DNA from: Mycolicibacterium chubuense
GTDB lineage: Bacteria > Actinomycetota > Actinomycetes > Mycobacteriales > Mycobacteriaceae
Direction: 5' to 3'
Length of the DNA stretch: 64,000 nucleotides
Assembly (NCBI RefSeq): GCF_001044255.1
Contig: NZ_JYNX01000033.1
Location: 31,860 to 95,859 of the forward strand
Shown: piece after piece, positions 1 through 64,000 of the stretch
Numbering within the stretch: position 1 is the first letter of the stretch
Layout of the letters: every line of letters starts with the position of its first letter
Position numbers and translations under genes: made by a program
Notes under the pieces: model-generated
What the model was told of the DNA's origin: nothing
The model's input: only the letters and a program-made list of their open reading frames with translations
Databases searched by the model: none

Positions 1-387
1 CGAATACCACGCCGGCGCCATCGCCCACGTGGTCACGATGCTGCCGTCGGACTCCAGGGTGATCACCCGCTCCCCCAGCAGGGATCCCGTCCGGATGTGG
101 GCGGTGGTCAGCGAACCCAGCGGGTACTTGCCGTCGATGGTGAACGTGACCAGCGCGTCGCCGTTGTCGAGTGCGACGTCGGTGACGGTGCCCACCTTGA
201 TCCCCGACAGCGTCACGTCGTTGCCGACGGCGATTCCGCCCGCCTCGGCGAACAGGGCCTGATGCCGGATGGACGTGGCCCACTGGACAAGTCGCTCGGG
301 CTGCAATCCGACCGCGATGACGAGGACGATCAGCATCACGCCGATGAAACCCGCCTTGATGAGATTCGATTCTCGGTACTTGCGCAT
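1..387 (-). CDS. mceC: Mce-family protein MceC, N-terminal part (runs off left edge)
   Basis: Translating the minus strand from the ATG at 387 gives 129 residues before the window ends. There is a short cytoplasmic start, one hydrophobic anchor at about residues 9-28, then the beginning of an MCE/MlaD domain with the family-like segment GNDVTLSGIKVGTV near residues 55-68. MCE proteins are envelope-anchored, form hexameric tunnels, and carry hydrophobic substrates to a YrbE permease. The ATG overlaps the mceB stop as ATGA, so the two genes are translationally coupled. Third in the yrbEA-yrbEB-mceA-mceB-mceC order. The C-terminal helical part and the rest of the operon (mceD-F expected) lie outside the window, so the substrate cannot be judged. 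Confidence 0.9.
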   Translation of the reverse strand, partial: MRKYRESNLIKAGFIGVMLIVLVIAVGLQPERLVQWATSIRHQALFAEAGGIAVGNDVTLSGIKVGTVTDVALDNGDALVTFTIDGKYPLGSLTTAHIRTGSLLGERVITLESDGSIVTTWAMAPAWYS

Positions 388-1412
388 CAGGGCTCAGCGC
401 ACCTTCCGCCTTCTTGTTTGATCATGGGGAAGACCGCGGTCCGGCCCTGCAGATCGGTGACCCGGATCGACAGCCCGCAGATGTAGTACATGATCCAACT
501 GCCGTACGAGCCCAATCGCGCCAGTTTCCGGTAGTTCTCGGGTCCCCGCTGCAGTGCCCGGTCGAGCACGATCTGATGGTCGTCGAGAAGCGGCGCCAGT
601 CGGTTGAGCTGGTCGACGGAGCCGGCCAGCGGCGGCCGCGCCTGGGTGAGAAGGTCGGTCAAAGAGGCGGTTCCGCTGTCCAGTGCGGTGATGGCCGTAC
701 CGATCGGATCCCGGTCCTGCGACAGCCCGCTGACCAGTTGCTCGAGCCTGTCGATCGCGTCCGAGAACTTGTCACCGTCCTTGCCGATCGTGTCGACGAC
801 GGTGCGCAGGTTGTCGATCAACTGCTGCACCACGGCGCTGTTGTCCGCCAGCGTGGTCGAGAACGACGACGTCTTGCTCAGCAGCGAGTCCAGCGTGGTG
901 CCCTGACCCTGGAAAATCTGCACCAGCGCGGAGGTCAGAGCGTTCACGTCCTGCGGATTGAGGCCCTGCACCACGGGCCGCAGACCGCCGAGCAGCAGGT
1001 CGAGATCGAGTGCACCCGCGGTCCGTTCCTTCGGGATCTGCGCGCCCGGGGGCAGCACCCGCGTCGAGCCCGGGCCGTCGAGGAGCTCGAGATACCGGTC
1101 ACCGGTCAGGTTGAGATAGCGAACCGCGGCTTTCGTGCCGGTGGTGAGCACGACGGTACGGTCGGCGTCGAAGGTGACCAGGACGCTCTTGTCGTTCTGC
1201 AGTTCGATGGCGTCGACGGTGCCGACCCGGACCCCGGCGACGCGGACCGAGTCGCCGGTCTTCAACCGCGAGGCATCGCCGAACACCGCTGAGTAGCTCG
1301 AGGTCGAGCCGCTGCGGTACTGGCTGAACGCCATGAACAGGAAGGCGGTGAGCAGGACCATCACCACCGCGAAGATCCCGAACTTGACCAGTGTGCCGGT
1401 GGCGCGCGTCAT
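387..1412 (-). CDS. mceB: Mce-family protein MceB
   Basis: 341 residues, the usual length for actinobacterial MceB. A single N-terminal transmembrane segment (about residues 10-30) is followed by an MCE/MlaD domain (about 36-115, with GDSVRVAGVRVGTVDAIEL) and a long helical region rich in Leu, Ser and Thr to about residue 290. Two cysteines lie near the end (YYICGL and GGRCAEP), a common position in MceB and possibly a disulfide. The protein is expected at the cell envelope as one chain of a heterohexameric lipid-transfer tube. It starts inside the 3' end of mceA (4-bp overlap) and its TGA overlaps the mceC start, so it belongs to a tightly coupled operon. Confidence 0.95.
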   Translation of the reverse strand: MTRATGTLVKFGIFAVVMVLLTAFLFMAFSQYRSGSTSSYSAVFGDASRLKTGDSVRVAGVRVGTVDAIELQNDKSVLVTFDADRTVVLTTGTKAAVRYLNLTGDRYLELLDGPGSTRVLPPGAQIPKERTAGALDLDLLLGGLRPVVQGLNPQDVNALTSALVQIFQGQGTTLDSLLSKTSSFSTTLADNSAVVQQLIDNLRTVVDTIGKDGDKFSDAIDRLEQLVSGLSQDRDPIGTAITALDSGTASLTDLLTQARPPLAGSVDQLNRLAPLLDDHQIVLDRALQRGPENYRKLARLGSYGSWIMYYICGLSIRVTDLQGRTAVFPMIKQEGGRCAEP

Positions 1413-2596
1413 CCCGGTTGCCCGATCTGTGCGGTGTTGCGGGGCGGACCGTCCAAGGGCCCGAACAGCAGCTGCTTGAGGCCGTCGGAGTTGAGCACGA
1501 TGCCCTGGTTTCCGTACTGCCAGGGGTTGGCGCCCGTATCGGTGACCAGATACTTCGACCTGTTACCGAACCCGATGTAGGGCAGGCCCATACATTCCGG
1601 GCCGCCCTTGGCCGCCACCTTCGGCAGGTTCGCCGGATAGCGGTACCGCTCGATGCCGAGGGTGAAGGCGACGTTGACCAGAACGCCGGGATCCAGCTGG
1701 GGCGGCTGATGCAGCGTGTACTGCATGCCCTTGAGCGTGCAGTCGATGGCGGGGGCGTACCGCTGGAACACGTCGGTGCTCGGAACCAGCAGGTCCAGCA
1801 CGGTGCTGAAGGCGGCCCGGTTGCTGCCCAGGACGTCGTTGCCGATGTCGGCCAGGCCGATGGCGCTGACCAGGAACGTGTCCAGATTGTCCTGCTGGTC
1901 GACGATGCTGTCGCTCAGTGTGGTCGAGTTCTTCATCGTCCGAACGAGATCCGGTGCCGCGTCGGCGTAGGCGTTGGCGACCGGCGCGGTGAGCTCGATG
2001 TCCCGGCTCAGGCTCGGCAGGCTGGGTTCCAGCTTGGCCAGCAGGGTGTTGAAATCGCTGAGCGCCTGCCCGAATTTCTCACCGCGGCCGGAGAACGCGG
2101 CCGACAGCGCACCGAGTGTCTCGTTGAGCTTGGCGGGATCGATCTTGTCGAGCACCGAAACCAGTTGCTGGAAGACGGTGTTGGCTTCCACCATGACGTG
2201 CTGACCCTGCAGCGTCTGGCCGGCCCGCAACGTGTCGGCCGACGGATTCGGCGGCGCGACCAGCTCGACGGACTTGGCGCCGAACACCGTCGACGAGGCG
2301 ATGTCCACGCCGACGTTGCTCGGAATCAGATGCAGCGCAGAGGAGTCGATGGCCAGCTTCAGATCGGCGGTGCCGTCCGGACGGTAGGACACCGATTCCA
2401 CGGTGCCGACCTGCACGCCGCGCATCTTGACCTTGGCGTCGGGGTTCATCACCAGGCCGGCGCGATCGGAGATCACCGTGACCCCGGCGGTGTCACGGTA
2501 GTCGCCACGGAACAGGACGACGGCCAGCGCGACCACCGCGACGATCGCGATGATCATGCCCAGGCCGACCAGGGGTCGGAGATAGCTGCGCGTCAC
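1409..2596 (-). CDS. mceA: Mce-family protein MceA
   Basis: 395 residues. A transmembrane anchor at about residues 9-29 is followed by an MCE/MlaD domain (about 35-115; KVKMRGVQVGTVESV) and an extended helical domain. Two cysteines in the C-terminal third (AIDCTLKG and GPECMG) could form a disulfide. The family imports lipids: Mce1 fatty/mycolic acids and Mce4 cholesterol in M. tuberculosis. Which one this operon resembles cannot be decided by eye. It lies 9 bp after yrbEB and overlaps mceB by 4 bp. Its placement behind CoA-dependent catabolic genes suggests that the imported compound is the substrate of this region (inference). Confidence 0.95.
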   Translation of the reverse strand: MTRSYLRPLVGLGMIIAIVAVVALAVVLFRGDYRDTAGVTVISDRAGLVMNPDAKVKMRGVQVGTVESVSYRPDGTADLKLAIDSSALHLIPSNVGVDIASSTVFGAKSVELVAPPNPSADTLRAGQTLQGQHVMVEANTVFQQLVSVLDKIDPAKLNETLGALSAAFSGRGEKFGQALSDFNTLLAKLEPSLPSLSRDIELTAPVANAYADAAPDLVRTMKNSTTLSDSIVDQQDNLDTFLVSAIGLADIGNDVLGSNRAAFSTVLDLLVPSTDVFQRYAPAIDCTLKGMQYTLHQPPQLDPGVLVNVAFTLGIERYRYPANLPKVAAKGGPECMGLPYIGFGNRSKYLVTDTGANPWQYGNQGIVLNSDGLKQLLFGPLDGPPRNTAQIGQPG

Positions 2597-2605
2597 CTGC
2601 CCCCC

Positions 2606-3463
2606 CTAGCCCGACAGATTGAAGTTGCCGTTGGAGCCGTAGATCGACAGCGACACCAGCAGCGTCACCGAGACGACCACGATCAGCGAGGTCCGCACCG
2701 CGTTGCCCACGGCGACCCCGACGCCCGAGGGTCCACCGGTGGCGAAGTAGCCGAAGTAGGTGTGGATCAACAGGATCGTGATCGCCATCAGGATCGCCTG
2801 GAGAAAGGACCACAGCAGGTCGATCGGGTTGAGGAACGTGTCGAAGTAGTGGTCGTAGAGACCGCTGGACTGACCGAACAGCACCGTGGTGGTGAATTGG
2901 CTTGCGACGAAAGACAGGATCACCGCGATGGAGTACAGCGGGGTGATCGCGATCATGCCGGCGACGATGCGGGTCGACACCAGGTACTCGATGGGTCGGA
3001 TACCCATCGACTCCAGCGCGTCGATCTCCTCGTTGATCCGCATGGCTCCCAGTTGCGCGGTCACGCCGGCGCCGAACGTGGCGGCCAGGCCGATGCCGGC
3101 GACCACCGGCGCCGAGATCCGCACGTTGATGAAGGCCGCCAGGAAGCCGGTCAGCGCTTCGATGCCGATGTTGCCCAGCGAGCTGTACCCCTGAACGGCC
3201 AGCGTGCCGCCCGCTGCCAGCGTGAGGAAGCCGACGATCACCACCGTGCCGCCGATCATCGCCAATGTCCCCGCGCCCATGGAGATCTCGGCGATCAGGC
3301 GGATGATCTCCTTACGGAAGTGCAATGCCGCGTGGGGCACGCCGGCGATCGCCTTCCCGTAGAACATCGTGTGGTCGCCGATGCGTGACAGCGTCGCCAC
3401 GGGCCGACCGGCGTAGCTCGTCAGCCGCGGGAAACGCGACCGCAGGATCGTAGAAGTGCCCAT
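2606..3463 (-). CDS. yrbEB: YrbE/MlaE-type permease subunit B of the Mce transporter
   Basis: 285 residues with about five or six hydrophobic segments, typical of MlaE-type permeases. The cytoplasmic coupling motif EEIDALESMGI lies at residues 145-155; in this family it contacts the MceG/Mkl ATPase. Together with YrbEA it forms the inner-membrane part of the Mce importer. It begins 9 bp downstream of yrbEA and ends 9 bp before mceA. No MceG ATPase gene is in the window, which is normal because mycobacteria encode one elsewhere that serves all Mce systems. The start at 3463 gives the usual amphipathic N-terminal stretch before the first membrane helix. Confidence 0.95.
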   Translation of the reverse strand: MGTSTILRSRFPRLTSYAGRPVATLSRIGDHTMFYGKAIAGVPHAALHFRKEIIRLIAEISMGAGTLAMIGGTVVIVGFLTLAAGGTLAVQGYSSLGNIGIEALTGFLAAFINVRISAPVVAGIGLAATFGAGVTAQLGAMRINEEIDALESMGIRPIEYLVSTRIVAGMIAITPLYSIAVILSFVASQFTTTVLFGQSSGLYDHYFDTFLNPIDLLWSFLQAILMAITILLIHTYFGYFATGGPSGVGVAVGNAVRTSLIVVVSVTLLVSLSIYGSNGNFNLSG

Positions 3464-3472
3464 GATGTCCGC

Positions 3473-4282
3473 CTAACCCGTCGTCATCCGGATGCCGACG
3501 GCGGTGACGACCACGTTGATGACGAACAGTGCCATGAACGCGTAGACGACGGTCTCGTTGACGGCGTTGCCGACGGCCTTGGCACCGCCGCCGGTGATGG
3601 TGAGTCCGCGGTAGCACGCCACCAGGCCGGCGATGAGTCCGAACAGCGCCGCTTTGACGCACGAGATGATGACCTCGGGGACCCCGGTGAGCAGCGTGAT
3701 GCCGGCGGCGAAGGCGCCCGGGTTCACGTCCTGGATGAACACCGAGAACGTGTAACCGCCCAGGATGCCGATGATGACGACCAGGCTGTTGAGCAGCAGC
3801 GCCACCAGACCCGACGCCAGCATCCGCGGAGTCACCAGGCGCTGCACCGGGTTGATGCCCAGCACCTCCATGGCGTCGATCTCCTCGCGAATGGTGCGCG
3901 AGCCCAGATCGGCGCACATCGCCGTCGCGCCGGCGCCCGCCACGATCAGGACCGTCACCAGCGGGCCCACCTGCGTCACCGCCCCGAATGCCGCTCCGGC
4001 GCCGCTGAGGTCGGCCGCGCCCAACTCACGAAGCAGGATGTTGAGGATGAAACTGACGAGCACGGTGAACGGAATGGCCACCAGCAGCGTGGGCGCCAGG
4101 GACACCCGGGCCACGAACCAGCACTGCTCCAGGAATTCCCGCCACTGAAACGGCCGGCGGAAGACGAACACCACCGCATCGGCGGACATCGAGAACAATC
4201 CCCCGACCGCCTGCATCGGGCCCTTGACGTTCCGAATCTGCGCGATCCCCGGAGACCACCGTTCAGGTCCTCTACCTGCCAT
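3473..4282 (-). CDS. yrbEA: YrbE/MlaE-type permease subunit A of the Mce transporter
   Basis: 269 residues, a multi-spanning MlaE permease. The motif EEIDAMEVLGINP at residues 133-145 is the paralogue of the EEIDALE motif in yrbEB and marks the cytoplasmic loop that contacts the ATPase. The ATG at 4282 overlaps the end of the upstream thiolase-like gene by 11 bp, so the permease is co-transcribed with four metabolic genes reaching back to 9381. In most mce operons yrbEA is the first gene; here it is an internal gene of a catabolic operon. A later start near the first hydrophobic stretch is possible. Confidence 0.93.
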   Translation of the reverse strand: MAGRGPERWSPGIAQIRNVKGPMQAVGGLFSMSADAVVFVFRRPFQWREFLEQCWFVARVSLAPTLLVAIPFTVLVSFILNILLRELGAADLSGAGAAFGAVTQVGPLVTVLIVAGAGATAMCADLGSRTIREEIDAMEVLGINPVQRLVTPRMLASGLVALLLNSLVVIIGILGGYTFSVFIQDVNPGAFAAGITLLTGVPEVIISCVKAALFGLIAGLVACYRGLTITGGGAKAVGNAVNETVVYAFMALFVINVVVTAVGIRMTTG

Positions 4283-5441
4283 GGCTGTCGGATCCTTCCA
4301 GGATCGTCACGGCCGAGACCGCAGTCGGTCCGCCGATGTTGTGCGCCAACCCGATCCGTGCTCCGTCCACCTGGTTGACGGCCTCACCGCGCAACTGCTG
4401 GAACAACTCGACGCACTGTGCCACGCCGGTGGCACCCGGCGGGTGCCCTTTGGCCTTCAATCCCCCGCTCGGGTTGACCGGCAGGGAGCCGCCCATGCTG
4501 GTCTCCCCTGCCTCGAGAAGTTTGTAGCCACCCAGCCTCTCAGCAAATCCGAGGTCTTCGTAGCTCATCAGCTCGATACCGGTGAGGAAATCGTGCACCT
4601 CGGCCACGTCGACGTCGACCGGCCCCAGCCCGGCCATCGCGAACGCCTGCTTGGCCGCCCGGGTGGTCGCCGGGAACGTCGTCAGATCCGGCTTGTGCTG
4701 GTGCATGACCGAATCGAGGCCCAGCCCCACCCCGCGGATCCATACCGGCCGGTCGGTGAACCGATCGGCGACGTCCTCGGCGGCGATCACCAGCGCTGCA
4801 GCACCGTCGCTCTGCGGCGCGCAGTCATACATCCGGAACGGTGTCACGACCGTTGGTGCGTTCAGGGCCTGCTCCATCGTGATCTCGAAGCGCAGCCGCG
4901 CTTTGGGGTTGTTCACACCGTGGCGGTGGTTCTTGACCGCCACCATGGCCAAGTGTTCTTCAGTTGCCGGAGATTCGTGGAGATATCGGCGAACGTGCAG
5001 GGCGAATCCCGCGGGCGCCACGAGACCGAGCGGGTAGTCCCAGGCCATGTCGCGCGCCATGGCCTCCCATTCCCAGAGCATGTCGGCCGAGGTGGTGTCG
5101 CGCAGTTTGTCCGCGCCCATCACGAGCGCGACGTCGAAGGCGCCTGATGCCACGCCGAACAGCGCGTTGCGCAGCGCGTCTTGCCCGGTGGCGCAGGAGT
5201 TCTCGACGCGGCTGACGGGCAGGTCGGGCAGCCCGAGGGTGTCGGCGAGGATTCCCGCCGGGAACCCGTCGGCGGTGCCCATCGCGCCGAACCATGCCGC
5301 CTGCACGTCGGTCTTCGCCAGTCCCTTGTCGACCGAGTGCGCGCACTCGGCGAATGCCATCGGAAGCAGATCCTTGATGCCGAGGGCGAAGTGCTCGGCG
5401 AACGGGGTCATCCCGGCCCCGACGATCCCGACCCTCCTCAC
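4272..5441 (-). CDS. Thiolase-like lipid-transfer protein (Ltp/SCP-x thiolase family)
   Basis: 389 residues from a GTG at 5441, preceded by a GGAG Shine-Dalgarno. A longer open frame upstream would run into the neighbouring gene and lacks family similarity. It belongs to the thiolase superfamily branch of SCP-x thiolases and Ltp proteins. A thiolase-type nucleophile is present (Cys83 in NSCATGQ) and so is the C-terminal GHPPG with His333. The usual NEAF segment is replaced by EVHDF. Ltp proteins act in removal of sterol side chains, some as thiolases and some as retro-aldolases with a DUF35 partner. The next gene upstream encodes a DUF35 protein, so a two-protein complex is likely (inference). 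Confidence 0.88.
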   Translation of the reverse strand: MRRVGIVGAGMTPFAEHFALGIKDLLPMAFAECAHSVDKGLAKTDVQAAWFGAMGTADGFPAGILADTLGLPDLPVSRVENSCATGQDALRNALFGVASGAFDVALVMGADKLRDTTSADMLWEWEAMARDMAWDYPLGLVAPAGFALHVRRYLHESPATEEHLAMVAVKNHRHGVNNPKARLRFEITMEQALNAPTVVTPFRMYDCAPQSDGAAALVIAAEDVADRFTDRPVWIRGVGLGLDSVMHQHKPDLTTFPATTRAAKQAFAMAGLGPVDVDVAEVHDFLTGIELMSYEDLGFAERLGGYKLLEAGETSMGGSLPVNPSGGLKAKGHPPGATGVAQCVELFQQLRGEAVNQVDGARIGLAHNIGGPTAVSAVTILEGSDSHGR

Positions 5442-5463
5442 GCCGCGACTCCCGCCCGGGCCC

Positions 5464-6639
5464 TCACGCCGCGGCCCGTTCCGGTTCGAACGCGTAGCCG
5501 TAGTCGGGCACCCCGGAGCGCACCGCGACCCGGCGCAGTGCCAACCGGCCACGGTCCCCGATCTCGACCGTGCCGGGCGTCGCACCGGTGACCTTCACCA
5601 GTGCCCGCACCCCGACGTCGTCGAGTTCGACGATCACCAGTGAATAGGGGCTCCGCAGCCCCGGCACCGGGATGTGCACGGTGGTCTCGGTGTAGACGGT
5701 GCCGGTGCGCGGCAGCGGCACCAACGCGTAGTCGGTGGCCAGCGCCCCGTCCTCACCGACCCGGTACCGCGGCGGAAAGTCGAGCGTCTCGCTGTCGCTG
5801 AAAGTCCCTGCCTCCCAGCGCACCTTGGCCTCGAAGGCGCGCTCGTAGGCGGCCAGCGAGATCGGGATGTCGGCGTCGTCGGTGAAGGTTCCGGCCGGGA
5901 TCGGTTGCGGCGCAGGCTCTCTGCGGCGGATCGACGCGGTGCCGCCGGTGACGCTGATCCCTGACAGGATCGCCTGCTCGACGGCCACCAGCGGGCCCGT
6001 GGCACCACGCTCGGCGAGGGAGGCCAGGGCGAACACGCTCGCGCTCGCCCCGATGGTCGGCAGCACCGGCGGATCCGGCAGACACAACTCGGCGGCGCGC
6101 TGGTGGTCGACCCCGGCCACCGCCGCCGGAGTGTCCAGCCACGCGGCGGCCAGCGAGGCGACCAGGCCTCGCTCGTGCAGCAGGCGCGGGTCACCGTAGT
6201 CGTGCACGTCGCCGGTGGCGTTGCGGGTTCGCACCGGCAGGCTGCGCGCCACCCGCGCGGCGGTCCGAACCCGCAATCCGTGCTCGCCGGTCACCAGGGC
6301 CGCGGCGCCGGCCGGAAACAGGTCGGCACCGATGATCAGCGTGCGCGCACGTGCCGAACTCAGGGCGTCGACGGTCGCCGGGGCGCCGCCGAGCCGCTCG
6401 TCGACCTCGAGCTCCGGGTCCAGCCCCAGGCCGGCAAGCAGGACCGCAGCGTTACTGCTCTCCGTCAGCGGCAGGTGCCGGCTGACCAGGACCACGCGCT
6501 CGACCGTCGTCCCGGCGTCCAGCGCTGCGCGGCCCGCCTCGACCGCCATCGTGACCACGTCCTCGTCATCGCCGGCGACCCGGTGCAGGGGCGATCCCCA
6601 GCACGGCAGGTAGGTGCCGATCGCGGCGACGTAGGGCAT
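5464..6639 (-). CDS. HMG-CoA-synthase-like protein with C-terminal DUF35 OB-fold
   Basis: 391 residues. The N-terminal 270 or so resemble the KAS III/HMG-CoA-synthase-like fold (opening VAAIGTYLPCWG, later LIIGADLFPAG), but no convincing catalytic Cys-His-Asn set is visible, so it may be structural. The C-terminal 110 residues fit a DUF35 OB-fold (PLPRTGTVYTETTVHIP, then SPYSLVIVELDDVGVRALV). The four-Cys zinc ribbon normally found before this OB-fold is absent. DUF35 proteins bind acyl-CoA and partner thiolase-like enzymes, such as ChsH2 with Ltp2 in cholesterol side-chain retro-aldol cleavage. It sits 22 bp upstream of the thiolase-like gene in the mce-linked operon. The exact reaction is unknown. 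Confidence 0.8.
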   Translation of the reverse strand: MPYVAAIGTYLPCWGSPLHRVAGDDEDVVTMAVEAGRAALDAGTTVERVVLVSRHLPLTESSNAAVLLAGLGLDPELEVDERLGGAPATVDALSSARARTLIIGADLFPAGAAALVTGEHGLRVRTAARVARSLPVRTRNATGDVHDYGDPRLLHERGLVASLAAAWLDTPAAVAGVDHQRAAELCLPDPPVLPTIGASASVFALASLAERGATGPLVAVEQAILSGISVTGGTASIRRREPAPQPIPAGTFTDDADIPISLAAYERAFEAKVRWEAGTFSDSETLDFPPRYRVGEDGALATDYALVPLPRTGTVYTETTVHIPVPGLRSPYSLVIVELDDVGVRALVKVTGATPGTVEIGDRGRLALRRVAVRSGVPDYGYAFEPERAAA

Positions 6640-6679
6640 GGTGGGGTCTCCAGGGAGCGTGGGTCGGGGGAAGCGGCGA

Positions 6680-7888
6680 TCAGGTGACGGCGCCGGCCGT
6701 CTTGAGCTCGATGATGCGGTCCCAGTCCAGTCCGAGCTCGAGGAGGACCTCGTCGGTCTGCTCGGCGAAACCGGGGGCCGGACCGGAACTCGGCGCGGCC
6801 ACGTCGAACTGCACCGGGTTGGCGACGAGCTCGAGTTCGCCTGCCTGAACCAGGTATTCGTTGGCGCGGACCTGGGCGTCCTCGGCGGCCTGCAGCGTGT
6901 CCTGGACCGGCGCCCAGGGCCCGGCCAGCGTCGCGAAGCGTTCGCTCCACTCGGCCAGCGGCCGCTTCTTCATGGCTTCGGCCAGGAACTCGGTGGCGGC
7001 CCCGGTGTTCTCGGCGATCGACTCGGCGGTCGCGAAGCGCGGGTCGTCGGCCAGGTCCTCGAGGTCCATGTGCGCGCACACGTCGGCCCAGAATTTGGTG
7101 GGCTGCATCATGACGAACGAGATGTACCGGTCGTCGGCGGTGGCGTACAGACCGACCAGAGGATTGATCGGCGAGCCGTGCACACCGGGCGGGAACGCCT
7201 CCATGCGCTGTCCGAGATGCTTGGTCAGCGCCACGGTGTGGCCCATGGCCCACAGCCCGCTGCCGAGCAGGGACACGTCGACGACCGACGGCTCGCCGGT
7301 GCGCTCCCGCTTGAGCAGCGCCGCCGCGATGCCGCCCGCCAGGTTGGTGCCCGAGATCGTGTCGCCGTAGGCGGGACCGGGCGGGCCGACCATTCCCGGT
7401 GTGCCGGGCGGGGTGATGGTCGCGGCGGTGCCCGCGCGGCACCAGAAGGCGGTCATGTCGTAACCACCCTTGACCGATTCGACGCCGCGCGGCCCGAGCG
7501 CGCTGCCGCGGGCGTAGACGATCGCCGGGTTGACGGCACGGATGTCGTCGACGTCGATGCCGAACTTCCGGCGGTGGCCCGGAAGGAAGCTGGTGAGGAA
7601 GACGTCGGCGCGACGGGCCAACTCCAGCAACACCTCACGGCCCTGCGGCACCGACATGTCGAGCCCTATGCTGCGCTTGAGCCGGTTCGCGTGTTCGATG
7701 TTCGGATTGGGGTCGCCCTCGACGCGGAGCAGTCCCGTCTGGCGCAGGCCACGCTGCGGGTCCCCGGTGACGGCATGCTCGACCTTGATGACGTCGGCTC
7801 CCCATTCGGCGAGCACCGCGCCGGCCGACGGGACGAACCCGTACATCGCGACCTCGAGGACCCGGATGCCCTCCAGCGGCTTGCTCAC
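6680..7888 (-). CDS. Family III CoA-transferase (CaiB/BaiF type)
   Basis: 402 residues, a single-domain family III (formyl-CoA/carnitine-CoA type) transferase. The N-terminal segment LEGIRVLEVAMYGFVP is the family signature, and Asp144 in GGYDMTAFW is at the position of the catalytic aspartate that forms the acyl-aspartyl intermediate. These enzymes move CoA between carboxylic acids through anhydride and thioester intermediates, so this one could activate an acid of the pathway without ATP. Its ATG overlaps the end of the aldehyde dehydrogenase gene by 4 bp, which fits successive aldehyde oxidation and CoA activation. The acceptor acid is unknown. Confidence 0.9.
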   Translation of the reverse strand: MSKPLEGIRVLEVAMYGFVPSAGAVLAEWGADVIKVEHAVTGDPQRGLRQTGLLRVEGDPNPNIEHANRLKRSIGLDMSVPQGREVLLELARRADVFLTSFLPGHRRKFGIDVDDIRAVNPAIVYARGSALGPRGVESVKGGYDMTAFWCRAGTAATITPPGTPGMVGPPGPAYGDTISGTNLAGGIAAALLKRERTGEPSVVDVSLLGSGLWAMGHTVALTKHLGQRMEAFPPGVHGSPINPLVGLYATADDRYISFVMMQPTKFWADVCAHMDLEDLADDPRFATAESIAENTGAATEFLAEAMKKRPLAEWSERFATLAGPWAPVQDTLQAAEDAQVRANEYLVQAGELELVANPVQFDVAAPSSGPAPGFAEQTDEVLLELGLDWDRIIELKTAGAVT

Positions 7889-9381
7889 GACGGCACCACC
7901 GTGGCGAACGTCTTGGTCTCCAGGAACTCTTCGAGCCCGGCCGTGCCCATCTCCCGGCCGATGCCCGACTGCTTGTAGCCGCCGAACGGAGTGTCGGGGC
8001 TGAAGTAGTTACCACCGTTGATGGAGAACGTGCCGGTCCGGATCCGGCGCGCAACGGCCAGCGCCCGGTCCTGGCTCCCGAACACCGCACCCGACAGGCC
8101 GTAGATCGAGTTGTTCGCGATGCGCACCGCATCGTCGTCGTCGGCGTAGGAGATCACGACGAGCACCGGTCCGAACACCTCCTCCTGGGCGATCTCGCTG
8201 TCGGGGTCCACGTCGGCGAGCAAGGTCGGGGTGTAGAAGTAGCCGGGATCGACCTTCTCGCCTCCGGTGACCAGGGTCGCGCCGGCCGCGACCGCGCGCT
8301 GGACCATGCCGTCGACCTTGTCGCGCTGTTTCGCGCTGATCAGCGGTCCCATGTATACAGAGGTGTCCACAGGATTTCCCAGACGCACGAGACCGAAGTT
8401 GTTCTTGATCAGCTCGACGATCTCGTCCTTGTGCGCGGCGGGAACCAGCAGTCGGGAGGTGAGGGCGCAGCCCTGTCCGGCGTGGGTGACCATGCTGAAC
8501 GCCGAGAACAGCGCGGCCGTGGAGAAGTCGGCGTCGTCGAGCACGATGGCCGCCGACTTGCCGCCGAGTTCGAGGAACACCTTCTTCAGTGTCTGACTGG
8601 CCGCGGCCATGATCGCCCGCCCGGTCGGCGTGGAGCCGGTGAACGTCACCATGTCGACATCGGGGCTGCTCGTCAACGCCGCTCCGACGGCGGGGTCCGC
8701 TCCGGAGAGCACGTTGACCACGCCGGCCGGGATGTCGGTGTGCTCGGCGATCAGCTCGCCGAGCGCCAACGTGATCAGCGGGGTGTCGGGGGCGGACTTC
8801 AGCACGACGGTGCAGCCGGCGGCGAGCGCGGGACCCAGCTTGGCCAGTGCCAGCTGGTTCGGATAGTTGTAGGCGATGATCGCGGCGACCACTCCCGCGG
8901 CTTCCTTCTCCACCCAGCGGTGGTGTTGCATGCCGCGGCTCTCGATGAGCCCGAGATCCTCGCTCAGCGGGTAGGTCTTGAGCAGATCGGCGTAGTACCG
9001 CACGATCGCGATGGGCTGGTCGAGTTGGGCTCCTTGGCAGAGCGCCTCGGTGGCACCGACTTCGGCGATCGTCAGCGCGGCGAGTTCGTCGCGGTGTTCG
9101 AGCAACGCCCGGTGCAACTGCTCGAGGCAGTGGATGCGCAAGTCGACGTTGGTCGACCAGTCCGTGTCGTCGAAGGCGTGCCGCGCCGCGGCCACCGCGG
9201 CCTCTGCGTCGGCGACGGAGGCATCGGGGGCCAGACCGACCACCTCGCCGGTCGCCGGGTTGAGCGAAGGAAACGTCTGCGCCGTCTCGACGAGGCGTCC
9301 GCCGATCAGCATCCGGCGGTCGGGCCCTCCGGCCGCCGCCCCGCTGCCGTTGTCCGTCGAGACCGTGGCTGTTTCCTGCAT
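7885..9381 (-). CDS. NAD(P)+-dependent aldehyde dehydrogenase
   Basis: 498 residues, the normal length for the ALDH superfamily. Catalytic residues are in place: Asn172 (AYNYPN), general base Glu271 (LELGGKS) and nucleophile Cys305 (AGQGC), with a nucleotide-binding FTGST near 247-251. It oxidises an aldehyde to the acid, probably the product of P450 and alcohol dehydrogenase steps (inference). As first gene of the minus-strand operon that continues into the mce genes it lies next to a 183-bp divergent promoter region with a partial copy of the shared palindrome at 9425-9441. It overlaps the CoA-transferase gene by 4 bp. Confidence 0.93.
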   Translation of the reverse strand: MQETATVSTDNGSGAAAGGPDRRMLIGGRLVETAQTFPSLNPATGEVVGLAPDASVADAEAAVAAARHAFDDTDWSTNVDLRIHCLEQLHRALLEHRDELAALTIAEVGATEALCQGAQLDQPIAIVRYYADLLKTYPLSEDLGLIESRGMQHHRWVEKEAAGVVAAIIAYNYPNQLALAKLGPALAAGCTVVLKSAPDTPLITLALGELIAEHTDIPAGVVNVLSGADPAVGAALTSSPDVDMVTFTGSTPTGRAIMAAASQTLKKVFLELGGKSAAIVLDDADFSTAALFSAFSMVTHAGQGCALTSRLLVPAAHKDEIVELIKNNFGLVRLGNPVDTSVYMGPLISAKQRDKVDGMVQRAVAAGATLVTGGEKVDPGYFYTPTLLADVDPDSEIAQEEVFGPVLVVISYADDDDAVRIANNSIYGLSGAVFGSQDRALAVARRIRTGTFSINGGNYFSPDTPFGGYKQSGIGREMGTAGLEEFLETKTFATVVPS

Positions 9382-9424
9382 CTTCCTCCTCTGACGAGAT
9401 GCGCCGTCATCCGGGCATATGTGA

Positions 9425-9441
9425 TGGAAACTGCATTCTCA
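9425..9441. promoter_or_regulatory. Candidate operator A of the shared 17-bp palindrome family
   Basis: Sequence TGGAAACTGCATTCTCA: the right half-site matches the consensus ATTCTCA exactly, while the left matches 4 of 7. It lies 43 bp upstream of the aldehyde dehydrogenase start. The same left half, TGGAAAC, recurs in site F at 41931. An additional perfect inverted repeat GCGAAT-N5-ATTCGC follows at 9448-9464. Confidence 0.55.
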
Positions 9442-9589
9442 TCTTCGGCGAATCATACATTCGCGAGATGAGAACTCAAGAAAATGAGCGGAACGGTCCC
9501 TGCCTGCATCGAGCGGTGTGACAAACGCCGCGTGAACGTCTCATCAGTGCGAACAGTGTCGCGTCGATGTCTTGCGATGTGACGCTTGG

Positions 9590-9606
9590 CGAGAGTACGG
9601 TTCTCG
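9590..9606. promoter_or_regulatory. Candidate operator B of the shared palindrome family
   Basis: Sequence CGAGAGTACGGTTCTCG, an exact inverted repeat at its outer five bases (CGAGA/TCTCG) with the same 7-3-7 layout as the consensus TGAGAAT-N3-ATTCTCA (5 of 7 matches per half). It lies upstream of every plausible start of the plus-strand SDR gene, on the opposite side of the promoter gap from operator A. Confidence 0.5.
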
Positions 9607-9644
9607 CAATTGAAAGGATGATTCTTGATGGGTGTGTGTTGCGC

Positions 9645-10346
9645 GTGAAGAACGCTGTCGTCACCGGTGGCGCCTCGGGCATCGGAGCCGCCATCGCGGA
9701 CCGGTTGAGGGCGGACGGACTACAGGTCGCCACGATCGACCTGAACCCCGGCGAGGCGAAATTCGCCTATACCGCCGACGTCACCGACCGCACCGCCGTG
9801 GACGCGGCGCTGTCCGAGATCCGGGCGGATCTGGGACCGGTCACGGTCCTCGTCAACGCCGCCGGGCTGGATCGCTTCCGGCGATTCACCGAACTGACCT
9901 TCGAGGACTGGCAGAAAGTCATCGACGTCAATCTCAACGGCGTGTTCCACTGCACCCAAGCGGTGTTGCCCGACATGATCGAGGCCGGCTGGGGCCGCAT
10001 CGTGAACATCTCGTCGTCGAGCACGCACTCCGGCCAGCCCTTCATGGCGCCCTACGTGGCCGCCAAGTCGGCGGTCAACGGTCTGACCAAATCGCTGGCG
10101 CTCGAATACGGACCGTCCGGCATCACGGTGAACGCCGTTCCGCCCGGCTTCATCGACACACCGATGCTGCGCAAGGCCGAGGAACGCGGCTTCCTGGGGG
10201 ACACGCAGAAGCAGATCGAGGCCACGCCGGTTCGGCGCATCGGCCGTCCCGAAGACATCGCCGCCGCGTGCGCCTTCCTCATCTCCGAGGAGGCCGGTTA
10301 CATCACCGGCCAGATCCTCGGCGTCAACGGCGGCCGGAACACCTAG
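9645..10346 (+). CDS. Short-chain dehydrogenase/reductase (classical SDR)
   Basis: About 233 residues from a GTG at 9645. The N-terminal Rossmann motif TGGASGIG (residues 7-14) begins directly after this start, as expected for the family. GTG 9636 and ATG 9618 are in-frame alternatives; AAAGGAT at 9614-9620 is the only clear Shine-Dalgarno and does not settle the choice. The catalytic Tyr137-X3-Lys141 (YVAAK) with an upstream serine cluster and LVNAAG are present. Likely oxidises a secondary alcohol or reduces a ketone, for instance a 3-hydroxyacyl-CoA in beta-oxidation; the substrate is unknown. First gene of a plus-strand cluster with a second SDR, a ferredoxin and a P450. Confidence 0.85.
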   Translation: MKNAVVTGGASGIGAAIADRLRADGLQVATIDLNPGEAKFAYTADVTDRTAVDAALSEIRADLGPVTVLVNAAGLDRFRRFTELTFEDWQKVIDVNLNGVFHCTQAVLPDMIEAGWGRIVNISSSSTHSGQPFMAPYVAAKSAVNGLTKSLALEYGPSGITVNAVPPGFIDTPMLRKAEERGFLGDTQKQIEATPVRRIGRPEDIAAACAFLISEEAGYITGQILGVNGGRNT

Positions 10347-10363
10347 AAAGGATCGATGCGGAC

Positions 10364-11224
10364 ATGGGACGCGTCCAAGGAAAAATCGCCTTCATCACCG
10401 GGGCCGCGCGCGGACAGGGGCGCAGCCACGCCGTGCGACTGGCCGAAGAGGGCGCCGACATCATCGCCGTCGACCTGTGCGAGGACGTCGCGACCATCGG
10501 CTATCCGATGGCGACCCCCGAAGACCTCGACGAGACAGCGGCATTCGTCGAGAAGACCGGACAGCGCATCGTCACCGCCAAGGCCGACGTGCGCGACGCG
10601 GCCCAGCTGAGGAAGGCTCTCGAGGACGGTGTCGCCACGCTGGGCGGCCTGGACATCGTCGTCGCGCAGGCCGGAATCGCCGGGATGAAGGGCGATCCGC
10701 CGCTGCAGGCGTGGACCGATGTCATCAACACCAACCTGATCGGCACCATCAACGCGATCCAGGTGGCGCTCCCTCACCTCAAAGAGGGCGCCGCGATCGT
10801 GGCGACGGGTTCGACGGCGGCGCTGATGGACGCGCACAACAAGCCCAACCCCGGCGGCGATCCGGGCGGCATGGCCTACATGACCTCGAAAAGACTGCTC
10901 TCACAGTATGTTCACGATCTGGCGACCGAACTCGCAGTGCGCGGCATCCGGGCCAACGTCGTGCATCCGACGAACTGCAACACCGACATGCTGCAGAGCC
11001 CGCCGATGTACCGATCCTTCCGCCCGGATCTGGAGAACCCGACCCGCGCCGACGCCGAACCGGTGTTCGGCGTGCAGCAGGCGATGAAGGTCAACTTCAT
11101 CGAGCCCGAGGACATCAGCAACGCGATCCTGTGGCTGGTCTCCGACGAGGCCCGCTACGTCACCGGTATGCAGCTGCGCGTCGATGCCGGCGGCTATCTG
11201 AAGTGGTACGACTACCACGTCTGA
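10364..11224 (+). CDS. Mycofactocin-dependent SDR family oxidoreductase
   Basis: 286 residues. It opens with FITGAARGQGRSHA (about 10-23), the signature of the SDR subfamily associated with mycofactocin, whose NAD is not freely exchangeable and whose electrons leave through the mycofactocin redox cofactor. Catalytic Tyr172 and Lys176 (YMTSK) are present, and a glycine/proline-rich insert precedes them. Members oxidise alcohols such as carveol. The ATG at 10364 is 17 bp after the first SDR and keeps the subfamily N-terminus; an upstream in-frame extension has no family similarity. Ferredoxin and P450 genes follow, so the substrate may be a P450-made alcohol (inference). Confidence 0.9.
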   Translation: MGRVQGKIAFITGAARGQGRSHAVRLAEEGADIIAVDLCEDVATIGYPMATPEDLDETAAFVEKTGQRIVTAKADVRDAAQLRKALEDGVATLGGLDIVVAQAGIAGMKGDPPLQAWTDVINTNLIGTINAIQVALPHLKEGAAIVATGSTAALMDAHNKPNPGGDPGGMAYMTSKRLLSQYVHDLATELAVRGIRANVVHPTNCNTDMLQSPPMYRSFRPDLENPTRADAEPVFGVQQAMKVNFIEPEDISNAILWLVSDEARYVTGMQLRVDAGGYLKWYDYHV

Positions 11225-11236
11225 GGGAGGACACAC

Positions 11237-11431
11237 GTGAAGGTCTCGGTTGATTCCAGCCGGTGCCAGGGGCACACACTGTGCGCGATGATCGCACCGG
11301 ATGCCTTTGCGCTCAGCGACATCGACGGCACCGCCTCCCCGGTCAGCGAGGTGGTCGCCCCAGATCAGGAGGCCGCGGTGCGCGAGGCAGCGCAGTCGTG
11401 CCCCGAGCAAGCCATCACCCTCGCCGAGTGA
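11237..11431 (+). CDS. 3Fe-4S ferredoxin (P450 redox partner type)
   Basis: 64 residues starting at GTG 11237 behind the strong GAGGGAGG. Three cysteines, Cys10, Cys16 and Cys55 (followed by Pro), match the mycobacterial/streptomycete single 3Fe-4S ferredoxins, with His replacing the second Cys of a 4Fe-4S motif (CQGHTLC). Such ferredoxins pass single electrons to bacterial P450s. The P450 gene begins 41 bp downstream, so the two are very likely partners. No dedicated ferredoxin reductase of the usual FAD type is in this cluster. Confidence 0.93.
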   Translation: MKVSVDSSRCQGHTLCAMIAPDAFALSDIDGTASPVSEVVAPDQEAAVREAAQSCPEQAITLAE

Positions 11432-11472
11432 TTCCTCGCCGAGGGAGCCGAACAACCAGGGAGACAACAGCG

Positions 11473-12855
11473 TTGAGTGTCGACGACATTGCGGACGGCA
11501 TTGCGGACGGCACTGCGGACGACAGCCGCAGAAAACCGACGTACCACTTCGACCGGCACACACCGGAGTACCGCCTGCAGTTCGAGAAGATCACCGAGGA
11601 GATGCAGGCCAGGTGTCCGATGGCGTGGTCGGAGACCTACAACGGGCACTGGGTGGCTTCGGGCAGCAGGGAGGTCTTCGAGCTGGCCCGCTGCCCGGCC
11701 GTGTCCAACCATCACGACATCTCCGGTGAAACGCCGTACCAGGGCATCACGATTCCGAAGGCCAGCCGCGCCACGGTGGTGCGCGGGGGCATCTTGGAGA
11801 TGGACGAGCCCGAGCACAGCGCCTACCGCGGAGCCCTGAACCCGTACCTGTCGCCGGCGGCGATCAAGCGGTGGGAGCCGTTCATCCACGAGATCACCCG
11901 CGCCGCGCTCGATGAGCACATCGAATCCGGCCGGATCGATTTCGTCGACGACCTCGCCAACGTGGTGCCTGCGGTGTTCACCCTGGCGATGATGGGCATC
12001 GAGCTGAAGAAGTGGAACGTCTACAGCGAGCCCACGCATGCGTCGGTGTACACACCCGAGCACGCCCCGGAGCGCGAGAAGATCAACGAGCAGCACCGCG
12101 AGATGGGTATCGACCTCATCACCAACATGATGGAGATCCGGGAGAACCCACGGCCCGGACTGGTGAACGCGCTGCTGCAGTTGCGCATCGACGGCGAGCC
12201 CGCGCCCGACATCGAGATCCTGGGCAACCTCGGCCTCATCATCGGCGGCGGTTTCGACACGACCACCGCGCTCACCGCGCACGCCCTCGAATGGCTGGGC
12301 GAGCACCCCGCCGATCGCAACCGACTCAGCCGGGAGCGCGACACGCTGCTCGATCCGGCCACCGAGGAATTCCTGCGTTTCTTCACGCCCGCTCCCGGCG
12401 ACGGTCGGACCTTCTCCGAGGACGTCGAGGTCGAGGGTCACCAGTTCAAGAAGTTCGAGCGGCTCTGGCTGTCATGGGCGATGGCCAACCGGGACCCGTC
12501 GGTGTTCGACGAACCGAATACGGTGATCATGGACCGGAAGGGCAATCGGCACTTCAGTTTCGGCATCGGTGTGCACCGCTGCGTGGGATCTAACGTGGCA
12601 CGTACGGTGTTCAAGTCCATGCTGACCGCGGTGCTCGACCGCATGCCCGACTACGTGTGCGATCCCGAGGGCACCGTGCACTACGACACGATCGGCGTGA
12701 TCCAGGGCATGCGTCATCTGCCCGCGACGTTCACGCCCGGCCCCCGCGTGGGCCCGGGACTGAACGAGACCCTGGAGAAGCTGCAGCGCATCTGCGAAGA
12801 GCAGGAGCTGGCCCGTCCCATCACCGAGCGCAAAGAGGCCGCGGTCATCGACTGA
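11473..12855 (+). CDS. Cytochrome P450 with a repeat-bearing N-terminus
   Basis: 460 residues if the TTG at 11473 is the start; AGGGAG lies about 10 bp upstream. Heme-thiolate Cys370 sits in FSFGIGVHRCVG, the I-helix has GGGFDTTTA in place of the common AGxDTT, and the K-helix has EFLR (ExxR). The protein is longer than most bacterial P450s because of a 30-residue tail after the core and a leader with a threefold IADG-like repeat. It should be a soluble monooxygenase fed by the preceding ferredoxin. Substrate unknown. It ends 89 bp from the convergent acyl-CoA dehydrogenase with a hairpin between them. Confidence 0.9.
   Translation: MSVDDIADGIADGTADDSRRKPTYHFDRHTPEYRLQFEKITEEMQARCPMAWSETYNGHWVASGSREVFELARCPAVSNHHDISGETPYQGITIPKASRATVVRGGILEMDEPEHSAYRGALNPYLSPAAIKRWEPFIHEITRAALDEHIESGRIDFVDDLANVVPAVFTLAMMGIELKKWNVYSEPTHASVYTPEHAPEREKINEQHREMGIDLITNMMEIRENPRPGLVNALLQLRIDGEPAPDIEILGNLGLIIGGGFDTTTALTAHALEWLGEHPADRNRLSRERDTLLDPATEEFLRFFTPAPGDGRTFSEDVEVEGHQFKKFERLWLSWAMANRDPSVFDEPNTVIMDRKGNRHFSFGIGVHRCVGSNVARTVFKSMLTAVLDRMPDYVCDPEGTVHYDTIGVIQGMRHLPATFTPGPRVGPGLNETLEKLQRICEEQELARPITERKEAAVID
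11488..11523 (+). repeat. Three tandem 12-bp units inside the P450 leader
   Basis: Two perfect copies of ATTGCGGACGGC followed by a third with three changes (ACTGCGGACGAC). They keep the frame and encode IADG-IADG-TADD. The repeat lies before the conserved P450 fold, so copy-number changes would be tolerated. Confidence 0.85.
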
Positions 12856-12868
12856 CCCACCTTTCTCC

Positions 12869-12930
12869 CGCGAGCGTGCGTGTCTGTCGCCGACACGCCC
12901 CGACAAAGCGGGAGTTCATGCACGCTCGCG
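12869..12930. terminator. Hairpin-forming inverted repeat between convergent genes
   Basis: Arms CGCGAGCGTGC (12869-12879) and GCACGCTCGCG (12920-12930) are perfectly complementary over 11 bp with a 40-bp spacer, which contains a smaller GTGTC...GACAC hairpin. It fills the gap between the P450 stop (12855) and the acyl-CoA dehydrogenase stop (12944). It may act as a bidirectional terminator; there is no U-tract, as is common in mycobacteria. It may equally be a dispersed intergenic palindrome. Confidence 0.5.
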
Positions 12931-12943
12931 CGAGGCAGGTCCG

Positions 12944-14119
12944 TCAGCGGCGGGGCAACCCGAGCACCTGCTGGGCGATGATGTTGCGCTGGATCTCCGA
13001 CGTGCCGCCCGCGATGGTGCCACCGAAGCTGCGGGCGTACCGCTCGAACCAGCTCGCGAAGTAATGGTCGAGGTTCATGTGCGCGTAAGGTCCCGACGTC
13101 GCTGGATGGACGAGCCCGTCGGGACCGGCGGCCTCCAACGCGAGTCCCTCGACCCGTTGCTCGGCCTCGGCCCCCAGCAGCTTCGGAATCGACACCGACG
13201 CGACGTCCACCTCACCGCGAGCGGCCTTGGCGATACCCACGGATCCGAGCAGCCGCAACGCCTCGTAGTCCATGATGCTGGTGGCCAGCGCATCGCGTTC
13301 GAGGGGGGTCCTCGGCTCGAAATCGGCGATACAGTTGGCGATCCGGTCAGCAAAGCCCAGCCACATCATCGTGCGTTCGTGACCGAGCGAGCCGTTCGCG
13401 ACGCCCCACCCACCGTTGAGCGGACCGACGAGGTTCTCGACGGGCACGCGGACATCGGTGAAGAACACCTCGTTGAAGTCGAGGTTGTCCATTCCGCACA
13501 TGTCGGCGAACGGCCGGCACACCACGCCGTCGAGATCGGTCGGGATCAGCAACACGCTGATTCCCCTGTGCTTGACGGCATCCGGGTCGGTCCGGACGAA
13601 CGTGAGCAGAAAGTCGGCGTCATGGGCGCCGGAGGTCCACACCTTCTGGCCGTTCACCACGAAATGCTCGCCATCGCGAACGGCCCTGGTGCGCAACGAC
13701 GCCAGATCCGACCCGGCGCTGGGCTCGCTCATGCCCAGCGAGGCGGTGCGTTCGCCCCGCAGGACCGGCACCGCCCAGCGGTGCTTCTGGTCGTCGGTGC
13801 CGAATGTCAGCAGCGACGCAGCGATGATGTTGACGCCCTGGGGGTTGAAGCTGTGGTAGATCCGGCGCCGGCACAACTCCTCGGCGTGGACGAACGTCTG
13901 CAGCACAGAGGCATTGCGGCCACCGAACTCGGGCGGCTGGGCAGGCAGCAACCAGCCGTTGTCGAACAGCAGCCGCTGCCAGTCCCGTGCCCACTGCGGC
14001 ATGTGCGAGACCGAGCGCGGCCGCTCCACGGTCTGGGCGGCCGACGGGGTGTGCTCGTCGAGGAACGCGGAGAACTCCGCGCGGAACTCCTCGACGTCGG
14101 AGTCGAAGGCCAGCTGCAT
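12944..14119 (-). CDS. Acyl-CoA dehydrogenase, probable catalytic subunit of a FadE pair
   Basis: 391 residues with the complete three-domain fold. LGMSEPSAGSDL (about 128-139) is the flavin/substrate loop, Glu248 in GHERTMM is a candidate catalytic base at the position used by isovaleryl-CoA and long-chain dehydrogenases, and the C-terminus GGTSEIQRNIIAQQVLGLP is typical. It introduces an alpha-beta double bond into an acyl-CoA. The next upstream gene encodes a shorter, diverged paralogue ending 1 bp before this start. That arrangement matches the alpha2-beta2 FadE pairs of steroid catabolism (for example ChsE4-ChsE5), where only one subunit carries the base. Confidence 0.92.
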   Translation of the reverse strand: MQLAFDSDVEEFRAEFSAFLDEHTPSAAQTVERPRSVSHMPQWARDWQRLLFDNGWLLPAQPPEFGGRNASVLQTFVHAEELCRRRIYHSFNPQGVNIIAASLLTFGTDDQKHRWAVPVLRGERTASLGMSEPSAGSDLASLRTRAVRDGEHFVVNGQKVWTSGAHDADFLLTFVRTDPDAVKHRGISVLLIPTDLDGVVCRPFADMCGMDNLDFNEVFFTDVRVPVENLVGPLNGGWGVANGSLGHERTMMWLGFADRIANCIADFEPRTPLERDALATSIMDYEALRLLGSVGIAKAARGEVDVASVSIPKLLGAEAEQRVEGLALEAAGPDGLVHPATSGPYAHMNLDHYFASWFERYARSFGGTIAGGTSEIQRNIIAQQVLGLPRR

Positions 14120-15115
14120 CTAGAGATCCCTCCCGTATTCGTCGGCGATCATCGCCCGGTGCTCGGCGGCCCCGCCCAGCATCAACTCGCCGGCCTTCGC
14201 GCGCTTGAGCGCGAACTGCAGATCGTTCTCCCACGTGAAACCCATGGCTCCGAAAAGTTGTATGCCGTGGCGGAACACCAGCGACTGGCACTCCCCCGCC
14301 GACGCTTTGGCCATCGCGGCCGCGAGCCGCCTGCGCGGGTCGTCGGCGGCGATGGTCAACGCCGCGAAGTACATCAGCGCGCGTGCTCGCTCGATGGCGA
14401 CGAACATGTCGGTCGCCTTGTGCTGCACGGCCTGGAACGTGCCGATCGCGACACCGAACTGCTGGCGACTCTTCGCGTGTTCCACGACGAGGTCGAGGAC
14501 GCGCTGGCACGCCCCGACCATCGTGGCGGCCATGCCCATCAGCGCAAGGTGGCGGGCGCGCTCGGTGTCCGCCGTCAGCCGCTCGGTGTCGGCGACGTGG
14601 ACGCCCGGCAACGTCACCTCGGCTACGTGCAGCACCGGGTCGAAGACATCCACGCGGCGGGTGGTGACCTGCTCAGCATCGACGACGAAGACCCCGGCCG
14701 GGGTGAGGACGGCGAGGCGGTCTGCACGATCGCCGTCGAGGACGAACCGGTCCGTCCCGGTCAGCACCCACCCTTCGGCGTCGCGGACCGCGGTGACGCC
14801 CGAGTGCACCGCCGCACCCGCCCGATGTGGGTCGAAACGATCGCCGACCAGGGGGGCGAACTGCGTCAGGGTGGCCAGAAACGGTGTCGGATCGGTTGCG
14901 CGACCCATCTCCTCGAGCACGATCGCGAGCTCGACGGCATTGGCAGGGTCGGTCAACTCGGTCCAACCGGCGTCGCAGTAGCCGGCCCACAACGGCTCCG
15001 GATCGACGCCGTTCTCGGCGATCTCACGGATCAGCGTGGCAGGGCACTGCTTGGCGACCGCGTCGCGCACGGTCTCCTGCCACAGTCGTTGATCGGCGTC
15101 GAATTCCAGCAGCAT
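14120..15115 (-). CDS. Acyl-CoA dehydrogenase, diverged partner subunit
   Basis: 331 residues from the ATG at 15115, chosen over an ATG nine codons upstream because GGAGG precedes it at good spacing. The core is recognisable (RQQFGVAIGTFQAVQHKATDM, a flavin-contacting segment), but the normal TEPGxGSD loop and the C-terminal GTSEIQ are absent. It is therefore probably the non-catalytic half of a heterotetramer with the neighbouring dehydrogenase (inference from known FadE pairs). First gene of this two-gene unit; the perfect palindrome at 15144-15160 lies 28 bp upstream of the start. Confidence 0.9.
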   Translation of the reverse strand: MLLEFDADQRLWQETVRDAVAKQCPATLIREIAENGVDPEPLWAGYCDAGWTELTDPANAVELAIVLEEMGRATDPTPFLATLTQFAPLVGDRFDPHRAGAAVHSGVTAVRDAEGWVLTGTDRFVLDGDRADRLAVLTPAGVFVVDAEQVTTRRVDVFDPVLHVAEVTLPGVHVADTERLTADTERARHLALMGMAATMVGACQRVLDLVVEHAKSRQQFGVAIGTFQAVQHKATDMFVAIERARALMYFAALTIAADDPRRRLAAAMAKASAGECQSLVFRHGIQLFGAMGFTWENDLQFALKRAKAGELMLGGAAEHRAMIADEYGRDL

Positions 15116-15143
15116 GCAGCGCCTCCGAGCTCGTCCGGTCAAG

Positions 15144-15160
15144 TGAGAATATCATTCTCA
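15144..15160. promoter_or_regulatory. Operator C: perfect copy of the shared palindrome
   Basis: TGAGAATATCATTCTCA is a perfect inverted repeat TGAGAAT-N3-ATTCTCA. It lies 28 bp upstream of the acyl-CoA dehydrogenase start at 15115, the same distance seen for site E and the P450 at 28549. The spacing and symmetry fit a TetR-family dimer site overlapping a promoter. Confidence 0.75.
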
Positions 15161-15269
15161 TTATACGTTGCACCCGTTCTCCCGTCGTGGGCATCGCCTT
15201 CCGTAGCCAGGTCCGCCACGCATCGTGCGACGTGTCCGCTGACCTGCGGAGAAAGTAAGCGGTGTGTAC

Positions 15270-15286
15270 TGAGAACATAATTCTTG
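15270..15286. promoter_or_regulatory. Operator D of the shared palindrome family
   Basis: TGAGAACATAATTCTTG matches the consensus at 6 of 7 left and 5 of 7 right positions. It lies 66 bp upstream of the plus-strand amidohydrolase start at 15353, so this divergent gap carries one site per direction. Confidence 0.65.
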
Positions 15287-15352
15287 CCAATGAAGAACAA
15301 GGATCTACACTGGCTTCATGTCCGGTGCCGATGCCTGCCGCGGTGAGCGCCC

Positions 15353-16453
15353 GTGATCGATCTCAACGACGGCACGCAGACAGTCAGTGTCCCCGTGATC
15401 GATGCCAGCGTGCACATCTTCTTCGGGTCGAACAAGGACCTGCGGAAGAACTTCCTCCGCGAACCGTTCAGCAGCCGCGGCTTTCCCGATTACGAGATGG
15501 ACTGGTACGGCGCGCCGGGCGGCGAGTACGCCAAGGGCACGCAGGGCGCTGACGGACAGTACCCGGGCTCCGATGTCGCCACCGTCGCCGAGCACCTGTT
15601 CACCGACCGCGGGGTCGACGTCGCCGTGCTGCACCCGATGACGCGGGGCATCATGCCCGACCGGCATCTCGGCACCGCGATCGCGGCAGCGCACAACGAG
15701 ATGATGGTGACGCGGTGGCTGGAGCACGACGAGTACGGTGCCAGGTTCCGTGGCACGATCCGGGTGAATCCGGACGACATCACCGGCGCACTGCGCGAGA
15801 TCGAGAAGTACCGCGATCATCCGCGTGTCGTGCAGATCGGCATCCCCCTGCAGTCGCGAGAACTGTACGGAAAGCCGCAGTACTGGCCGCTCTGGGAGGC
15901 CGCCGTCGACGCAGGGCTACCGGTGGCGGTGCACATCGAGGTCGGTAACGGGATCATGTTGTCCCCCACACCGTCTGGAGCAGCGCGCACCTACGAGCAG
16001 TACCTCGGTTTCATGTCGCTCAACTACCTGTATCACCTGATGAACATGATCGCCGAAGGCGTGTTCGAGCGATACGACGGCCTGAAGATGGTGTGGGCCG
16101 ACGGGGCGGCGGACATGCTGACGCCGTTCATGTGGCGGATGGACTGCTTCGGCCGCCCCCATCTCGAGCAGACCCCCTGGGCGCCGAAGATGCCGAGTGA
16201 CTACCTGTCCGAGCACACGTATTTCATCTCCAGCGGTCTGGACGGCCCCGGTGACGTCGAGTACGCCGGCGAGTGGCTCGACTTCACCGGCAAGGACCGG
16301 ATGACGATGTTCGGCTCCAGCTACCCGCACTGGAACATGCACCAGCCGACGTCCGCGTCGGCCTTGACCGGCGAACAACGGATGCGGCTCTGCTGGCGCA
16401 ATGCCGCCGAGCTGTACGGCATCGACATCACAGCCGACGCGCTCGCGCAGTAG
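15353..16453 (+). CDS. Amidohydrolase-2 (ACMSD-like) family protein, degenerate metal site
   Basis: 366 residues from a GTG at 15353. The TIM-barrel metal-dependent hydrolase family (Amidohydro_2) is recognisable by the N-terminal VIDASVH and C-terminal SSYPHW. In the three other members in this window the corresponding motifs are D-x-H and DYPH. Here the first Asp is Ser19 and the last is Ser323, so metal binding is probably weakened. Family members decarboxylate or hydrolyse C-C bonds in ring-cleavage products. The intact paralogue follows 26 bp downstream, which suggests the two chains assemble together (inference). Confidence 0.88.
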   Translation: MIDLNDGTQTVSVPVIDASVHIFFGSNKDLRKNFLREPFSSRGFPDYEMDWYGAPGGEYAKGTQGADGQYPGSDVATVAEHLFTDRGVDVAVLHPMTRGIMPDRHLGTAIAAAHNEMMVTRWLEHDEYGARFRGTIRVNPDDITGALREIEKYRDHPRVVQIGIPLQSRELYGKPQYWPLWEAAVDAGLPVAVHIEVGNGIMLSPTPSGAARTYEQYLGFMSLNYLYHLMNMIAEGVFERYDGLKMVWADGAADMLTPFMWRMDCFGRPHLEQTPWAPKMPSDYLSEHTYFISSGLDGPGDVEYAGEWLDFTGKDRMTMFGSSYPHWNMHQPTSASALTGEQRMRLCWRNAAELYGIDITADALAQ

Positions 16454-16479
16454 GCAGTGGCAGGACAAGGAGGCTTCCC

Positions 16480-17634
16480 ATGACGGTAACGGCCGGCACG
16501 CAGGCCCGGGACCGCGTCCCCCCGACCGAACGCATCGCCGTGCGGTGCGTCGACTCCGACGTGCACCCGATGCCGCGCCGCGGGGAGCTCGTCGACTACA
16601 TCCCCGAGCCCTGGCGCAGCCGGTACTTCCTGTCCCACCCGCGCGGGGAAGCGATCTATTACGACGCCCCCGACTATGCGCACTCCTACGCGATGCGGGT
16701 GGACTCTTTCCCGCCCGACGGGGAGTTCGCCTGCAGCGACCCTGATCTGGCGCTCAAGCAGCTGATCATGGAGGCCGGCTCGGATATCGCGATCCTCGAG
16801 CCGACGCATGGCGAGATGCGGCTGCCCGAGGCCACCCACGCCATGTGCGTGGCCACCAACCAGTGGCTGGCCAACCACTGGCTGGACCCGCACAACAACT
16901 GGCACGAGCGGTGGCGCGGTTCGATCTGCGTCGCGATCGAGGAGCCGGCGCTGGCCGCCGCGGAGATCGAGAAGTGGGCCGGCCACCCCTACATGGCGCA
17001 GGTCCTGATCAAGGCGGAGCCGCGCCCGTCGTGGGGAGATCCGCGCTACGACGCGATCTGGGCCACCGCGGTCAAACACGACATCACCGTCAGCTGCCAC
17101 CTGTCTCGCGGCTACTACGAGACGCTGCCGTTCCCGCCGGTCGGTATCCCGAGCTACAACCACGATTTCATGGTCACCTACTCGCTTCTGGCGGCCAACC
17201 AGGTGATGAGCCTGATCTTCGACGGTGTGTTCGACCGGTTCCCCACGCTGCGCATCGTGTTCGTCGAGCACGCCTTCACGTGGATCCTGCCGCTGATGTG
17301 GCGGATGGACGCGATCTACGAGAAGCGCAAGCGCTGGGTCGACATCAAACGCAAGCCCAGTGAGTACGTGAAGGACCACATCAAGTTCACCACCCAGCCG
17401 CTGGACTATCCCGAGGACAAGACGGAACTCACCCGGGCGCTGGAGTGGATGGAGTGCGAGAAGATCCTGCTGTTCTCCAGCGACTATCCGCACTGGACGT
17501 TCGACGATCCGCGCTGGCTGGTCAAACACCTGCCCGAGCACGCCCGCGAAGCGGTGATGTTCCGCAACGGCATCGCGACCTACAAGCTGCCGGACACGGT
17601 GCCGGTGCTCGAGGGCCAGGTTCGGGTCTTCTAG
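16480..17634 (+). CDS. Amidohydrolase-2 (ACMSD-like) metal-dependent hydrolase
   Basis: 384 residues; the ATG at 16480 follows AAGGAGG. Metal-binding signatures look intact: Asp27-x-His29 (DSDVHPM) near the N-terminus, the barrel histidine in TVSCHLSRG, a VFVEHAF strand, and Asp335 in SSDYPHW. The family includes decarboxylases and C-C hydrolases of aromatic and alicyclic catabolism (ACMSD, LigW/LigY-like). Its stop abuts the GTG of the Rieske gene, so the two are coupled. The substrate is unknown; a partnership with the degenerate upstream paralogue is likely. Confidence 0.9.
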   Translation: MTVTAGTQARDRVPPTERIAVRCVDSDVHPMPRRGELVDYIPEPWRSRYFLSHPRGEAIYYDAPDYAHSYAMRVDSFPPDGEFACSDPDLALKQLIMEAGSDIAILEPTHGEMRLPEATHAMCVATNQWLANHWLDPHNNWHERWRGSICVAIEEPALAAAEIEKWAGHPYMAQVLIKAEPRPSWGDPRYDAIWATAVKHDITVSCHLSRGYYETLPFPPVGIPSYNHDFMVTYSLLAANQVMSLIFDGVFDRFPTLRIVFVEHAFTWILPLMWRMDAIYEKRKRWVDIKRKPSEYVKDHIKFTTQPLDYPEDKTELTRALEWMECEKILLFSSDYPHWTFDDPRWLVKHLPEHAREAVMFRNGIATYKLPDTVPVLEGQVRVF

Positions 17635-18027
17635 GTGACCGAGGCACAGAAATCGCCCCGGCTGGCCCAGGGGCGTGAACACGTGGTCGCGACCGTCGAC
17701 GAGATCCCACCCGGCACACACAAGCTCGTGCCGATCGGCCGTCACGGGGTGGGCGTCTACAACGTCAAGGGCACCTTCTACGCGATTGCCAACTACTGTC
17801 CGCACGAAGGCGGTCCGCTGTGCTCCGGTCGGGCACGGGGCCGCACGATCGTCGACGAGGACGTGCCCGGTGACGCCGTGATGGTCCGCGACAAGGAGTT
17901 CATCTACTGCCCCTGGCACCAGTGGGGTTTCGAGCTCGCGACCGGCACCACGGCGGTCAAACCCGAGTGGAGCATCCGCACCTATCCGGTACGGGTGGTC
18001 GGTAACGATGTGCTGGTGCAGGCATGA
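17635..18027 (+). CDS. Small Rieske 2Fe-2S protein
   Basis: 130 residues, one Rieske domain. Cluster ligands are Cys55-x-His57 (YCPHEGG) and Cys92-x2-His95 (CPWHQWGF), the standard pair. There is no catalytic oxygenase domain, so this is a Rieske-type ferredoxin or an electron-transfer subunit. It may serve a P450 or the Rieske oxygenase at 42669. GTG start directly after the amidohydrolase TAG; its end overlaps the following alpha/beta hydrolase by 4 bp. A 17-residue insertion between the ligand pairs (RARGRTIVDEDVPGDAV) is longer than in most Rieske ferredoxins. Confidence 0.93.
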   Translation: MTEAQKSPRLAQGREHVVATVDEIPPGTHKLVPIGRHGVGVYNVKGTFYAIANYCPHEGGPLCSGRARGRTIVDEDVPGDAVMVRDKEFIYCPWHQWGFELATGTTAVKPEWSIRTYPVRVVGNDVLVQA

Positions 18028-18935
18028 CGGCCCCCGAGGCGATCGGGCCGACACTCAAGCGCGGCGAGAAGCTCTTGGAGGTCAACGGCGGCCGCGTCGT
18101 CTACGAAATACTCGGCAAGCAGGGTGATTTCATCGCATTGACCCCGGGTGGACGGTTCAGCAAGGACATCGAGGGGCTGCGGCCGCTGGCGCAAGCGCTG
18201 GTGAAAGGTGGGTACCGCGTGCTGCTGTGGGACCGGCCCAACTGCGGCAAGTCCGACGTGCAGTTCTACGGACAGAGTGAGTCCCACATGCGCGCTGAGA
18301 CCCTGCACGCCCTGATCACCGGCCTGGGCATCGGACCGTGCATCCTGGCCGGCGGATCCGGGGGTGCCCGCGACTCGATGCTGACCGCGATGCTGTACCC
18401 GGAGATCGTCCGGAAACTCGTGGTGTGGAACATCGTCGGCGGCATCTACGGCACGTTCGTCCTCGGTTCCTACTACATCGTGCCCAGCATCCTCGCGGTG
18501 CGCGGCACCGGGATGCGCGGAGTGGCCCAGGTCGGCGAGTGGAAGGAACGGATCGCCGAGAACCCCGCGAACAGGGAGCGCCTGCTGTCCTTCGACGCCG
18601 ACGACTTCCTCACGCTGATGTTGCGCTGGCTCAACGCGTTCGTCTCGAAGCCGGGGCAGACGATCCCGGGCGTCGACGACGAGATGTTCGACAACATCGG
18701 AGTCCCGACGCTGATCATCCGCGGCGGCGAGAACGACATGGACCACCCCAAGCGCACCTCACTGGAGGTCAGCTGCCTGATCAAGGGCTCGACGCTGATC
18801 GACCCGCCCTGGCCCGAGGATGCCTGGGAGCGCGCCGCCGAGGCGCGCGCGTCAGGAAAAGTGAAGCGCTTCAACATGTTCGACACCTGGGTGCAGGCCG
18901 CACCCGCGATCCTCGACTTTCTGGGGCGCCGATGA
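18024..18935 (+). CDS. Alpha/beta-hydrolase fold protein
   Basis: 303 residues. The nucleophile elbow is GGSGGAR with Ser112. The preceding strand LLWDRPNCGKSD and the later LIIRGGENDMDHP are at the usual places for the oxyanion-hole and acid regions. A clear catalytic His near the C-terminus is not evident; His in NDMDHP is an alternative. In aromatic and steroid pathways such enzymes hydrolyse C-C bonds of meta-cleavage products or lactones, and this one follows two amidohydrolases and a Rieske protein. It could also be an esterase. Overlaps the Rieske gene by 4 bp. Confidence 0.88.
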   Translation: MTAPEAIGPTLKRGEKLLEVNGGRVVYEILGKQGDFIALTPGGRFSKDIEGLRPLAQALVKGGYRVLLWDRPNCGKSDVQFYGQSESHMRAETLHALITGLGIGPCILAGGSGGARDSMLTAMLYPEIVRKLVVWNIVGGIYGTFVLGSYYIVPSILAVRGTGMRGVAQVGEWKERIAENPANRERLLSFDADDFLTLMLRWLNAFVSKPGQTIPGVDDEMFDNIGVPTLIIRGGENDMDHPKRTSLEVSCLIKGSTLIDPPWPEDAWERAAEARASGKVKRFNMFDTWVQAAPAILDFLGRR

Positions 18936-18943
18936 CGGCGCGC

Positions 18944-19420
18944 TCAGTCCGTCGCGACGATGTGAACCTCGCAGTTGGTCGAGGCCTCCAGGGCCGTGTG
19001 GAGGCGGCTCTCGGGGACACGCACCAGGTCGGCCTGGCGCAGCGTCACCGTGAGGATGTCCCACCCGTCGGTGCCTGGTTGACGGTCGAGGTGGCCTGTC
19101 ACCCCGAAGCCGGCCAGCACTCCGTGGGCGTCCTCGTCGGTGCCGTGGCTGACGAACGTCAGCACCCCGGCCACCGGCTCGGTGCCGAAGGCCTGCGCGC
19201 ACAGAGCGATTCCCGTCGCGTGCAGAGTGGCCGCATCAGTGCCCGTCATCAGGATCTCCACTTCGCGGCGTCTCGGCGGCAGACCGGCGAGGTCGTTGCC
19301 GATCACCTGCAGCCCCGCCGAGTCGGCGAGTTCGGTCAGTGCGGCCATCCCGGAGCGCAATTGCTCGGCCGAGAGGTTCCCGTCCGGATCGACTCCGATC
19401 CGGACCACCGCCGTTCGCAT
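18944..19420 (-). CDS. Hypothetical protein, 158 residues
   Basis: Not recognised. It reads on the minus strand between two plus-strand genes, with a good start MRTAVVRIGVDPDG. It is soluble, with no membrane segment. The N-terminal half looks like a compact alpha/beta domain (LQVIGNDLAGLPPRRREVEILM). The protein interrupts an otherwise plus-strand cluster, and only 35 bp separate it from the NuoF-like gene, so they share a divergent promoter. It could bind a small ligand, but nothing in the sequence proves that. Confidence 0.7.
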   Translation of the reverse strand: MRTAVVRIGVDPDGNLSAEQLRSGMAALTELADSAGLQVIGNDLAGLPPRRREVEILMTGTDAATLHATGIALCAQAFGTEPVAGVLTFVSHGTDEDAHGVLAGFGVTGHLDRQPGTDGWDILTVTLRQADLVRVPESRLHTALEASTNCEVHIVATD

Positions 19421-19455
19421 GAGCCGAAGCCTAGCCGGGCGTGCAGGAGGTGTGG

Positions 19456-20748
19456 ATGAGCACGGCGATGAACACCGATCTCACGGTCGCCGCATGGCCC
19501 GGTCTGACGCCGCGGCTGCTGCGGGCCGCGGCGGGTCGGGAGACGCTCGACGAGTACCGCGGCGCGGGCGGCTATCAGGCAATCGGTGATCCCGCCGCAC
19601 TGCTCGACGAGATCGACCGTGCCGGCGTGCTGGGCCGCGGCGGCGCCGCCTTCCCGATGGCGGCGAAGCTGACGACGGTCCGTGATGCGTCGCTGCGGGG
19701 TCGCGACACGGTGCTGGTGGCCAACGGCGAGGAAGGCGAGCCGGCGTCGGTCAAGGACCGCTGGCTGCTGCGGCACCGGCCGCACCTGGTGCTCGACGGG
19801 TTGCGGTTGGCCGCAAACATCATCGGCGCCCGGCACGCTCACGTGTATGTCTCGGATCGTGCAGGCGCACAGTCCGTCTCGGATGCACTCGACGAGGTGG
19901 GCGCCGACGGACTCGGCGGAGTGACCGTCGGGGTGCGTACGGTCGAGCCCGGTTACGTCGCCGGCGAGGAGACCGCCGCGGTACGGGCGATCAACGGCGG
20001 TCCGGCCAAACCGACGGACAAGCCGCCGCGTCCCTACGAGCAGGGCGTCGGCGGTCTGCCCACGGCGGTCAGCAACGTCGAGACGCTCGCGAACCTGCCG
20101 TTCGTCGCGATGCACGGCGCGAGCGCGTACCGGGAACAGGGCACCCAGCGCTCCCCCGGCACCTTCCTGGCGACGCTGACCGGCGGCGGCCGCGGACCGG
20201 GACTCTACGAACTCCCGTTCGGCATCCCGATGGCGGAGGTGCTGGAGCGGCACGGCATACCGCACGATCGAGTGCGCGGAGCTCTGATGGGCGGCTATTT
20301 CGCCGGCCTGCTCGACCGGCGGGTGCTCGACTGCACGGCGGATCACGACTCGCTGCGCGCACAGGGCAGCGGCCTGGGCTGCGGCGCGGTGTCGGTGCTC
20401 ATCGACGAATGCCCCGTGGCGGTCGGGGCGGCTGTTCTCGCGTACTACGACAGGGAGAACGCCGGGCAGTGCGGGTCGTGCTTCAACGGCACCGCCGCGA
20501 TGGCCGCCGCGGCGACGGCGCTGCGCGACGGGACGGCCGGCGTCGAGGATCTCGAGCGCCTCGAGCGATGGTCGGTGGTGCTGCGGGGTCGGGGCGCCTG
20601 CGCGACGCTGGATGCGGCCACCAACATCGCTGCGAGCCTGCTGGCGATGTTCGGGGATGACGTCGCGCGACATCTCGACGGTCGCTGCCCGGACTGCGCT
20701 GCGGCGGCCTACACCGCACGGCGCCCCTTCGAGGTGGAGTCACTGTGA
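19456..20748 (+). CDS. NuoF-like NADH-binding flavoprotein (51-kDa subunit family)
   Basis: 430 residues from the ATG behind CAGGAGG. The complex I 51-kDa family is seen in GRGGAAFP (60-67), the FMN/NADH motif NGEEGEP (91-97), the loop GYVAGEETA, and the SLBB-like region. In NuoF the N3 4Fe-4S cluster uses CxxCxxC and a distant Cys. Here CGSCFNG keeps Cys339 and Cys342, the third position is not Cys, Cys382 (GACATLD) fits the distant ligand, and Cys411/Cys414 form an extra pair. It has no other Nuo partner nearby but overlaps a 3Fe-4S ferredoxin gene, so it may be an NADH:ferredoxin reductase for the P450s (inference). Confidence 0.85.
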   Translation: MSTAMNTDLTVAAWPGLTPRLLRAAAGRETLDEYRGAGGYQAIGDPAALLDEIDRAGVLGRGGAAFPMAAKLTTVRDASLRGRDTVLVANGEEGEPASVKDRWLLRHRPHLVLDGLRLAANIIGARHAHVYVSDRAGAQSVSDALDEVGADGLGGVTVGVRTVEPGYVAGEETAAVRAINGGPAKPTDKPPRPYEQGVGGLPTAVSNVETLANLPFVAMHGASAYREQGTQRSPGTFLATLTGGGRGPGLYELPFGIPMAEVLERHGIPHDRVRGALMGGYFAGLLDRRVLDCTADHDSLRAQGSGLGCGAVSVLIDECPVAVGAAVLAYYDRENAGQCGSCFNGTAAMAAAATALRDGTAGVEDLERLERWSVVLRGRGACATLDAATNIAASLLAMFGDDVARHLDGRCPDCAAAAYTARRPFEVESL

Positions 20749-21050
20749 CGGACAGACTGCGGATCAAGCTCGACCGGACCCTGTGCGACGGATTCGGCAT
20801 CTGTGCCAGGCACGCACCGGAGTACTTCTCGCTCGACGACTGGGGTTACGCGGTGCTCGTCGGTGACGGTGACATCCCCGAGTCCGATCGGGACGCGGTT
20901 CAGCGCGCGCTGATGGACTGTCCCGTGCACGCCATCATGGAGCTCACCGAGCGCCGACCGGATGACGCGCACATCGCCGAGGTGAGCGAGCCCGATCTGG
21001 AGCACCTGAAGGTGGGAGACAACGAGGCGGAGTGGGGCTTCACCCGATGA
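20745..21050 (+). CDS. 3Fe-4S ferredoxin with C-terminal extension
   Basis: 101 residues, longer than the 63-66-residue ferredoxins nearby. Cluster ligands are Cys14, Cys20 (CDGFGIC) and Cys59-Pro, a 3Fe-4S pattern. About 40 acidic residues follow the cluster domain and could dock the NuoF-like protein, whose gene it overlaps by 4 bp (GTGA). The coupling makes it the likely direct electron acceptor of that flavoprotein. The TGA is embedded in the first unit of the 32-bp tandem repeat. Confidence 0.9.
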   Translation: MTDRLRIKLDRTLCDGFGICARHAPEYFSLDDWGYAVLVGDGDIPESDRDAVQRALMDCPVHAIMELTERRPDDAHIAEVSEPDLEHLKVGDNEAEWGFTR

Positions 21051-21109
21051 GCGCTCGCGCGAAGAGGCGAGGGCACCGATGAGCGCTCGCGCGAAGAGGC
21101 GAGGATACC
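21046..21109 (+). repeat. Two tandem 32-bp units carrying ATG and Shine-Dalgarno
   Basis: Units 21046-21077 and 21078-21109 differ at only two positions (GGGCACC versus GGATACC). Each starts GATGAGCG, the beginning of the next gene, and ends with a purine-rich GAGGCGAGG ribosome-binding segment. The third GATGAGCG at 21110 is the real start of the aldolase-like gene. The ATG in unit 1 overlaps the ferredoxin stop, which suggests an ancestral ATGA overlap later expanded by duplication. Confidence 0.9.
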
Positions 21110-21110
21110 G

Positions 21111-22766
21111 ATGAGCGGTGACACCCGGATGCCGTTGCCGCAGTTGACGTTCGACAACGAGTTCTTCTGGACCTCTGGCGCCGATGGGGTTCTGCGAGTT
21201 CAGCAGTGCCGGGCCTGCTCGGCGTTGATACACCCACCGCAGCCGGTGTGCCGTTACTGTCGCGGTCGAGATATGGGAGTGCGTGCGGTCTCGGGTACGG
21301 CAGTGCTGTCGGCCTTCACCGTCAACCATCGCTTCAGCATTCCGGGGCTGGCGGCGCCGTACGTCGTCGCGCAGGTGGCACTGATGGAAGATCCTCGGAT
21401 CCGGTTGACCACCAACATCATCGACGCTTCCGCCGACGAGCTCGAGATCGGCCAGCTGGTCGAGGTGGTGTTCGAGCAGAACGCCGACGTCTACCTGCCC
21501 CTGTTCCGGCCGGTGTCCCCGAAGCGGTTCGGCACGGAGCCGGCCGACGAGATCGCGCCGGCGGATTTCGGTTCCCACGTCCGGCCGATGGCGCGCACGG
21601 AGAAGTTCGAGGACAAGTCGGCGATCACCGGCATCGGTGCGTCACGGCTGGGCCGGCGGCTGATGGTCGCGCCGCTGTCGCTGACGATCGAGGCCTGTGA
21701 AGCGGCCGTCGCCGATGCCGGGCTGACCTTCGCCGACATCGACGGCCTGTCGACCTATCCGGGACTGGACGTCGCAGGTATGGGTGAGGGTGGAGTCACC
21801 AAACTCGAAGGGGCGCTGGGCCTGCGGCCGACGTGGATCAACGGCGGCATGGACACCTTCGGGCCGGGCGGTTCGGTGATCGCTGCGATGATGGCCGTCG
21901 CCACCGGGATGGCTCGGCATGTGCTGTGCTTCCGCACCCTGTGGGAGGCGACGTTCGGGCAGTTGGTGAGGGAGGGCCGGCTCACGCCGCCCGGCGGTGC
22001 GCGTACCGACAGCTGGCAGATGCCGTTCGGCGCGGTGTCAGCCGCACACACACTGGCCCTCAACGCGCAGCGGCATTTTCACCGCTACGGCACCACCCGG
22101 GAGACGCTCGGCTGGATCGCGTTGAACCAGCGCGCGAATGCCGCGCTGAATCCGACCGCCATCTACCGGGATCCGATGACGATGGAGGACTATCTAGGCG
22201 CCCGGATGATCACCACGCCATTCGGGCTCTACGACTGCGACGTGCCGTGTGACGGCGCGGTAGCGGTCGTCGTCTCCGCCGTCGACACCGTCGCCGACCG
22301 GCCGAAGCCACCCGTGTTCGTCGAGGCGGTGGGCACCCAGATCATCGAGCGCACCGACTGGGACCAGACCACGCTGACCCACGAGCCGCAGGTGCTCGGT
22401 CAGGCGGCACACCTGTGGACCCGGACATCGTTGCGACCGGCCCACGTCGACGTCGCCGAGTTGTACGACGGCTTCACGTTCAACTGCCTGTCCTGGCTGG
22501 AGGCGCTGGGGTTCTGCGGTATCGGCGAGGCCAGGGACTTCCTCGACGGCGGATCGGCGATCGCCCGCGACGGCGCCATCCCGCTGAACACGCACGGCGG
22601 CCAGCTCTCCCATGGACGCACGCATGGCATGGGGCTGGTGCACGAGGCGGTGACACAGCTGCGCGGCGAGGCCGGCGAGCGTCAGGTCGACGACGCCCGG
22701 GTCGCAGTGGTCAGCAGCGGCGGGCTGACGCCCAGCGGGGTCATGCTGCTGCGGGCGGGCTCGTGA
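21111..22766 (+). CDS. DUF35-thiolase fusion, predicted retro-aldolase
   Basis: 551 residues. The N-terminus is a complete DUF35 module: zinc-ribbon Cys33, Cys36, Cys47 and Cys50, then an OB-fold (about 55-130). From about residue 170 it continues as a thiolase-like lipid-transfer domain. By eye alignment to the thiolase at 4272 the nucleophile Cys is Thr in MDTFGPGG and the catalytic GHP His is Arg in HGRTHG, so it cannot be an ordinary thiolase. DUF35-Ltp2 complexes (ChsH2-Ltp2) perform retro-aldol cleavage of sterol side chains without these residues; this looks like a one-chain version. Its stop overlaps the next hydrolase start (GTGA). Confidence 0.87.
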   Translation: MSGDTRMPLPQLTFDNEFFWTSGADGVLRVQQCRACSALIHPPQPVCRYCRGRDMGVRAVSGTAVLSAFTVNHRFSIPGLAAPYVVAQVALMEDPRIRLTTNIIDASADELEIGQLVEVVFEQNADVYLPLFRPVSPKRFGTEPADEIAPADFGSHVRPMARTEKFEDKSAITGIGASRLGRRLMVAPLSLTIEACEAAVADAGLTFADIDGLSTYPGLDVAGMGEGGVTKLEGALGLRPTWINGGMDTFGPGGSVIAAMMAVATGMARHVLCFRTLWEATFGQLVREGRLTPPGGARTDSWQMPFGAVSAAHTLALNAQRHFHRYGTTRETLGWIALNQRANAALNPTAIYRDPMTMEDYLGARMITTPFGLYDCDVPCDGAVAVVVSAVDTVADRPKPPVFVEAVGTQIIERTDWDQTTLTHEPQVLGQAAHLWTRTSLRPAHVDVAELYDGFTFNCLSWLEALGFCGIGEARDFLDGGSAIARDGAIPLNTHGGQLSHGRTHGMGLVHEAVTQLRGEAGERQVDDARVAVVSSGGLTPSGVMLLRAGS

Positions 22767-23647
22767 GCGCCTCCGATCCCGCCCGGCGCGTCGTCCTGGT
22801 GGACGGCGTGCCGATGTCCGGGCTCGCTGTGCAGGTGGCCGATCCCCGCGCGGTCGTCGTCGCGGTGCACGGGGGCGCGACGACGTCGGCGTATTTCGAC
22901 TGTCCGGGCCGACCCGCACTCTCCCTGCTGCGAGCCGCTGCCGCACAGGGTTTCTCGGCGATCGCCCTGGACCGGCCCGGCTACGGCGCCTCGGGTCTGT
23001 ACGCCGACGGGTTCGCCGACCCGGCGCTGCGCGTGGCCGCCGCGTCCGGCGCGGTGGACGCGATGCTCGGCGCAGCCGCGCGGGGTGCGGGACTGTTCCT
23101 GGTCGGTCATTCGGCCGGATGTGAGCTCGCGCTGCGGATGGCGACCACGCACCCGGAGGTGATCGGCGTCGAGCTCGCCGGCACCGGTGTGCACTACACC
23201 GACGCCGCCCGCGACGTCATCGACGAGGCCTCGGTGACCTCGCGACCGGCCGGGCTGCGCGACCTGCTGTGGCAGCCCACCGACCTCTATCCCCCCGAGG
23301 TGCTGACCGGTGCGTTGTCCGCGCCCGGAGCGCCCTACGAAGGTGAGGTCACGGCGAACTGGCCGCGACGCGACTTCCCGGCCACCGCCGCCCAGGTCCG
23401 CGTGCCGGTGCAGTTCAGCGTCGCCGAGCACGAAAGCGTGTGGGAATCCGGCCCGGAATCAGTCGCGGCCATCGCAGCGCTGTTCACCTCGGCACCGCGC
23501 GTGCGGATCAACGAGATGTCCAGCAGTGGGCACAACCTCAGCGTGGGGCATAACGCCGGCGAATACCACGCAAGGGTGCTGTCCTTCGCCGGAGAATGCC
23601 TCGCGACCGTTCCCGGTCGCGACCCCGACCACGTGGAGGCGAGTTGA
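22763..23647 (+). CDS. Alpha/beta-hydrolase fold protein
   Basis: 294 residues from a GTG at 22763 that overlaps the upstream stop. The nucleophile elbow is GHSAG with Ser117. The candidate catalytic His lies in SSSGHNLSVGHN near the C-terminus, and HGGATTS (36-42) could shape the oxyanion hole. It may hydrolyse a thioester or ester released by the preceding aldolase-like enzyme (inference). It ends at the ATG of the first beta-hydroxyacid dehydrogenase (TGATG overlap). Confidence 0.88.
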   Translation: MSASDPARRVVLVDGVPMSGLAVQVADPRAVVVAVHGGATTSAYFDCPGRPALSLLRAAAAQGFSAIALDRPGYGASGLYADGFADPALRVAAASGAVDAMLGAAARGAGLFLVGHSAGCELALRMATTHPEVIGVELAGTGVHYTDAARDVIDEASVTSRPAGLRDLLWQPTDLYPPEVLTGALSAPGAPYEGEVTANWPRRDFPATAAQVRVPVQFSVAEHESVWESGPESVAAIAALFTSAPRVRINEMSSSGHNLSVGHNAGEYHARVLSFAGECLATVPGRDPDHVEAS

Positions 23648-24468
23648 TGCGCGTCGGTTTCATCGGATTGGGCAGCCAGGGCGGGCCGATGGCCAGGCGC
23701 ATCGCCGAGGGCGGGTTCGACACCACGCTGTGGGCACGACGCCCGGCCAGCCTGGAGCCCTACGCCGACACACCGGCCCGCACCGCAGCCACCCCGGCCG
23801 AGCTCGGCGCAGCCAGTGACCTGGTGTGCCTGTGCGTCGTCGGGGACGACGACGTGCGTGAGGTGCTCGGCGGTGCGAACGGCGTACTGGCCGGCATGGC
23901 ACCGGGAGGTGTCGTCGCGATCCACAGCACCGTCCACCCCGACACGTGCCGCGAGATCGCCGAACAGGCTGCCGCACAGGGTGTCACGGTGATCGACGCC
24001 CCGGTCAGCGGCGGGGCGCCCGCCGTGGAGCAGGGCACGCTGATGGTGATGGTGGGCGGTGATGCCGAGGTGGTCGAGAAGGTGCGTCCCGTGTTCGCCA
24101 CGTACTCCGATGCGATCGTGCATCTCGGCGGACTGGGCAGCGGGCAGGTCGCCAAGATCCTCAACAACCTGTTGTTCAGCGGCAACCTCGGCGCGGCGAT
24201 GAGCACCCTCGAGCTCGGTGACGCGCTCGGCATCGCGCGCGACCGGCTCTGCGAGGTGCTGCACCGCGGCTCCGCGACCAGCAAGGCGATCGGCAGCATC
24301 ACGATGTTCGGCGGCACGCTCGACGGGCTGGCCCCGATTGCCGGCGCCCTGTTGCAGAAAGACGTCCGGCATGCTGCCAGCCTCGCGAAGCACGCGGCGG
24401 CGCCCGAGGGCACGGTGTTCGCCGACGCGGACACCGCGCTGCGTCTGATGGACCATCCGCGGTCATGA
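23647..24468 (+). CDS. Beta-hydroxyacid dehydrogenase (HIBADH/6PGDH-like), copy 1
   Basis: 273 residues; ATG 23647 with GGAGGCGAG upstream. Rossmann motif GLGSQGGPM (7-15), substrate motif DAPVSGG with Ser121, and catalytic Lys170 (GSGQVAKILNN) with Asn174 are all present, so the enzyme should be active. The family oxidises beta-hydroxy acids such as 3-hydroxyisobutyrate or reduces the semialdehydes with NAD(P). It overlaps a second family member by 4 bp; the two share order and motifs but differ considerably, so they are not a recent duplication. Confidence 0.93.
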   Translation: MRVGFIGLGSQGGPMARRIAEGGFDTTLWARRPASLEPYADTPARTAATPAELGAASDLVCLCVVGDDDVREVLGGANGVLAGMAPGGVVAIHSTVHPDTCREIAEQAAAQGVTVIDAPVSGGAPAVEQGTLMVMVGGDAEVVEKVRPVFATYSDAIVHLGGLGSGQVAKILNNLLFSGNLGAAMSTLELGDALGIARDRLCEVLHRGSATSKAIGSITMFGGTLDGLAPIAGALLQKDVRHAASLAKHAAAPEGTVFADADTALRLMDHPRS

Positions 24469-25256
24469 GGGTCGGCTTCGTCGGCGCGGGGCGCATGGGG
24501 TCTCCGATGGTGGAACGTCTTGCCGGGGCCGGCCACGACGTGGTCGTCCTCGGTCGTACCGACGAAAAGCGTTCTGCCGCAGTCCGGCTCGGCGCGCATG
24601 CTGTCCGGGACATCGCCGGGGTCGCCGACGGGGCGGACGCGGTGGTGGTGTGCGTGTTCACCGACGCCCAGGTCGCCGAGCTGTGTCTGGACGGCGAGCT
24701 GGTGGCGGGAATGTCCCCCGGTGCGGCGCTGGTGCTGCACACGACGGGAAGCCCCGCCACGGCGCGGTCCATCGCTATGCGCTTCGCCCATGTCGACGTG
24801 ATCGACGCCCCGCTCAGTGGCGGTCCGCACGACATCGCGGCGGGCCACGTGACTGTCTTCGCCGGCGGCAGCGACGACGCGATGACGCGCGTGGCGCCGC
24901 TGCTCGGGGCCTACGCCGACCCCATCGTGCATGCCGGCGCCACGGGTGCCGGCCAGCTGGTCAAGCTCGTCAACAACACCCTCTTCGCAGCACAGATCGG
25001 GCTCGTGGCCGAGGGTGTGCGGCTGGGCAACCGGCTCGGCGTGGAGGAAGGCCGCCTGCTGCAGGCGTTGACGCACGGCAGCGCGCAGAGCCGGGTGCTG
25101 TCGTTGATCGCGGCGGCGGGTTCGGCGGACGCGTTCATCGCCGGCGTCGGCGAGTTCCTCGGCAAGGACGTCGCCGTCGTGCGCGCCACCGTCGCCGAAC
25201 TCGGCGGCGACCTCGGTGGGCTCGACGCTCTGGTGGACGCGGGGGTGCGGGCATGA
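24465..25256 (+). CDS. Beta-hydroxyacid dehydrogenase (HIBADH/6PGDH-like), copy 2
   Basis: 263 residues. GAGRMGSPM (7-15) binds NAD(P), DAPLSGG contains Ser118, and Lys167 (GAGQLVKLVNN) is the expected catalytic lysine. The catalytic elements are intact in both paralogues, so they may act on different stereoisomers or as a heterodimer (inference). The start overlaps the stop of copy 1 (ATGA). A 118-bp gap with an inverted repeat separates it from the following P450 gene. Confidence 0.92.
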   Translation: MRVGFVGAGRMGSPMVERLAGAGHDVVVLGRTDEKRSAAVRLGAHAVRDIAGVADGADAVVVCVFTDAQVAELCLDGELVAGMSPGAALVLHTTGSPATARSIAMRFAHVDVIDAPLSGGPHDIAAGHVTVFAGGSDDAMTRVAPLLGAYADPIVHAGATGAGQLVKLVNNTLFAAQIGLVAEGVRLGNRLGVEEGRLLQALTHGSAQSRVLSLIAAAGSADAFIAGVGEFLGKDVAVVRATVAELGGDLGGLDALVDAGVRA

Positions 25257-25311
25257 CGCGCGGTTGCCGAAAAACCGCGGATTTCCGACGCGGGGTGGCG
25301 CATACTGTAGC

Positions 25312-25339
25312 CGTTACATTCAGACAGGCCTTCGTAACG
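25312..25339. promoter_or_regulatory. Inverted repeat upstream of the P450 at 25375
   Basis: CGTTAC (25312-25317) and GTAACG (25334-25339) are perfect 6-bp arms 16 bp apart, 35 bp upstream of the P450 GTG. This gap lacks the TGAGAAT palindrome found at other promoters, so a different regulator may act here. The arms are short, so chance cannot be excluded. Confidence 0.35.
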
Positions 25340-25374
25340 TTTCCGGCTCTGAGGACAGCGCCGAGGAGGACGCA

Positions 25375-26577
25375 GTGACCACACCCCGGTTGGTGTTCAA
25401 TCCGGTTTCCCAGGATTACTTCGACAATCCGTACGAGATCTACCGGCGGATGCGCGATGAAGCGCCCCTCTACTACGACGAAGAGGAGGACTTCTACGCG
25501 CTGACCCGGCACGCCGACGTGGCGGCAGCGTTCAAGGATCATGAGGCGTTTTCGTCGGCGCGCGGCTGCGACCTCGGCATGGTGCGCTCCGGCGAGGTGC
25601 CGCAGAAGTCGATCATCTTCATGGATCCGCCGGACCACCGGCACATGCGCAGCTTGCTGAACAAGGCGTTCACCCCCCGCGCGATCCAGTCCCAGCGCGA
25701 GACCGTCGTCGAGCTCGTCCGGCACTATCTCGCCGAGGCCGACCCCGACCACTTCGACGTGGTGCAGGACTTCTCCGGGCCGTTCCCGGTGGAGGTCATC
25801 ACCCGAATGGCCGGGGTGCCCGAGGACTTCCGTCAGCAGGTCCGGCACTGGATCGACACCAGCCTGCACCGCAAGCCCGGCCAGATCGACATGGACGACG
25901 AGAACATGCAGGCCACCATCGACTCCGGCATGTACTACTACGGACTCGTCCAGGAGCGCCGCAAGAACCCGCAGGACGACATGATCAGCCGCCTGATCGC
26001 CGCCGAGATCCCCGGCGAGGACGGCAGCCTGCGCAAGCTCGACGACATCGAGATCACCGGTTTCACCACGCTGTTGGGAGGCGCCGGCGCCGAGACGGTG
26101 ACCAAGCTCGTCGGCAGCGCCGTCGTCGAGTTCGCCCGCCACCCCGAGCAGTGGCAGAAGCTGCTCGAGGACCGCAGCAAGATCCCCGACGCCGTCGAGG
26201 AACTCCTGCGCTACGTGGGTCCGGTGCAGTACAACGTCCGCTACAGCCTCAAGGACGTCGAATTACCCAGCGGCGCAGTGCCTGCGCACAAACCAGTGTT
26301 CCTGATGGGTGCGGCCGCCAACCGCGATCCGCGGGCCTTCGACAACGGCGAGACCTTCGACATCGACCGGGACCGCACCCAGGCGCAGAACCTCGGTCTG
26401 GGCTATGGCATCCACAGTTGCCTCGGCGCCGCGCTGGCCCGGATGGAGACCGCGATCGCGCTCGAGCACCTGCTGGACTTCATGCCCCGGTTCGAGGTCG
26501 ACTTCGACGGTCTTGCGCGGGTCAGCATGCAGAACGTCGCGGGCTACCACCACGTTCCGGTCACGGTGCTGCGATGA
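25375..26577 (+). CDS. Cytochrome P450
   Basis: 400 residues from the GTG after GAGGAGGAC. Heme Cys349 in LGYGIHSCLG, K-helix ELLR, and I-helix LGGAGAETVTK are seen; the I-helix has Ala-Glu-Thr where many P450s have (D/E)T. Full-length soluble enzyme with no membrane anchor. The following ferredoxin start overlaps its TGA (ATGA), making a classical P450-ferredoxin pair. Substrate unknown; neighbours suggest a terminal or allylic hydroxylation in lipid catabolism (inference). Confidence 0.93.
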   Translation: MTTPRLVFNPVSQDYFDNPYEIYRRMRDEAPLYYDEEEDFYALTRHADVAAAFKDHEAFSSARGCDLGMVRSGEVPQKSIIFMDPPDHRHMRSLLNKAFTPRAIQSQRETVVELVRHYLAEADPDHFDVVQDFSGPFPVEVITRMAGVPEDFRQQVRHWIDTSLHRKPGQIDMDDENMQATIDSGMYYYGLVQERRKNPQDDMISRLIAAEIPGEDGSLRKLDDIEITGFTTLLGGAGAETVTKLVGSAVVEFARHPEQWQKLLEDRSKIPDAVEELLRYVGPVQYNVRYSLKDVELPSGAVPAHKPVFLMGAAANRDPRAFDNGETFDIDRDRTQAQNLGLGYGIHSCLGAALARMETAIALEHLLDFMPRFEVDFDGLARVSMQNVAGYHHVPVTVLR

Positions 26578-26774
26578 GCCGCAAGATCGAGGTCGACTTC
26601 GGCCTGTGCGAGAGCAACGCGGTGTGCATGGGCATCATCCCCGAGGTGTTCCAGGTCGACGACGACGATTACCTGCACGTGCTGACCGACGACGTGACCC
26701 CGGAGAACGAACAGCAGATCCGGGAAGCGGTCCGGCAGTGCCCCCGGCAGGCGATCGCGATCGTCGAGAAGTAG
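26574..26774 (+). CDS. 3Fe-4S ferredoxin (partner of the preceding P450)
   Basis: 66 residues. Cys12, Cys18 (CESNAVC) and Cys56-Pro form a 3Fe-4S pattern; the second motif position is Asn rather than Cys. An acidic stretch DVDDDD-like (VDDDDY) follows the cluster loop. The 4-bp overlap with the P450 stop indicates coupled translation and a dedicated electron-transfer role. Confidence 0.93.
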   Translation: MSRKIEVDFGLCESNAVCMGIIPEVFQVDDDDYLHVLTDDVTPENEQQIREAVRQCPRQAIAIVEK

Positions 26775-26784
26775 CCGATTCCCG

Positions 26785-27069
26785 CTAGAAGCCCGAGAGG
26801 ATGACGCCGTTGCAGTCCGCCGCGGCGTGACGCAGCGCGACCGCCTTCTGGTAGGCCTCCGAGTGATACCACTCCTTGGCCGCCTCGACCGATTCGAACT
26901 CCAGGAGCACGGTCTGGCTGCCGTGCCACTGACCCTCGATCGTCTCGGCCTTGGTGTCGAACGCGAGCACCGTGGCGCCGGCCATCGCCTTGCTCGCGAG
27001 CTTGCCGTACTCCGCCATCCCGGCGGGATCCTTGACGTCCTCGGTGATGACGATGTAACCCTTGGGCAC
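26785..27069 (-). CDS. DUF1330 family small protein
   Basis: 94 residues. The ferredoxin-like alpha/beta fold of DUF1330 is suggested by MPKGYIVITEDVKDP, LLEFESVEAAKEWYHS and the final CNGVILSGF. Such dimeric alpha/beta-barrel proteins resemble EthD and monooxygenase accessory proteins; no enzymatic role is proven. It is the last gene of a minus-strand P450-ferredoxin unit, 17 bp after the ferredoxin stop. Confidence 0.85.
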   Translation of the reverse strand: MPKGYIVITEDVKDPAGMAEYGKLASKAMAGATVLAFDTKAETIEGQWHGSQTVLLEFESVEAAKEWYHSEAYQKAVALRHAAADCNGVILSGF

Positions 27070-27086
27070 TGGAAATGCTCCTGTCC

Positions 27087-27278
27087 TCAGTCGGTTTCGC
27101 TGATCGCACGCTCGGGGCAGTTCTCGACAGCCTCGCGCGCGGCGGCTTCGTACTCGGCGGGGATCTCATCCTGCATGGCGACGGCCCAACCGTCGTCGGT
27201 CATCTCGAAGACCTCGGGGCACAGCGTCAGGCACATGCCGTGCCCGGCGCAGCGATCCTCGTCGACGGTGACTCTCAT
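27087..27278 (-). CDS. Small Fe-S ferredoxin with four cysteines
   Basis: 63 residues. Cys10, Cys16 and Cys54 match the 3Fe-4S set of the other P450 ferredoxins here, but Cys20 before Pro (CLTLCPEVF) is extra; the sister proteins have Ala or Ile near there. Cys20 may be free or could alter the cluster. The start overlaps the P450 stop by 4 bp, so it is the partner of that P450. Confidence 0.92.
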   Translation of the reverse strand: MRVTVDEDRCAGHGMCLTLCPEVFEMTDDGWAVAMQDEIPAEYEAAAREAVENCPERAISETD

Positions 27279-28549
27279 ACGATGTCGAACTCCACGTGCA
27301 ACTCGGTGAGCCCGCGCAGGATGTAGGTCGGGATGTAGGCGTACCGGCGCTGCCCGGGAGGACCGTGCCTGTCCTCACAGATCCGGATGTCGCTGGTGCG
27401 GTCGAGCAGTCGCTCTAATCCGACCCGGGTCTCCGCGCGCGCCAGAGGTGCGCCCGGGCAGCTGTGGATGCCGCGCCCGAACGCCAGATGCTGACGGGCG
27501 TTCTTGCGCTCCGGGTCGAACGTGTCGGGATCGGAGAAGCGACGCGGATCCCGGTTGGCCGCACCGTTGATCACCATGACAGTGGTGCCGGCGGCCAGCG
27601 ACTGCTCGCCGATCGTCGTCGGCACCCGCGACAACCGGAAGTCGCCCTTCACAGGGCTTTCGATCCTCAGGCACTCCTCGATGAAGTTCGGCAGCAGGCT
27701 GCGGTCCCGGCGCAATGCCGCCTGCACGTCGGGACGGTCACCGAGGACCTTCAGCGCCGTGCTGAGCAGTCGGACCGTGGTCTCCTGGCCGGCAGAGAAG
27801 ACGTTGGTGGCCACGCGCACCACGTCGCCGACCTCGGGCAGCGAGCCGTCCGGGAACGTGGCGTTCGCCAGTCCGGTGAGCACGTCGTCACGCGGATCGG
27901 CACGACGGTCCTCCACGTAGGTCGCGAACACCTCGTAGAGGTATTCCAGCGGCGTCTTGTTCATCGTCTTGTCGGCATTGCCCACCGCACTGCCGTGAGT
28001 GCCGCGGGCCAGTCGCTCGAGCAGATCGTCACGGTCCTCGTCGGGCACGCCGAGCAGGTCGGCGATCACCCGTAGCGTGAACGGACCGGCGAATCCTCCG
28101 ATGAACTCACCGCGGCCGGGCGCCAGGAAATCATCGAGGATGTCGTCGGCGAGCTGCCACATCGCATCCTCGTTCTCCTTGAGTCGCTTCGGCGTGATCA
28201 GTCGCATCAGCAACGCGCGGTGGTCGGTGTGCGTGGGCGGGTCCAGCGTCGGAAGCTGATCGCTGAACGGGATCTCGTCGCGATGCTCGATGATCACGTC
28301 GGTGACGTCGTCGCCCTCCAGCGGAACCGGGAAGCCGGGGAACGGGCCGGTCACCGAGATGCAGGAGGAGAACGTCTCGGCGTCGTTGTAGACGTCGACC
28401 GCTTCCTGCCAACCGGTCACCATCGTGACGCCGTAGTGGTTCTCGCGGCTCACGGGACACTTGTCGCGCAGCGCCTTGTAGAACGGGTACGGGTCGTCGG
28501 TGAGCCGGCTGTCCCGAAAGAAGTCGACCGTGGTGAGGTCTTCGGCCAT
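27275..28549 (-). CDS. Cytochrome P450
   Basis: 424 residues from the ATG at 28549, chosen over an ATG nine codons upstream because GGAGCAGG precedes it and site E then lies outside the gene. Heme Cys364 in FGRGIHSCPG, I-helix FSAGQETTVR and K-helix ECLR are present. The I-helix has Gln-Glu in place of (D/E)-adjacent residues, a variant seen in some mycobacterial P450s. It is followed by its own ferredoxin. Site E, 28 bp upstream, suggests control by the common regulator. Confidence 0.92.
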   Translation of the reverse strand: MAEDLTTVDFFRDSRLTDDPYPFYKALRDKCPVSRENHYGVTMVTGWQEAVDVYNDAETFSSCISVTGPFPGFPVPLEGDDVTDVIIEHRDEIPFSDQLPTLDPPTHTDHRALLMRLITPKRLKENEDAMWQLADDILDDFLAPGRGEFIGGFAGPFTLRVIADLLGVPDEDRDDLLERLARGTHGSAVGNADKTMNKTPLEYLYEVFATYVEDRRADPRDDVLTGLANATFPDGSLPEVGDVVRVATNVFSAGQETTVRLLSTALKVLGDRPDVQAALRRDRSLLPNFIEECLRIESPVKGDFRLSRVPTTIGEQSLAAGTTVMVINGAANRDPRRFSDPDTFDPERKNARQHLAFGRGIHSCPGAPLARAETRVGLERLLDRTSDIRICEDRHGPPGQRRYAYIPTYILRGLTELHVEFDIV

Positions 28550-28577
28550 GCCTGCTCCGTTCGCTGATCTCGCCAAG

Positions 28578-28594
28578 AGAGAATGTGATTCTCA
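28578..28594. promoter_or_regulatory. Operator E of the shared palindrome family
   Basis: AGAGAATGTGATTCTCA differs from the consensus TGAGAAT-N3-ATTCTCA at one base. It lies 28 bp from the minus-strand P450 start and 91 bp from the plus-strand membrane-protein start, within their 136-bp divergent gap. Confidence 0.72.
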
Positions 28595-28685
28595 TCTTTG
28601 CGCATAAGGTTTTCACATACGTCCTGTGTCGTCAACGAGGGCGGTCGGCAGGACACCGAGATCACTTCGCCAATGGAGGCAGCTG

Positions 28686-29489
28686 ATGGACAACGACTCG
28701 CCAACGCGGACAGAGCAGGAACCCGAGTTCGCCCGCCCCTGGGCGCGGCACCGATTGAGGATCTACGTCGCGACGGCCGGCTTCACCGCGTTCGTGTTCG
28801 TGGCGATGACGGTCGGCGTCGGCCTCGGCCTGATCGCGCCGACGTTGACCGCCGACATCGTCGCGAACCTGCTGTTCGGCATTCCCGTCATCCTGCTGCC
28901 TCTGGTCCTGCTATGGGATGCACCCGGCGAGCAGCGCTCCCGACTGGACAGGGCCGCGGAACTGACGTTGTTCTGGCTTCCCTACAGCGCGGCCAGCCAG
29001 ATCGGGTACGAGCTCGTGTTCCTGATCGGCCATCCGCTCGGGCTGTGGGAACCCACCAGCGACCCGGGGTGGAAGTGGCTGTGGTGGCAGTACGGGCTCG
29101 CCGACACCCGCTACACCAGTGGCAACCCCTGGACCTTCGCCCTGGAGGTCGTCGGCGTCGTCACCGGCATCACGGTGTTCATCGTGTGGACCCGGTTGAT
29201 CCGGCCCGGACTGCCGCTTGAGTCTCGAATCCGTTGCCTCTGGCTGGCTTTCACCGGAGTCGCGGTCATCTACAGCAGTACGGCGGTGTACTTCCTGGCG
29301 GAGGTGGGTTCGGGCTTCGACGACATCGGCCAAGGACCGTTCGGGTTGTGGTTCAAGTTCATCGGGGAGAACCTTCCATTCATCGTCCTGCCGCCCTTCG
29401 TGCTGTACGCGATTCACCTGCAGGTCGACTTCCTGACTCGCCGCGCCGGGGTGCCCACGGCGGTCAGCACGCAGAGCCGGCCCGCGTAA
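28686..29489 (+). CDS. Emopamil-binding-protein (EBP/EXPERA)-like membrane protein
   Basis: 267 residues from the ATG behind GGAGG, with about five or six membrane helices. The second half aligns, from memory of the human protein, with EBP, the delta8-delta7 sterol isomerase: QYGLADTRYTSGNPW corresponds to EYAKGDSRYILGDNF, and VYFLAEVGSGFDDI with LWFKFIGENLPF matches the next loop and helix. Of the reported catalytic positions, Glu109, Glu154 and Asn229 are retained, while a His, a Thr and a Trp appear as Gln105, Gly157 and Phe232. It could move a double bond in, or bind, a sterol-like substrate (inference). Divergent from a P450 across site E. Confidence 0.75.
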   Translation: MDNDSPTRTEQEPEFARPWARHRLRIYVATAGFTAFVFVAMTVGVGLGLIAPTLTADIVANLLFGIPVILLPLVLLWDAPGEQRSRLDRAAELTLFWLPYSAASQIGYELVFLIGHPLGLWEPTSDPGWKWLWWQYGLADTRYTSGNPWTFALEVVGVVTGITVFIVWTRLIRPGLPLESRIRCLWLAFTGVAVIYSSTAVYFLAEVGSGFDDIGQGPFGLWFKFIGENLPFIVLPPFVLYAIHLQVDFLTRRAGVPTAVSTQSRPA

Positions 29490-29543
29490 TTGGACATCGG
29501 TCAACTATTGGCTCTTGCGCTATGACCTGTTAAATTCCGATCT

Positions 29544-30191
29544 ATGACCGCAAAGGCGGGGGTGACGAAAGCTGGCTCCGGTCAGCGTCGGGCCTCGTTT
29601 CAACGCGCGCGGTCACATGAGACCAAACGCATGCTCGTGCAGGCGGCCATGGCGCTGTGGCGCACCAAGGGCTACGCAGTCACCACGGTCGCCGACATCT
29701 GCACCGCGGCAGGTGTGTCGAAAGCCTTGTTCTACTTCTACTTTCCGCGCAAAGAGGATGTGCTGTTCGAGGTGGGGGTGCTGTCCACGCAGTCGGCCTA
29801 CCGCACCATCCGTGCGATGCTCGACAAGCCCTACGAGATCGACGCCGTCCTGCGCGCGGCGCTGACCGCGTTCGAGCGGTCGATGGCGCGCAATCCGCCC
29901 GAGCTCATCATCGAGACCATCCTCGAGGGCTACCGGCACGAGCACCGCATCCTCGCCGCCGGCGACCCGCCCGACGTGGAGGCCGACATGTTCGGCGAAT
30001 TGTTCCGGCGCGCGCAGGCCGACGGCAAGATCGCCCCCGACGTGGACATCGCGCACCTGGCCTATCTGGCGCAGACGCTCGTCAGCGAGGGCGCCCGACA
30101 CTGGGCGGCCGGCGCTTTTGGGGGCCGCTCATTCGCCGAGGTCGTCACCACCGACATCTGCACGGTCATCACCGGATCCCAGAGACCCTGA
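29544..30191 (+). CDS. TetR-family transcriptional regulator
   Basis: 215 residues. The N-terminal helix-turn-helix lies at about residues 46-70 (TTVADICTAAGVSKALFYFY), preceded by a basic tail rich in Arg and Lys. The C-terminal ligand domain is unrecognised. It lies 54 bp after the EBP-like gene and 18 bp before the acyl-CoA dehydrogenase gene, so it is inside the operon it may control. No copy of the shared palindrome lies directly upstream, so its operator is not identified. Confidence 0.92.
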   Translation: MTAKAGVTKAGSGQRRASFQRARSHETKRMLVQAAMALWRTKGYAVTTVADICTAAGVSKALFYFYFPRKEDVLFEVGVLSTQSAYRTIRAMLDKPYEIDAVLRAALTAFERSMARNPPELIIETILEGYRHEHRILAAGDPPDVEADMFGELFRRAQADGKIAPDVDIAHLAYLAQTLVSEGARHWAAGAFGGRSFAEVVTTDICTVITGSQRP

Positions 30192-30209
30192 CGCAGGCGA
30201 GGAGGCCGT

Positions 30210-31508
30210 ATGTGGGACTTCGAGACAGACCCCGACTATCAGCAGCTGCTGGACTGGGCGGATGCTTTTGTCCGAGAAGAGGTCGAGCCGCTCGACCTGA
30301 TCTGGCCGCACCTGCAGTTCACGCCGTTGACGCAGACGCGTCGCAAGGTCGTCGACCCCCTCAAGGAGCGGGTGCGGCAGAAGGGGCTGTGGGCCACTCA
30401 TCTCGGACCGGAACTCGGCGGTCAGGGCTACGGCCAGCTGAAGCTGGCGCTGCTCAACGAGATCCTCGGCCGCTCGCAATGGGCGCCGGTGATCTTCGGA
30501 TGCCAGGCCCCTGACACGGGTAACGCCGAGATCATCGCGCACTACGGCACCCCGGAGCAGAAGGAGCGCTATCTGCGCCCGCTGCTCGACGGGGAGCTGT
30601 TCTCCAGTTACTCGATGACCGAACCGCAGGGCGGAGCCGACCCCACGCAGTTCACCACCAGCGCGGTCCGCGACGGGGACGACTGGGTGATCAACGGCTG
30701 GAAGTACTTCTCCTCCAACGCCAACACCGCGTCATTCCTCATCGTGATGGTGGTGACGAATCCCGATGTGAGCCCCTACCAGGGCATGTCGATGTTCCTT
30801 CTACCCACCGACACACCGGGGGTGAACATCGTCCGCAACGTCGGCCTGCACGGCGAACGCGACGGCGAGGGCAGCCATGCGCTGATCCACTACGACAATG
30901 TGCGAGTTCCGGATTCGGCATTGCTGGGCGGCGAAGGACAGGCGTTCGTCATCGCGCAGACACGGCTGGGCGGGGGCCGAATCCATCACGCGATGCGCAC
31001 CATCGGGCTGGCACAGAAGGCGATCGACATGATGTGCGAGCGGGCCCTGAGCCGCCAGACCGCAGGCAGCCTGCTCGCCGACAAGCAGGCCGTGCAGGCG
31101 TACGTCGCCGACTCGTACGCGCAACTGAAGCAGTTCCGACTGATGGTGCTCTACACAGCGTGGGAGATCGACAAGTACAACGACTACAAGAAGGTGCGCA
31201 AGGACATCGCCGCGGTGAAGGTCGTGATGCCGACCGTGCTGCACGACATCGCCTGGCGGGCCATGCAGGTGCACGGTGCACTCGGCGTCACGAACGAGAT
31301 GCCGTTCCTGGGCATGGTGACCGGCGCCGCGGTGATGGGACTGGCCGACGGCCCGACCGAGGTGCACAAGACGACGGTGGCCAAGCAGGTGCTGCGCGAC
31401 TACACCGCCAGCACGGACGTCTGGCCCTCGGAGTGGTTGCCGCGCAAGCGCGATGCGGCGCGCGAACGGTTCGCGGAATACCTCGAGCTGGAGTCGGGGA
31501 ATCTGTGA
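30210..31508 (+). CDS. Acyl-CoA dehydrogenase of the ACAD10/11 (LvaC-like) type
   Basis: 432 residues, longer at the N-terminus than the other dehydrogenases here. Flavin loop YSMTEPQGGADPTQF and the C-terminal LADGPTEVHK replace the usual GTSEIQ. GPTEVH endings and an adjoining APH-type kinase are typical of ACAD10/ACAD11 and of bacterial LvaC. In the levulinate pathway LvaA phosphorylates a 4-hydroxyacyl-CoA and LvaC eliminates phosphate to the enoyl-CoA. A similar role on a gamma-hydroxyacyl-CoA is likely. The next gene, the kinase candidate, overlaps by 4 bp. Confidence 0.9.
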   Translation: MWDFETDPDYQQLLDWADAFVREEVEPLDLIWPHLQFTPLTQTRRKVVDPLKERVRQKGLWATHLGPELGGQGYGQLKLALLNEILGRSQWAPVIFGCQAPDTGNAEIIAHYGTPEQKERYLRPLLDGELFSSYSMTEPQGGADPTQFTTSAVRDGDDWVINGWKYFSSNANTASFLIVMVVTNPDVSPYQGMSMFLLPTDTPGVNIVRNVGLHGERDGEGSHALIHYDNVRVPDSALLGGEGQAFVIAQTRLGGGRIHHAMRTIGLAQKAIDMMCERALSRQTAGSLLADKQAVQAYVADSYAQLKQFRLMVLYTAWEIDKYNDYKKVRKDIAAVKVVMPTVLHDIAWRAMQVHGALGVTNEMPFLGMVTGAAVMGLADGPTEVHKTTVAKQVLRDYTASTDVWPSEWLPRKRDAARERFAEYLELESGNL

Positions 31509-32524
31509 CGGCACTCGACACCGATCGGCTCGCCACGTGGATGGACGAGGCAGCCCTGCCCGGCAAAGGTGAGCCGTTGCAGGTCCGATTCCTGTCGGGC
31601 GGTACCCAGAACGTCATCTACGAGCTCACCCGCGGCGAGGCGCGGTGCGTCCTGCGGATGCCACCGCCGGGTGCTCCCCCGGACCGGGACACGGGCATCC
31701 TGCGCGAGTGGCGGATCATCGAGGCGCTCGACGGCACCGAGGTGCCGCACACGAAGGCGGTCGGCGTCTGCGAGGATGCGTCGGTGCTGGGCCGGCCGTT
31801 CTACCTGATGGGATTCGTCGACGGCTGGTCACCGATGGACACCCACGGCCGCTGGCCGGAGCCGTTCGACAGCGACGCCTCCGCGCGACCGGGCCTGAGT
31901 TACCAACTGGCCGAGGGCATTGCGCTGCTGTCCAAGGTCGACTGGCGCGCCAGAGGATTGCAGGACCTGGGCAGGCCCGACGGCTTCCACGAACGCCAGG
32001 TCGCGCGATGGATCGGCTTCCTGAAGCGCATCAAGAAACGCGAGCTGCCCGGCCTGGAGGTGGCGACGGCGTGGCTCGAGGAGCACAAGCCGCTCGACTT
32101 CATCCCCGGCCTGATGCACGGCGACTACCAGTTCGCCAACGTGATGTACCGGCACGGCGCCCCCGCACAACTGGCCGCGATCGTCGACTGGGAGATGGGC
32201 ACCGTGGGTGACCCGAAGCTCGATCTGGGCTGGATGGTGCAGAGCTGGCCCGGCGATGACGGCCAATCGGACATGACCTATGTGGACATGCGGGGCATGC
32301 CGTCGCGAGACGAGGTCGTCGCGCACTACGCGGCGGTGTCGGGACGTCAGGTCGACGACCTGGATTACTACCTGGTGCTAGCCAAGTGGAAGTTGGCCAT
32401 CGTGCTCGAGCGGGGCTTTCAGCGCGCCGGCGACGACGAGAAGTTGCTCGCTTTCGGACCGGTGGTGACGGATCTGATGACCTCGGCCGCGGACCTCGCC
32501 GAAACCTCTGACTATCGGGGATGA
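31505..32524 (+). CDS. APH-type phosphotransferase (LvaA-like hydroxyacyl-CoA kinase candidate)
   Basis: 339 residues with an aminoglycoside-phosphotransferase/choline-kinase fold: nucleotide loop GGTQN (32-36), catalytic HGDYQFANV with His205 and Asp207, and metal-binding Asp228 in VDWEM. Relatives are often misnamed as acyl-CoA dehydrogenases in mycobacteria (FadE36) although they are kinases. The coupled start (GTGA overlap with the dehydrogenase) mirrors the fused ACAD10/11 proteins. Predicted to phosphorylate the 4-hydroxy group of an acyl-CoA; not an antibiotic-resistance enzyme by context. Confidence 0.88.
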   Translation: MTALDTDRLATWMDEAALPGKGEPLQVRFLSGGTQNVIYELTRGEARCVLRMPPPGAPPDRDTGILREWRIIEALDGTEVPHTKAVGVCEDASVLGRPFYLMGFVDGWSPMDTHGRWPEPFDSDASARPGLSYQLAEGIALLSKVDWRARGLQDLGRPDGFHERQVARWIGFLKRIKKRELPGLEVATAWLEEHKPLDFIPGLMHGDYQFANVMYRHGAPAQLAAIVDWEMGTVGDPKLDLGWMVQSWPGDDGQSDMTYVDMRGMPSRDEVVAHYAAVSGRQVDDLDYYLVLAKWKLAIVLERGFQRAGDDEKLLAFGPVVTDLMTSAADLAETSDYRG

Positions 32525-33495
32525 CGCCGGTGCGTGCCGCGGTCTGTCCGGCGTTCGGACCCCCGGAGGTCGTCCGTGTCGAGCACCGCGACGTTCCGAC
32601 GGCCGGTCCCGGCCAGGTCGGCGTACGCGTGCACGCGGCGGCGGTCAACTTCCCGGACGTGCTCCTGATCGCCGACTCCTATCAGGTGAGCATCCCACCA
32701 CCGTTCGTCCCGGGCAGCGAGTTCGCCGGTGTCGTCGACGACGTCGGTCCGGACGTCGACGTTGTCGCGGTCGGTGACCGGGTCACCGGAACCGGGATGG
32801 CCGGGGCGTTCGCCGAACGCGTCGTGGTGGACGCGGCGGGCCTGGCGGCCGTGCCCGACGGTCTGGACCTGTTCACCGCCGCGGCCTCCGGCGTCGCCTA
32901 CCGCACCGCCGCGCACAGCCTGCGTTCGATGGCGCGCGTCGGCGCGGGCGACCAACTGGTGGTGCTCGGGGCGGGCGGCGGCGTCGGCCTCGCCGCGGTC
33001 CAGCTGGGCGTCACACTCGGCGCCCAGGTCACCGCCGTCGCGTCGTCGCCCGAAAAGCTATCCGCTGCAACCTGTTACGGCGCCCACCACTCGATCGATC
33101 ACCGCGCGGTGGACCTGCGGTCAGCACTGCGGGAGGTGATCCCGGGCGGTGCCGACGCCGTGCTCGATCCCGTCGGGGGCGGATTGAGTGAACCGGCGCT
33201 GCGCAGCCTGCGCCGGGGCGGCCGGTTCGTCACCGTCGGGTTCGCCTCCGGCACGATCCCCCGCATCCCGCTGAACCTGGTGCTCGTCAAAGGTGTTCAC
33301 GTGCTGGGTTTCCAATTCCAGGACGTGCCTGCCGAGGAGTTCGCACGCACCGAGCAGGAACTGCGCACGCTGCTGGCGGATCGTCGGGTCACGCCACACA
33401 TCGGAGCGGTGTACCCCCTCGACGAGACCGTGGCCGCGCTGCGCCACGTCGCCGAAGGCCGGGCCGTCGGCAAGGTGCTCATCGATCTGCGATGA
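32521..33495 (+). CDS. NADPH:quinone oxidoreductase-like MDR enzyme (zinc-free)
   Basis: 324 residues of the medium-chain dehydrogenase/reductase superfamily, without zinc-ligand cysteines. The GroES-like domain has the VNFPDVL segment, and the Rossmann motif GAGGGVGLAA lies at 150-159. Family members reduce quinones or enones with NADPH; here reduction of an enoyl-CoA or an enone intermediate is plausible. The ATG overlaps the kinase stop by 4 bp, so it is the last gene of the EBP-TetR-ACAD-kinase cluster. It nearly abuts the convergent gene at 33498. Confidence 0.9.
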   Translation: MTPVRAAVCPAFGPPEVVRVEHRDVPTAGPGQVGVRVHAAAVNFPDVLLIADSYQVSIPPPFVPGSEFAGVVDDVGPDVDVVAVGDRVTGTGMAGAFAERVVVDAAGLAAVPDGLDLFTAAASGVAYRTAAHSLRSMARVGAGDQLVVLGAGGGVGLAAVQLGVTLGAQVTAVASSPEKLSAATCYGAHHSIDHRAVDLRSALREVIPGGADAVLDPVGGGLSEPALRSLRRGGRFVTVGFASGTIPRIPLNLVLVKGVHVLGFQFQDVPAEEFARTEQELRTLLADRRVTPHIGAVYPLDETVAALRHVAEGRAVGKVLIDLR

Positions 33496-33497
33496 AT

Positions 33498-33998
33498 TCA
33501 GCTGGCGGGCACCAGATCCGCGGCGACGGAGGCCATCATTCCGCAGCAGAAGATCTCGGAGCGCGCCACCGATTCTCCCGGAACCCCGGCCGCGGCCAGG
33601 GCATGGGCCTTGAACGCTCGGGCGGCGGCGCTGAGCCGGTGCTCGACGACGTCGACGCTGCTGTCCAACTCGGACGGCCGGTGTTCACCCCAGAGCGTCA
33701 CCTCGGTCGCTCCCTGGGCCAGCGCGCCAAGCACGCCGGCCCGGACGCGTTCGTCGCGGCCGAACAGGTCGCCGGCCACCGCGACGGTCTGCGGATGAGG
33801 GCGCAGTTCCCAGGACTGCAGCACCGATTCCAGATCGGCCGTATCGGCACCGAGGATCTCCAGCGGACGGACATCGTCGTTGTTGCCGATCAGGACGGTG
33901 ACGTCCCAGCCGGCGGTCACCCGGTCGTAGACCCAGCCGCCGGCGAACCGCACCGCGTCGAGCACCGTGGGCGTGACGATGTCGAGTCGGTATCTCAT
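33498..33998 (-). CDS. Hypothetical protein, 166 residues
   Basis: Not recognised. The ATG at 33998 overlaps the stop of the TetR gene (ATGA), so it is co-expressed with that regulator. MRYRLDIVTPTVLDAVRFAGG opens an alpha/beta-looking domain, and a CCGMM motif lies near the C-terminus. No signal peptide or membrane helix is visible. The partnership suggests a small accessory or signal-binding protein; this is only inferred from position. Confidence 0.75.
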   Translation of the reverse strand: MRYRLDIVTPTVLDAVRFAGGWVYDRVTAGWDVTVLIGNNDDVRPLEILGADTADLESVLQSWELRPHPQTVAVAGDLFGRDERVRAGVLGALAQGATEVTLWGEHRPSELDSSVDVVEHRLSAAARAFKAHALAAAGVPGESVARSEIFCCGMMASVAADLVPAS

Positions 33999-34645
33999 GT
34001 CGGTGTGGCCTCCGATCGCGTCGCCGCCAGATCCCGACCCAGCGATTCTGCGTACTCCGTGAACACCTCGGTCAGCGGGATTGCAGGATCGAGCAGCCAT
34101 AAGGTCTCCATTCCGTTGATGAAGGCGAGAATCTCCGTGGCCTTGACGGCCGCGTCGACGTCGGTGCGATAGCGGCCCGCCCGCTGGCCGCGCTCGATGA
34201 TCTTCCTGATGATGTCGACCGCGGCGCGGTACCGGTTGTGCAGGCGGTCGTGCAGCGGGGCGTCCGGGGCGATGTTCTCGGCGAGCAGGACGGTGAACGT
34301 GCCCACGAGTTCCGGGGCCCGCTCGAAGCGCTCGGGAACGCGCATCAGTTCGGTGATCAGGTCGCCGGAGCGGTCGGCGTGCGCATCGTCGTCGGCGTCA
34401 CGCGCATCCAGCACCGCGTTGAGGAGTTGCTCTTTGGACGCGAAGTGATGCAGCAGCCCGGCTGAGGTCACGCCCGCCTCGCGGGCGATCTGCGCCAGCG
34501 ACGTGGACCGCCATCCCTTGCGCGCCAGCAGACGCTCCGCCACCGCGAGAATCCGTTGCCTGCGGTCCTCGCCTTTGGCGAACAGGGTCGCGTAGGGACG
34601 TCTGGGCGAATCCAGATCGGACCCGGCGGACTGCGCGGCGGACAC
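33995..34645 (-). CDS. TetR-family transcriptional regulator
   Basis: 216 residues with a helix-turn-helix at about 48-70 (TSLAQIAREAGVTSAGLLHHF). It is a different protein from the two other TetR regulators in the window. A 22-bp inverted repeat at 34667-34688, just upstream of the start, is a likely autoregulatory operator and differs from the shared palindrome. It is co-transcribed with a hypothetical protein. Confidence 0.92.
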   Translation of the reverse strand: MSAAQSAGSDLDSPRRPYATLFAKGEDRRQRILAVAERLLARKGWRSTSLAQIAREAGVTSAGLLHHFASKEQLLNAVLDARDADDDAHADRSGDLITELMRVPERFERAPELVGTFTVLLAENIAPDAPLHDRLHNRYRAAVDIIRKIIERGQRAGRYRTDVDAAVKATEILAFINGMETLWLLDPAIPLTEVFTEYAESLGRDLAATRSEATPT

Positions 34646-34666
34646 TCATCTCCTCGGCTCGAACCA

Positions 34667-34688
34667 ACCTAGTGAACACACAGTAGGT
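34667..34688. promoter_or_regulatory. Candidate operator of the TetR gene at 33995
   Basis: Arms ACCTAGTG (34667-34674) and CAGTAGGT (34681-34688) are complementary at 7 of 8 bases around a 6-bp spacer. The repeat lies 21 bp upstream of the TetR ATG and resembles autoregulatory TetR operators in size. It has no similarity to the TGAGAAT family. Confidence 0.55.
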
Positions 34689-34726
34689 AGGTTTGCCGGA
34701 TGTGACAAGGGTCTCAGCGAAATTGA

Positions 34727-34912
34727 GTTTCGATCGCCGTCACCGATGCCGCCGACGCGCGCCGTAACGCCAGCGTGACGCCGTTTTACCAGCTCAACAC
34801 ATCGTTCTGGAAATACTGGATGGCATGCCCGATCGGATACGGCTTCGACGGCAGTCGACTGGCCGGTGACGCCGGCGCCGCGTTCAGCGATCAGTTGACC
34901 CACAGCGAGTGA
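34727..34912 (+). other. Possible gene remnant in the intergenic gap
   Basis: A 61-codon open stretch on the plus strand lies within the 279-bp gap between TetR and the acyl-CoA dehydrogenase. It has a stop directly before it and no clear start or ribosome-binding site. The translation includes FYQLNTSFWKYW and CPIGYGFDG, more protein-like than random GC-rich sequence. It may be the tail of a lost gene or a chance open frame. No other function for the gap is visible apart from the TetR operator. Confidence 0.25.
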
Positions 34913-34924
34913 CGCGCACAATCA

Positions 34925-36085
34925 TCACAGCCCAAGCGATTTGGCGATGATCACCTTCATCACCTCGCTGGTGCCCGCGTAGATACGGGCCACCCGCGCA
35001 TCGGTGTACAGCCGTGCGATCGGGTATTCCATCATGTAGCCGTAGCCGCCGAACAGCTGCAGGCAGCGGTCCACGACACGCTGCTGCATCTCCGTGCAGA
35101 ACAACTTGACCCGGGCCGCGTCGGCACCGGAGAGCTCACCGTCGACGTGCAGCGCGACGGCCCGGTCCAGCATCGCCTGCGCCGCCTCGACCTCCGTCGA
35201 ACAGGCGGCGAGTTCGAACTTGGTGTTCTGGAACGACGCCACCGGGGTGCCGAACGCCGTGCGGTGCTGCGTGTAGTCGATGGCCGCCGCGATCGCCGAA
35301 CGGGCCTGTGCCACTGAGCCGACCGCGACCGTCAGCCGCTCCTGGGCCAGGTTGTGGCCCAGGTAGCCGAATGCCTCGTCCACGTCGCCGAGCACATTCG
35401 CCGCAGGCACGCGCACGTCGACGAACGACAGTTCGGCGGTGTCCTGCACCTTGCAGCCCATCTTCTGCAGCTCGCGGCCACGGGTGAAGCCGTCCATGCC
35501 GTCTTCGACGACGAGCAGGGTCAGACCCGCGCGGCGGTTGTCCGGATCGGTCGACGTACGCGCGACGACGATCACCAGGTCGGCCTGCATCCCGCCCGTG
35601 ATGAAGGTCTTGGCGCCGTTGACGATGTAGTGGGGGCCTTCTGAATCAACACCGCGCACCGCGGTGGTGCGCATGCCCGCGAGGTCGGACCCTGTGCCGG
35701 GCTCCGTCATCGCGATCGCGGTGAGCAGGGTCCCTGCCGCCAGTCCGGGAAACCAGCGTGCCCGCTGCTCGTCGTTCGCATAGTGCAGGAAGTACGGCAG
35801 GATCACCTCGAGTTGAGTACGCACCGTGGACAGCGTGACGAGCGCGCGGGCCGCCTCCTCCTGCAGCACCACGTTGTAGCGGTAGTCCGACACGCCGCCG
35901 CCGCCGTACTGTTCGGGAATCGCGACGCCCAGCATGCCCAACGTGCCCATGCGCTCGAAGACCTCGCGCGGCATCCGCCCGCCCTGCTCCCACTGCGGGT
36001 AGTTCGGCACGACCTCCTTCTCCACGAAGTCGCGCGAGAGCTCCCGGAACGCCTCGTGGTCCTCGGTGAACAGGTCTCTGCGCAT
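34925..36085 (-). CDS. Acyl-CoA dehydrogenase (isovaleryl/long-chain-like)
   Basis: 386 residues, full length. AMTEPGTGSDL (125-135) is the flavin loop; the C-terminal segment reads IYAGTSEVM with Ala where medium-chain enzymes carry the catalytic Glu, while Glu249 in AQERL occupies the alternative catalytic position of isovaleryl-CoA and long-chain dehydrogenases. The enzyme should therefore be active. It is last gene of the minus-strand operon that starts at 41862 and lies 15 bp after a thiolase, completing a beta-oxidation set. Confidence 0.93.
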   Translation of the reverse strand: MRRDLFTEDHEAFRELSRDFVEKEVVPNYPQWEQGGRMPREVFERMGTLGMLGVAIPEQYGGGGVSDYRYNVVLQEEAARALVTLSTVRTQLEVILPYFLHYANDEQRARWFPGLAAGTLLTAIAMTEPGTGSDLAGMRTTAVRGVDSEGPHYIVNGAKTFITGGMQADLVIVVARTSTDPDNRRAGLTLLVVEDGMDGFTRGRELQKMGCKVQDTAELSFVDVRVPAANVLGDVDEAFGYLGHNLAQERLTVAVGSVAQARSAIAAAIDYTQHRTAFGTPVASFQNTKFELAACSTEVEAAQAMLDRAVALHVDGELSGADAARVKLFCTEMQQRVVDRCLQLFGGYGYMMEYPIARLYTDARVARIYAGTSEVMKVIIAKSLGL

Positions 36086-36100
36086 CCGCGTCGTCCCCCG

Positions 36101-37246
36101 TCAGCTCACCAGCTCGACGACGGTGGCGTTGGCGGTACCGCCGCCCTCGCACATCGTCTGCAATCCGTAACGAATTCCGTTGTCGCGCATGTGATGGATC
36201 ATCCGCGTCATCAACACCGCACCGGACGCGCCGAGCGGATGGCCCAATGCGATGGCACCACCGAGCGGATTCAGCTTCGCCTCGTCGGCACCCGTGTCGG
36301 CCAGCCAAGCCAGCGGAACCGGTGCGAACGCCTCGTTGACCTCGAACACGCCGATCTCCGACAGGTCGAGCCCGGCCTTGTGCAGCACCTTCTCCGTCGC
36401 CGGAATCGGTCCGGTCAGCATCAGTTTCGGGTCCGCACCGGTGACAGCACCCGCGCGGTAGCGCGCGAGCGGGGTCAGGCCGAGCTGCACCGCGCTCTCG
36501 GCGGTCATCACCAGCAGGGCCGCAGCCCCGTCAGAGATCTGCGACGAATTGCCGGCGTGGATGACGCCGTCGTCGGTGAACGCAGGCTTGAGGCCGGCCA
36601 GCTTCTCCACTGTCGTGCCGCGCCGGATCCCCTCGTCATCGGTGACGACACCGCCCTCGGTGACGACGGGAACGATCTGATGGATGAACGCGCCCGCGTC
36701 CTGGGCGGCTGCGGCGAGTTCGTGCGAGCGGGCCGAATACTCGTCCAATCGGGCGCGCGAGAAGCCCCACTGCTGCGCGATCATCTCCGCCGAGATGCCC
36801 TGATTGAACGAGAAATCATCGTAGCGGGCAAGCACTTTCGGCCCGTAGGGCATGCCGGTGGCACGCGCGGCGCCCAGCGGCACGCGACTCATCACCTCCA
36901 CTCCTCCGGCGACCACCACCTCCTGCTGACCCGACATCACCGCCTGCACGGCGAAGTCGAGCGCCTGCTGGCTGGAGCCGCAGGCCCGGTTCACGGTGGT
37001 GCCAGGGACGTGCTCGGGCCACCCCGCGGCGAGGACCGCGTAGCGGCCGATGTTGCTGGACTGGTCGCCCACCTGGGACACGCAGCCCCAGACGACGTCG
37101 TCGATCACGTCGGTGTCGACCCCGGTCCGCTCGATCAGTTCGTTGAGCACCAGTGCCGACAGGTCGGCCGCGTGCTGATCGGACAGTCCCCCGTTTCGCT
37201 TGCCGACCGGTGTGCGCACTGCTCCCACGATCACGGTTTCTCGCAT
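36101..37246 (-). CDS. Acetyl-CoA acetyltransferase (thiolase, FadA family)
   Basis: 381 residues. All catalytic elements of a degradative thiolase are present: Cys89 (NRACGSS), NEAF, GHPLG with His336, and Cys366 (MCEGGG). It cleaves 3-ketoacyl-CoA to release acetyl-CoA or propionyl-CoA, like FadA5 of sterol side-chain degradation, but the substrate is unknown. It begins 1 bp after the hydratase gene. Confidence 0.95.
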   Translation of the reverse strand: MRETVIVGAVRTPVGKRNGGLSDQHAADLSALVLNELIERTGVDTDVIDDVVWGCVSQVGDQSSNIGRYAVLAAGWPEHVPGTTVNRACGSSQQALDFAVQAVMSGQQEVVVAGGVEVMSRVPLGAARATGMPYGPKVLARYDDFSFNQGISAEMIAQQWGFSRARLDEYSARSHELAAAAQDAGAFIHQIVPVVTEGGVVTDDEGIRRGTTVEKLAGLKPAFTDDGVIHAGNSSQISDGAAALLVMTAESAVQLGLTPLARYRAGAVTGADPKLMLTGPIPATEKVLHKAGLDLSEIGVFEVNEAFAPVPLAWLADTGADEAKLNPLGGAIALGHPLGASGAVLMTRMIHHMRDNGIRYGLQTMCEGGGTANATVVELVS

Positions 37247-38047
37247 CTACCTCTGCTCCTCGTCGTCGTACAACGCCCACGCCCCACTGAACTGCGGGTC
37301 GCGTCTGTCCGCGAACGCGGCATACGCCTCGCCCGCATCAGCGGTGGCGAAGTTGCCCGGTTGCGCCCGGGCCTCATTGGCCAGTGCCTGTTGCAGTGTC
37401 GCCGTCGCGCCGTCGTTGAGCAGCGCCTTGCTCTGCGCCAGCGCGAACGGCGGCCCTGCGGCGAGCCGGTCGGCGAGATCGTCGACGAACACGTCGATCT
37501 CGTCATCGGGCGTGACCCAGGTGACCAATCCCAGGGCGTGCGCCTCCTGCGCATCGATCATGCCGGCGAGCAGAACGAGGCGCTTGGCCTGTTGCAGGCC
37601 GACCATCCTCGGGAGCAGCCACGATCCGCCGAGGTCGACCGACAGCCCGCGCTTGGCGAAGATCTGGCAGAAGCGGGACTGCGGGGTGGCGACGACGAGA
37701 TCGCAGCCGAGCGCCAGATTCCAGCCTGCGCCGACGGCGATGCCGGTGACCTTGGCGATGGTCGGCACCGCCAGCTCGTGCAGCGCCAGCGCCACGTCGG
37801 TGAGACGGTCCAGCTTGTGCCGCGGGTGGACCTTCTCGCCGGTCGCGATGTCCGCGCCGGAGCTGAACGCGCCGCCCGCGCCGGTCAGCACCAGCACCCG
37901 AACATGCGGATCACGCTTGACCCGCCGCAGCGCGTCGGCCAGTTCCAGCCACAGCCGCGCGTCCAGCGCGTTGCGGCGCTCGGGCCGGTTCAGGGTCAGC
38001 GTGCGTACCCCGTCGCGGTCGGCGCACAGCAGGACGTCGTCACTCAT
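37247..38047 (-). CDS. Enoyl-CoA hydratase/isomerase family protein
   Basis: 266 residues from the ATG at 38047; an upstream extension would overlap the CoA-transferase and lacks similarity. The crotonase oxyanion motif AFSSGAD (60-66) and GIAVGAGWNLA are seen. The typical second catalytic glutamate position is Asp138 in GLSVDLGGS, and the first lies in a GAGWN segment, the pattern of PaaG-like enoyl-CoA isomerases rather than hydratases. It may therefore shift a double bond. Overlaps the CoA-transferase by 8 bp. Confidence 0.9.
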   Translation of the reverse strand: MSDDVLLCADRDGVRTLTLNRPERRNALDARLWLELADALRRVKRDPHVRVLVLTGAGGAFSSGADIATGEKVHPRHKLDRLTDVALALHELAVPTIAKVTGIAVGAGWNLALGCDLVVATPQSRFCQIFAKRGLSVDLGGSWLLPRMVGLQQAKRLVLLAGMIDAQEAHALGLVTWVTPDDEIDVFVDDLADRLAAGPPFALAQSKALLNDGATATLQQALANEARAQPGNFATADAGEAYAAFADRRDPQFSGAWALYDDEEQR

Positions 38048-39266
38048 CGGCGGGTCCGATCGCCCCCTCGGCGCGCAGCTGCGCGAGTTCTTCGGCCGTG
38101 ACTCCCAGTTCGGTGAGCACCGCGTCGGTGTGCTCACCGAGGTCGGGTATCGCGCCCATCGGCTGTTCGAAGTCGCTGATGACCGGCGGCGGCCGCAGCG
38201 CGGGGATGTCGCCCTTCGGGCTCGCCACGGTCCGCCACCGGTCCCGGGCGCTCAGCTGGGGATGGACCACGACCTCGCTGGGTTTGTTGAACCGGGCGTT
38301 GCCGATTCCCGCCTCGTCGGCCGTCTGCTGAATGTCAGCCAGATCGTGTCGCGCACACCAGGATCCGATCGCGTCGTCGAGAGTCTGCCGGTGGGCGCAG
38401 CGACCGGGATTCGTCGCGAACCGGGGGTCGTCGGCCAGATCGGGGCGGTCGATGATCTCCCGTGCCACCCGCTGCCATTCGCGGTCGTTGGTGGTGCCCA
38501 GCACCACGGTGTGACCGTCACGGGTGGGGTATGCGCCGTACGGCGCGACGGCCGGCGAACCGACGCCCAGCGGCTCCTGGTCGATACCCGCATGCTGGGT
38601 GTAGGTCAGCGCGTAGCCCATCACGTCGGTCATCACGTCGAACAGACTCAATTCGACCGACGGCGCCGGACCTGACCGCGGCCGCCGCTCGCGCCTGTAC
38701 AGCAGCGTCACGATCGACATCGCGGCGTACAGACCGGTGGTGAAATCGGCCATCGCGGGCCCGGGCTTGGCGGGCATGCCGGGCGAACCGGTGATCGCGC
38801 ACGACCCCGACTCCGCCTGCACCAGGAGGTCGTACGCGCGTTTGTGGGAGATCGGGCCGCCAGGCCCGTATCCGTCGATCTCGACCGGGATGACGTCGGG
38901 GTGGCGCTCGGCGAGATCGGCGGGCGCCACGCCCAGCCGCACCGTGGCGCCGGGCGCCAGGTTGGACACGAACACGTCGGCACGGTCGAGCAACCGGTGC
39001 ATCAATTCCCTGCCCGCAGGTGATTTCGTGTTCAGCGCGACCGATTCCTTACCGCGGTTGCACCATACGAAATGGGCGGCCAGACCGGCCGGGCCGTTGA
39101 CGACGTCGTCGTAGTGGCGGGAGAAGTCGCCGCCGTCGGGATTCTCCACCTTGATGACGCGGGCGCCGAAGTCGGCGAGGACGCGGGTGCACATCGGCGC
39201 CGCGACGGCCTGCTCCATCGCGACCACGGTGACACCGGCCAGCGGCGCGGCAGTCGGAGTCGACAC
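38040..39266 (-). CDS. Family III CoA-transferase (CaiB/BaiF type)
   Basis: 408 residues. LAGVTVVAMEQAVAAP is the N-terminal family signature, and Asp146 in YDLLVQAESG is the standard catalytic aspartate context, so it should be active. It may activate a carboxylic-acid intermediate for the dehydrogenase, hydratase and thiolase genes that surround it. Different from the transferase at 6680 and the double-domain one at 56114. Confidence 0.93.
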   Translation of the reverse strand: MSTPTAAPLAGVTVVAMEQAVAAPMCTRVLADFGARVIKVENPDGGDFSRHYDDVVNGPAGLAAHFVWCNRGKESVALNTKSPAGRELMHRLLDRADVFVSNLAPGATVRLGVAPADLAERHPDVIPVEIDGYGPGGPISHKRAYDLLVQAESGSCAITGSPGMPAKPGPAMADFTTGLYAAMSIVTLLYRRERRPRSGPAPSVELSLFDVMTDVMGYALTYTQHAGIDQEPLGVGSPAVAPYGAYPTRDGHTVVLGTTNDREWQRVAREIIDRPDLADDPRFATNPGRCAHRQTLDDAIGSWCARHDLADIQQTADEAGIGNARFNKPSEVVVHPQLSARDRWRTVASPKGDIPALRPPPVISDFEQPMGAIPDLGEHTDAVLTELGVTAEELAQLRAEGAIGPADE

Positions 39267-39290
39267 GCGTTCAGATAACCACGGACGGCA

Positions 39291-40469
39291 TCAGTAGCTG
39301 CGCGGGAGGCCGAGCACGTGCTCGCCGAGGAAGTTCAGGATCATCTCCTGACTGACCGGCGCGATCTTCATCAGCCGCGATTCGCGGAAGTATCGCGCGA
39401 CGTGATACTCCTCGGAGTAGCCCATGCCGCCGTGCAGTTGCAGCGCGCGGTCGGCGGCGCCGAAGCCGGCGTCGGCACACAGGTACTTCGCCGTATTCGC
39501 TTCACGCCCACAGGGTTTACCGTTGTCATAGAGCCAGGTGGCCTTGCGCAGCACGAGTTCGGCGGCGTCGAGCCGGGCCAGGGAGTCCGCCAAGGGGAAC
39601 TGCAGGCCCTGGTTCATCCCGATCGGACGGTTGAACACGTGCCGCTCGTTGCCGTACGTGACGGCCTTCTCCAGCGCGACCCGGCCGATGCCCAGCGCCT
39701 CGGCGGCGATCAGCATCCGCTCGGGATTCAGGCCGTCGAGGATGTACCTGAAGCCCTGGCCCTCCTCGCCGACGCGGTGGGCGACCGGCACCATCAGGTC
39801 GTCGATGAACAGCTCGTTGGAGCTGACCGCGTTGCGGCCCATCTTCTTGATCGGGCGGATGTCGACGTGCGCGCGATCGAGGTCGGTCAGGAACAGCGTC
39901 ATACCATCGGTCTTCCTGGCGACCTCGTCATACGGCGTCGTGCGGGTCAGCAGCAGGATCTTCTCCGACTCCAGCGCCTTGGAGATCCACACCTTGCGGC
40001 CGTTGACGCGGTAGTGGTCGCCCTCCCGCTTGGCGAACGTCGTGATCCGCGAGGTGTCCAGTCCGGCACCGGGTTCGGTGACGCCGAAGCAGACGTGCAG
40101 ATCGCCGTCGACGATGCGGGGCAGCGTCTCGGCCTTGAGCTCGTCGGAGCCGTGCTTGACCACCGGCTGCATGCCGAAGATCGACAGGTGGATGGCGCTG
40201 GCGCCGTTCATCGCCGCACCGGACCGGGACACCTCCTCGAGCAGCAGGGTCGCTTCCGTGATGCCCAGACCGTGCCCGCCGTACTCCTCCGGGATCGTCA
40301 TGCCCAGCCAGCCACCCGTGGCGATGGCGTCGTAGAACTCCTGGGGGAATTCGTGCGCCTGGTCCTTCTCGAGCCAGTAGTGATCGTCGAACCGGGCGCA
40401 CAACTCGGCCACGGACTTGCGGATCAGTTCCTGATCGTCGCTCAGCTCGAAACTCATGCCGCCGGCCAT
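39291..40469 (-). CDS. Acyl-CoA dehydrogenase
   Basis: 392 residues from the ATG at 40469, with GAGAGGAA nine bases upstream; a GTG three codons earlier is too close to that site. The flavin loop CFGVTEPGAGLDTSRI, a Glu in NPERM at the isovaleryl-type catalytic position, and the C-terminus KIAPVSQEMILNF are seen. Asp replaces the first Ser in the usual GSD, and PVSQEM replaces GTSEIQ. A 97-bp gap with a 63-bp palindrome separates it from the upstream amidohydrolase. Confidence 0.92.
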   Translation of the reverse strand: MAGGMSFELSDDQELIRKSVAELCARFDDHYWLEKDQAHEFPQEFYDAIATGGWLGMTIPEEYGGHGLGITEATLLLEEVSRSGAAMNGASAIHLSIFGMQPVVKHGSDELKAETLPRIVDGDLHVCFGVTEPGAGLDTSRITTFAKREGDHYRVNGRKVWISKALESEKILLLTRTTPYDEVARKTDGMTLFLTDLDRAHVDIRPIKKMGRNAVSSNELFIDDLMVPVAHRVGEEGQGFRYILDGLNPERMLIAAEALGIGRVALEKAVTYGNERHVFNRPIGMNQGLQFPLADSLARLDAAELVLRKATWLYDNGKPCGREANTAKYLCADAGFGAADRALQLHGGMGYSEEYHVARYFRESRLMKIAPVSQEMILNFLGEHVLGLPRSY

Positions 40470-40493
40470 CGCCGTCACTTCCTCTCCCCGTAC

Positions 40494-40556
40494 CGCCGAA
40501 ACTGTATTCCACGTGTCGTTTTCACCCCGAAGTCCGCGTGGAATACAGTTTCGGCG
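40494..40556. repeat. 63-bp palindromic element between two co-directional genes
   Basis: Perfect 20-bp arms CGCCGAAACTGTATTCCACG (40494-40513) and its complement (40537-40556) flank a 23-bp loop. It lies between the amidohydrolase stop and the acyl-CoA dehydrogenase start. The same geometry occurs at 57386-57446 inside a coding sequence. It could attenuate the operon as a hairpin, or be a REP/MITE-like dispersed element. Confidence 0.85.
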
Positions 40557-40566
40557 CCGGTGGTGC

Positions 40567-41862
40567 TCAGTCCTTGTTGCCCGTCAGCTGCTTGGCGTTG
40601 GCGGCGAAATCGGCGAAGGAGGCGCCGGTCTTCTCCTTGTGCGACAGCGCCTGGATCGACACGTCATGACCCTCGGCGGCCTTGCGCAACGCCCCGACCG
40701 TCGCCTGCTCTTTCGACATGTGGCTGAACGGATCGAAGTTGTACCACCGCATCGCGTTCTCGTAGGTCATCTTGTTGATCTCGTCGTCGGGAACGTCGTT
40801 GGCCTTGAGCACGTCGTCGAGCTGTTCGGGAGCGCCGGGCCACATCGAATCGCTGTGGGGGTAGTCGGCTTCCCAGCAGATGTTGTCCACCCCGATCTGG
40901 TGCCGGGTGGTCACGCCGACCGGGTCGGCGATGAAGCAGGTCAGGAAGTGCTCTCGGAAGACCTCGCTGGGCAGCTTGCCCTTGAAATCCTGCCCCGTCC
41001 AGGTGGAGTGCATCTCATAGGTCCGGTCCACCCGCTCCAGGAAGTAGGGGATCCACCCGGTGCCGCCCTCGCTCAGCGCGATCTTGAGATCCGGGTACTC
41101 CTTGATCGGCCGCGACCACAGCAAGTCCGCGGCGGCCTGCACGATGTTCATCGGCTGCAGCGTGATCATCACGTCCATCGGTGCGTCCGGCGCTGTGATG
41201 GCCAGTCGGCCCGACGACCCGATGTGGACGTTGAGCACGGTGTCGGTGTCCACCAGTGCATCCCACATCGGCTTCCAGTGATCGAAGTCGTGGAAGCTGG
41301 GATAGCCCATGGCCGAGGGGTTCTCCGAGAACGTCAGCGAGTGCACACCACGCGCGGCGTTGCGGCGGATCTCGGCCGCGCACGCCACCGGGTCCCAGAT
41401 CACCGGCAGCGTCATGGGGATGAACCGCGCCGGATAGGCGCCGCACCACTCCTCCACGTGCCAGTCGTTGTAGGCCTGCACCAACGCCAGGGAGAACTCC
41501 TGGTCCTCGGTGGCGAAGAGTCGGCCGGCGAAGCCGGGGAACGACGGGAAGCACATCGAGCCGAGGATGCCGCCGGCGTTCATGTCCTTGACCCGCTCGT
41601 CGACCTGCCAACAGCCGGGCCGGATCTCGTCGAGCCCCTGTGGCTCGAGGCCGTACTCCTCCTTCGGCCGGCCCGCGACCGCATTGAGCGCCACGTTCGG
41701 GATCACCACGTCGCGGAACTGCCAGGTGTCCGATCCGTCGGGGTTGTGCACCAGCCGGGGCGCCTCGTCGAGGTACTTCTTCGGGAGGTGGTTCTTGAAC
41801 ATGTCCGGCGGTTCGACGATGTGATCGTCCACGCTGATCAAGATCATGTCGTCCTTGTTCAC
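40567..41862 (-). CDS. Amidohydrolase-2 (ACMSD-like) metal-dependent hydrolase
   Basis: 431 residues from the GTG at 41862, with GGAGG seven bases upstream; a longer version would add a non-homologous 11-residue leader. Metal ligands appear intact: Asp12-x-His14 (VDDHIVEPP), VLNVHIGSSG, and Asp333 in EADYPHSDS. First gene of the operon leading through dehydrogenase, CoA-transferase, hydratase, thiolase and dehydrogenase. Its place suggests that it generates the acid entering beta-oxidation, for instance by C-C hydrolysis or decarboxylation (inference). Divergent from a CMD-family gene across two operator sites. Confidence 0.9.
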   Translation of the reverse strand: MNKDDMILISVDDHIVEPPDMFKNHLPKKYLDEAPRLVHNPDGSDTWQFRDVVIPNVALNAVAGRPKEEYGLEPQGLDEIRPGCWQVDERVKDMNAGGILGSMCFPSFPGFAGRLFATEDQEFSLALVQAYNDWHVEEWCGAYPARFIPMTLPVIWDPVACAAEIRRNAARGVHSLTFSENPSAMGYPSFHDFDHWKPMWDALVDTDTVLNVHIGSSGRLAITAPDAPMDVMITLQPMNIVQAAADLLWSRPIKEYPDLKIALSEGGTGWIPYFLERVDRTYEMHSTWTGQDFKGKLPSEVFREHFLTCFIADPVGVTTRHQIGVDNICWEADYPHSDSMWPGAPEQLDDVLKANDVPDDEINKMTYENAMRWYNFDPFSHMSKEQATVGALRKAAEGHDVSIQALSHKEKTGASFADFAANAKQLTGNKD

Positions 41863-41930
41863 GACGTTCCTCCACCTCCGCACGCGCGTTGTCACGGCAC
41901 GCGCCGTTTCCGACCGTTGCTTTCTCCCTA

Positions 41931-41947
41931 TGGAAACTAGCTTCTCC
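41931..41947. promoter_or_regulatory. Candidate operator F of the shared palindrome family
   Basis: TGGAAACTAGCTTCTCC is a weak family member (4 of 7 and 5 of 7 matches), 68 bp upstream of the amidohydrolase start. Its left half is identical to that of site A, which supports it as a variant rather than chance. Confidence 0.45.
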
Positions 41948-42088
41948 GACAGCGAGAATCAATGTCCGTTAGCCGCGGTTGTGCCACCTGGCTGCAGCGT
42001 TGGGACGCCGGCGGGCGGCGTGCGACCCGCGAGTACGCGCACGTCGATGGACGTTTCGGCGGAAGACTGGAAATCTGTTGCTCAAATA

Positions 42089-42105
42089 TGAGAACCTGAT
42101 TCTCA
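42089..42105. promoter_or_regulatory. Operator G of the shared palindrome family
   Basis: TGAGAACCTGATTCTCA differs from the consensus at one base. It ends 20 bp upstream of the GTG at 42126, on the plus-strand side of the divergent gap, and would overlap a promoter or the early transcript. Confidence 0.72.
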
Positions 42106-42125
42106 TGATGGAGAGGAGTGGGAAA

Positions 42126-42662
42126 GTGCGCATCCCCCCGCTGCCGGCGGACGAGTGGGATGACGCCGCCGACGGGGCGCTGGCCGGCCTGATACCCGCC
42201 GAGCGGCGCAATCCGGAAGCGACCGGGAATCTGGTCGCCACGCTCGTGCGGCACCCGAGACTGGCCCGGAACTTCCTGCGGTTCAACTTCCACCTGCTCT
42301 ACGGAACCACCCTGCCGCCTCGGCTGCGCGAGCTGGCCGTGCTGCGTATCGCGCTGCTCAGCGGCTGCGACTACGAGTGGCGCCACCACGTCACCATGGG
42401 CCGCGACGCCGGACTGTCCGACGCCGACATCGCCGGTATCGAGCACGGCGAGGCGTCCGACGAACTCGACCGCGCGGTGCTGGCGGCCGTCGACGAGTTG
42501 CGCAGCGACTCGACCGTCACCGACCCGACCTGGACAACGCTGTCCGCCCACCTCGACGAGCACCAACTGATGGATCTCGTCTTCACGATCGGTTGCTATG
42601 GCGCCCTGGCCATGGCCATCAACACCTTTGGGGTTCAACCCGACCCCGACACAGAGAGGTAA
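42126..42662 (+). CDS. Carboxymuconolactone decarboxylase (CMD/AhpD-like) family protein
   Basis: 178 residues from the GTG at 42126 behind GAGAGGAG; an upstream open extension would run through operator G. It belongs to the CMD/AhpD superfamily, with LRELAVLRIALLSGCDYEWRHH. Peroxiredoxin-like AhpD uses CxxC; here only Cys81 with His87/His88 remain, which fits the single-Cys CMD branch. It may act on a lactone or beta-keto acid, or be a redox protein. First gene of the Rieske oxygenase operon, 6 bp before it. Confidence 0.88.
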   Translation: MRIPPLPADEWDDAADGALAGLIPAERRNPEATGNLVATLVRHPRLARNFLRFNFHLLYGTTLPPRLRELAVLRIALLSGCDYEWRHHVTMGRDAGLSDADIAGIEHGEASDELDRAVLAAVDELRSDSTVTDPTWTTLSAHLDEHQLMDLVFTIGCYGALAMAINTFGVQPDPDTER

Positions 42663-42668
42663 TCATCC

Positions 42669-43985
42669 ATGGCACACTTCCCCAAGCCTGCTGCCGGGAG
42701 CTGGACCGAGAACTGGCCGGAACTGGGCACCGCACCGGTCGACTACACGGACTCGATCGACCCGGAGCACTGGAAACTGGAGCAGCAGGCCATTTTCCGC
42801 AAGTGCTGGCTGAACGTGGGCCGCGTGGAGCGGCTGCCCAAGGTGGGCAGTTACTTCACCCGCGAGATGCCCTCGGTCGGACCTGGGACGTCGATCATCA
42901 TCGTCAAGGACAAGGACGGCGTCGTCCGGTCGTTCTACAACCTGTGCCGGCACCGGGGAAACAAGCTCGTCTGGAACGACTATCCGGGCGAGGAGGTCTC
43001 GGGAGCGTGCCGGCAGTTCACCTGCAAGTACCACGCGTGGCGCTACGCCCTCAACGGCGACCTCACCTTCATCCAGCAGGAGGACGAGTTCTTCGACGTG
43101 GACAAGGCCGACTACGGACTCAAGCCGGTGCGCTGCGAGGTCTGGGAAGGCTTCATCTTCGTCAACTTCGACGACGACGCCGAACCGCTGATCGACTACC
43201 TCGGCGATTTCGCGAAGGGCCTGGAGGGCTATCCGTTCCACGAGATGACGGAGGTCTACAGCTATCGCTCGGAGATCAGGGCCAACTGGAAGCTGTTCAT
43301 CGACGCGTTCACCGAGTTCTACCACGCCCCGGTGCTGCACATGAAGCAGGCCGTCAAGGAGGAGGCGGAGAAGCTCGCCAAGATCGGTTTCGAGGCACTG
43401 CATTACGACATCAAGGGCCAGCACTCGATGATCTCCTCCTGGGGAGGCATGTCGCCGCCCAAGGACGAGAGCATGGTCAAGCCGATCGAGCGGATCCTGC
43501 ACAGCGGACTGTTCGGCCCGTGGGACCGGCCGGACATCAAGGGGGTCGCCGCCGACGAGTTGCCCCCGGCGATCAATCCTTCGCGCCAACCCTTCTGGGG
43601 CCAGGACTCTTTCGAGTTCTTCCCGAACTTCACGCTGTTGATCTGGGCTCCGGGCTGGTACCTGACCTATCACTACTGGCCCACGGGAGTGGACACCCAC
43701 ATCTTCGAGGCGAGCCTGTACTTCGTCCCCCCGAAGAACACCCGCCAGCGGCTCTCCCAGGAGCTGGCGGCGGTGACGTTCAAGGAGTACGCGCTGCAGG
43801 ACGCCAACACTCTCGAGGCGACGCAGACCCAGGTCGGCACTCGCGCGGTCACCGAATTCCCGCTGTGCGACCAGGAAGTCCTACTTCGCCATCTCCATCT
43901 CACCGCGCACCGCTACGTTGACGAGTACAAGGAACAGAACGGCCTGACCAAGGCCGCCACGAACGGGAGCACCGCCCATGTCTGA
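42669..43985 (+). CDS. Rieske non-heme iron oxygenase, alpha subunit
   Basis: 438 residues. The Rieske cluster is bound by Cys93-x-His95 (LCRHRGN) and Cys119-x2-His122 (CKYHAWRY). The mononuclear iron site follows as Glu216 with His219 and His224 (TEFYHAPVLH) in a conserved helix context; the third ligand should be a C-terminal Asp that I cannot place with certainty. It would hydroxylate or demethylate its substrate with O2. No beta subunit or reductase is adjacent, so it may be an alpha3-type oxygenase that borrows a reductase; the Rieske protein at 17635 and the NuoF-like flavoprotein are candidates in the window. Confidence 0.92.
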   Translation: MAHFPKPAAGSWTENWPELGTAPVDYTDSIDPEHWKLEQQAIFRKCWLNVGRVERLPKVGSYFTREMPSVGPGTSIIIVKDKDGVVRSFYNLCRHRGNKLVWNDYPGEEVSGACRQFTCKYHAWRYALNGDLTFIQQEDEFFDVDKADYGLKPVRCEVWEGFIFVNFDDDAEPLIDYLGDFAKGLEGYPFHEMTEVYSYRSEIRANWKLFIDAFTEFYHAPVLHMKQAVKEEAEKLAKIGFEALHYDIKGQHSMISSWGGMSPPKDESMVKPIERILHSGLFGPWDRPDIKGVAADELPPAINPSRQPFWGQDSFEFFPNFTLLIWAPGWYLTYHYWPTGVDTHIFEASLYFVPPKNTRQRLSQELAAVTFKEYALQDANTLEATQTQVGTRAVTEFPLCDQEVLLRHLHLTAHRYVDEYKEQNGLTKAATNGSTAHV

Positions 43986-44322
43986 GACCACGACCGCGGC
44001 GCTTCCCGCCGAGTTCGCCGATCTGGAGCGCTTCACCGACTGGTGCCTGGCGACCGAACCGGAGCGCTACGCCAAGCGGCTCGCCTCGACGATGAGCGAG
44101 ATGCAGGAGCTCTACGACGCGGGTCTGGCCCGGCTCGAGGACGCGATGGTCTACCTGGACGCCCGATTTCCGCTGCACGATATGCCCGAGGACGCCAAGA
44201 ACCTGATGCACCTGATGCAGTCCGTGGTGATGGTGTCGTTCCCGATCGAGGTCTGGAAGCAACCGCGTGTCCTCGACAGCGGTGCAGCCTGGGTCGAGAT
44301 CATCAAGGAGCCGGTGGTCTAG
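43978..44322 (+). CDS. Hypothetical protein linked to the Rieske oxygenase
   Basis: 114 residues, not recognised. The start overlaps the oxygenase stop by 8 bp and its own stop overlaps the amidohydrolase start, so it is tightly embedded. It is mostly helical (FTDWCLATEPERYAKRL, DAMVYLDARFPLHDM), with no membrane segment. It may be a small accessory or assembly protein of the oxygenase. No catalytic motif is seen. Confidence 0.8.
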   Translation: MSETTTAALPAEFADLERFTDWCLATEPERYAKRLASTMSEMQELYDAGLARLEDAMVYLDARFPLHDMPEDAKNLMHLMQSVVMVSFPIEVWKQPRVLDSGAAWVEIIKEPVV

Positions 44323-45557
44323 TGCCGCTGACCCTCACCGCCGCGGGCCTGCTCGACGTCGACGCCGGGGAGATCATCCGTCCGGGCATCGTCACGGTCG
44401 ATGACGGCCGGATCGTCTCCGTGGGCGGCGAGATCGCCTCGGACGCCGACGTCCTCGACCTCGGCGACGCCATCCTGCTACCCGGTCTGATGGACATGGA
44501 GGTCAACCTGCTGATGGGCGGGCGCGGGGAGAACCCCGGCCTGTCCCAGGTGCAGGACGATCCTCCCACCCGCGTTCTGCGCGCGGTCGGCAATGCGCGC
44601 CGCACGCTGCGCGCCGGGTTCACCACGGTGCGCAACCTCGGGTTGTTCGTCAAGACCGGCGGCTATCTGCTCGACGTCGCACTGTCGAAGGCCATCGACG
44701 GCGGCTTGATCGAAGGCCCGCGCGTCATTCCGGCCGGCCATGCGATCACCCCGACGGGCGGACACCTCGACCCGACGATGTTCGCGGCGTTCATGCCCGG
44801 TGTGCTCGAGTTGACGATCGAGGAGGGCATCGCCAACGGGGTCGACGAGATCCGCAAGGCGGTGCGCTACCAGATCAAGCACGGCGCACAGCTGATCAAG
44901 GTCTGTTGTTCGGGCGGTGTCATGTCGCTGACCGGAGAAGCCGGGGCACAACACTATTCGGACGAGGAACTGCGCGTCATCGTCGACGAGGCGCACCGGC
45001 GGGGGTTGCGGGTCGCCGCGCACACCCATGGCGCCGAAGCGGTCAAGCATGCGGTCGCGTGCGGGATCGACTGCATCGAGCACGGATTCCTGATGGACGA
45101 CGAAGCCATCCAGATGCTGGTCGACAACGACCGCTTCCTGGTCACCACCCGGCGGCTCGCCGAGTCCATGGATGTGTCGAAGGCGCCGAAAGAGCTGCAG
45201 GACAAGGCAGCCGAGATGTTCCCGAAGGCACGTACGTCGATCAAGGCAGCCTACGAGGCGGGGGTGAAGATCGCGGTCGGCACCGACGCCCCGGCGATCC
45301 CACACGGCAAGAACGCCGACGAACTCGTCACGCTCGTCGACTGGGGCATGCCTCCCGACGCGGTCCTGCGGGCGGCGACCGTGGTCGCCGCGGACCTGAT
45401 CGACAGATCGGGTTCGCTGGGCCGCATCGCCGAGGGTTACCTGGCCGACATCATCGCGGTGCCCGGGGACCCGCTCGCCGACATCGGCGTTACACGCGAT
45501 GTTTCTTTTGTAATGAAGGGCGGTAAGGTCTACAAGAATGACACCAACGCGAACTGA
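44322..45557 (+). CDS. Imidazolonepropionase-type amidohydrolase lacking the HxH motif
   Basis: 411 residues from the GTG at 44322. It has the Amidohydro_1/prolidase-like organisation: ILLPGLMD strand, Lys193 (LIKVCCSGG, the carboxylated lysine position), His234/His236 (AAHTHG), His254 (IEHG), and Asp322 (VGTDAP). The first-strand HxH that binds metal is missing: PGLMDMEVN has Glu60 and Asn62 instead. The binuclear centre is therefore probably altered or incomplete, though the other ligands remain. It may open an amide or lactone ring, or be a pseudoenzyme. It overlaps the SnoaL-like gene by 20 bp. Confidence 0.87.
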   Translation: MPLTLTAAGLLDVDAGEIIRPGIVTVDDGRIVSVGGEIASDADVLDLGDAILLPGLMDMEVNLLMGGRGENPGLSQVQDDPPTRVLRAVGNARRTLRAGFTTVRNLGLFVKTGGYLLDVALSKAIDGGLIEGPRVIPAGHAITPTGGHLDPTMFAAFMPGVLELTIEEGIANGVDEIRKAVRYQIKHGAQLIKVCCSGGVMSLTGEAGAQHYSDEELRVIVDEAHRRGLRVAAHTHGAEAVKHAVACGIDCIEHGFLMDDEAIQMLVDNDRFLVTTRRLAESMDVSKAPKELQDKAAEMFPKARTSIKAAYEAGVKIAVGTDAPAIPHGKNADELVTLVDWGMPPDAVLRAATVVAADLIDRSGSLGRIAEGYLADIIAVPGDPLADIGVTRDVSFVMKGGKVYKNDTNAN

Positions 45558-45969
45558 GGATCTGGTCGAGATCCAGCAGCTCCTCGCCAAGTACGCCGTC
45601 ACCATCACCCAGGGTGACATCGACGGGTTGGTCGAGGTCTTCACGCCGGACGGGACCTACAGCGCATTCGGTGAGACCTACACGCTCAACAGGTTCCCGG
45701 TTCTGGTCGACGCGGCGCCCAAGGGTCTCTTCATGACCGGCACCGCGCTCGTCGACCTCGTCGAAGGCGCCGACGGTGCGACCGGAACCCAACCGTTGTG
45801 CTTCGTCGAGCACAGCACACACGACATGCGCATCGGCTACTACAACGACACCTATGTCCGCACCGACGACGGGTGGCGGCTGCGCACCCGGGCGATGACG
45901 TTCATCCGGCGCAACGGCGACCACGACTCCGGACGCCCGCACGCGATCGGGAGGCCCGAAGCGGGATGA
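45538..45969 (+). CDS. SnoaL-like (NTF2-fold) protein
   Basis: 143 residues. EIQQLLAKYAVTITQGDIDGLVEVFTPDGTYSAF is split over the typical start of the SnoaL/NTF2 fold, a cone-shaped small domain. Members act as polyketide cyclases, ketosteroid isomerases, dehydratases, or ring-hydroxylating dioxygenase small subunits. It may thus serve as an isomerase or as the missing small subunit of the oxygenase (inference). A 20-bp overlap with the amidohydrolase and ATGA overlap with the next dehydrogenase place it inside the operon. Confidence 0.85.
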   Translation: MTPTRTEDLVEIQQLLAKYAVTITQGDIDGLVEVFTPDGTYSAFGETYTLNRFPVLVDAAPKGLFMTGTALVDLVEGADGATGTQPLCFVEHSTHDMRIGYYNDTYVRTDDGWRLRTRAMTFIRRNGDHDSGRPHAIGRPEAG

Positions 45970-47087
45970 ACGACCTCCACGATCCGGCGACGTTCCGGAC
46001 GCACCTGGTGGCGTGGCTGAGCGAGAACGATCTGAGCCCGGCCGACGACCATTCACTCGACGGACACCTACGCCAGTTCGCCCGGGTGCAGCGCGCCCTG
46101 TACGACGCCGGGTGGAACCGCTACGGCTGGCCCGAGCACGCCGGCGGACTCGGCGGCCCCGCCATCCTGCGCGCCATCGTCGGCGAGGAGGTGGTGGGCC
46201 GTCGGCTGGTCGAGCCGGGACCCTATTCGATGCTCGACGTGCTGGCGCCGACCATGATCGACTACGCCTCCCCCGCGCTCGCCGCCGAGATGGTGCCCAA
46301 GTTGCTCAGCGGAGAAGAGATGTGGTGCCAAGGGTTTTCAGAACCTGGGTCGGGAAGCGATCTCGCGTCGCTGACCACTCGCGCCGCACCGCGTGGGGAC
46401 GACTGGATCGTCAACGGCCAGAAGGTGTGGACGAGCTTCGCGCAGTTCTCCCGCCGGTGCGTACTACTCACCCGGACCGGCGGTCCGGATGTGCCGAACC
46501 ACGAGGCCATCACCGCGTTCTTCGTCGACCTCGACACCCCGGGGATCACCATACGTCCGCTGCGCACCATGCACGGCGTCGACGAATTCTGCGAGGTCTA
46601 CTTCGACGACGTCGTCGTGGACCCCAGCCGGATGCTGGGCGCACCCGGCGACGGCTGGCGGCTGGCGATGGATCTGCTTCCCTACGAACGCTCCACCTGC
46701 TTCTGGCAGCGCATCGCCTACCTGTACTCACGGTTCGACGCGTTGATCGCCGAGGTGAAGGCGCAGGGTCAGGCCGTGGACTCGGACATGGGTGAGACGT
46801 ATCTGGCGCTGCACACCCTGCGCTGCCGGTCGAGGGCCACCCAGCACCGGCTCGCCGCCGGGCACAAACTCGGACCCGACACCTCGGTGGACAAGGTGCT
46901 GCTGGCCACTGCCGAGCAGCGGCTCTACGACACCGCACGCGATCTGCTCCCGGGTGTCGTCGAGCTCGACGACACCCCCTGGCGCACCGAGTATCTGTAC
47001 TCGCGCGCGGCCACCATCTACGGCGGCACGGCCGAAGTGCAGCGCAACATCATCGCGCGCCGTCTGCTCGATCTCGGCAAGGAGTGA
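45966..47087 (+). CDS. Acyl-CoA dehydrogenase, probable catalytic subunit of a second pair
   Basis: 373 residues. FSEPGSGSDL (124-133) is the flavin loop, Glu241 in LPYERST is a candidate base, and the C-terminus reads YGGTAEVQRNIIARRL, all close to the FadE pair subunit at 12944. It is followed 2 bp later by a shorter, diverged dehydrogenase. Together they repeat the pair design of steroid-type heterotetrameric dehydrogenases. Placed after oxygenase and hydrolase genes, it would handle the CoA ester of their product (inference). Confidence 0.92.
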   Translation: MNDLHDPATFRTHLVAWLSENDLSPADDHSLDGHLRQFARVQRALYDAGWNRYGWPEHAGGLGGPAILRAIVGEEVVGRRLVEPGPYSMLDVLAPTMIDYASPALAAEMVPKLLSGEEMWCQGFSEPGSGSDLASLTTRAAPRGDDWIVNGQKVWTSFAQFSRRCVLLTRTGGPDVPNHEAITAFFVDLDTPGITIRPLRTMHGVDEFCEVYFDDVVVDPSRMLGAPGDGWRLAMDLLPYERSTCFWQRIAYLYSRFDALIAEVKAQGQAVDSDMGETYLALHTLRCRSRATQHRLAAGHKLGPDTSVDKVLLATAEQRLYDTARDLLPGVVELDDTPWRTEYLYSRAATIYGGTAEVQRNIIARRLLDLGKE

Positions 47088-47089
47088 CC

Positions 47090-47914
47090 ATGACCACCGG
47101 AATCGACGACGCGCTGGACCGCGAGTCACTCGACATGCTGGAGGCCGCGCTGCGCACGACCATGCTGTCGGCGTCGGGCCCGAAGCTCGACGCCGGCCTG
47201 GCGGAACTGGGCTGGGCCGACATGCTCACGGACACGCCGGAGGTCGCGGTGCCGCTGGTGTTCCGGCTCCTCGGCGAAACGGGCACGCACGCCTCGGTAC
47301 TCGTCGACGTCGTGCTGCATGCCACCGGCAACACGATCGGCGACACCGTCGAACTGCCCCTGCCGTACGCCGGTAACACGTGGGTGGTGTGGGACCGCAT
47401 CAGCCCGGCCACCGCCGAGCCGACACTGGGCGGTCTGCCGTTGCGTCGTGAGGAGGAGGGCTATCCGATCCGGCTGGCCGAGGCACGGGTGGCAGTGGGC
47501 TGGTGGCTGGTGGGCTCCGCGCGGGCGATGGTGGCGCTGGCTCGGCGGCACGCGCTGGACCGGGTCCAGTTCGGCAAACCGATCGCCGGCTTCCAGGCGG
47601 TCCGGCACCGGCTGGCCGAAACGCTCGTGGCCATCGAGGGCGCCGAGGCGACGTTGAGCCTGCCCGCCGTGGACAACCCCGATCTGACCGCGCTGCTCGC
47701 CAAGGCGGCCGCGGGCAAGGCGGCACTGATCGCCGCGAAGAACTGTCAGCAGGTGCTCGGCGGCATCGGCTTCACCGCCGAACACGAGCTGCACCATCAC
47801 GTCGAGCGGGTGCTGGTGCTGGACGGATTACTGGGCAGCTCACGGGAACTCACCCGCCGGGCCGGCGCAGGCCTGCGGGCCCGCGGTTCGGCACCGCGCC
47901 TGGCCGACCTCTAG
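47090..47914 (+). CDS. Acyl-CoA dehydrogenase, diverged partner subunit
   Basis: 274 residues, short for the family. A flavin-contacting segment DRVQFGKPIAGFQAVRHRL and a GGIGFTAEHELHHHV stretch remain, but the flavin loop and terminal GTSEIQ are absent. It matches the role of the non-catalytic subunit in a heterotetramer with the dehydrogenase at 45966. ATG 47090 follows AAGGAG at normal spacing. Convergent with the hydratase, overlapping by 4 bp. Confidence 0.88.
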   Translation: MTTGIDDALDRESLDMLEAALRTTMLSASGPKLDAGLAELGWADMLTDTPEVAVPLVFRLLGETGTHASVLVDVVLHATGNTIGDTVELPLPYAGNTWVVWDRISPATAEPTLGGLPLRREEEGYPIRLAEARVAVGWWLVGSARAMVALARRHALDRVQFGKPIAGFQAVRHRLAETLVAIEGAEATLSLPAVDNPDLTALLAKAAAGKAALIAAKNCQQVLGGIGFTAEHELHHHVERVLVLDGLLGSSRELTRRAGAGLRARGSAPRLADL

Positions 47915-48693
47915 GTGATGTTGGCCTTCATGTGCTCGAGATCCACCAGCACCGGCCATCCCCCGACACTGAGCGCGTTGCCGTGCCCGGTCTGGTGGAT
48001 GTCGAACACCGACTGGATCGCGGCGTAGAAGCCCTGCACGTCCAGCGTCTGGTTCACCGCGCGCTTGGCCTGCCGCAGCCCGAACGGCGGCATCTTCGCG
48101 ATCTGTTCGGCCAGCGCCCAGGTCTGGCTGTCGAGCTCGGCGCGGGGCACCACCTTGTTCACCATGCCGGTGGCCAGCACCTCCTCGGCCGTCATCGCAC
48201 GTCCGGTGAACAGAATCTCCTTGGCCTTGCGCGGCCCCAATTCCCACGTGTGCCCGTGGTATTCGACACCCCCGATACCCATCAGGACCACCGGATCGGA
48301 GAACTGCGCGTCGTCGGCCGCGACGATCAGATCGCAGGGCCAGCACAGCAGCAGACCCCCCGAGATGCAGCGGCCCTGCACCGCAGCGATCGACGGCTTC
48401 GGAACATTGCGCCAGCGCAAGGTGTATTCGAGGTAGCGTCGCGCCTCGTGCTCGATGATGAACTCCAACGTGATCTTGTCCGGCACCGGTCCGCCGCCAC
48501 GCAGATCGTGACCCGCGGAGAAGTGTTTGCCGTTGGCGCGCAGCACGATCACCGCGACGCCTGGATCCTGGGCCGCCCGCGTCCATGCTGCATCGAGTTC
48601 GTCGAGCAGCTCGGGGTTCTGCGCGTTGGCCGCCTCGGGCCGGTTCAAGGTGATCGTCGCAATGGTGTCGGTCACGTCGTAGTCGATGTACAT
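47911..48693 (-). CDS. Enoyl-CoA hydratase/isomerase family protein
   Basis: 260 residues. KHFSAGHDL forms the oxyanion-hole motif, and VQGRCISGGLLLCWPCDLIVAADDAQF the second. The second catalytic glutamate is probably displaced (MGIGGVEYHGH), so hydration activity is uncertain and another crotonase-type reaction is possible. Single-gene unit that reads away from site H and the TetR gene; it is the most direct target of that divergent promoter. Confidence 0.9.
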   Translation of the reverse strand: MYIDYDVTDTIATITLNRPEAANAQNPELLDELDAAWTRAAQDPGVAVIVLRANGKHFSAGHDLRGGGPVPDKITLEFIIEHEARRYLEYTLRWRNVPKPSIAAVQGRCISGGLLLCWPCDLIVAADDAQFSDPVVLMGIGGVEYHGHTWELGPRKAKEILFTGRAMTAEEVLATGMVNKVVPRAELDSQTWALAEQIAKMPPFGLRQAKRAVNQTLDVQGFYAAIQSVFDIHQTGHGNALSVGGWPVLVDLEHMKANIT

Positions 48694-48760
48694 GGCCCGT
48701 CCTCGGGTCTCGGGAAGCCCGGTATCGCAGGGAAGACTGGGCCTTCTGTTATCACCAAAA

Positions 48761-48777
48761 TGAGAATACTATTCTCG
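48761..48777. promoter_or_regulatory. Operator H beside the TetR gene at 48833
   Basis: TGAGAATACTATTCTCG matches the consensus at all but one base. It sits 67 bp from the hydratase start and 55 bp from the TetR start, in a 139-bp divergent gap. Location next to the regulator suggests autoregulation and makes this TetR protein the best candidate to bind the whole palindrome family. Confidence 0.75.
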
Positions 48778-48832
48778 TGGTGAGGAAGTTACAATCTCTG
48801 ACACGTCGGCCGAGAGGGGGTCCTAGACCGCT

Positions 48833-49552
48833 ATGTCACGGCGTTCTCCGGTACAGTCAGTTCATGTTCTTCCCAGTCGGCCTGCGTCTGAGCCGCCGGT
48901 GACCAGCGCCAGCGAGGAGCCGGCCTGGAAGCAGCGGGCGGTCGAGCGTTCGATCAAAACCGCCAAGTTGCGCGCCGCTCAGCGGGTCCAACGATTCCTC
49001 GACGCCGCACAGGCGATCATCATCGAGAAGGGCAGCACCGACTTCACGGTGCAGGAGGTCGTCGACCGCTCCCGCCAGTCGTTGCGCAGCTTCTATCTCC
49101 AGTTCGACGGCAAGCACGAACTCCTGCTCGCGCTCTTCGAAGACGCGCTGAGCCGTTCGGCGGAACAGATCCGCGCCGCGACCGCCGGCCAGGAGGATCC
49201 CCTCGAGCGGCTCAAAGTGGCGATCTCCCTGCTGTTCGAGTCCTCGCGACCCGATCCGGCCGCCAAGCGGCCGCTCTTCACCGATTTCGCTCCGCGACTG
49301 CTGGTGTCCCACCCCTCCGAGGTCAAGGTCGCCCATGCGCCGCTTCTGGCGCTCCTGACCGAGTTGATGGAGGATGCCGGAGCCGCGGGCCTGCTTCGCG
49401 ACGGTGTCAACCCCAAGCGCATGGCGGCCATCACCATGCAGACCGTGATGTTCGTCGCCCAGTCGAGCGGGGACGTCGGCGAGGGCGCCGCGCACCCGAT
49501 CACGGCCGACGAGGTGTGGGACTTCTGCGCCCACGGCTTCGCCGCCGACTGA
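48833..49552 (+). CDS. TetR-family regulator, candidate master regulator of the window
   Basis: 239 residues, with a 45-residue basic leader before the helix-turn-helix (about 68-90, FTVQEVVDRSRQSLRSFYLQF). The C-terminal domain is of ordinary length. A GTG at 48899 would shorten the leader. It stands alone and divergent from the hydratase gene, with a strong palindrome copy between them. Eight further sites of this family upstream of pathway genes suggest that it represses or activates them in response to a pathway CoA thioester or acid (inference). Confidence 0.92.
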   Translation: MSRRSPVQSVHVLPSRPASEPPVTSASEEPAWKQRAVERSIKTAKLRAAQRVQRFLDAAQAIIIEKGSTDFTVQEVVDRSRQSLRSFYLQFDGKHELLLALFEDALSRSAEQIRAATAGQEDPLERLKVAISLLFESSRPDPAAKRPLFTDFAPRLLVSHPSEVKVAHAPLLALLTELMEDAGAAGLLRDGVNPKRMAAITMQTVMFVAQSSGDVGEGAAHPITADEVWDFCAHGFAAD

Positions 49553-49686
49553 CCGGGGCCTCGAGAACCTCACTCTCCACTCGTGCCGACAAGCACGGGC
49601 GCTTGACAGAACCTCCTTCTGCTGTCACGCCGCGGCCGTTCTCTGAGACGTCGTCGAGAAGCTTGTTCTTCTTTTTGAGAGTCACG

Positions 49687-49701
49687 CTCGCTCAGAGCGA
49701 G
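49687..49701. promoter_or_regulatory. Inverted repeat upstream of the P450 at 49797
   Basis: CTCGCT-CAG-AGCGAG (49687-49701) is a perfect 6-bp inverted repeat with a 3-bp spacer. A further GTGT-GAG-ACAC (49737-49747) and a TTGACA (49709-49714) lie between it and the P450 start. The gap (49553-49796) has no TGAGAAT palindrome. These may be a separate operator and promoter, or chance. Confidence 0.35.
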
Positions 49702-49796
49702 TCGGTGATTGACACCCCACCGCATGCGATGTCAGAGTGTGAGACACATTGCAGCCCGATGTCTTACGCAGAGACGTGGTCAGCGAGAGGGACACC

Positions 49797-51008
49797 GTGA
49801 CGATCAGTGCCGAGAACCCCGACGTCCAGGACGCCGAGACCGCCGGGGAGCTGTACTACGACCCCTACAGTGTCGACCTCAACATGAACCCCTACCCGGT
49901 GTTCGCGCGCCTGCGCGAGGAAGCGCCGCTGTACCACAACGTCAGGCACGACTTCTACGCGCTGAGCCGGTTCGACGACGTCAACAAGGCGCTGATCGAC
50001 CACAGCACGTTCATCTCCGGCCGCGGCGCCCTGCTCGAGATCATCAAGTCGGGCATGGAGATTCCGCCGGGCACCCTGATCTTCGAGGATCCGCCGATCC
50101 ACAACATCCATCGCAATCTGTTGTCGCGCATGTTCACCCCCCGCAAGGTGCTCGCACTCGAGCCGCGGATCCGCGAGTTCACGGCGCGCTGCCTCGACCC
50201 GCTGATCGGCTCCGGCCGATTCGACTTCGTCAACGACCTGGGCGAGCAGATGCCCATGCGTGTCATCGGCATGCTGTTGGGCATCCCCGAGGCTGACCAG
50301 CGCCGGGTGACCGACCACGGCGAGGCGACGCTGCAGAGCACGGAGATCGGGCAGTGGGCCACGGGTGAGGTTTTCGCGGAATTCATCGACTACCGCACCG
50401 AGCACCCCTCCGACGACATCATGACCGACCTACTCAACGTCGAGTTCACCGACGAGACCGGCACCGTGCGCCGGTTGCGCCGAGACGAGCTGCTGATGTA
50501 TCTGACGGTGATCGCCACGGCGGGCGCCGAGACGACGACGCGACTCATCGGCTGGGCGGGCAAGACGCTGGCCGAGCACCCCGACCAGCGTCGTCAACTC
50601 GTCGAGGATCCCTCGCTCATCCCCCAGGCGATCGAAGAGATCCTGCGGTGGGAGCCGCCCGCGCTGCAGGTGGCCCGGTACGTCACCCGCGACACCGAGT
50701 ACTACGGACAGACCGTGCCGGAGGGCAGCGCGATCCTGCTGCTGATGGGTGCGGCAAACCGCGACCACCGGCGCTTCCCGCCCGACGGCGACGTGTTCGA
50801 CATCCACCGAGAGCTGCGGTCGCACATGACGTTCGGCGCCGGGACACATTTCTGCATGGGCAACGCTCTGGCGCGCCTCGAGGGCCGGATCGCGCTCGAG
50901 GAGATCCTCAAGCGTTTCCCGACCTGGGAGGTGGACTGGTCTCGCGCCGTCCCGTCCCAGACCACCGCCGTCCGCGGCTGGCAGTCCATGCCCACCTTCA
51001 TCCCCTGA
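49797..51008 (+). CDS. Cytochrome P450
   Basis: 403 residues from the GTG at 49797 behind GAGAGG; an ATG 16 codons upstream has no ribosome-binding site. Heme Cys353 in FGAGTHFCMG, I-helix ATAGAETTTR and K-helix EILR are present. It has no ferredoxin gene next to it, unlike the P450s at 11473, 25375 and 27275, so it must use a shared one. A mycofactocin-type SDR follows after 41 bp, which fits hydroxylation then alcohol oxidation. Confidence 0.93.
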   Translation: MTISAENPDVQDAETAGELYYDPYSVDLNMNPYPVFARLREEAPLYHNVRHDFYALSRFDDVNKALIDHSTFISGRGALLEIIKSGMEIPPGTLIFEDPPIHNIHRNLLSRMFTPRKVLALEPRIREFTARCLDPLIGSGRFDFVNDLGEQMPMRVIGMLLGIPEADQRRVTDHGEATLQSTEIGQWATGEVFAEFIDYRTEHPSDDIMTDLLNVEFTDETGTVRRLRRDELLMYLTVIATAGAETTTRLIGWAGKTLAEHPDQRRQLVEDPSLIPQAIEEILRWEPPALQVARYVTRDTEYYGQTVPEGSAILLLMGAANRDHRRFPPDGDVFDIHRELRSHMTFGAGTHFCMGNALARLEGRIALEEILKRFPTWEVDWSRAVPSQTTAVRGWQSMPTFIP

Positions 51009-51049
51009 CGACCCCTCGCTGACGTTACGACACAGAAGGATTGATGACC

Positions 51050-51886
51050 ATGACGGGACGCGTCGAAGGCAAGGTCGCCTTCATCACCGGAGCCGCGCGC
51101 GGACAAGGCCGGGCCCATGCTGTGCGGCTGGCGCAAGAGGGCGCCGACATCATCGCCGTGGACATCTGCCGGCAGATCGACACGGTGCGGATCCCGCTGT
51201 CCACCTCCGAGGACCTGGCGGAAACCGCGGACCTGGTCAAGAACGCCGGCGGTCGCGTCCACACGGCCGAGGTCGACGTGCGTGACTTCGCCGCTCTCAA
51301 GAGCGCCGTCGACGCCGGTGTCGAGGAGTTCGGCAAGCTCGACATCATCGTCGCCAATGCGGGCATCGGCAACGGCGGCCAGCTGCTGCACGAGACCGGT
51401 GAGCCGGACTGGGACGACATGATCGGCGTGAACCTGTCCGGAGTGTGGAAGACCGTCAAGGCCGGTGTGCCGCACATCCTGGCCGGCGGCAACGGCGGTT
51501 CGATCGTCCTGACCAGTTCGGTCGGCGGCTTGAAGGCCTACCCGCACACCGGGCACTACGTCGCCGCGAAACACGGTGTCGTCGGCCTGATGAGGACGTT
51601 CGCGGTGGAACTCGGTGCGCACAACATCCGCGTCAACTCAGTCCATCCCACCAACGTGAACACCCCGCTGTTCATGAACGAGCCCACGATGAAACTGTTC
51701 CGGCCCGACCTGGAGAACCCGGGGCCGGAGGACATGAAGGTCGTCGGTCAGCTGATGCACACCCTGCCCATCGGCTGGGTCGAACCGGAGGACATCGCCA
51801 ACGCCGTGCTGTTCCTGGCCTCCGACGAGGCGCGGTTCGTCACCGGTGTCACCCTTCCCGTCGACGGAGGCAGCTGTCTGAAGTGA
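51050..51886 (+). CDS. Mycofactocin-dependent SDR family oxidoreductase
   Basis: 278 residues from the ATG at 51050, nine bases after AGAAGGA; two upstream in-frame starts are closer to that site. FITGAARGQGRAHA (about 11-24) and Tyr170/Lys174 (YVAAK) mark the same mycofactocin-associated SDR subfamily as the gene at 10364. It probably oxidises the alcohol made by the preceding P450 and passes electrons to mycofactocin. The mft biosynthesis genes are not in the window. Confidence 0.9.
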   Translation: MTGRVEGKVAFITGAARGQGRAHAVRLAQEGADIIAVDICRQIDTVRIPLSTSEDLAETADLVKNAGGRVHTAEVDVRDFAALKSAVDAGVEEFGKLDIIVANAGIGNGGQLLHETGEPDWDDMIGVNLSGVWKTVKAGVPHILAGGNGGSIVLTSSVGGLKAYPHTGHYVAAKHGVVGLMRTFAVELGAHNIRVNSVHPTNVNTPLFMNEPTMKLFRPDLENPGPEDMKVVGQLMHTLPIGWVEPEDIANAVLFLASDEARFVTGVTLPVDGGSCLK

Positions 51887-51930
51887 CCGCGGCGGCGAAT
51901 CGGCGTTGATCATGACGCCCGAGTGGTTGC

Positions 51931-53373
51931 ATGTCTTCCATGAAGCGCCTCAACGGCATGGACGCCATGTTGTTGTACAGCGAGACACCGAATCTGCACA
52001 CGCACACGCTGAAGGTCGCCGTCATCGACGCCGCGGACTACGACGGCGACTACGGATTCGAGGCGTTCCGGCGCACCGTCGCCCGGCGACTTCATCTGCT
52101 GGAACCGTTGCGCTACCGCCTCGTCGACATCCCGTGGCGGCTGCATCATCCGATGTGGTTGCAGGACTGCCCGGTCGATCTCGACTACCACCTGCGCCGT
52201 GTGCGCGTGCCTGCGCCCGGCGGTCGGCGCGAACTCGACCGGGTGATCGGCGAGATCGCCAGCACGCCGCTGGACCGCAGCCGGCCGCTGTGGGAGTTCC
52301 ATTTCGCCGAGGGGATGGCTGCGAAGCGCTTCGCGCTCATCGGCAAGGTCCATCACACACTCGCCGACGGTGTCGCCTCGGCGAATCTGCTTGCGCGGCT
52401 GATGGATCTGGCCGGACCTGCCCAGGACGAGCGCGACGAGCCTCCGCAGAGCTGTGAGGCGCCGTCGGCAGGGCAACTGCTCTGGGAGGCGCAGCTCGAC
52501 CACATTCACAACATGGCCCGACTACCCGGACTGGTTGCCGACGCCGCCCGCGGTGTCGCGCGGCTGCGTCAGCGAACCCGGGATCGCCGCGACGATCCCG
52601 ACCTCGCCAAGCCTTTCAACGCGCCGTCGACCTTTCTCAATCATGTGGTCTCGCCGGTGCGCACCTTCGCCACCGCCACAGTGTCGCTCGCCGAGGTGAA
52701 GGAGACGGCCAGGACGCTGTCGGTGACGTTCAACGACGTCGTGCTGTCCGTCGCGGCGGGCGGCCTGCGGGAGCTGTTGCTGCGCTATGACGGTCACGCG
52801 GATCGCCCCATCATGGCGACGGTGCCCGTCGCCACCGACAAGTCCACCGAGAGGGTCACCGGCAACGAGATCGGCGGCATGATGGTCTCCCTGCCGGTGC
52901 ACGTCGCGGATCCGCTGCGGCGCGTCGAGCTCACCTCCGTGGCCAGCACGCGCGCCAAGGAGGTGAACGACCTGCTGGGTCCCACGCTGCAGGGCCGGAT
53001 GCTCGAGTACCTGCCACCACCGTTGGCGCCGGCACTGTTTCGCGCGCAGTCCACGCGTGCCGACCACAACCGGCTGATGAACGTGGCGATCTCGAACGTG
53101 CCCGGACCGCGGCAACGCGGCCACATCGGCGGCGCGCCGGTCAGCGAGATCTATTCGGTCGGCGTGCTGTCGGCCGGCAGCGCCTTCAACATGACGGTGT
53201 GGAGTTATGTCGATCAACTCGATATCGCTGTGCTCTCCGACGACTCGACCTTCACCGACCCGCACGAGGCGACCGACGCGATGGTGCACGCCTTCGGCGA
53301 CCTGCGTCGGGCCTGCGGACTGACGCCGCCGAGGAGCGTCGCAACCGCGATGCCGCCGGCGACCGTCGGCTGA
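51931..53373 (+). CDS. Wax ester synthase/diacylglycerol acyltransferase (WS/DGAT)
   Basis: 480 residues, the normal length for the mycobacterial Tgs family. The active-site motif HHTLADG (His141, His142, Asp146) is intact, and later NVAISNVPGPRQ is the second family signature. It esterifies acyl-CoA to diacylglycerol or alcohols to make storage lipid. A start at ATG 51940 is equally possible. Its neighbour on the other strand is a glycerolipid-type acyltransferase, so lipid storage may be tied to the pathway (inference). Confidence 0.92.
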   Translation: MSSMKRLNGMDAMLLYSETPNLHTHTLKVAVIDAADYDGDYGFEAFRRTVARRLHLLEPLRYRLVDIPWRLHHPMWLQDCPVDLDYHLRRVRVPAPGGRRELDRVIGEIASTPLDRSRPLWEFHFAEGMAAKRFALIGKVHHTLADGVASANLLARLMDLAGPAQDERDEPPQSCEAPSAGQLLWEAQLDHIHNMARLPGLVADAARGVARLRQRTRDRRDDPDLAKPFNAPSTFLNHVVSPVRTFATATVSLAEVKETARTLSVTFNDVVLSVAAGGLRELLLRYDGHADRPIMATVPVATDKSTERVTGNEIGGMMVSLPVHVADPLRRVELTSVASTRAKEVNDLLGPTLQGRMLEYLPPPLAPALFRAQSTRADHNRLMNVAISNVPGPRQRGHIGGAPVSEIYSVGVLSAGSAFNMTVWSYVDQLDIAVLSDDSTFTDPHEATDAMVHAFGDLRRACGLTPPRSVATAMPPATVG

Positions 53374-53378
53374 GCCGG

Positions 53379-54176
53379 TCAGCCGAGGATCGGGAAGCGC
53401 CGCTCGCGCGCCAACTCGTCGAGCGCCGCCTGCATCACCGCCCGCACGTGCAGGTCGACCTCGTCGATGTTCGGATCGTCGCCGAACTCCGCCGCGACGT
53501 CGATGGGTGTCAGCACGCGCGTGACGATCTTCGACGGCAGAGGGATGTTGGGCGGGAAGATCACCGAGAGACCGAACGGGAACCCGATGCTCACGGGCAG
53601 GATCTCCATCCGTGCACGGGTCAGGCCGATCCGGCGGGCGATGCCGTCGCCGCGCGCCAGGAACATCTGGGTTTCCTGCGCACCGATCGAGACCACCGGC
53701 ACGATCGGAACGCCCGCTTCGATCGCGGTGCGTGCATAGCCGGTCCGGCCGGCGAAGTCGACCACGTTGGCGGTCGAGGTCGGGCGGTAGGAGTCGTAGT
53801 CGCCGCCGGGGAAGACGAGCACGATCGCGCCGGAACGCAGTGCCTTGGCGGCGTTCTCACGACTGGCCTCGATGACGCCGGCACGCCGCAGGACATCGCC
53901 GAGCGGACCGAGGAAGACGCCGTAGTGCGCCAGGGTGTACAACGGGCGTTCGAAGCCGAACCGCTTGTAGAACTCCGGCGCGAAGACCAGGACATCGGGC
54001 GTGAGCATGCCGCCGGAGTGATTCGAGACCACGAGCGCGCCACCGGTGGCGGGCATCGCCTCCAGCCCGCGGACTTCGGCACGGAAGTATCGTTTGATCA
54101 GCGGCGCCACCCGCGCCGTGATCTGCCGGGCGAGTGCCGGATCCCACTTGGCCGTCTCGGCCTGCTCCTCGGCCAT
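53379..54176 (-). CDS. PlsC-type lysophospholipid/glycerolipid acyltransferase
   Basis: 265 residues. The acyltransferase motif NHSGGMLTPD has His53 and Asp61, spaced as in the TMEM68/DGAT-like branch rather than NHX4D. FPGGDYDSYRP is the glycerol-3-phosphate-like binding motif. ATG 54176 is preferred, because an ATG 13 codons upstream overlaps site I and lacks a ribosome-binding site. Reads divergently from the epimerase gene and convergent with the WS/DGAT gene, 5 bp apart. Confidence 0.88.
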   Translation of the reverse strand: MAEEQAETAKWDPALARQITARVAPLIKRYFRAEVRGLEAMPATGGALVVSNHSGGMLTPDVLVFAPEFYKRFGFERPLYTLAHYGVFLGPLGDVLRRAGVIEASRENAAKALRSGAIVLVFPGGDYDSYRPTSTANVVDFAGRTGYARTAIEAGVPIVPVVSIGAQETQMFLARGDGIARRIGLTRARMEILPVSIGFPFGLSVIFPPNIPLPSKIVTRVLTPIDVAAEFGDDPNIDEVDLHVRAVMQAALDELARERRFPILG

Positions 54177-54203
54177 TGTTCCGGAGATGCTACTCTCGCT
54201 TTC

Positions 54204-54220
54204 GGAGAATGTCATATTCG
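54204..54220. promoter_or_regulatory. Candidate operator I of the shared palindrome family
   Basis: GGAGAATGTCATATTCG retains GAGAAT on the left but matches the right half poorly (ATATTCG). It also fits AAT-N5-ATT as at 9448-9464. It lies 18 bp before the epimerase start and 27 bp from the acyltransferase start, the position expected for a divergent operator. Confidence 0.4.
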
Positions 54221-54238
54221 CAGGTGAGGGGAGCTCGG

Positions 54239-55300
54239 ATGCCGGGAACGGTGCTGGTCACCGGAGGGTTCGGGCTCGTCGGTTCCGCGACCGTACGACG
54301 TCTGGCCGAACTCGGCCGCACCGTGGTGGTCGCCGACCTCGACACGCCGGCCAACCGCACGGCCGCAGAACAACTTCCCGCGGGCGTCACGGTGCACTGG
54401 GCCGACCTGACCGACGCCGAGCAGACCGGGCGCCTGGTCGCCGGGGTCGCGCCGGAGGTCATCGTCCACCTCGCCGCGATCATCCCACCGGGGATCTACA
54501 AGAATCGCGCTCTGGCCCGGCGGGTCAACGTCGATGCCACGGCCACCCTGGTACAGATCGCCGAATCCCAGCCCGCTCCCCCACGATTCGTTCAGGCGTC
54601 GAGCAACGCGGTGTACGGGGCTCGCAACCCGCATCGCGCCACCGGCCCGGTCACCGCCGACATGCCGATGAAGCACTCCGACCTCTACAGCGCCCACAAG
54701 GCCGAGGCCGAGGCGATCGTCCGGTCCTCGTCCCTGAACTGGGTGGTGCTGCGCCTGGGTGGCGTGCTCAGCGTCGACCCCAACGCCATTCCGTTCTCGA
54801 TGGACGCGCTGTACTTCGAGAGCACGCTGCCCACCGACGGCAGGTTGCACACCGTCGACGTGCGCGATGTCGCGTGGGCGTTTGCCGCAGCGACCACCGC
54901 CGATGTGGTCGGCGAAATCCTGTTGATCGCCGGCGACGATTCCCACCGCGTGCTGCAGGGCCAGGTCGGCCCGGCGCTGGCCGCGGCACGAGGACTGAGA
55001 AACGGACTGCCCACCGGGCGCAAGGGCGATCCCGACAGCGACGAGGACTGGTTCGTCACCGACTGGATGGACACCACTCGAGCGCAGGAAGCGCTGAATT
55101 TCCAGCACCATTCGTGGCAGGACATGCTCGACGAGGCGGCCAGGCGGGCCGGGCCGGCACGGTATGTGCTGCCACTGGCTGCGCCGCTGGTGAAGGCTGT
55201 CCTGCAGCGTCGCGCGGCCTACTGGAAGCAGCCAGGGCAGTACGCCGACCCGTGGGGCGCGGTCCGGCGCAAGCTGGGCGACCCGTCGCCGGACTCCTAG
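54239..55300 (+). CDS. NAD-dependent epimerase/3-beta-HSD-like extended SDR
   Basis: 353 residues from the ATG at 54239 behind GAGGGGAG. Rossmann motif TGGFGLVG (8-15), VHLAAIIPPG, and catalytic Tyr150-X3-Lys154 (YSAHK) are present. Extended SDRs epimerise sugars or, in the 3-beta-hydroxysteroid dehydrogenase branch, oxidise alcohols and isomerise steroid double bonds. The sequence does not decide which; the steroid branch would fit the window (inference). Confidence 0.88.
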   Translation: MPGTVLVTGGFGLVGSATVRRLAELGRTVVVADLDTPANRTAAEQLPAGVTVHWADLTDAEQTGRLVAGVAPEVIVHLAAIIPPGIYKNRALARRVNVDATATLVQIAESQPAPPRFVQASSNAVYGARNPHRATGPVTADMPMKHSDLYSAHKAEAEAIVRSSSLNWVVLRLGGVLSVDPNAIPFSMDALYFESTLPTDGRLHTVDVRDVAWAFAAATTADVVGEILLIAGDDSHRVLQGQVGPALAAARGLRNGLPTGRKGDPDSDEDWFVTDWMDTTRAQEALNFQHHSWQDMLDEAARRAGPARYVLPLAAPLVKAVLQRRAAYWKQPGQYADPWGAVRRKLGDPSPDS

Positions 55301-55301
55301 G

Positions 55302-56108
55302 TCAGGCGGGTCCCAGCGTCGACGCTCCGGTACGCGGGTGGAAGTACCAGCCGCCCGCGGCGTCGGTGCCTCCGTCGACGTGGAGCGTCTGGCCGGTGAT
55401 GTAGGACGACATGTCCGACGCGAGAAAGACCGCGGCCGAGGCCATCTCGTCGACGGTCCCGGCTCGGCGCAGGGGGACACCTGCGCCGATGTCCTCGGTG
55501 AGTTCCCCGGCAGCGAGGCCGGCCAGGCCCTCGGTCAAGGTCAGATCGGGCGCGAGCGCGTTGACCCGGATGCCGTGGGGCGCCAGCTCGAACGACGCGG
55601 TCTTGGTGTACGTGATCACGCCGGCTTTCGCGGCCGCGTAGGCGGCGTAACCCGGCGCGGCACGCACGCCCTCGATCGAGGTGATGTTCACGACGCTTCC
55701 CGGCATCTCCGCGGCCACGAGCCGACGTGCGATCCGCTGCGTGCAGAGCAGCACATGGCGAAGATTGCTGCGATACAACGCATCCCAGCCGTTCTCGGTT
55801 GTCTCCAGCAGCGGCGACCAGAACGTTCCGCCGGCATTGTTGACCAGTATCGAGACGATCCCCAGCTCGGCCTCGGTGCGGGCGAGCGCAGCATCGACCG
55901 CCTCTGCGTCGCGCACGTCGACGACGACGCCGAGGCCGCCGACCTCGTCGGCCGCCGCCGCGCAGGTATCGGGGTCGCGCTCCCAGATCGCCACCGAGGC
56001 ACCGAAAGCCGCCAGGCCCCGGGCGATTCCGCGCCCGATGCCGGCCCCACCACCGGTGACCACGACGACCCGGCCGGTGAGCAGGATGTCCGACGGCGCG
56101 ATGGGCAT
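55302..56108 (-). CDS. Short-chain dehydrogenase/reductase (classical SDR)
   Basis: 268 residues from ATG 56108. GGGAGIG (19-25), NNAG and Tyr157-X3-Lys161 are present; the C-terminal tail after the fold ends STLGPA. Last gene of the minus-strand operon, 5 bp after the double CoA-transferase stop. It may oxidise the 3-hydroxyacyl-CoA made by the hydratase upstream (inference), or another alcohol. Not a mycofactocin-type SDR: the GAARGQGR signature is missing. Confidence 0.9.
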   Translation of the reverse strand: MPIAPSDILLTGRVVVVTGGGAGIGRGIARGLAAFGASVAIWERDPDTCAAAADEVGGLGVVVDVRDAEAVDAALARTEAELGIVSILVNNAGGTFWSPLLETTENGWDALYRSNLRHVLLCTQRIARRLVAAEMPGSVVNITSIEGVRAAPGYAAYAAAKAGVITYTKTASFELAPHGIRVNALAPDLTLTEGLAGLAAGELTEDIGAGVPLRRAGTVDEMASAAVFLASDMSSYITGQTLHVDGGTDAAGGWYFHPRTGASTLGPA

Positions 56109-56113
56109 GACGG

Positions 56114-58549
56114 TCACCGGGCGATCGTGGTACCGATGATGCCGTCGGCCTCGAGGCGACCGATCTCGTCGTCGTCGAGTCCGAGTTCGCGCAGCACATC
56201 CGCGTTGTGCTCGCCCAGAAGCGGAGCCGGCGTGGTGTGCACGCGTTCGGGACCCCGGCTGAGGCGGAATGGCAGCGTGCCGTGCGGCGCCGGCGGGTTC
56301 ACCGGGTGTGGGACCGTCTCGAAGAACCCGCGCGCCGACAGCTGCGGCAGTTCCGTCTGTCGGTGTGGCTGCATGACCTTGGCGACCGGAACGCCGTGGT
56401 CCCACAGCGTCGTCACGATGTCGTCGCCGGCGCGGTCGCCGCACCACCGCGCCAGGTGACGGTCCAGAAGATCGTGCTGGGCGCGCCTGCCAGGGGCGGT
56501 TCTCAACTCGTCGGACATCGCCCACGACGGGCTGCCCAGCGCCTCGCGCAGACCCTCCCACTGTGCGTCGGTCTCCACGGCAAGCGCCACCCAGGTGTCG
56601 GCGCGGCCGAACTCGTCGGTCTCGTTGGTGCGGTAGAGGTTCTGCGGCGCCGCGCACGGTCCACGATTGCCCGCGCGCTGCAGCAGCGCTCCGTAGGCCG
56701 AGTACTCGATCACCTGCTCGGCGGCGACGGCCAGCGCCGCGTCGACCATCGCCGCCTCGACCAGCGAACCCTCGCCGGTCTCACGGCGGTGTTCGAGCGC
56801 CAGCAGGATCGCGTTGAGCGCATGGATCCCGGCGTTGGGGTCGCCGACCGAGTAGGGCTCGAAGGGATTGAGGTCGGGATAGCCGGTGAGCCAGCTGATC
56901 CCGGCGGCCGCCTCGATGACATAGGCGAAGGCGGGGTTGTCGCGCCACGGACCGTCGAGCCCGAACCCGGGCATGCGGGCCATGACGATGTCGGGCTTGA
57001 TGGCCTTGACCGCGTCGTAGGTCAGCCCCATGGTCTCGAGCACGCGCGGGGTGAAGTTCTCCACGACGACGTCGGCGGTCGCGATCAGCCTTCCGAGCAG
57101 TTCTCGGCCGGTCGGGTGCTGCAGGTTCAGCGTCACGCCGCGCTTGTCGGTGTTCAGGGCCGAGAAGATCGGCGAGCGCTCCCACCACAGCTCTTCGGTG
57201 GCGGGGATGCCGGCGATCAGCCGGGTCCCGTCCGGGTGCCGGGTGGATTCGACGTGGATGACGTCGGCACCCAGCATCGCCAGCAGGTGGGTACAGCTCG
57301 GGCCGGCCCAGAAGGTCGTCATGTCGATCACCCGCAGCCCCGCACACGGCAGCCCCTCCCGCCGCGGAACCGGGGGCACCTCCCGCCGCGGAAGCGCATT
57401 CCGGGCTGTGGAATCGCCCGGATCGCGACCCGGAATGCTATTCCGCGAGCGGTGGGCCTCGGTGTGTTCGCCGAGGCGCGGGGCGGGCGCCGGCGGCCGG
57501 AGCGCCGCAGGGGCCATGCGGTAAGGCTGGCCCGGCTGGGTAAATCCGTCGCGCGGATTCACGACGAACGACCCGCGCTCGACATAGTGGTCGAGCCGTG
57601 CGACGTTGGCGCCGTTGGCGACCGGCGCGTTGGGGATCCGGAACGCGGTGGCGAGGTCCCGGATCTCGTCCACCGTCTGGTCCGCCACCCACGCGTACAG
57701 TTCGTCGGCGTGTTCGGTGGCCTGCTGGGTGATGGTCAGCGGCGACTCCTCGTCGATCCACTCGACGTGGCCGGTCATCGCGCACAGGTCGAACCACTGC
57801 TGGGCGGTGCCGCAGCCGATGTCGACGAGACCGTCCTTGGCCCGTGCGATGCCGGGCACCGTCAGCCGCCGTGCGTCGCGCCACGGCCTGCCGAGCATCG
57901 CGAAATAGGTGACGGGATAGTAGGTCAGGCCGAGGATCGACGTCTCCAGCATCGACAGGTCGATCAGCTCGGCCCCGCCCCGCATCCGCGACGCCAACGT
58001 GGCAGCGCTCGCGTAGGCGCCGGCCAGGTAGTCACCGACCTGCCCGCCGACGTGGACCGGCGCGCGGTCGGGTGTGCCGCGGCCGAGGCCGACGATCCCG
58101 CCCGACCATGCCTGCAGCGTGAACTCCGTGGCAGGCCGGTCTTTCCAGGGTCCGTCCAGGCCGAACGGCGTGATCGCGGTGACCGTCAGGTGCGGATGTC
58201 TGCGGTGGATGTCGACGGGCCCGAACCCGGGAGCGCCGGCGATGCCCGGGCCGCGCGACCACACCACCGCGTCCGCGCCGGCGAGCAGGGTGTCGACGAA
58301 CTCGGTATCTGCATCGGGATCGGCCACCACACTGTGTTTGGTGCAGGCGAGGTAGGAGAACAGAGCGCCGTCGTTGCCCTCGCCGATGTCGGCACCGGAC
58401 GCCGACCACGACCGCAGCGGATCACCCTCCGGTGGTTCGACTTTCACGACCTCGGCACCGCCGTCGGCCAGCAGCCTCGTGCAGTAGGCGCCCGCGATGC
58501 CGCTGGAGAAGTCGACGACGACGTATCCGGACAGCGGATGCTCAGGCAT
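56114..58549 (-). CDS. Tandem family III CoA-transferase (two CaiB/BaiF domains)
   Basis: 811 residues, twice the usual length. Domain 1 covers about residues 1-365 and starts LSGYVVVDFSSG; domain 2 begins near 395 with GLRVIDMTTFWAG. In domain 1 the catalytic Asp position is Glu142 (EFTLQAWSG); in domain 2 the equivalent segment FAYVIEAAAG has no acid there, so domain 2 may have lost acyl transfer. The linker (about 368-388) is encoded by a palindromic element. Two-domain transferases are known in mycobacteria. It overlaps the hydratase gene by 8 bp and would act with it on CoA esters of the pathway. Confidence 0.9.
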   Translation of the reverse strand: MPEHPLSGYVVVDFSSGIAGAYCTRLLADGGAEVVKVEPPEGDPLRSWSASGADIGEGNDGALFSYLACTKHSVVADPDADTEFVDTLLAGADAVVWSRGPGIAGAPGFGPVDIHRRHPHLTVTAITPFGLDGPWKDRPATEFTLQAWSGGIVGLGRGTPDRAPVHVGGQVGDYLAGAYASAATLASRMRGGAELIDLSMLETSILGLTYYPVTYFAMLGRPWRDARRLTVPGIARAKDGLVDIGCGTAQQWFDLCAMTGHVEWIDEESPLTITQQATEHADELYAWVADQTVDEIRDLATAFRIPNAPVANGANVARLDHYVERGSFVVNPRDGFTQPGQPYRMAPAALRPPAPAPRLGEHTEAHRSRNSIPGRDPGDSTARNALPRREVPPVPRREGLPCAGLRVIDMTTFWAGPSCTHLLAMLGADVIHVESTRHPDGTRLIAGIPATEELWWERSPIFSALNTDKRGVTLNLQHPTGRELLGRLIATADVVVENFTPRVLETMGLTYDAVKAIKPDIVMARMPGFGLDGPWRDNPAFAYVIEAAAGISWLTGYPDLNPFEPYSVGDPNAGIHALNAILLALEHRRETGEGSLVEAAMVDAALAVAAEQVIEYSAYGALLQRAGNRGPCAAPQNLYRTNETDEFGRADTWVALAVETDAQWEGLREALGSPSWAMSDELRTAPGRRAQHDLLDRHLARWCGDRAGDDIVTTLWDHGVPVAKVMQPHRQTELPQLSARGFFETVPHPVNPPAPHGTLPFRLSRGPERVHTTPAPLLGEHNADVLRELGLDDDEIGRLEADGIIGTTIAR
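57386..57446. repeat. 61-bp palindromic element inside the CoA-transferase linker
   Basis: Arms 57386-57404 and 57428-57446 (19 bp each; CGCGGAAGCGCATTCCGGG and CCCGGAATGCTATTCCGCG) are complementary at 17 of 19 positions around a 23-bp loop, the same loop length as at 40494-40556. The GGAAT/ATTCC core is shared by both elements. Here it is read through in frame and encodes the interdomain linker (RNSIPG and NALPRR). Confidence 0.8.
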
Positions 58550-59510
58550 CGCCGTCCCGGGCGCGGTTGGACTTGCTGAGCCGGAACTCGGGAGGGAACC
58601 TGAGGTCGTTGTCGTTGACGGCCTCGCCGAGCCCCCGTTGGATCGCCTCGTTCATGTCGAAGTCGTCGCCGTCGTTGACCGCACCGCTGCCCATGGATTC
58701 GAAGAAGGCTGCCAGCAGGCTGCCCATGTACTCGCCCTGCTGCTGCTTGAAGATCTCGAAGAACATCTTCTGCTGGAACACCGTGTCGACAGGGCGATTG
58801 CGCGCGCAGGACCGCGCGTACTTGTCCACCTCGGCTTCGAGCTGCTCTCTGGGCACGACCTTGTTCAGGAAATTGCAGTCGTACATCTCGGCCGCGGTGA
58901 ACGGCCTGCCGGTGAACACCATCTCCTGGAACTTGCGCAGTCCCATCATCTGCACCCATGTCCACATCCGGGGGCCCCAGCCGTAGTAGCGGAAGGACGG
59001 ATGCCCGAACAGTGCGTCCTGCGAGGAGATCACGAGATCAGCGTCCGCGCACTGATAGAAGTGCCAGCCGTAGCAGTATCCCTTGGCCTCGACGATGCTG
59101 ATCTTCTTCAGCTCCTGCAGCGGACGGTTGCCGGCCGCCACGTTGGCATACCAGGCGCTGATCGTCGCGCCGTTGCGGAACGTGCCCGTCGGAGGATAGG
59201 TGACGTCACCGACCCCGTCGTCCTCGAGCCGCAACTCGGCCAGTCGTGCGGAGGGGTCGTCGCGGCCCTCCATGAACTCGGGAAGGTCCGCGCCACTGCC
59301 GAGATCGTCTCCGACGCCGCGGATGACGACCACCTTGACGTCGTTGTCGACGGTGGCCGCACGCAGCAGGTCGGCATACCGCAGTCGCGCCGCCGACGTC
59401 GGCGCGTTGAGGTAGTCGGGTCGATTGAAGGTGATCGTGGCGATCTTGGTCGTCGGGTCCTTCGTGTAGAGGATGATCTCCTCGGGCGAAGGTCGGCCGG
59501 TGTTCGACAT
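58542..59510 (-). CDS. Enoyl-CoA hydratase/isomerase family protein, long form
   Basis: 322 residues, about 60 longer than a standard crotonase. A first oxyanion loop LGSGADL is followed by an insert with VTYPPTGTFRNGA, and the second loop is replaced by KGYCYGWHFYQCADADLVIS, lacking the GGG-Glu of hydratases. The acid positions of hydratases are not obvious, so another crotonase-fold reaction, such as C-C hydrolysis, is possible. It starts the CoA-transferase unit, 10 bp after the M24 gene stop. Confidence 0.85.
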   Translation of the reverse strand: MSNTGRPSPEEIILYTKDPTTKIATITFNRPDYLNAPTSAARLRYADLLRAATVDNDVKVVVIRGVGDDLGSGADLPEFMEGRDDPSARLAELRLEDDGVGDVTYPPTGTFRNGATISAWYANVAAGNRPLQELKKISIVEAKGYCYGWHFYQCADADLVISSQDALFGHPSFRYYGWGPRMWTWVQMMGLRKFQEMVFTGRPFTAAEMYDCNFLNKVVPREQLEAEVDKYARSCARNRPVDTVFQQKMFFEIFKQQQGEYMGSLLAAFFESMGSGAVNDGDDFDMNEAIQRGLGEAVNDNDLRFPPEFRLSKSNRARDGDA

Positions 59511-59520
59511 CGGCTGCGCG

Positions 59521-60657
59521 TCAGCCGATTCCGGCAGTGGCCTGCGCCGGCAGCGGACTGTCGGTGAGCATCTGAGGGCCGTCCTCGGTGATCAGGACGG
59601 CATCGCGTCGGAACACCGCGCCGACACCGGCCTCCCACACGTAGGCCGTGACGGCCAGCACGGTGCCCGGGTCGAGTCGTTCGTCAGCCGAGGTCTGCGC
59701 GAGGTCCGGTGAGATGACCGGCGGGTCGAATCCCAAGCCCAGTCCGTGCGCCACCGGCATCGGCGGCAACGACTCGCCGACGGCCTCGTACGCGCCGAAC
59801 AGCGCGCTCGCCGACGCTCCCGGCCGGCACGCCTCGAACAGGCCGTCCCACAGTCGGTTCGAGCGCGCGAACAGTGCGTCGGCACCGTCGACGTCACCGA
59901 CGGGCCAGGTCCGTCCGACCTCGCCGACGTAGCCGCCTGCCAGCGCGCCCGCGGCGAACGCCACGAGATCCCCCTCGGCGATGCGCCGGTCGCGAGGACC
60001 GACCCGCCACGAGTGTTCACGCGGCGTGATCCACGCGCCGTCCTGCGTCGCCGACGTGCTCACTCCGCCTGCGGCCATGGCCTCGAGCATGATCCCTGTG
60101 AGCGCCTGCTCGGTGGTTCCCGGCGCGAGCCCGGCGACCGCCGCGGCGAGCGCATCCTGGGCGATGTGCAGGGCGCCGCGCAGCGCGCCGATCTCCTCAG
60201 GTGTCTTGGTGCGGCGCGCGGCCCGCATCGCGACTTCGCCGTCGACGAGTTCGGCGTTCGGGAAGGCCATCGGCAGCAGCTGACCGAACGTCGGTGAGAG
60301 CGCATCGGTTCCGACGCGTTTCGCGTCCGCTGCCCCGTCGATGTTCTTGAGGACGTCGATCAGTGTCATCGGATTCCACGCCAGCCCGTACAGGTGGTCG
60401 TGCCCGATCTCCTCGGGCATCCCTTCGTCCCAGCTGCTGTTCAGGTGGATCTCCCCGGTGGCCCGCACCACGACGCAGATCGGCGCGAACGGGCGGGTGC
60501 CGGCGACCCAGAGTTGGGGCGCCCCGGTGACGTAGCGGACGTTGGCCTGCCTGCCGAGCACGAGGATGTCGAGCTCGTTGGCCGCCATCTCGGCCAGGGC
60601 GCGTTCGCGGCGGCCGGTCCGCAGCGCGAGGTCGTCGGGGAGGACGTCATCGGTCAT
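59521..60657 (-). CDS. M24 (creatinase/prolidase) fold protein, degenerate metal site
   Basis: 378 residues from ATG 60657, which overlaps the neighbouring M24 stop by 4 bp; a longer reading would run into that gene. The pita-bread fold is seen in DLVAFAAGALAGGYVGEVGRTW, split by replaced ligands: the two metal Asp positions are Ala235 and Glu246, and the last Glu is Asp352. His304 (VAHGLG) and Glu342 remain. Creatinase is the metal-free family member, so hydrolysis without metal is possible; a structural role with the intact paralogue is another reading. Confidence 0.88.
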   Translation of the reverse strand: MTDDVLPDDLALRTGRRERALAEMAANELDILVLGRQANVRYVTGAPQLWVAGTRPFAPICVVVRATGEIHLNSSWDEGMPEEIGHDHLYGLAWNPMTLIDVLKNIDGAADAKRVGTDALSPTFGQLLPMAFPNAELVDGEVAMRAARRTKTPEEIGALRGALHIAQDALAAAVAGLAPGTTEQALTGIMLEAMAAGGVSTSATQDGAWITPREHSWRVGPRDRRIAEGDLVAFAAGALAGGYVGEVGRTWPVGDVDGADALFARSNRLWDGLFEACRPGASASALFGAYEAVGESLPPMPVAHGLGLGFDPPVISPDLAQTSADERLDPGTVLAVTAYVWEAGVGAVFRRDAVLITEDGPQMLTDSPLPAQATAGIG

Positions 60658-61916
60658 GCGCGAGCGCCCATCGTGTCTCCGTAGGGTGCGTAGGGGTAGT
60701 CGGTGATCGGCAGGTAGCCGTCCTCGGTGATCACGATGATCTCCTCGCTGCGGTAGCCGCCGGTCCCGTCCTCCCAGACGACGGGTTCGAGCACCAGCGC
60801 CATGCCTGCGGGGAAGACGAAGTTGTCGTCGAATTCCTGGCCGAGATCCGTTCCGATCATGGGCATCTCGGCGGCATTGGTGCCGATGCCGTGCCCCAGG
60901 TAGAAGTGCGGCAGCCACGGCTTGACGCCCCCGTTGGCGGCGATCGCGGCGCGCGCGAGGTCACCGCAGGTGGCTCCGGCGCGGGTGACCGCCAGTACGG
61001 CGTCGAGGATGCGCCGCCAGGTGGCGAACTGCTCCTGCTGACGCGCGCTGGGCTCCGCGCCGACCAGCCACGTGCGCCCGAAATCCGAGCAGTATCCCTC
61101 GTAGGTGATGCTGACATCGGTCCAAAGCACATCGCCGCGGGCCAGCGCCCGCTCGGTGGTGAGCAGCGGCAGAGCCAGATCTCCGGTGGTGGTCCACGTG
61201 CCTTCGGCTTTGGAGGTGGGCATCACCTGCCAGATCGCCTCGAGCATGTTGGCCGTCGCACCGAGTTCGAACGCTCGCCGGACGAACGCCGCGGACAGGT
61301 CGATCTGGCGGACTCCGGGCGCCAACGACTTCTGCACGTCGACGACGGCCTCTTCGGTGATCCGGCATGCCTTGCGGATCGCCGCCACCTGGTCGATGGT
61401 CTTCACGAGCTTGGCGGGACCGATCACCTGGGCGGCATCCGACGGTGGCCCGGCCGGGAACAGCCGGCCGGTGTTGCGGCGCATCGCGCCGGTCAGTTCG
61501 TCGACGGCGACGTGCCCGCCCGCGGGCAACAAACCGGCGAGCTCCGACGCGAAATGCAGCACGCCCTCATCGAATTCGAGATAGAGAGGTCCGTGCACGT
61601 GATCGGCGGGCACCTCGGACTCGAACGAACTGCCCTCCCGGAACGGCATGTACAGGTGAGGGTGCTCGTCGTCGGCGAGCACCACAGCGATCGGGCGCTC
61701 GACGTGGGAGAGGCCGGCGTCGAGCAGCGGCCAGCTCGCCCCGGTCGCGTAGACCACGTTGCCGTTGCCGAGCAGCACGAGCGCGTCGACGCCCCTGTCC
61801 TTCATCGTCGCCCGCAACCTGGCCCCACACTCGCGGTACATCCTGCCGCGGTCGGGAAGGTCGGGAATGTCGGCGGCGGTGACGCCCGCCGTCCACGACG
61901 GGGCGAGGGTGGTCAT
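60654..61916 (-). CDS. M24 (Xaa-Pro peptidase/prolidase-like) metallohydrolase
   Basis: 420 residues. All five metal ligands of the M24 family are in place: Asp267 and Asp278 (DVLWTDVSITYEGYCSDFGRTW is split by them), His342 (GHGIG), Glu377 (LEPVVW) and Glu391 or Glu392. It should bind two metals and hydrolyse a C-N bond, or act as a lyase in a catabolic setting. It overlaps the degenerate paralogue by 4 bp and the amidohydrolase by one base, so the three are coexpressed. Why peptidase-like enzymes sit here is unclear; hydrolysis of an amide conjugate is possible. Confidence 0.9.
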   Translation of the reverse strand: MTTLAPSWTAGVTAADIPDLPDRGRMYRECGARLRATMKDRGVDALVLLGNGNVVYATGASWPLLDAGLSHVERPIAVVLADDEHPHLYMPFREGSSFESEVPADHVHGPLYLEFDEGVLHFASELAGLLPAGGHVAVDELTGAMRRNTGRLFPAGPPSDAAQVIGPAKLVKTIDQVAAIRKACRITEEAVVDVQKSLAPGVRQIDLSAAFVRRAFELGATANMLEAIWQVMPTSKAEGTWTTTGDLALPLLTTERALARGDVLWTDVSITYEGYCSDFGRTWLVGAEPSARQQEQFATWRRILDAVLAVTRAGATCGDLARAAIAANGGVKPWLPHFYLGHGIGTNAAEMPMIGTDLGQEFDDNFVFPAGMALVLEPVVWEDGTGGYRSEEIIVITEDGYLPITDYPYAPYGDTMGARA

Positions 61917-63082
61917 CAGATGCCCAGGTACTTCTGCACGTTGGTGCTGACGATCTTCACCGCGTTCTCCGCGCCGACGGCCTCCACCACCGACGCCAGA
62001 GACTTATCCGAGTAACCGAATGTGCTCTCGTTGTGCGGATAGTCCGAGGACCACATCACGTTGTCGACGCCGATCCGGTCGATCAGCGCGAGGCCCAACG
62101 GGTCCACCATGAACGATGCGCTCATGTGGTTGGTCCAGTAGTGGTTCACCGGGTGCCGGAGTTCGTGATTGAACATGTGGCGGTAGGAGGCCAACATGTG
62201 CTCGGCGTCCTGCAGCGCGGTCGGCACCCACGCGATGCCGCCTTCGAACCACCCGATCTTCAGACCGGGGTGTCGGTCGAGGATGCCCGAGAACACGTAC
62301 TTGGCGAACTGCTCGCGGAACGAGTCGACGTTGACCATCATGCCGACGACCACACTGTTGTTCTGGCACGGCGTCTTCGGCGGCGTCTCGCCGATGTGGT
62401 GGCTGACCGGGAGACCGGCCGCCTCGATCTCGTCCCACACGGCGTCCATGTCGGTGCTGCCGTAGTCGTAGATGTTGCCGTCGTCGTCCTTGCCCGGATT
62501 CAGCGGCAGCAGGAAGGTCTTGAGCCCCAGTGACTTCAGCTCGGCGAGGGTGGTCCGGGTTCCGGCGGGGTCCCACCAGTTGATCAGCCCGACGCCGTAG
62601 AAGTGCCCGTTGGAGCGCTCCTGCAGATCGGCGATGTGCTCGTTGTAGATGCGGAACACCCGCTCGCGCAGGGACTTGTCCGGGTAGTGAAACAGAGCCA
62701 GCACAGCATTGGGGAACGCCAGCTCCTTGTCGATGCCGTCTTCCTTCAGCTCGCGGATGCGGGCGTCGATGTTGTTCGACGCGGCGCCGGCGAGGTCGTC
62801 GTACTGCATCAGCACGCGGCCGAAGTCCCCGCCGGTCCAGGCCTTGCCCTTCATCCCGACCATGTAGGCGCCGTCCTCGTACCAGATCCGTGGCGCGGCC
62901 CCCTTGAGCTCTTCGGGAAAGCGTTCGTAGAAGATGTCGTCGGCGACGGAGATGTGGTTGTCCGCGGAGAAGATCACCGTGTCGGCGGGCAGCCCCTCGA
63001 CGACACCGGTGGAATGGCCGTGCCGGTTCTTGGGGGCACCGAAGCCTTCGGGCGGATAGAGCGTGGCTACGGGGGTGGACAT
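61916..63082 (-). CDS. Amidohydrolase-2 (ACMSD-like) metal-dependent hydrolase
   Basis: 388 residues. Asp41-x-His43 (SADNHISV), PVSHHIGE in the barrel, and Asp347 (SSDYPHNES) are the expected metal ligands, all intact. It is the fourth member of this family in the window (with 15353, 16480 and 40567), each in a different operon. The ATG is 36 bp from the P450 stop. Probably cleaves or decarboxylates a pathway intermediate. Confidence 0.9.
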   Translation of the reverse strand: MSTPVATLYPPEGFGAPKNRHGHSTGVVEGLPADTVIFSADNHISVADDIFYERFPEELKGAAPRIWYEDGAYMVGMKGKAWTGGDFGRVLMQYDDLAGAASNNIDARIRELKEDGIDKELAFPNAVLALFHYPDKSLRERVFRIYNEHIADLQERSNGHFYGVGLINWWDPAGTRTTLAELKSLGLKTFLLPLNPGKDDDGNIYDYGSTDMDAVWDEIEAAGLPVSHHIGETPPKTPCQNNSVVVGMMVNVDSFREQFAKYVFSGILDRHPGLKIGWFEGGIAWVPTALQDAEHMLASYRHMFNHELRHPVNHYWTNHMSASFMVDPLGLALIDRIGVDNVMWSSDYPHNESTFGYSDKSLASVVEAVGAENAVKIVSTNVQKYLGI

Positions 63083-63118
63083 CGTCGGTACTCCAATCGG
63101 GCTGTGGACTCGAGGTGA

Positions 63119-64000
63119 CTACCAGGTCACCGGTAGTTCGTAGACGCCGTAGGCGAGGCGGTCGTGTTTGAAGGGCACCTCGTCGAACGGGATGGCGAGC
63201 GTCATCGCGGGCATGCGGCGCAGCAGCGTGGTGAACACGATCTGCAGTTCGGCGCGGGCGAGCTGCTGCCCGACGCACTGGTGCCTGCCGTAACCGAAAC
63301 CGAGCTGCTGGCCTGCGTCGCGGGTGAAGTCGAGCTTGTCGGGCTCGGGGAAGGCCGCCGCGTCCCAGTTGGCCGGCGCGAGGTCGATGATGATGCCCTC
63401 CCCCGCCCTGATGGTCTCACCGGCGATCTCGATGTCCTCGGTCGCGACCCGCCGCTGGCCGTTCTGGATGATCGACAGGTAGCGCATCAGCTCTTCGACC
63501 GCATTCGCGATGAACCCGGGGTCCTCGGAATCACGCAGTAGCGCAGCCTGTTCCGGATTCTCGAGCAGCGCGAGAATGCCGATGCCGATCATGTTCGCGG
63601 TGGTCTCGTGGCCGGCGATCAGCAGCCCGGTGCCCAGCTGTGCGGCCTCCTTGACGCTGATCTCGCCCGCGGTGACGCGCTCGGCGAGGTCGGACACGGC
63701 GTCCTCGGCGGGATGGGCCTGCTTCTCCTCGACGAGATCGACGAGGTACTGGTGCAGGCTCATCGCACCCTTTTGCATGGCGTCCGCGGCCGCGTACCGC
63801 GCGAGCCCGGCGTTGGCGTGCTCCTGGAAGAACTCGTGGTCGTCGTAGGGCACGCCGAGCATGTCGCTGATGACCCGGGTGGGGACGGGCAGGGCCAGTT
63901 GGGAGACCATGTCGGCGGGCTGCGGACCGGCCAGGATCGCGTCGATGCACTCGTCGGTGACCTGCTGGATCACCGGCCGCAGCGCCTCGACGCGCCGGAA
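63119..64000 (-). CDS. Cytochrome P450, C-terminal part (runs off right edge)
   Basis: Visible for 293 residues before the stop; the N-terminus lies beyond the window. Heme-binding FGYGRHQCVGQQ, I-helix IAGHETTAN and K-helix EELMR are intact. The C-terminus ends YELPVTW. Head of a probable minus-strand operon with the amidohydrolase and two M24 genes; any ferredoxin would be outside. The reading frame is open to the last base. Confidence 0.9.
   Translation of the reverse strand, partial: FRRVEALRPVIQQVTDECIDAILAGPQPADMVSQLALPVPTRVISDMLGVPYDDHEFFQEHANAGLARYAAADAMQKGAMSLHQYLVDLVEEKQAHPAEDAVSDLAERVTAGEISVKEAAQLGTGLLIAGHETTANMIGIGILALLENPEQAALLRDSEDPGFIANAVEELMRYLSIIQNGQRRVATEDIEIAGETIRAGEGIIIDLAPANWDAAAFPEPDKLDFTRDAGQQLGFGYGRHQCVGQQLARAELQIVFTTLLRRMPAMTLAIPFDEVPFKHDRLAYGVYELPVTW

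Follow-up and report, generated by a model that had tools for sequence, protein, structure and literature searches.

Introduction

KstR, a TetR repressor encoded in a large catabolic region, is autoregulated through short palindromic operators and targets an Mce import operon. The core of the KstR box is AACnnGTT, and that of the KstR2 box is CAAGnnCTTG. The gene of another regulator, Rv0767c, is presumably adjacent to that of an Rv0768-family aldehyde dehydrogenase. For Mycobacterium sp. VKM Ac-1817D, one report describes a phytosterol-induced Rv0767c/"motif X" regulon (PMC6593523). Furthermore, a study on M. marinum describes a P450-ferredoxin cluster with CYP150A5, CYP190A3, and CYP188A3, and its main text contains neither the term TetR nor the term mce (PMC6237146). 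In mycobacteria, CYP150 ranks among the P450 families with the most members (PMC5018878).

Here, we analyzed a stretch of 64,000 nucleotides from Mycolicibacterium chubuense (hereafter, the window), for which an earlier note had predicted a regulon of at least nine sites sharing the palindrome TGAGAAT-N3-ATTCTCA. As judged from the sequence, this mirrored motif, which precedes the operons of a large catabolic island in many Mycobacterium species, looks genuine and undescribed so far, and it is probably a switch worked by a TetR-type repressor that the island itself encodes. Among the literature matches listed, neither the operator nor the regulator was named.

Results

Occurrence of the palindrome in the window and the genome

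All nine site sequences of the earlier note were found at their coordinates, and its mismatch counts agreed with ours for the four best sites (none at 15144 and one each at 28578, 42089, and 48761). Three mismatches were counted at 15270 and 9425, and four at 9590 and 54204; 41931, missing from the places listed with four or fewer, had five by our own count. The window contained six matches with at most three mismatches versus 0.60 expected, and none of 100 shuffles gave six. In the whole genome, all six places with at most one mismatch fell on a single 113-kb contig. Places with two mismatches on other contigs were intragenic in 12 of 13 cases, the exception being on contig C6, and the pattern was nearly absent from the other intergenic gaps of the genome. 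A weight matrix was used to scan the island contig, the rest of the genome being covered by mismatch counting. As observed, 12 matches of at least 14 bits were obtained on the contig versus 0.45 expected, and 10 of them were intergenic; an intragenic match off the island, L013, scored 20.3 bits. The shuffles, the genome-wide restriction, and the conservation described below thus ruled out chance palindromes. A search of a plasmid collection with a 24-kb part of the window returned two records only, with short matches to 1–2% of the query.

The weight matrix, a check that the earlier note had suggested, located the sites before genes within a single island, and in relatives the sites recurred at orthologous promoters. 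By eye, the window has eight divergent gene pairs, one of which includes a doubtful 45-aa ORF, and five of the eight carried a strong or conserved site. The predicted regulon reaches past the window, with further operators at C33:13100, 15906, 24506, 107781, and 111802, and at C6:28977. Within the window, the nine palindromes are present, but two of them did not fare well as regulon members. The weakest, 54204 (54204..54220, 10.6 bits), is unsupported and probably no site, because at least 12 bits were reached in just 14 of 42 loci and at least 14 bits in 8 of 42. Since an intragenic match at 53577 scored 11.3 bits, the claim that no site of this quality lies inside genes fails for 54204. The other, 41931 (41931..41947), is doubtful as a full site and was retained only as a degenerate, operator-like element near g073; at least 10 bits were reached there in 27 of 63 loci, and a TGAGAAGATAGTTTCCT-type sequence recurred.

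Operator sites and their likely target operons

Conservation was analyzed at orthologous promoters. For g043, g037, g107/g106, and g059, the 30 best-matching loci each were used, own genome included; for g073/g074, 41931, and 54204, an ortholog was retained if its identity was 55% or more and its upstream region was long enough. None of 150 in-gene controls reached 12 bits. Gene models came from our own crude gene caller, and the same-strand runs omit g029 and g110. The operons described below, together with g081, are likely targets of the palindrome regulon.

The predicted autoregulatory operator (48761..48777, 27.9 bits) lies between the TetR gene g082 and g081 (47911..48693, minus strand), an enoyl-CoA hydratase of the PRK08290 subfamily (393.6 bits to the model; cutoff, 280). 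An operator of this type was located 71–80 bp upstream of the TetR gene in 80 of 80 named loci, which were the best 80 of 407 relatives, and positions 2–8 and 10–16 of the palindrome were invariant in 81 sequences.

The predicted operator of g043 (15144..15160, 29.4 bits) precedes the acyl-CoA dehydrogenase operon g043-g042 (12944..15115, minus strand), and a site of at least 14 bits was found upstream of g043 in 30 of 30 loci. The predicted operator of g059 (28578..28594, 26.4 bits) precedes operon g059-g057 (26785..28549, minus strand), which encodes a CYP150A-type P450 (512 bits for g059 versus CYP150A6), a ferredoxin recognized by eye, and a DUF1330 protein; sites of at least 14 bits were present in 25 of 30 loci. 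The identical distance of 28 bp to the start codon, noted before for 15144 and 28578, was exact on our own gene calls for g043 and g059. Operon g044-g047 (15353..18935, plus strand), encoding two amidohydrolase-family proteins, a Rieske-domain protein, and one protein without a Pfam match, has a predicted operator at 15270..15286 (18.8 bits), and a comparable site was observed before g044 in two relatives, G054 and G004.

Another predicted operator (42089..42105, 25.3 bits) lies between g073 and g074. Operon g073-g068 (34925..41862, minus strand) encodes a DitZ-like amidohydrolase, acyl-CoA dehydrogenases, a CoA transferase, an enoyl-CoA hydratase, and a thiolase, and operon g074-g080 (42126..47914, plus strand) encodes a CMD-family protein, a Rieske oxygenase alpha subunit, an amidohydrolase, and a SnoaL-like protein. 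By eye, g079-g080 are acyl-CoA dehydrogenase-like; g076 has no Pfam match. Sites of at least 14 bits were found upstream of g074 in 48 of 48 named loci and upstream of g073 in 59 of 63.

Between g037 and g038, one predicted operator (9590..9606, 15.0 bits) faces both the mce operon and g038, and a second (9425..9441, 13.3 bits) is proximal to g037. On the mce side, operon g037-g030 (387..9381, minus strand) encodes an aldehyde dehydrogenase, a CoA transferase, OB-fold and thiolase proteins, two MlaE permeases, and MCE proteins, the MCE assignment of g031 being made by eye. Operon g038-g041 (9636..12855, plus strand) encodes two short-chain dehydrogenases, a ferredoxin, and a P450. Conservation supports these two sites, which the earlier note had ranked as weaker, as parts of one promoter; all 30 loci had a site scoring 14 bits or higher before g037, the best one corresponding to 9590 in some of these and to 9425 in others. 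The TGAGAATGAAATTTCCA-type 9425 site was seen in some relatives, e.g., L230 and L239. Similarly, a site of at least 14 bits lay upstream of g107/g106 in 29 of 30 loci. Overall, most of the loci examined had operators before the operons for mce, CYP150A, acyl-CoA dehydrogenase, and ring cleavage.

Second copies of the operator

As a new observation, a degenerate second copy of the palindrome was found 21 or 22 bp off at 9 of 13 own sites and in 101 of 184 contexts of the genus, a pairing that suggests two dimers per promoter. Copies at 21 bp were located at 28599..28615 (11.8 bits, paired with 28578), 42068..42084 (9.2 bits, a conserved GTGGAAATCT element paired with 42089), and 9611..9627 (8.8 bits, paired with 9590). 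The copy 22 bp from 48761 (48783..48799) is a degenerate but conserved AAGTTACAATCTC of 3.9 bits, and a match at −23 bp scored higher, with 4.9 bits. By eye, TACAAT (48790–48795) within the 48783 copy is likely a −10 box. No second copy of note was found for 15144 in the host genome.

The TetR regulator and alternative binders

The proposed repressor is the TetR-family regulator g082 (48833..49552, plus strand; Pfam TetR_N). Its N-terminal TetR helix-turn-helix matched PF00440 with 30.9 bits (cutoff, 24; residues 56–101), and its score was under every listed NCBIfam cutoff. It matched neither KstR, whose equivalog model gave 19.7 bits (cutoff, 280), nor KstR2, whose PDB chains gave 16.5 bits (E about 0.06). 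Matches to g082 at E 1e-40 or better were obtained in 163 of 198 genus genomes, and 179 of the 198 hold a site. At least three sites were found in 154 of the 163 genomes with g082 versus 2 of the 35 without (Fisher P 6e-27), these 35 including 15 deduced by subtraction from 198, with agreeing totals. Likewise, g107 was present in 150 of the 163 genomes and in 1 of the 35. TetR and island were mostly lost or kept jointly; thus, the correlation across the 198 genomes does not by itself distinguish TetR binding from island presence. We consider it likely, from the sequence comparisons, that GAGAAT-N3-ATTCTC is the operator of g082, which would repress its own gene and the island promoters until released by a ligand. 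The TetR at 48833, already the candidate of the earlier note, proved the best one by its own-promoter site in all 80 named loci and by its co-occurrence with the sites.

It is unlikely that the palindromes are bound by another regulator of the island, for example, g107 of the IclR type or one of the TetRs g061 and g019. The cross-genome comparison of regulators covered g082, g061, and g107. g107 (IclR-type by eye) adjoins operator C33:107781 and was found in 151 of 198 genomes; among the genomes with g082, the 13 lacking g107 held a mean of 4.7 sites, six of them 0–2; however, seven of these 13 had 5–10 sites, and the own-promoter operator, found in every named locus for g082, was found in 29 of 30 for g107, where the gap is common to g106. 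The neighboring TetR g061 comes after operator 28578, separated from it by a single gene, but it was found in only 71 of 198 genomes, many sites exist without it, and the 92 genomes with g082 and without g061 had a mean of 5.6 sites; it was therefore rejected on its phyletic pattern. As for g019, genome G056 has a 22.9-bit operator before the TetR gene in a 12-kb stretch without g081, and g107, g043, g037, and g059 were unmatched there at the cutoffs used. The gap holding this operator is shared by the TetR gene and that of another TetR, which resembles g019 (59%) and to which the operator may belong instead. In the host, by contrast, the g019 promoter had no match of at least 6.2 bits among the best 40 matrix matches. 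In genome G179, a 23.3-bit operator lies before the TetR gene though g081 is gone, and another lies before g074.

A regulator encoded elsewhere in the genome, with the TetR gene merely one of its targets, appears improbable. Three of five eroded genomes (G026, G103, and G129) kept the TetR without a nearby operator of at least 14 bits, and two of the 35 genomes without the TetR have at least three sites; the g082 ortholog was not detected in G188 (7 sites; 93% complete, 700 contigs) or G196 (3 sites). Against this, all host places with at most one mismatch are within the island, and site number tracks TetR presence across the 198 genomes. Identity with the Rv0767c/motif X regulon is more improbable still. 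The host Rv0767c-type gene was taken as the TetR beside an Rv0768-family aldehyde dehydrogenase on contig C20; TetRs on C88, C60, and C14 were rejected, as none adjoins an Rv0768-type gene. The reported regulon, which spans 14 operons, likewise has a TetR and a palindrome as well as several P450s (PMC6593523). However, the C20 protein gave no significant match to g082 (E 2.4), so g082 was rejected as the Rv0767c ortholog, and the gap beside it carries GGACA-N2-TGTCC-type palindromes; Rv0767c sites are rich in GAC and GTC, according to another report (PMC10312376).

Discussion

The operators, their placement, conservation, 21/22-bp pairing, and association with the TetR gene were observed by computation. 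With g082 as the repressor, one dimer would bind the palindrome, and at many promoters a second would bind the degenerate copy 21–22 bp (two DNA turns) off, so that the bound dimers would cover the promoter. In this manner, g082 may silence its own gene along with about ten other promoter regions, and the regulon would comprise up to 69 genes on the contig if each same-strand run is one operon. TetR family habit and operator position point to repression rather than activation. A pathway intermediate would release g082 from DNA; the inducer is perhaps, as a guess, an acyl-CoA derived from a substrate that resembles a polycyclic terpenoid or a steroid.

The predicted program links an Mce importer to several P450s, to Rieske and ring-cleavage enzymes, and to acyl-CoA enzymes. 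Tentatively, g082 might act as master regulator of a third large catabolic program of mycobacteria under TetR control, besides those of KstR and KstR2. This program would serve to take up and degrade polycyclic terpenoids, and most Mycobacterium species would have retained it, whereas some have lost it. Two dimers of g082 would bind each pair of operators, spaced by two DNA turns, and g082 would explain the control of several unassigned mycobacterial P450s such as CYP150A. With regulator and operator known, the substrate becomes testable through what releases the TetR, and the operator pairs give a precise prediction of how the TetR is seated on DNA.

Compared with KstR and KstR2, the locus similarly has a TetR in a large catabolic region, a palindrome at the regulator's own promoter, and an Mce operon among the predicted targets. 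In contrast, the operator here is GAGAAT-N3-ATTCTC with frequent second operators at 21/22 bp, and the difference from the two boxes stands as the earlier note had it. The Rv0767c/motif X regulon shares a TetR, a palindrome, and P450-rich targets, all predicted from sequence (PMC6593523); it differs in its TetR, its locus (C20), and, in the host genome, its GGACA-type palindrome. In M. marinum, CYP150A P450s adjoin ferredoxin genes (PMC6237146), and g059 of the window is close to CYP150A6; we infer that the M. marinum cluster is the same island.

Distribution of the palindrome

The nine sequences of the TGAGAAT-N3-ATTCTCA type reported in the earlier note were all present at their positions, and a pattern search of the window gave six matches with at most three mismatches against 0.60 expected. 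The host genome comprises 5.95 Mb, of which contig C33 (113,465 bp; window at 31860-95859, hence window coordinate = C33 coordinate minus 31,859) makes up 1.9%; its 112 genes were called with our own simple caller. When at most one mismatch to TGAGAAY-N3-RTTCTCA was allowed, the whole genome gave six places, all of them on C33; when up to two were allowed it gave 25, of which 12 were on C33. A matrix scan of the kind proposed by that note, here with a weight matrix built on the six best sites, gave 12 matches of at least 14 bits on C33; simulation with 20 first-order Markov sequences predicted 0.45. Ten of these 12 were intergenic, as against an intergenic share of 4.3% for C33, which bears out the claimed placement at gene starts. 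Of the other two, C33:111802 fell immediately ahead of g111 in g110, an ORF call with a low score, and C33:105249 fell within g105. Off C33, 12 of the 13 two-mismatch places were inside genes, one of these scoring 20.3 bits, and the sole place outside genes, C6:28977, was in a divergent gap flanked by ferredoxin-like and acyl-CoA synthetase-like genes (both named by eye). The counterpart of this site in the relative G054 sits ~10 kb past the g106/g107 operator, indicating that contig C6 probably adjoins C33. A single N at C33:31859, one base 5′ of the window start, where the overlapping mce calls g028 and g029 meet, is probably an assembly ambiguity.

Operators were predicted on C33 for g008 (13100), g010 (15906), g021 (24506), g037/g038 (41284 and 41449), g043/g044 (47003 and 47129), g059 (60437), g073/g074 (73948), g081/TetR (80620), g106/g107 (107781) and g111 (111802), and also at the C6 site. 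As an upper bound, 69 C33 genes would lie downstream of them, assuming that each same-strand run with gaps of at most 120 bp is one operon.

The candidate regulator

The proposed repressor, g082 (window 48833-49552, + strand), carries a TetR_N domain and scored under every listed NCBIfam cutoff, the best being ScbR (39.2 bits vs 150). It reached 19.7 bits on the KstR model (cutoff 280), consistent with the difference from KstR drawn previously, and a PDB search with it found no close chain (best, 33.6 bits). Of the relatives found for it, those with names were mycobacteria; M. parafortuitum, M. iranicum and M. pyrenivorans were among the nearest. The palindrome stood 71-80 bp upstream of TetR in every one of 80 named loci, which represent the best 80 of 407 relatives. 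Across 81 sequences, positions 2-8 and 10-16 of this palindrome were invariant, and mean identity was 0.95 in the site vs 0.73 in its surroundings.

Among 198 genus genomes, host counted, the mean pattern count (at most one mismatch) was 6.08 with TetR vs 0.77 without, and at least three sites were found in 154/163 vs 2/35 genomes; the mean in 40 genomes from other genera of the order was 0.4. This correlation partly reflects joint loss of the catabolic island. Further evidence goes beyond the correlation alone: g061, a neighbouring TetR coded in the island, is absent from 92 genomes with g082, where the mean is still 5.6 sites, and five genomes with TetR but few strict sites (G179, G056, G026, G103 and G129) were read. 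G179 has lost g081, yet a 23.3-bit operator precedes TetR and another precedes g074, and in G056 a 22.9-bit operator precedes TetR within 12 kb of sequence that lacks g081. Against TetR as the binder, however, the G056 operator gap is common to TetR and a g019-like TetR, no operator of at least 14 bits lies near the kept TetR in G026, G103 or G129, and sites are present in G188 and G196, where no TetR was detected. Several broken island gene calls surround the retained TetR of G129 (locus L297), where the island is apparently decaying. In the host, a paralogous TetR with 37% identity to g082 (L130:9101-9739, contig C88) neighbours amidohydrolase-like and acyl-CoA dehydrogenase-like genes, and possibly marks a second, related local regulon.

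Conservation and pairing of the operators

The stretches read in the three relatives G054, G020 and G004 held 30 sites of at least 17 bits, 29 of them outside called genes. Most preceded orthologs of host operator genes, and a few had other positions; in G004, for example, sites preceded g083- and g057-like genes. When the 30 best-matching loci per protein, host genome among them, were analyzed for five proteins, an upstream match of at least 14 bits was found for TetR, g043 and g037 in 30/30 loci each, for g107 in 29/30 and for g059 in 25/30, while none of 150 equal-sized in-gene controls reached 12 bits. Among named loci with a usable ortholog, sites of at least 14 bits preceded g074 in 48/48, g073 in 59/63 and the P450 gene g083, downstream of TetR, in 29/50. 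The corresponding figure for g086/g087, the place of the weakest site claimed earlier (window 54204), was just 8/42.

The 60 bp around each operator were searched for the strongest further match to the matrix. A second copy lay exactly 21 or 22 bp away in 9 of 13 host sites of at least 13 bits (chance about 2e-10), the exceptions being C33:13100, 47003, 80620 and 105249; at 80620, the best second match was at 23 bp and the next at 22 bp. Among 184 genus contexts with flank identity below 70%, in which orthologous promoters of different species were counted apart and hence are not independent events, 101 had the second copy at 21 or 22 bp, and every other distance occurred at most 7 times. Shuffling the flanks 20 times gave no distance with a count above 7, against the 48 and 45 observed. 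Second copies scored weaker than main operators. That at the TetR promoter includes TACAAT, by eye a likely -10 box, and therefore the pair would cover this promoter. This arrangement suggests two adjacent dimers on one DNA face, although another partner protein, rather than a second dimer, might conceivably occupy the second copy.

Predicted targets and substrate

Likely targets include two MlaE permeases and MCE proteins, a CYP150A-type P450 (512 bits to CYP150A6), Rieske proteins, acyl-CoA dehydrogenases, CoA transferases, thiolases and hydratases. Others lie beyond the window. Among these, a 3-carboxyethylcatechol dioxygenase scored 532.9 bits against a cutoff of 291, an MhpA-type hydroxylase scored 1068 bits against 853, and a KstD-like flavoprotein reached 1096 bits with a subfamily model but stayed under the named KstD cutoffs. 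The ring-cleavage set at L018:7554-15253 (C33 102.5-110.3 kb, beyond the window) contains KstD-like flavoproteins, this dioxygenase and hydroxylase, an alpha/beta hydrolase related to HsaD and PcaD, and, by eye, an IclR-type regulator. The nearest PDB chain to the amidohydrolase g073 (window 40567-41862) was named DitZ by its depositors (378 bits), followed by PtmU3, which g044 and g010 also matched. We take "dit" to denote diterpenoid degradation, and PtmU3 presumably acts on diterpenoid CoA esters. In M. marinum, CYP150A5 converts beta-ionone to 4-hydroxy-beta-ionone (PMC6237146). Because of the target enzymes, the likeness of g073 to DitZ and PtmU3, and this CYP150A5 activity, our guess is a polycyclic terpenoid or steroid-like substrate, the weakest step of the argument.

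Comparison with known systems

Among the papers listed by literature searches, which covered few subscription journals, none referred to this operator or to this regulator; PMC4482099 presents its TetR motifs as logos. The nearest published idea found is motif X/Rv0767c, as described in PMC6593523. The host Rv0767c-type TetR, picked by its place beside an Rv0768-family aldehyde dehydrogenase, is on contig C20 with GGACA-N2-TGTCC-type palindromes, in line with the enrichment of Rv0767c sites in GAC/GTC (PMC10312376), whereas the g082 operator on C33 has a GAGAAT-N3-ATTCTC core. The operator pairing is unusually regular.
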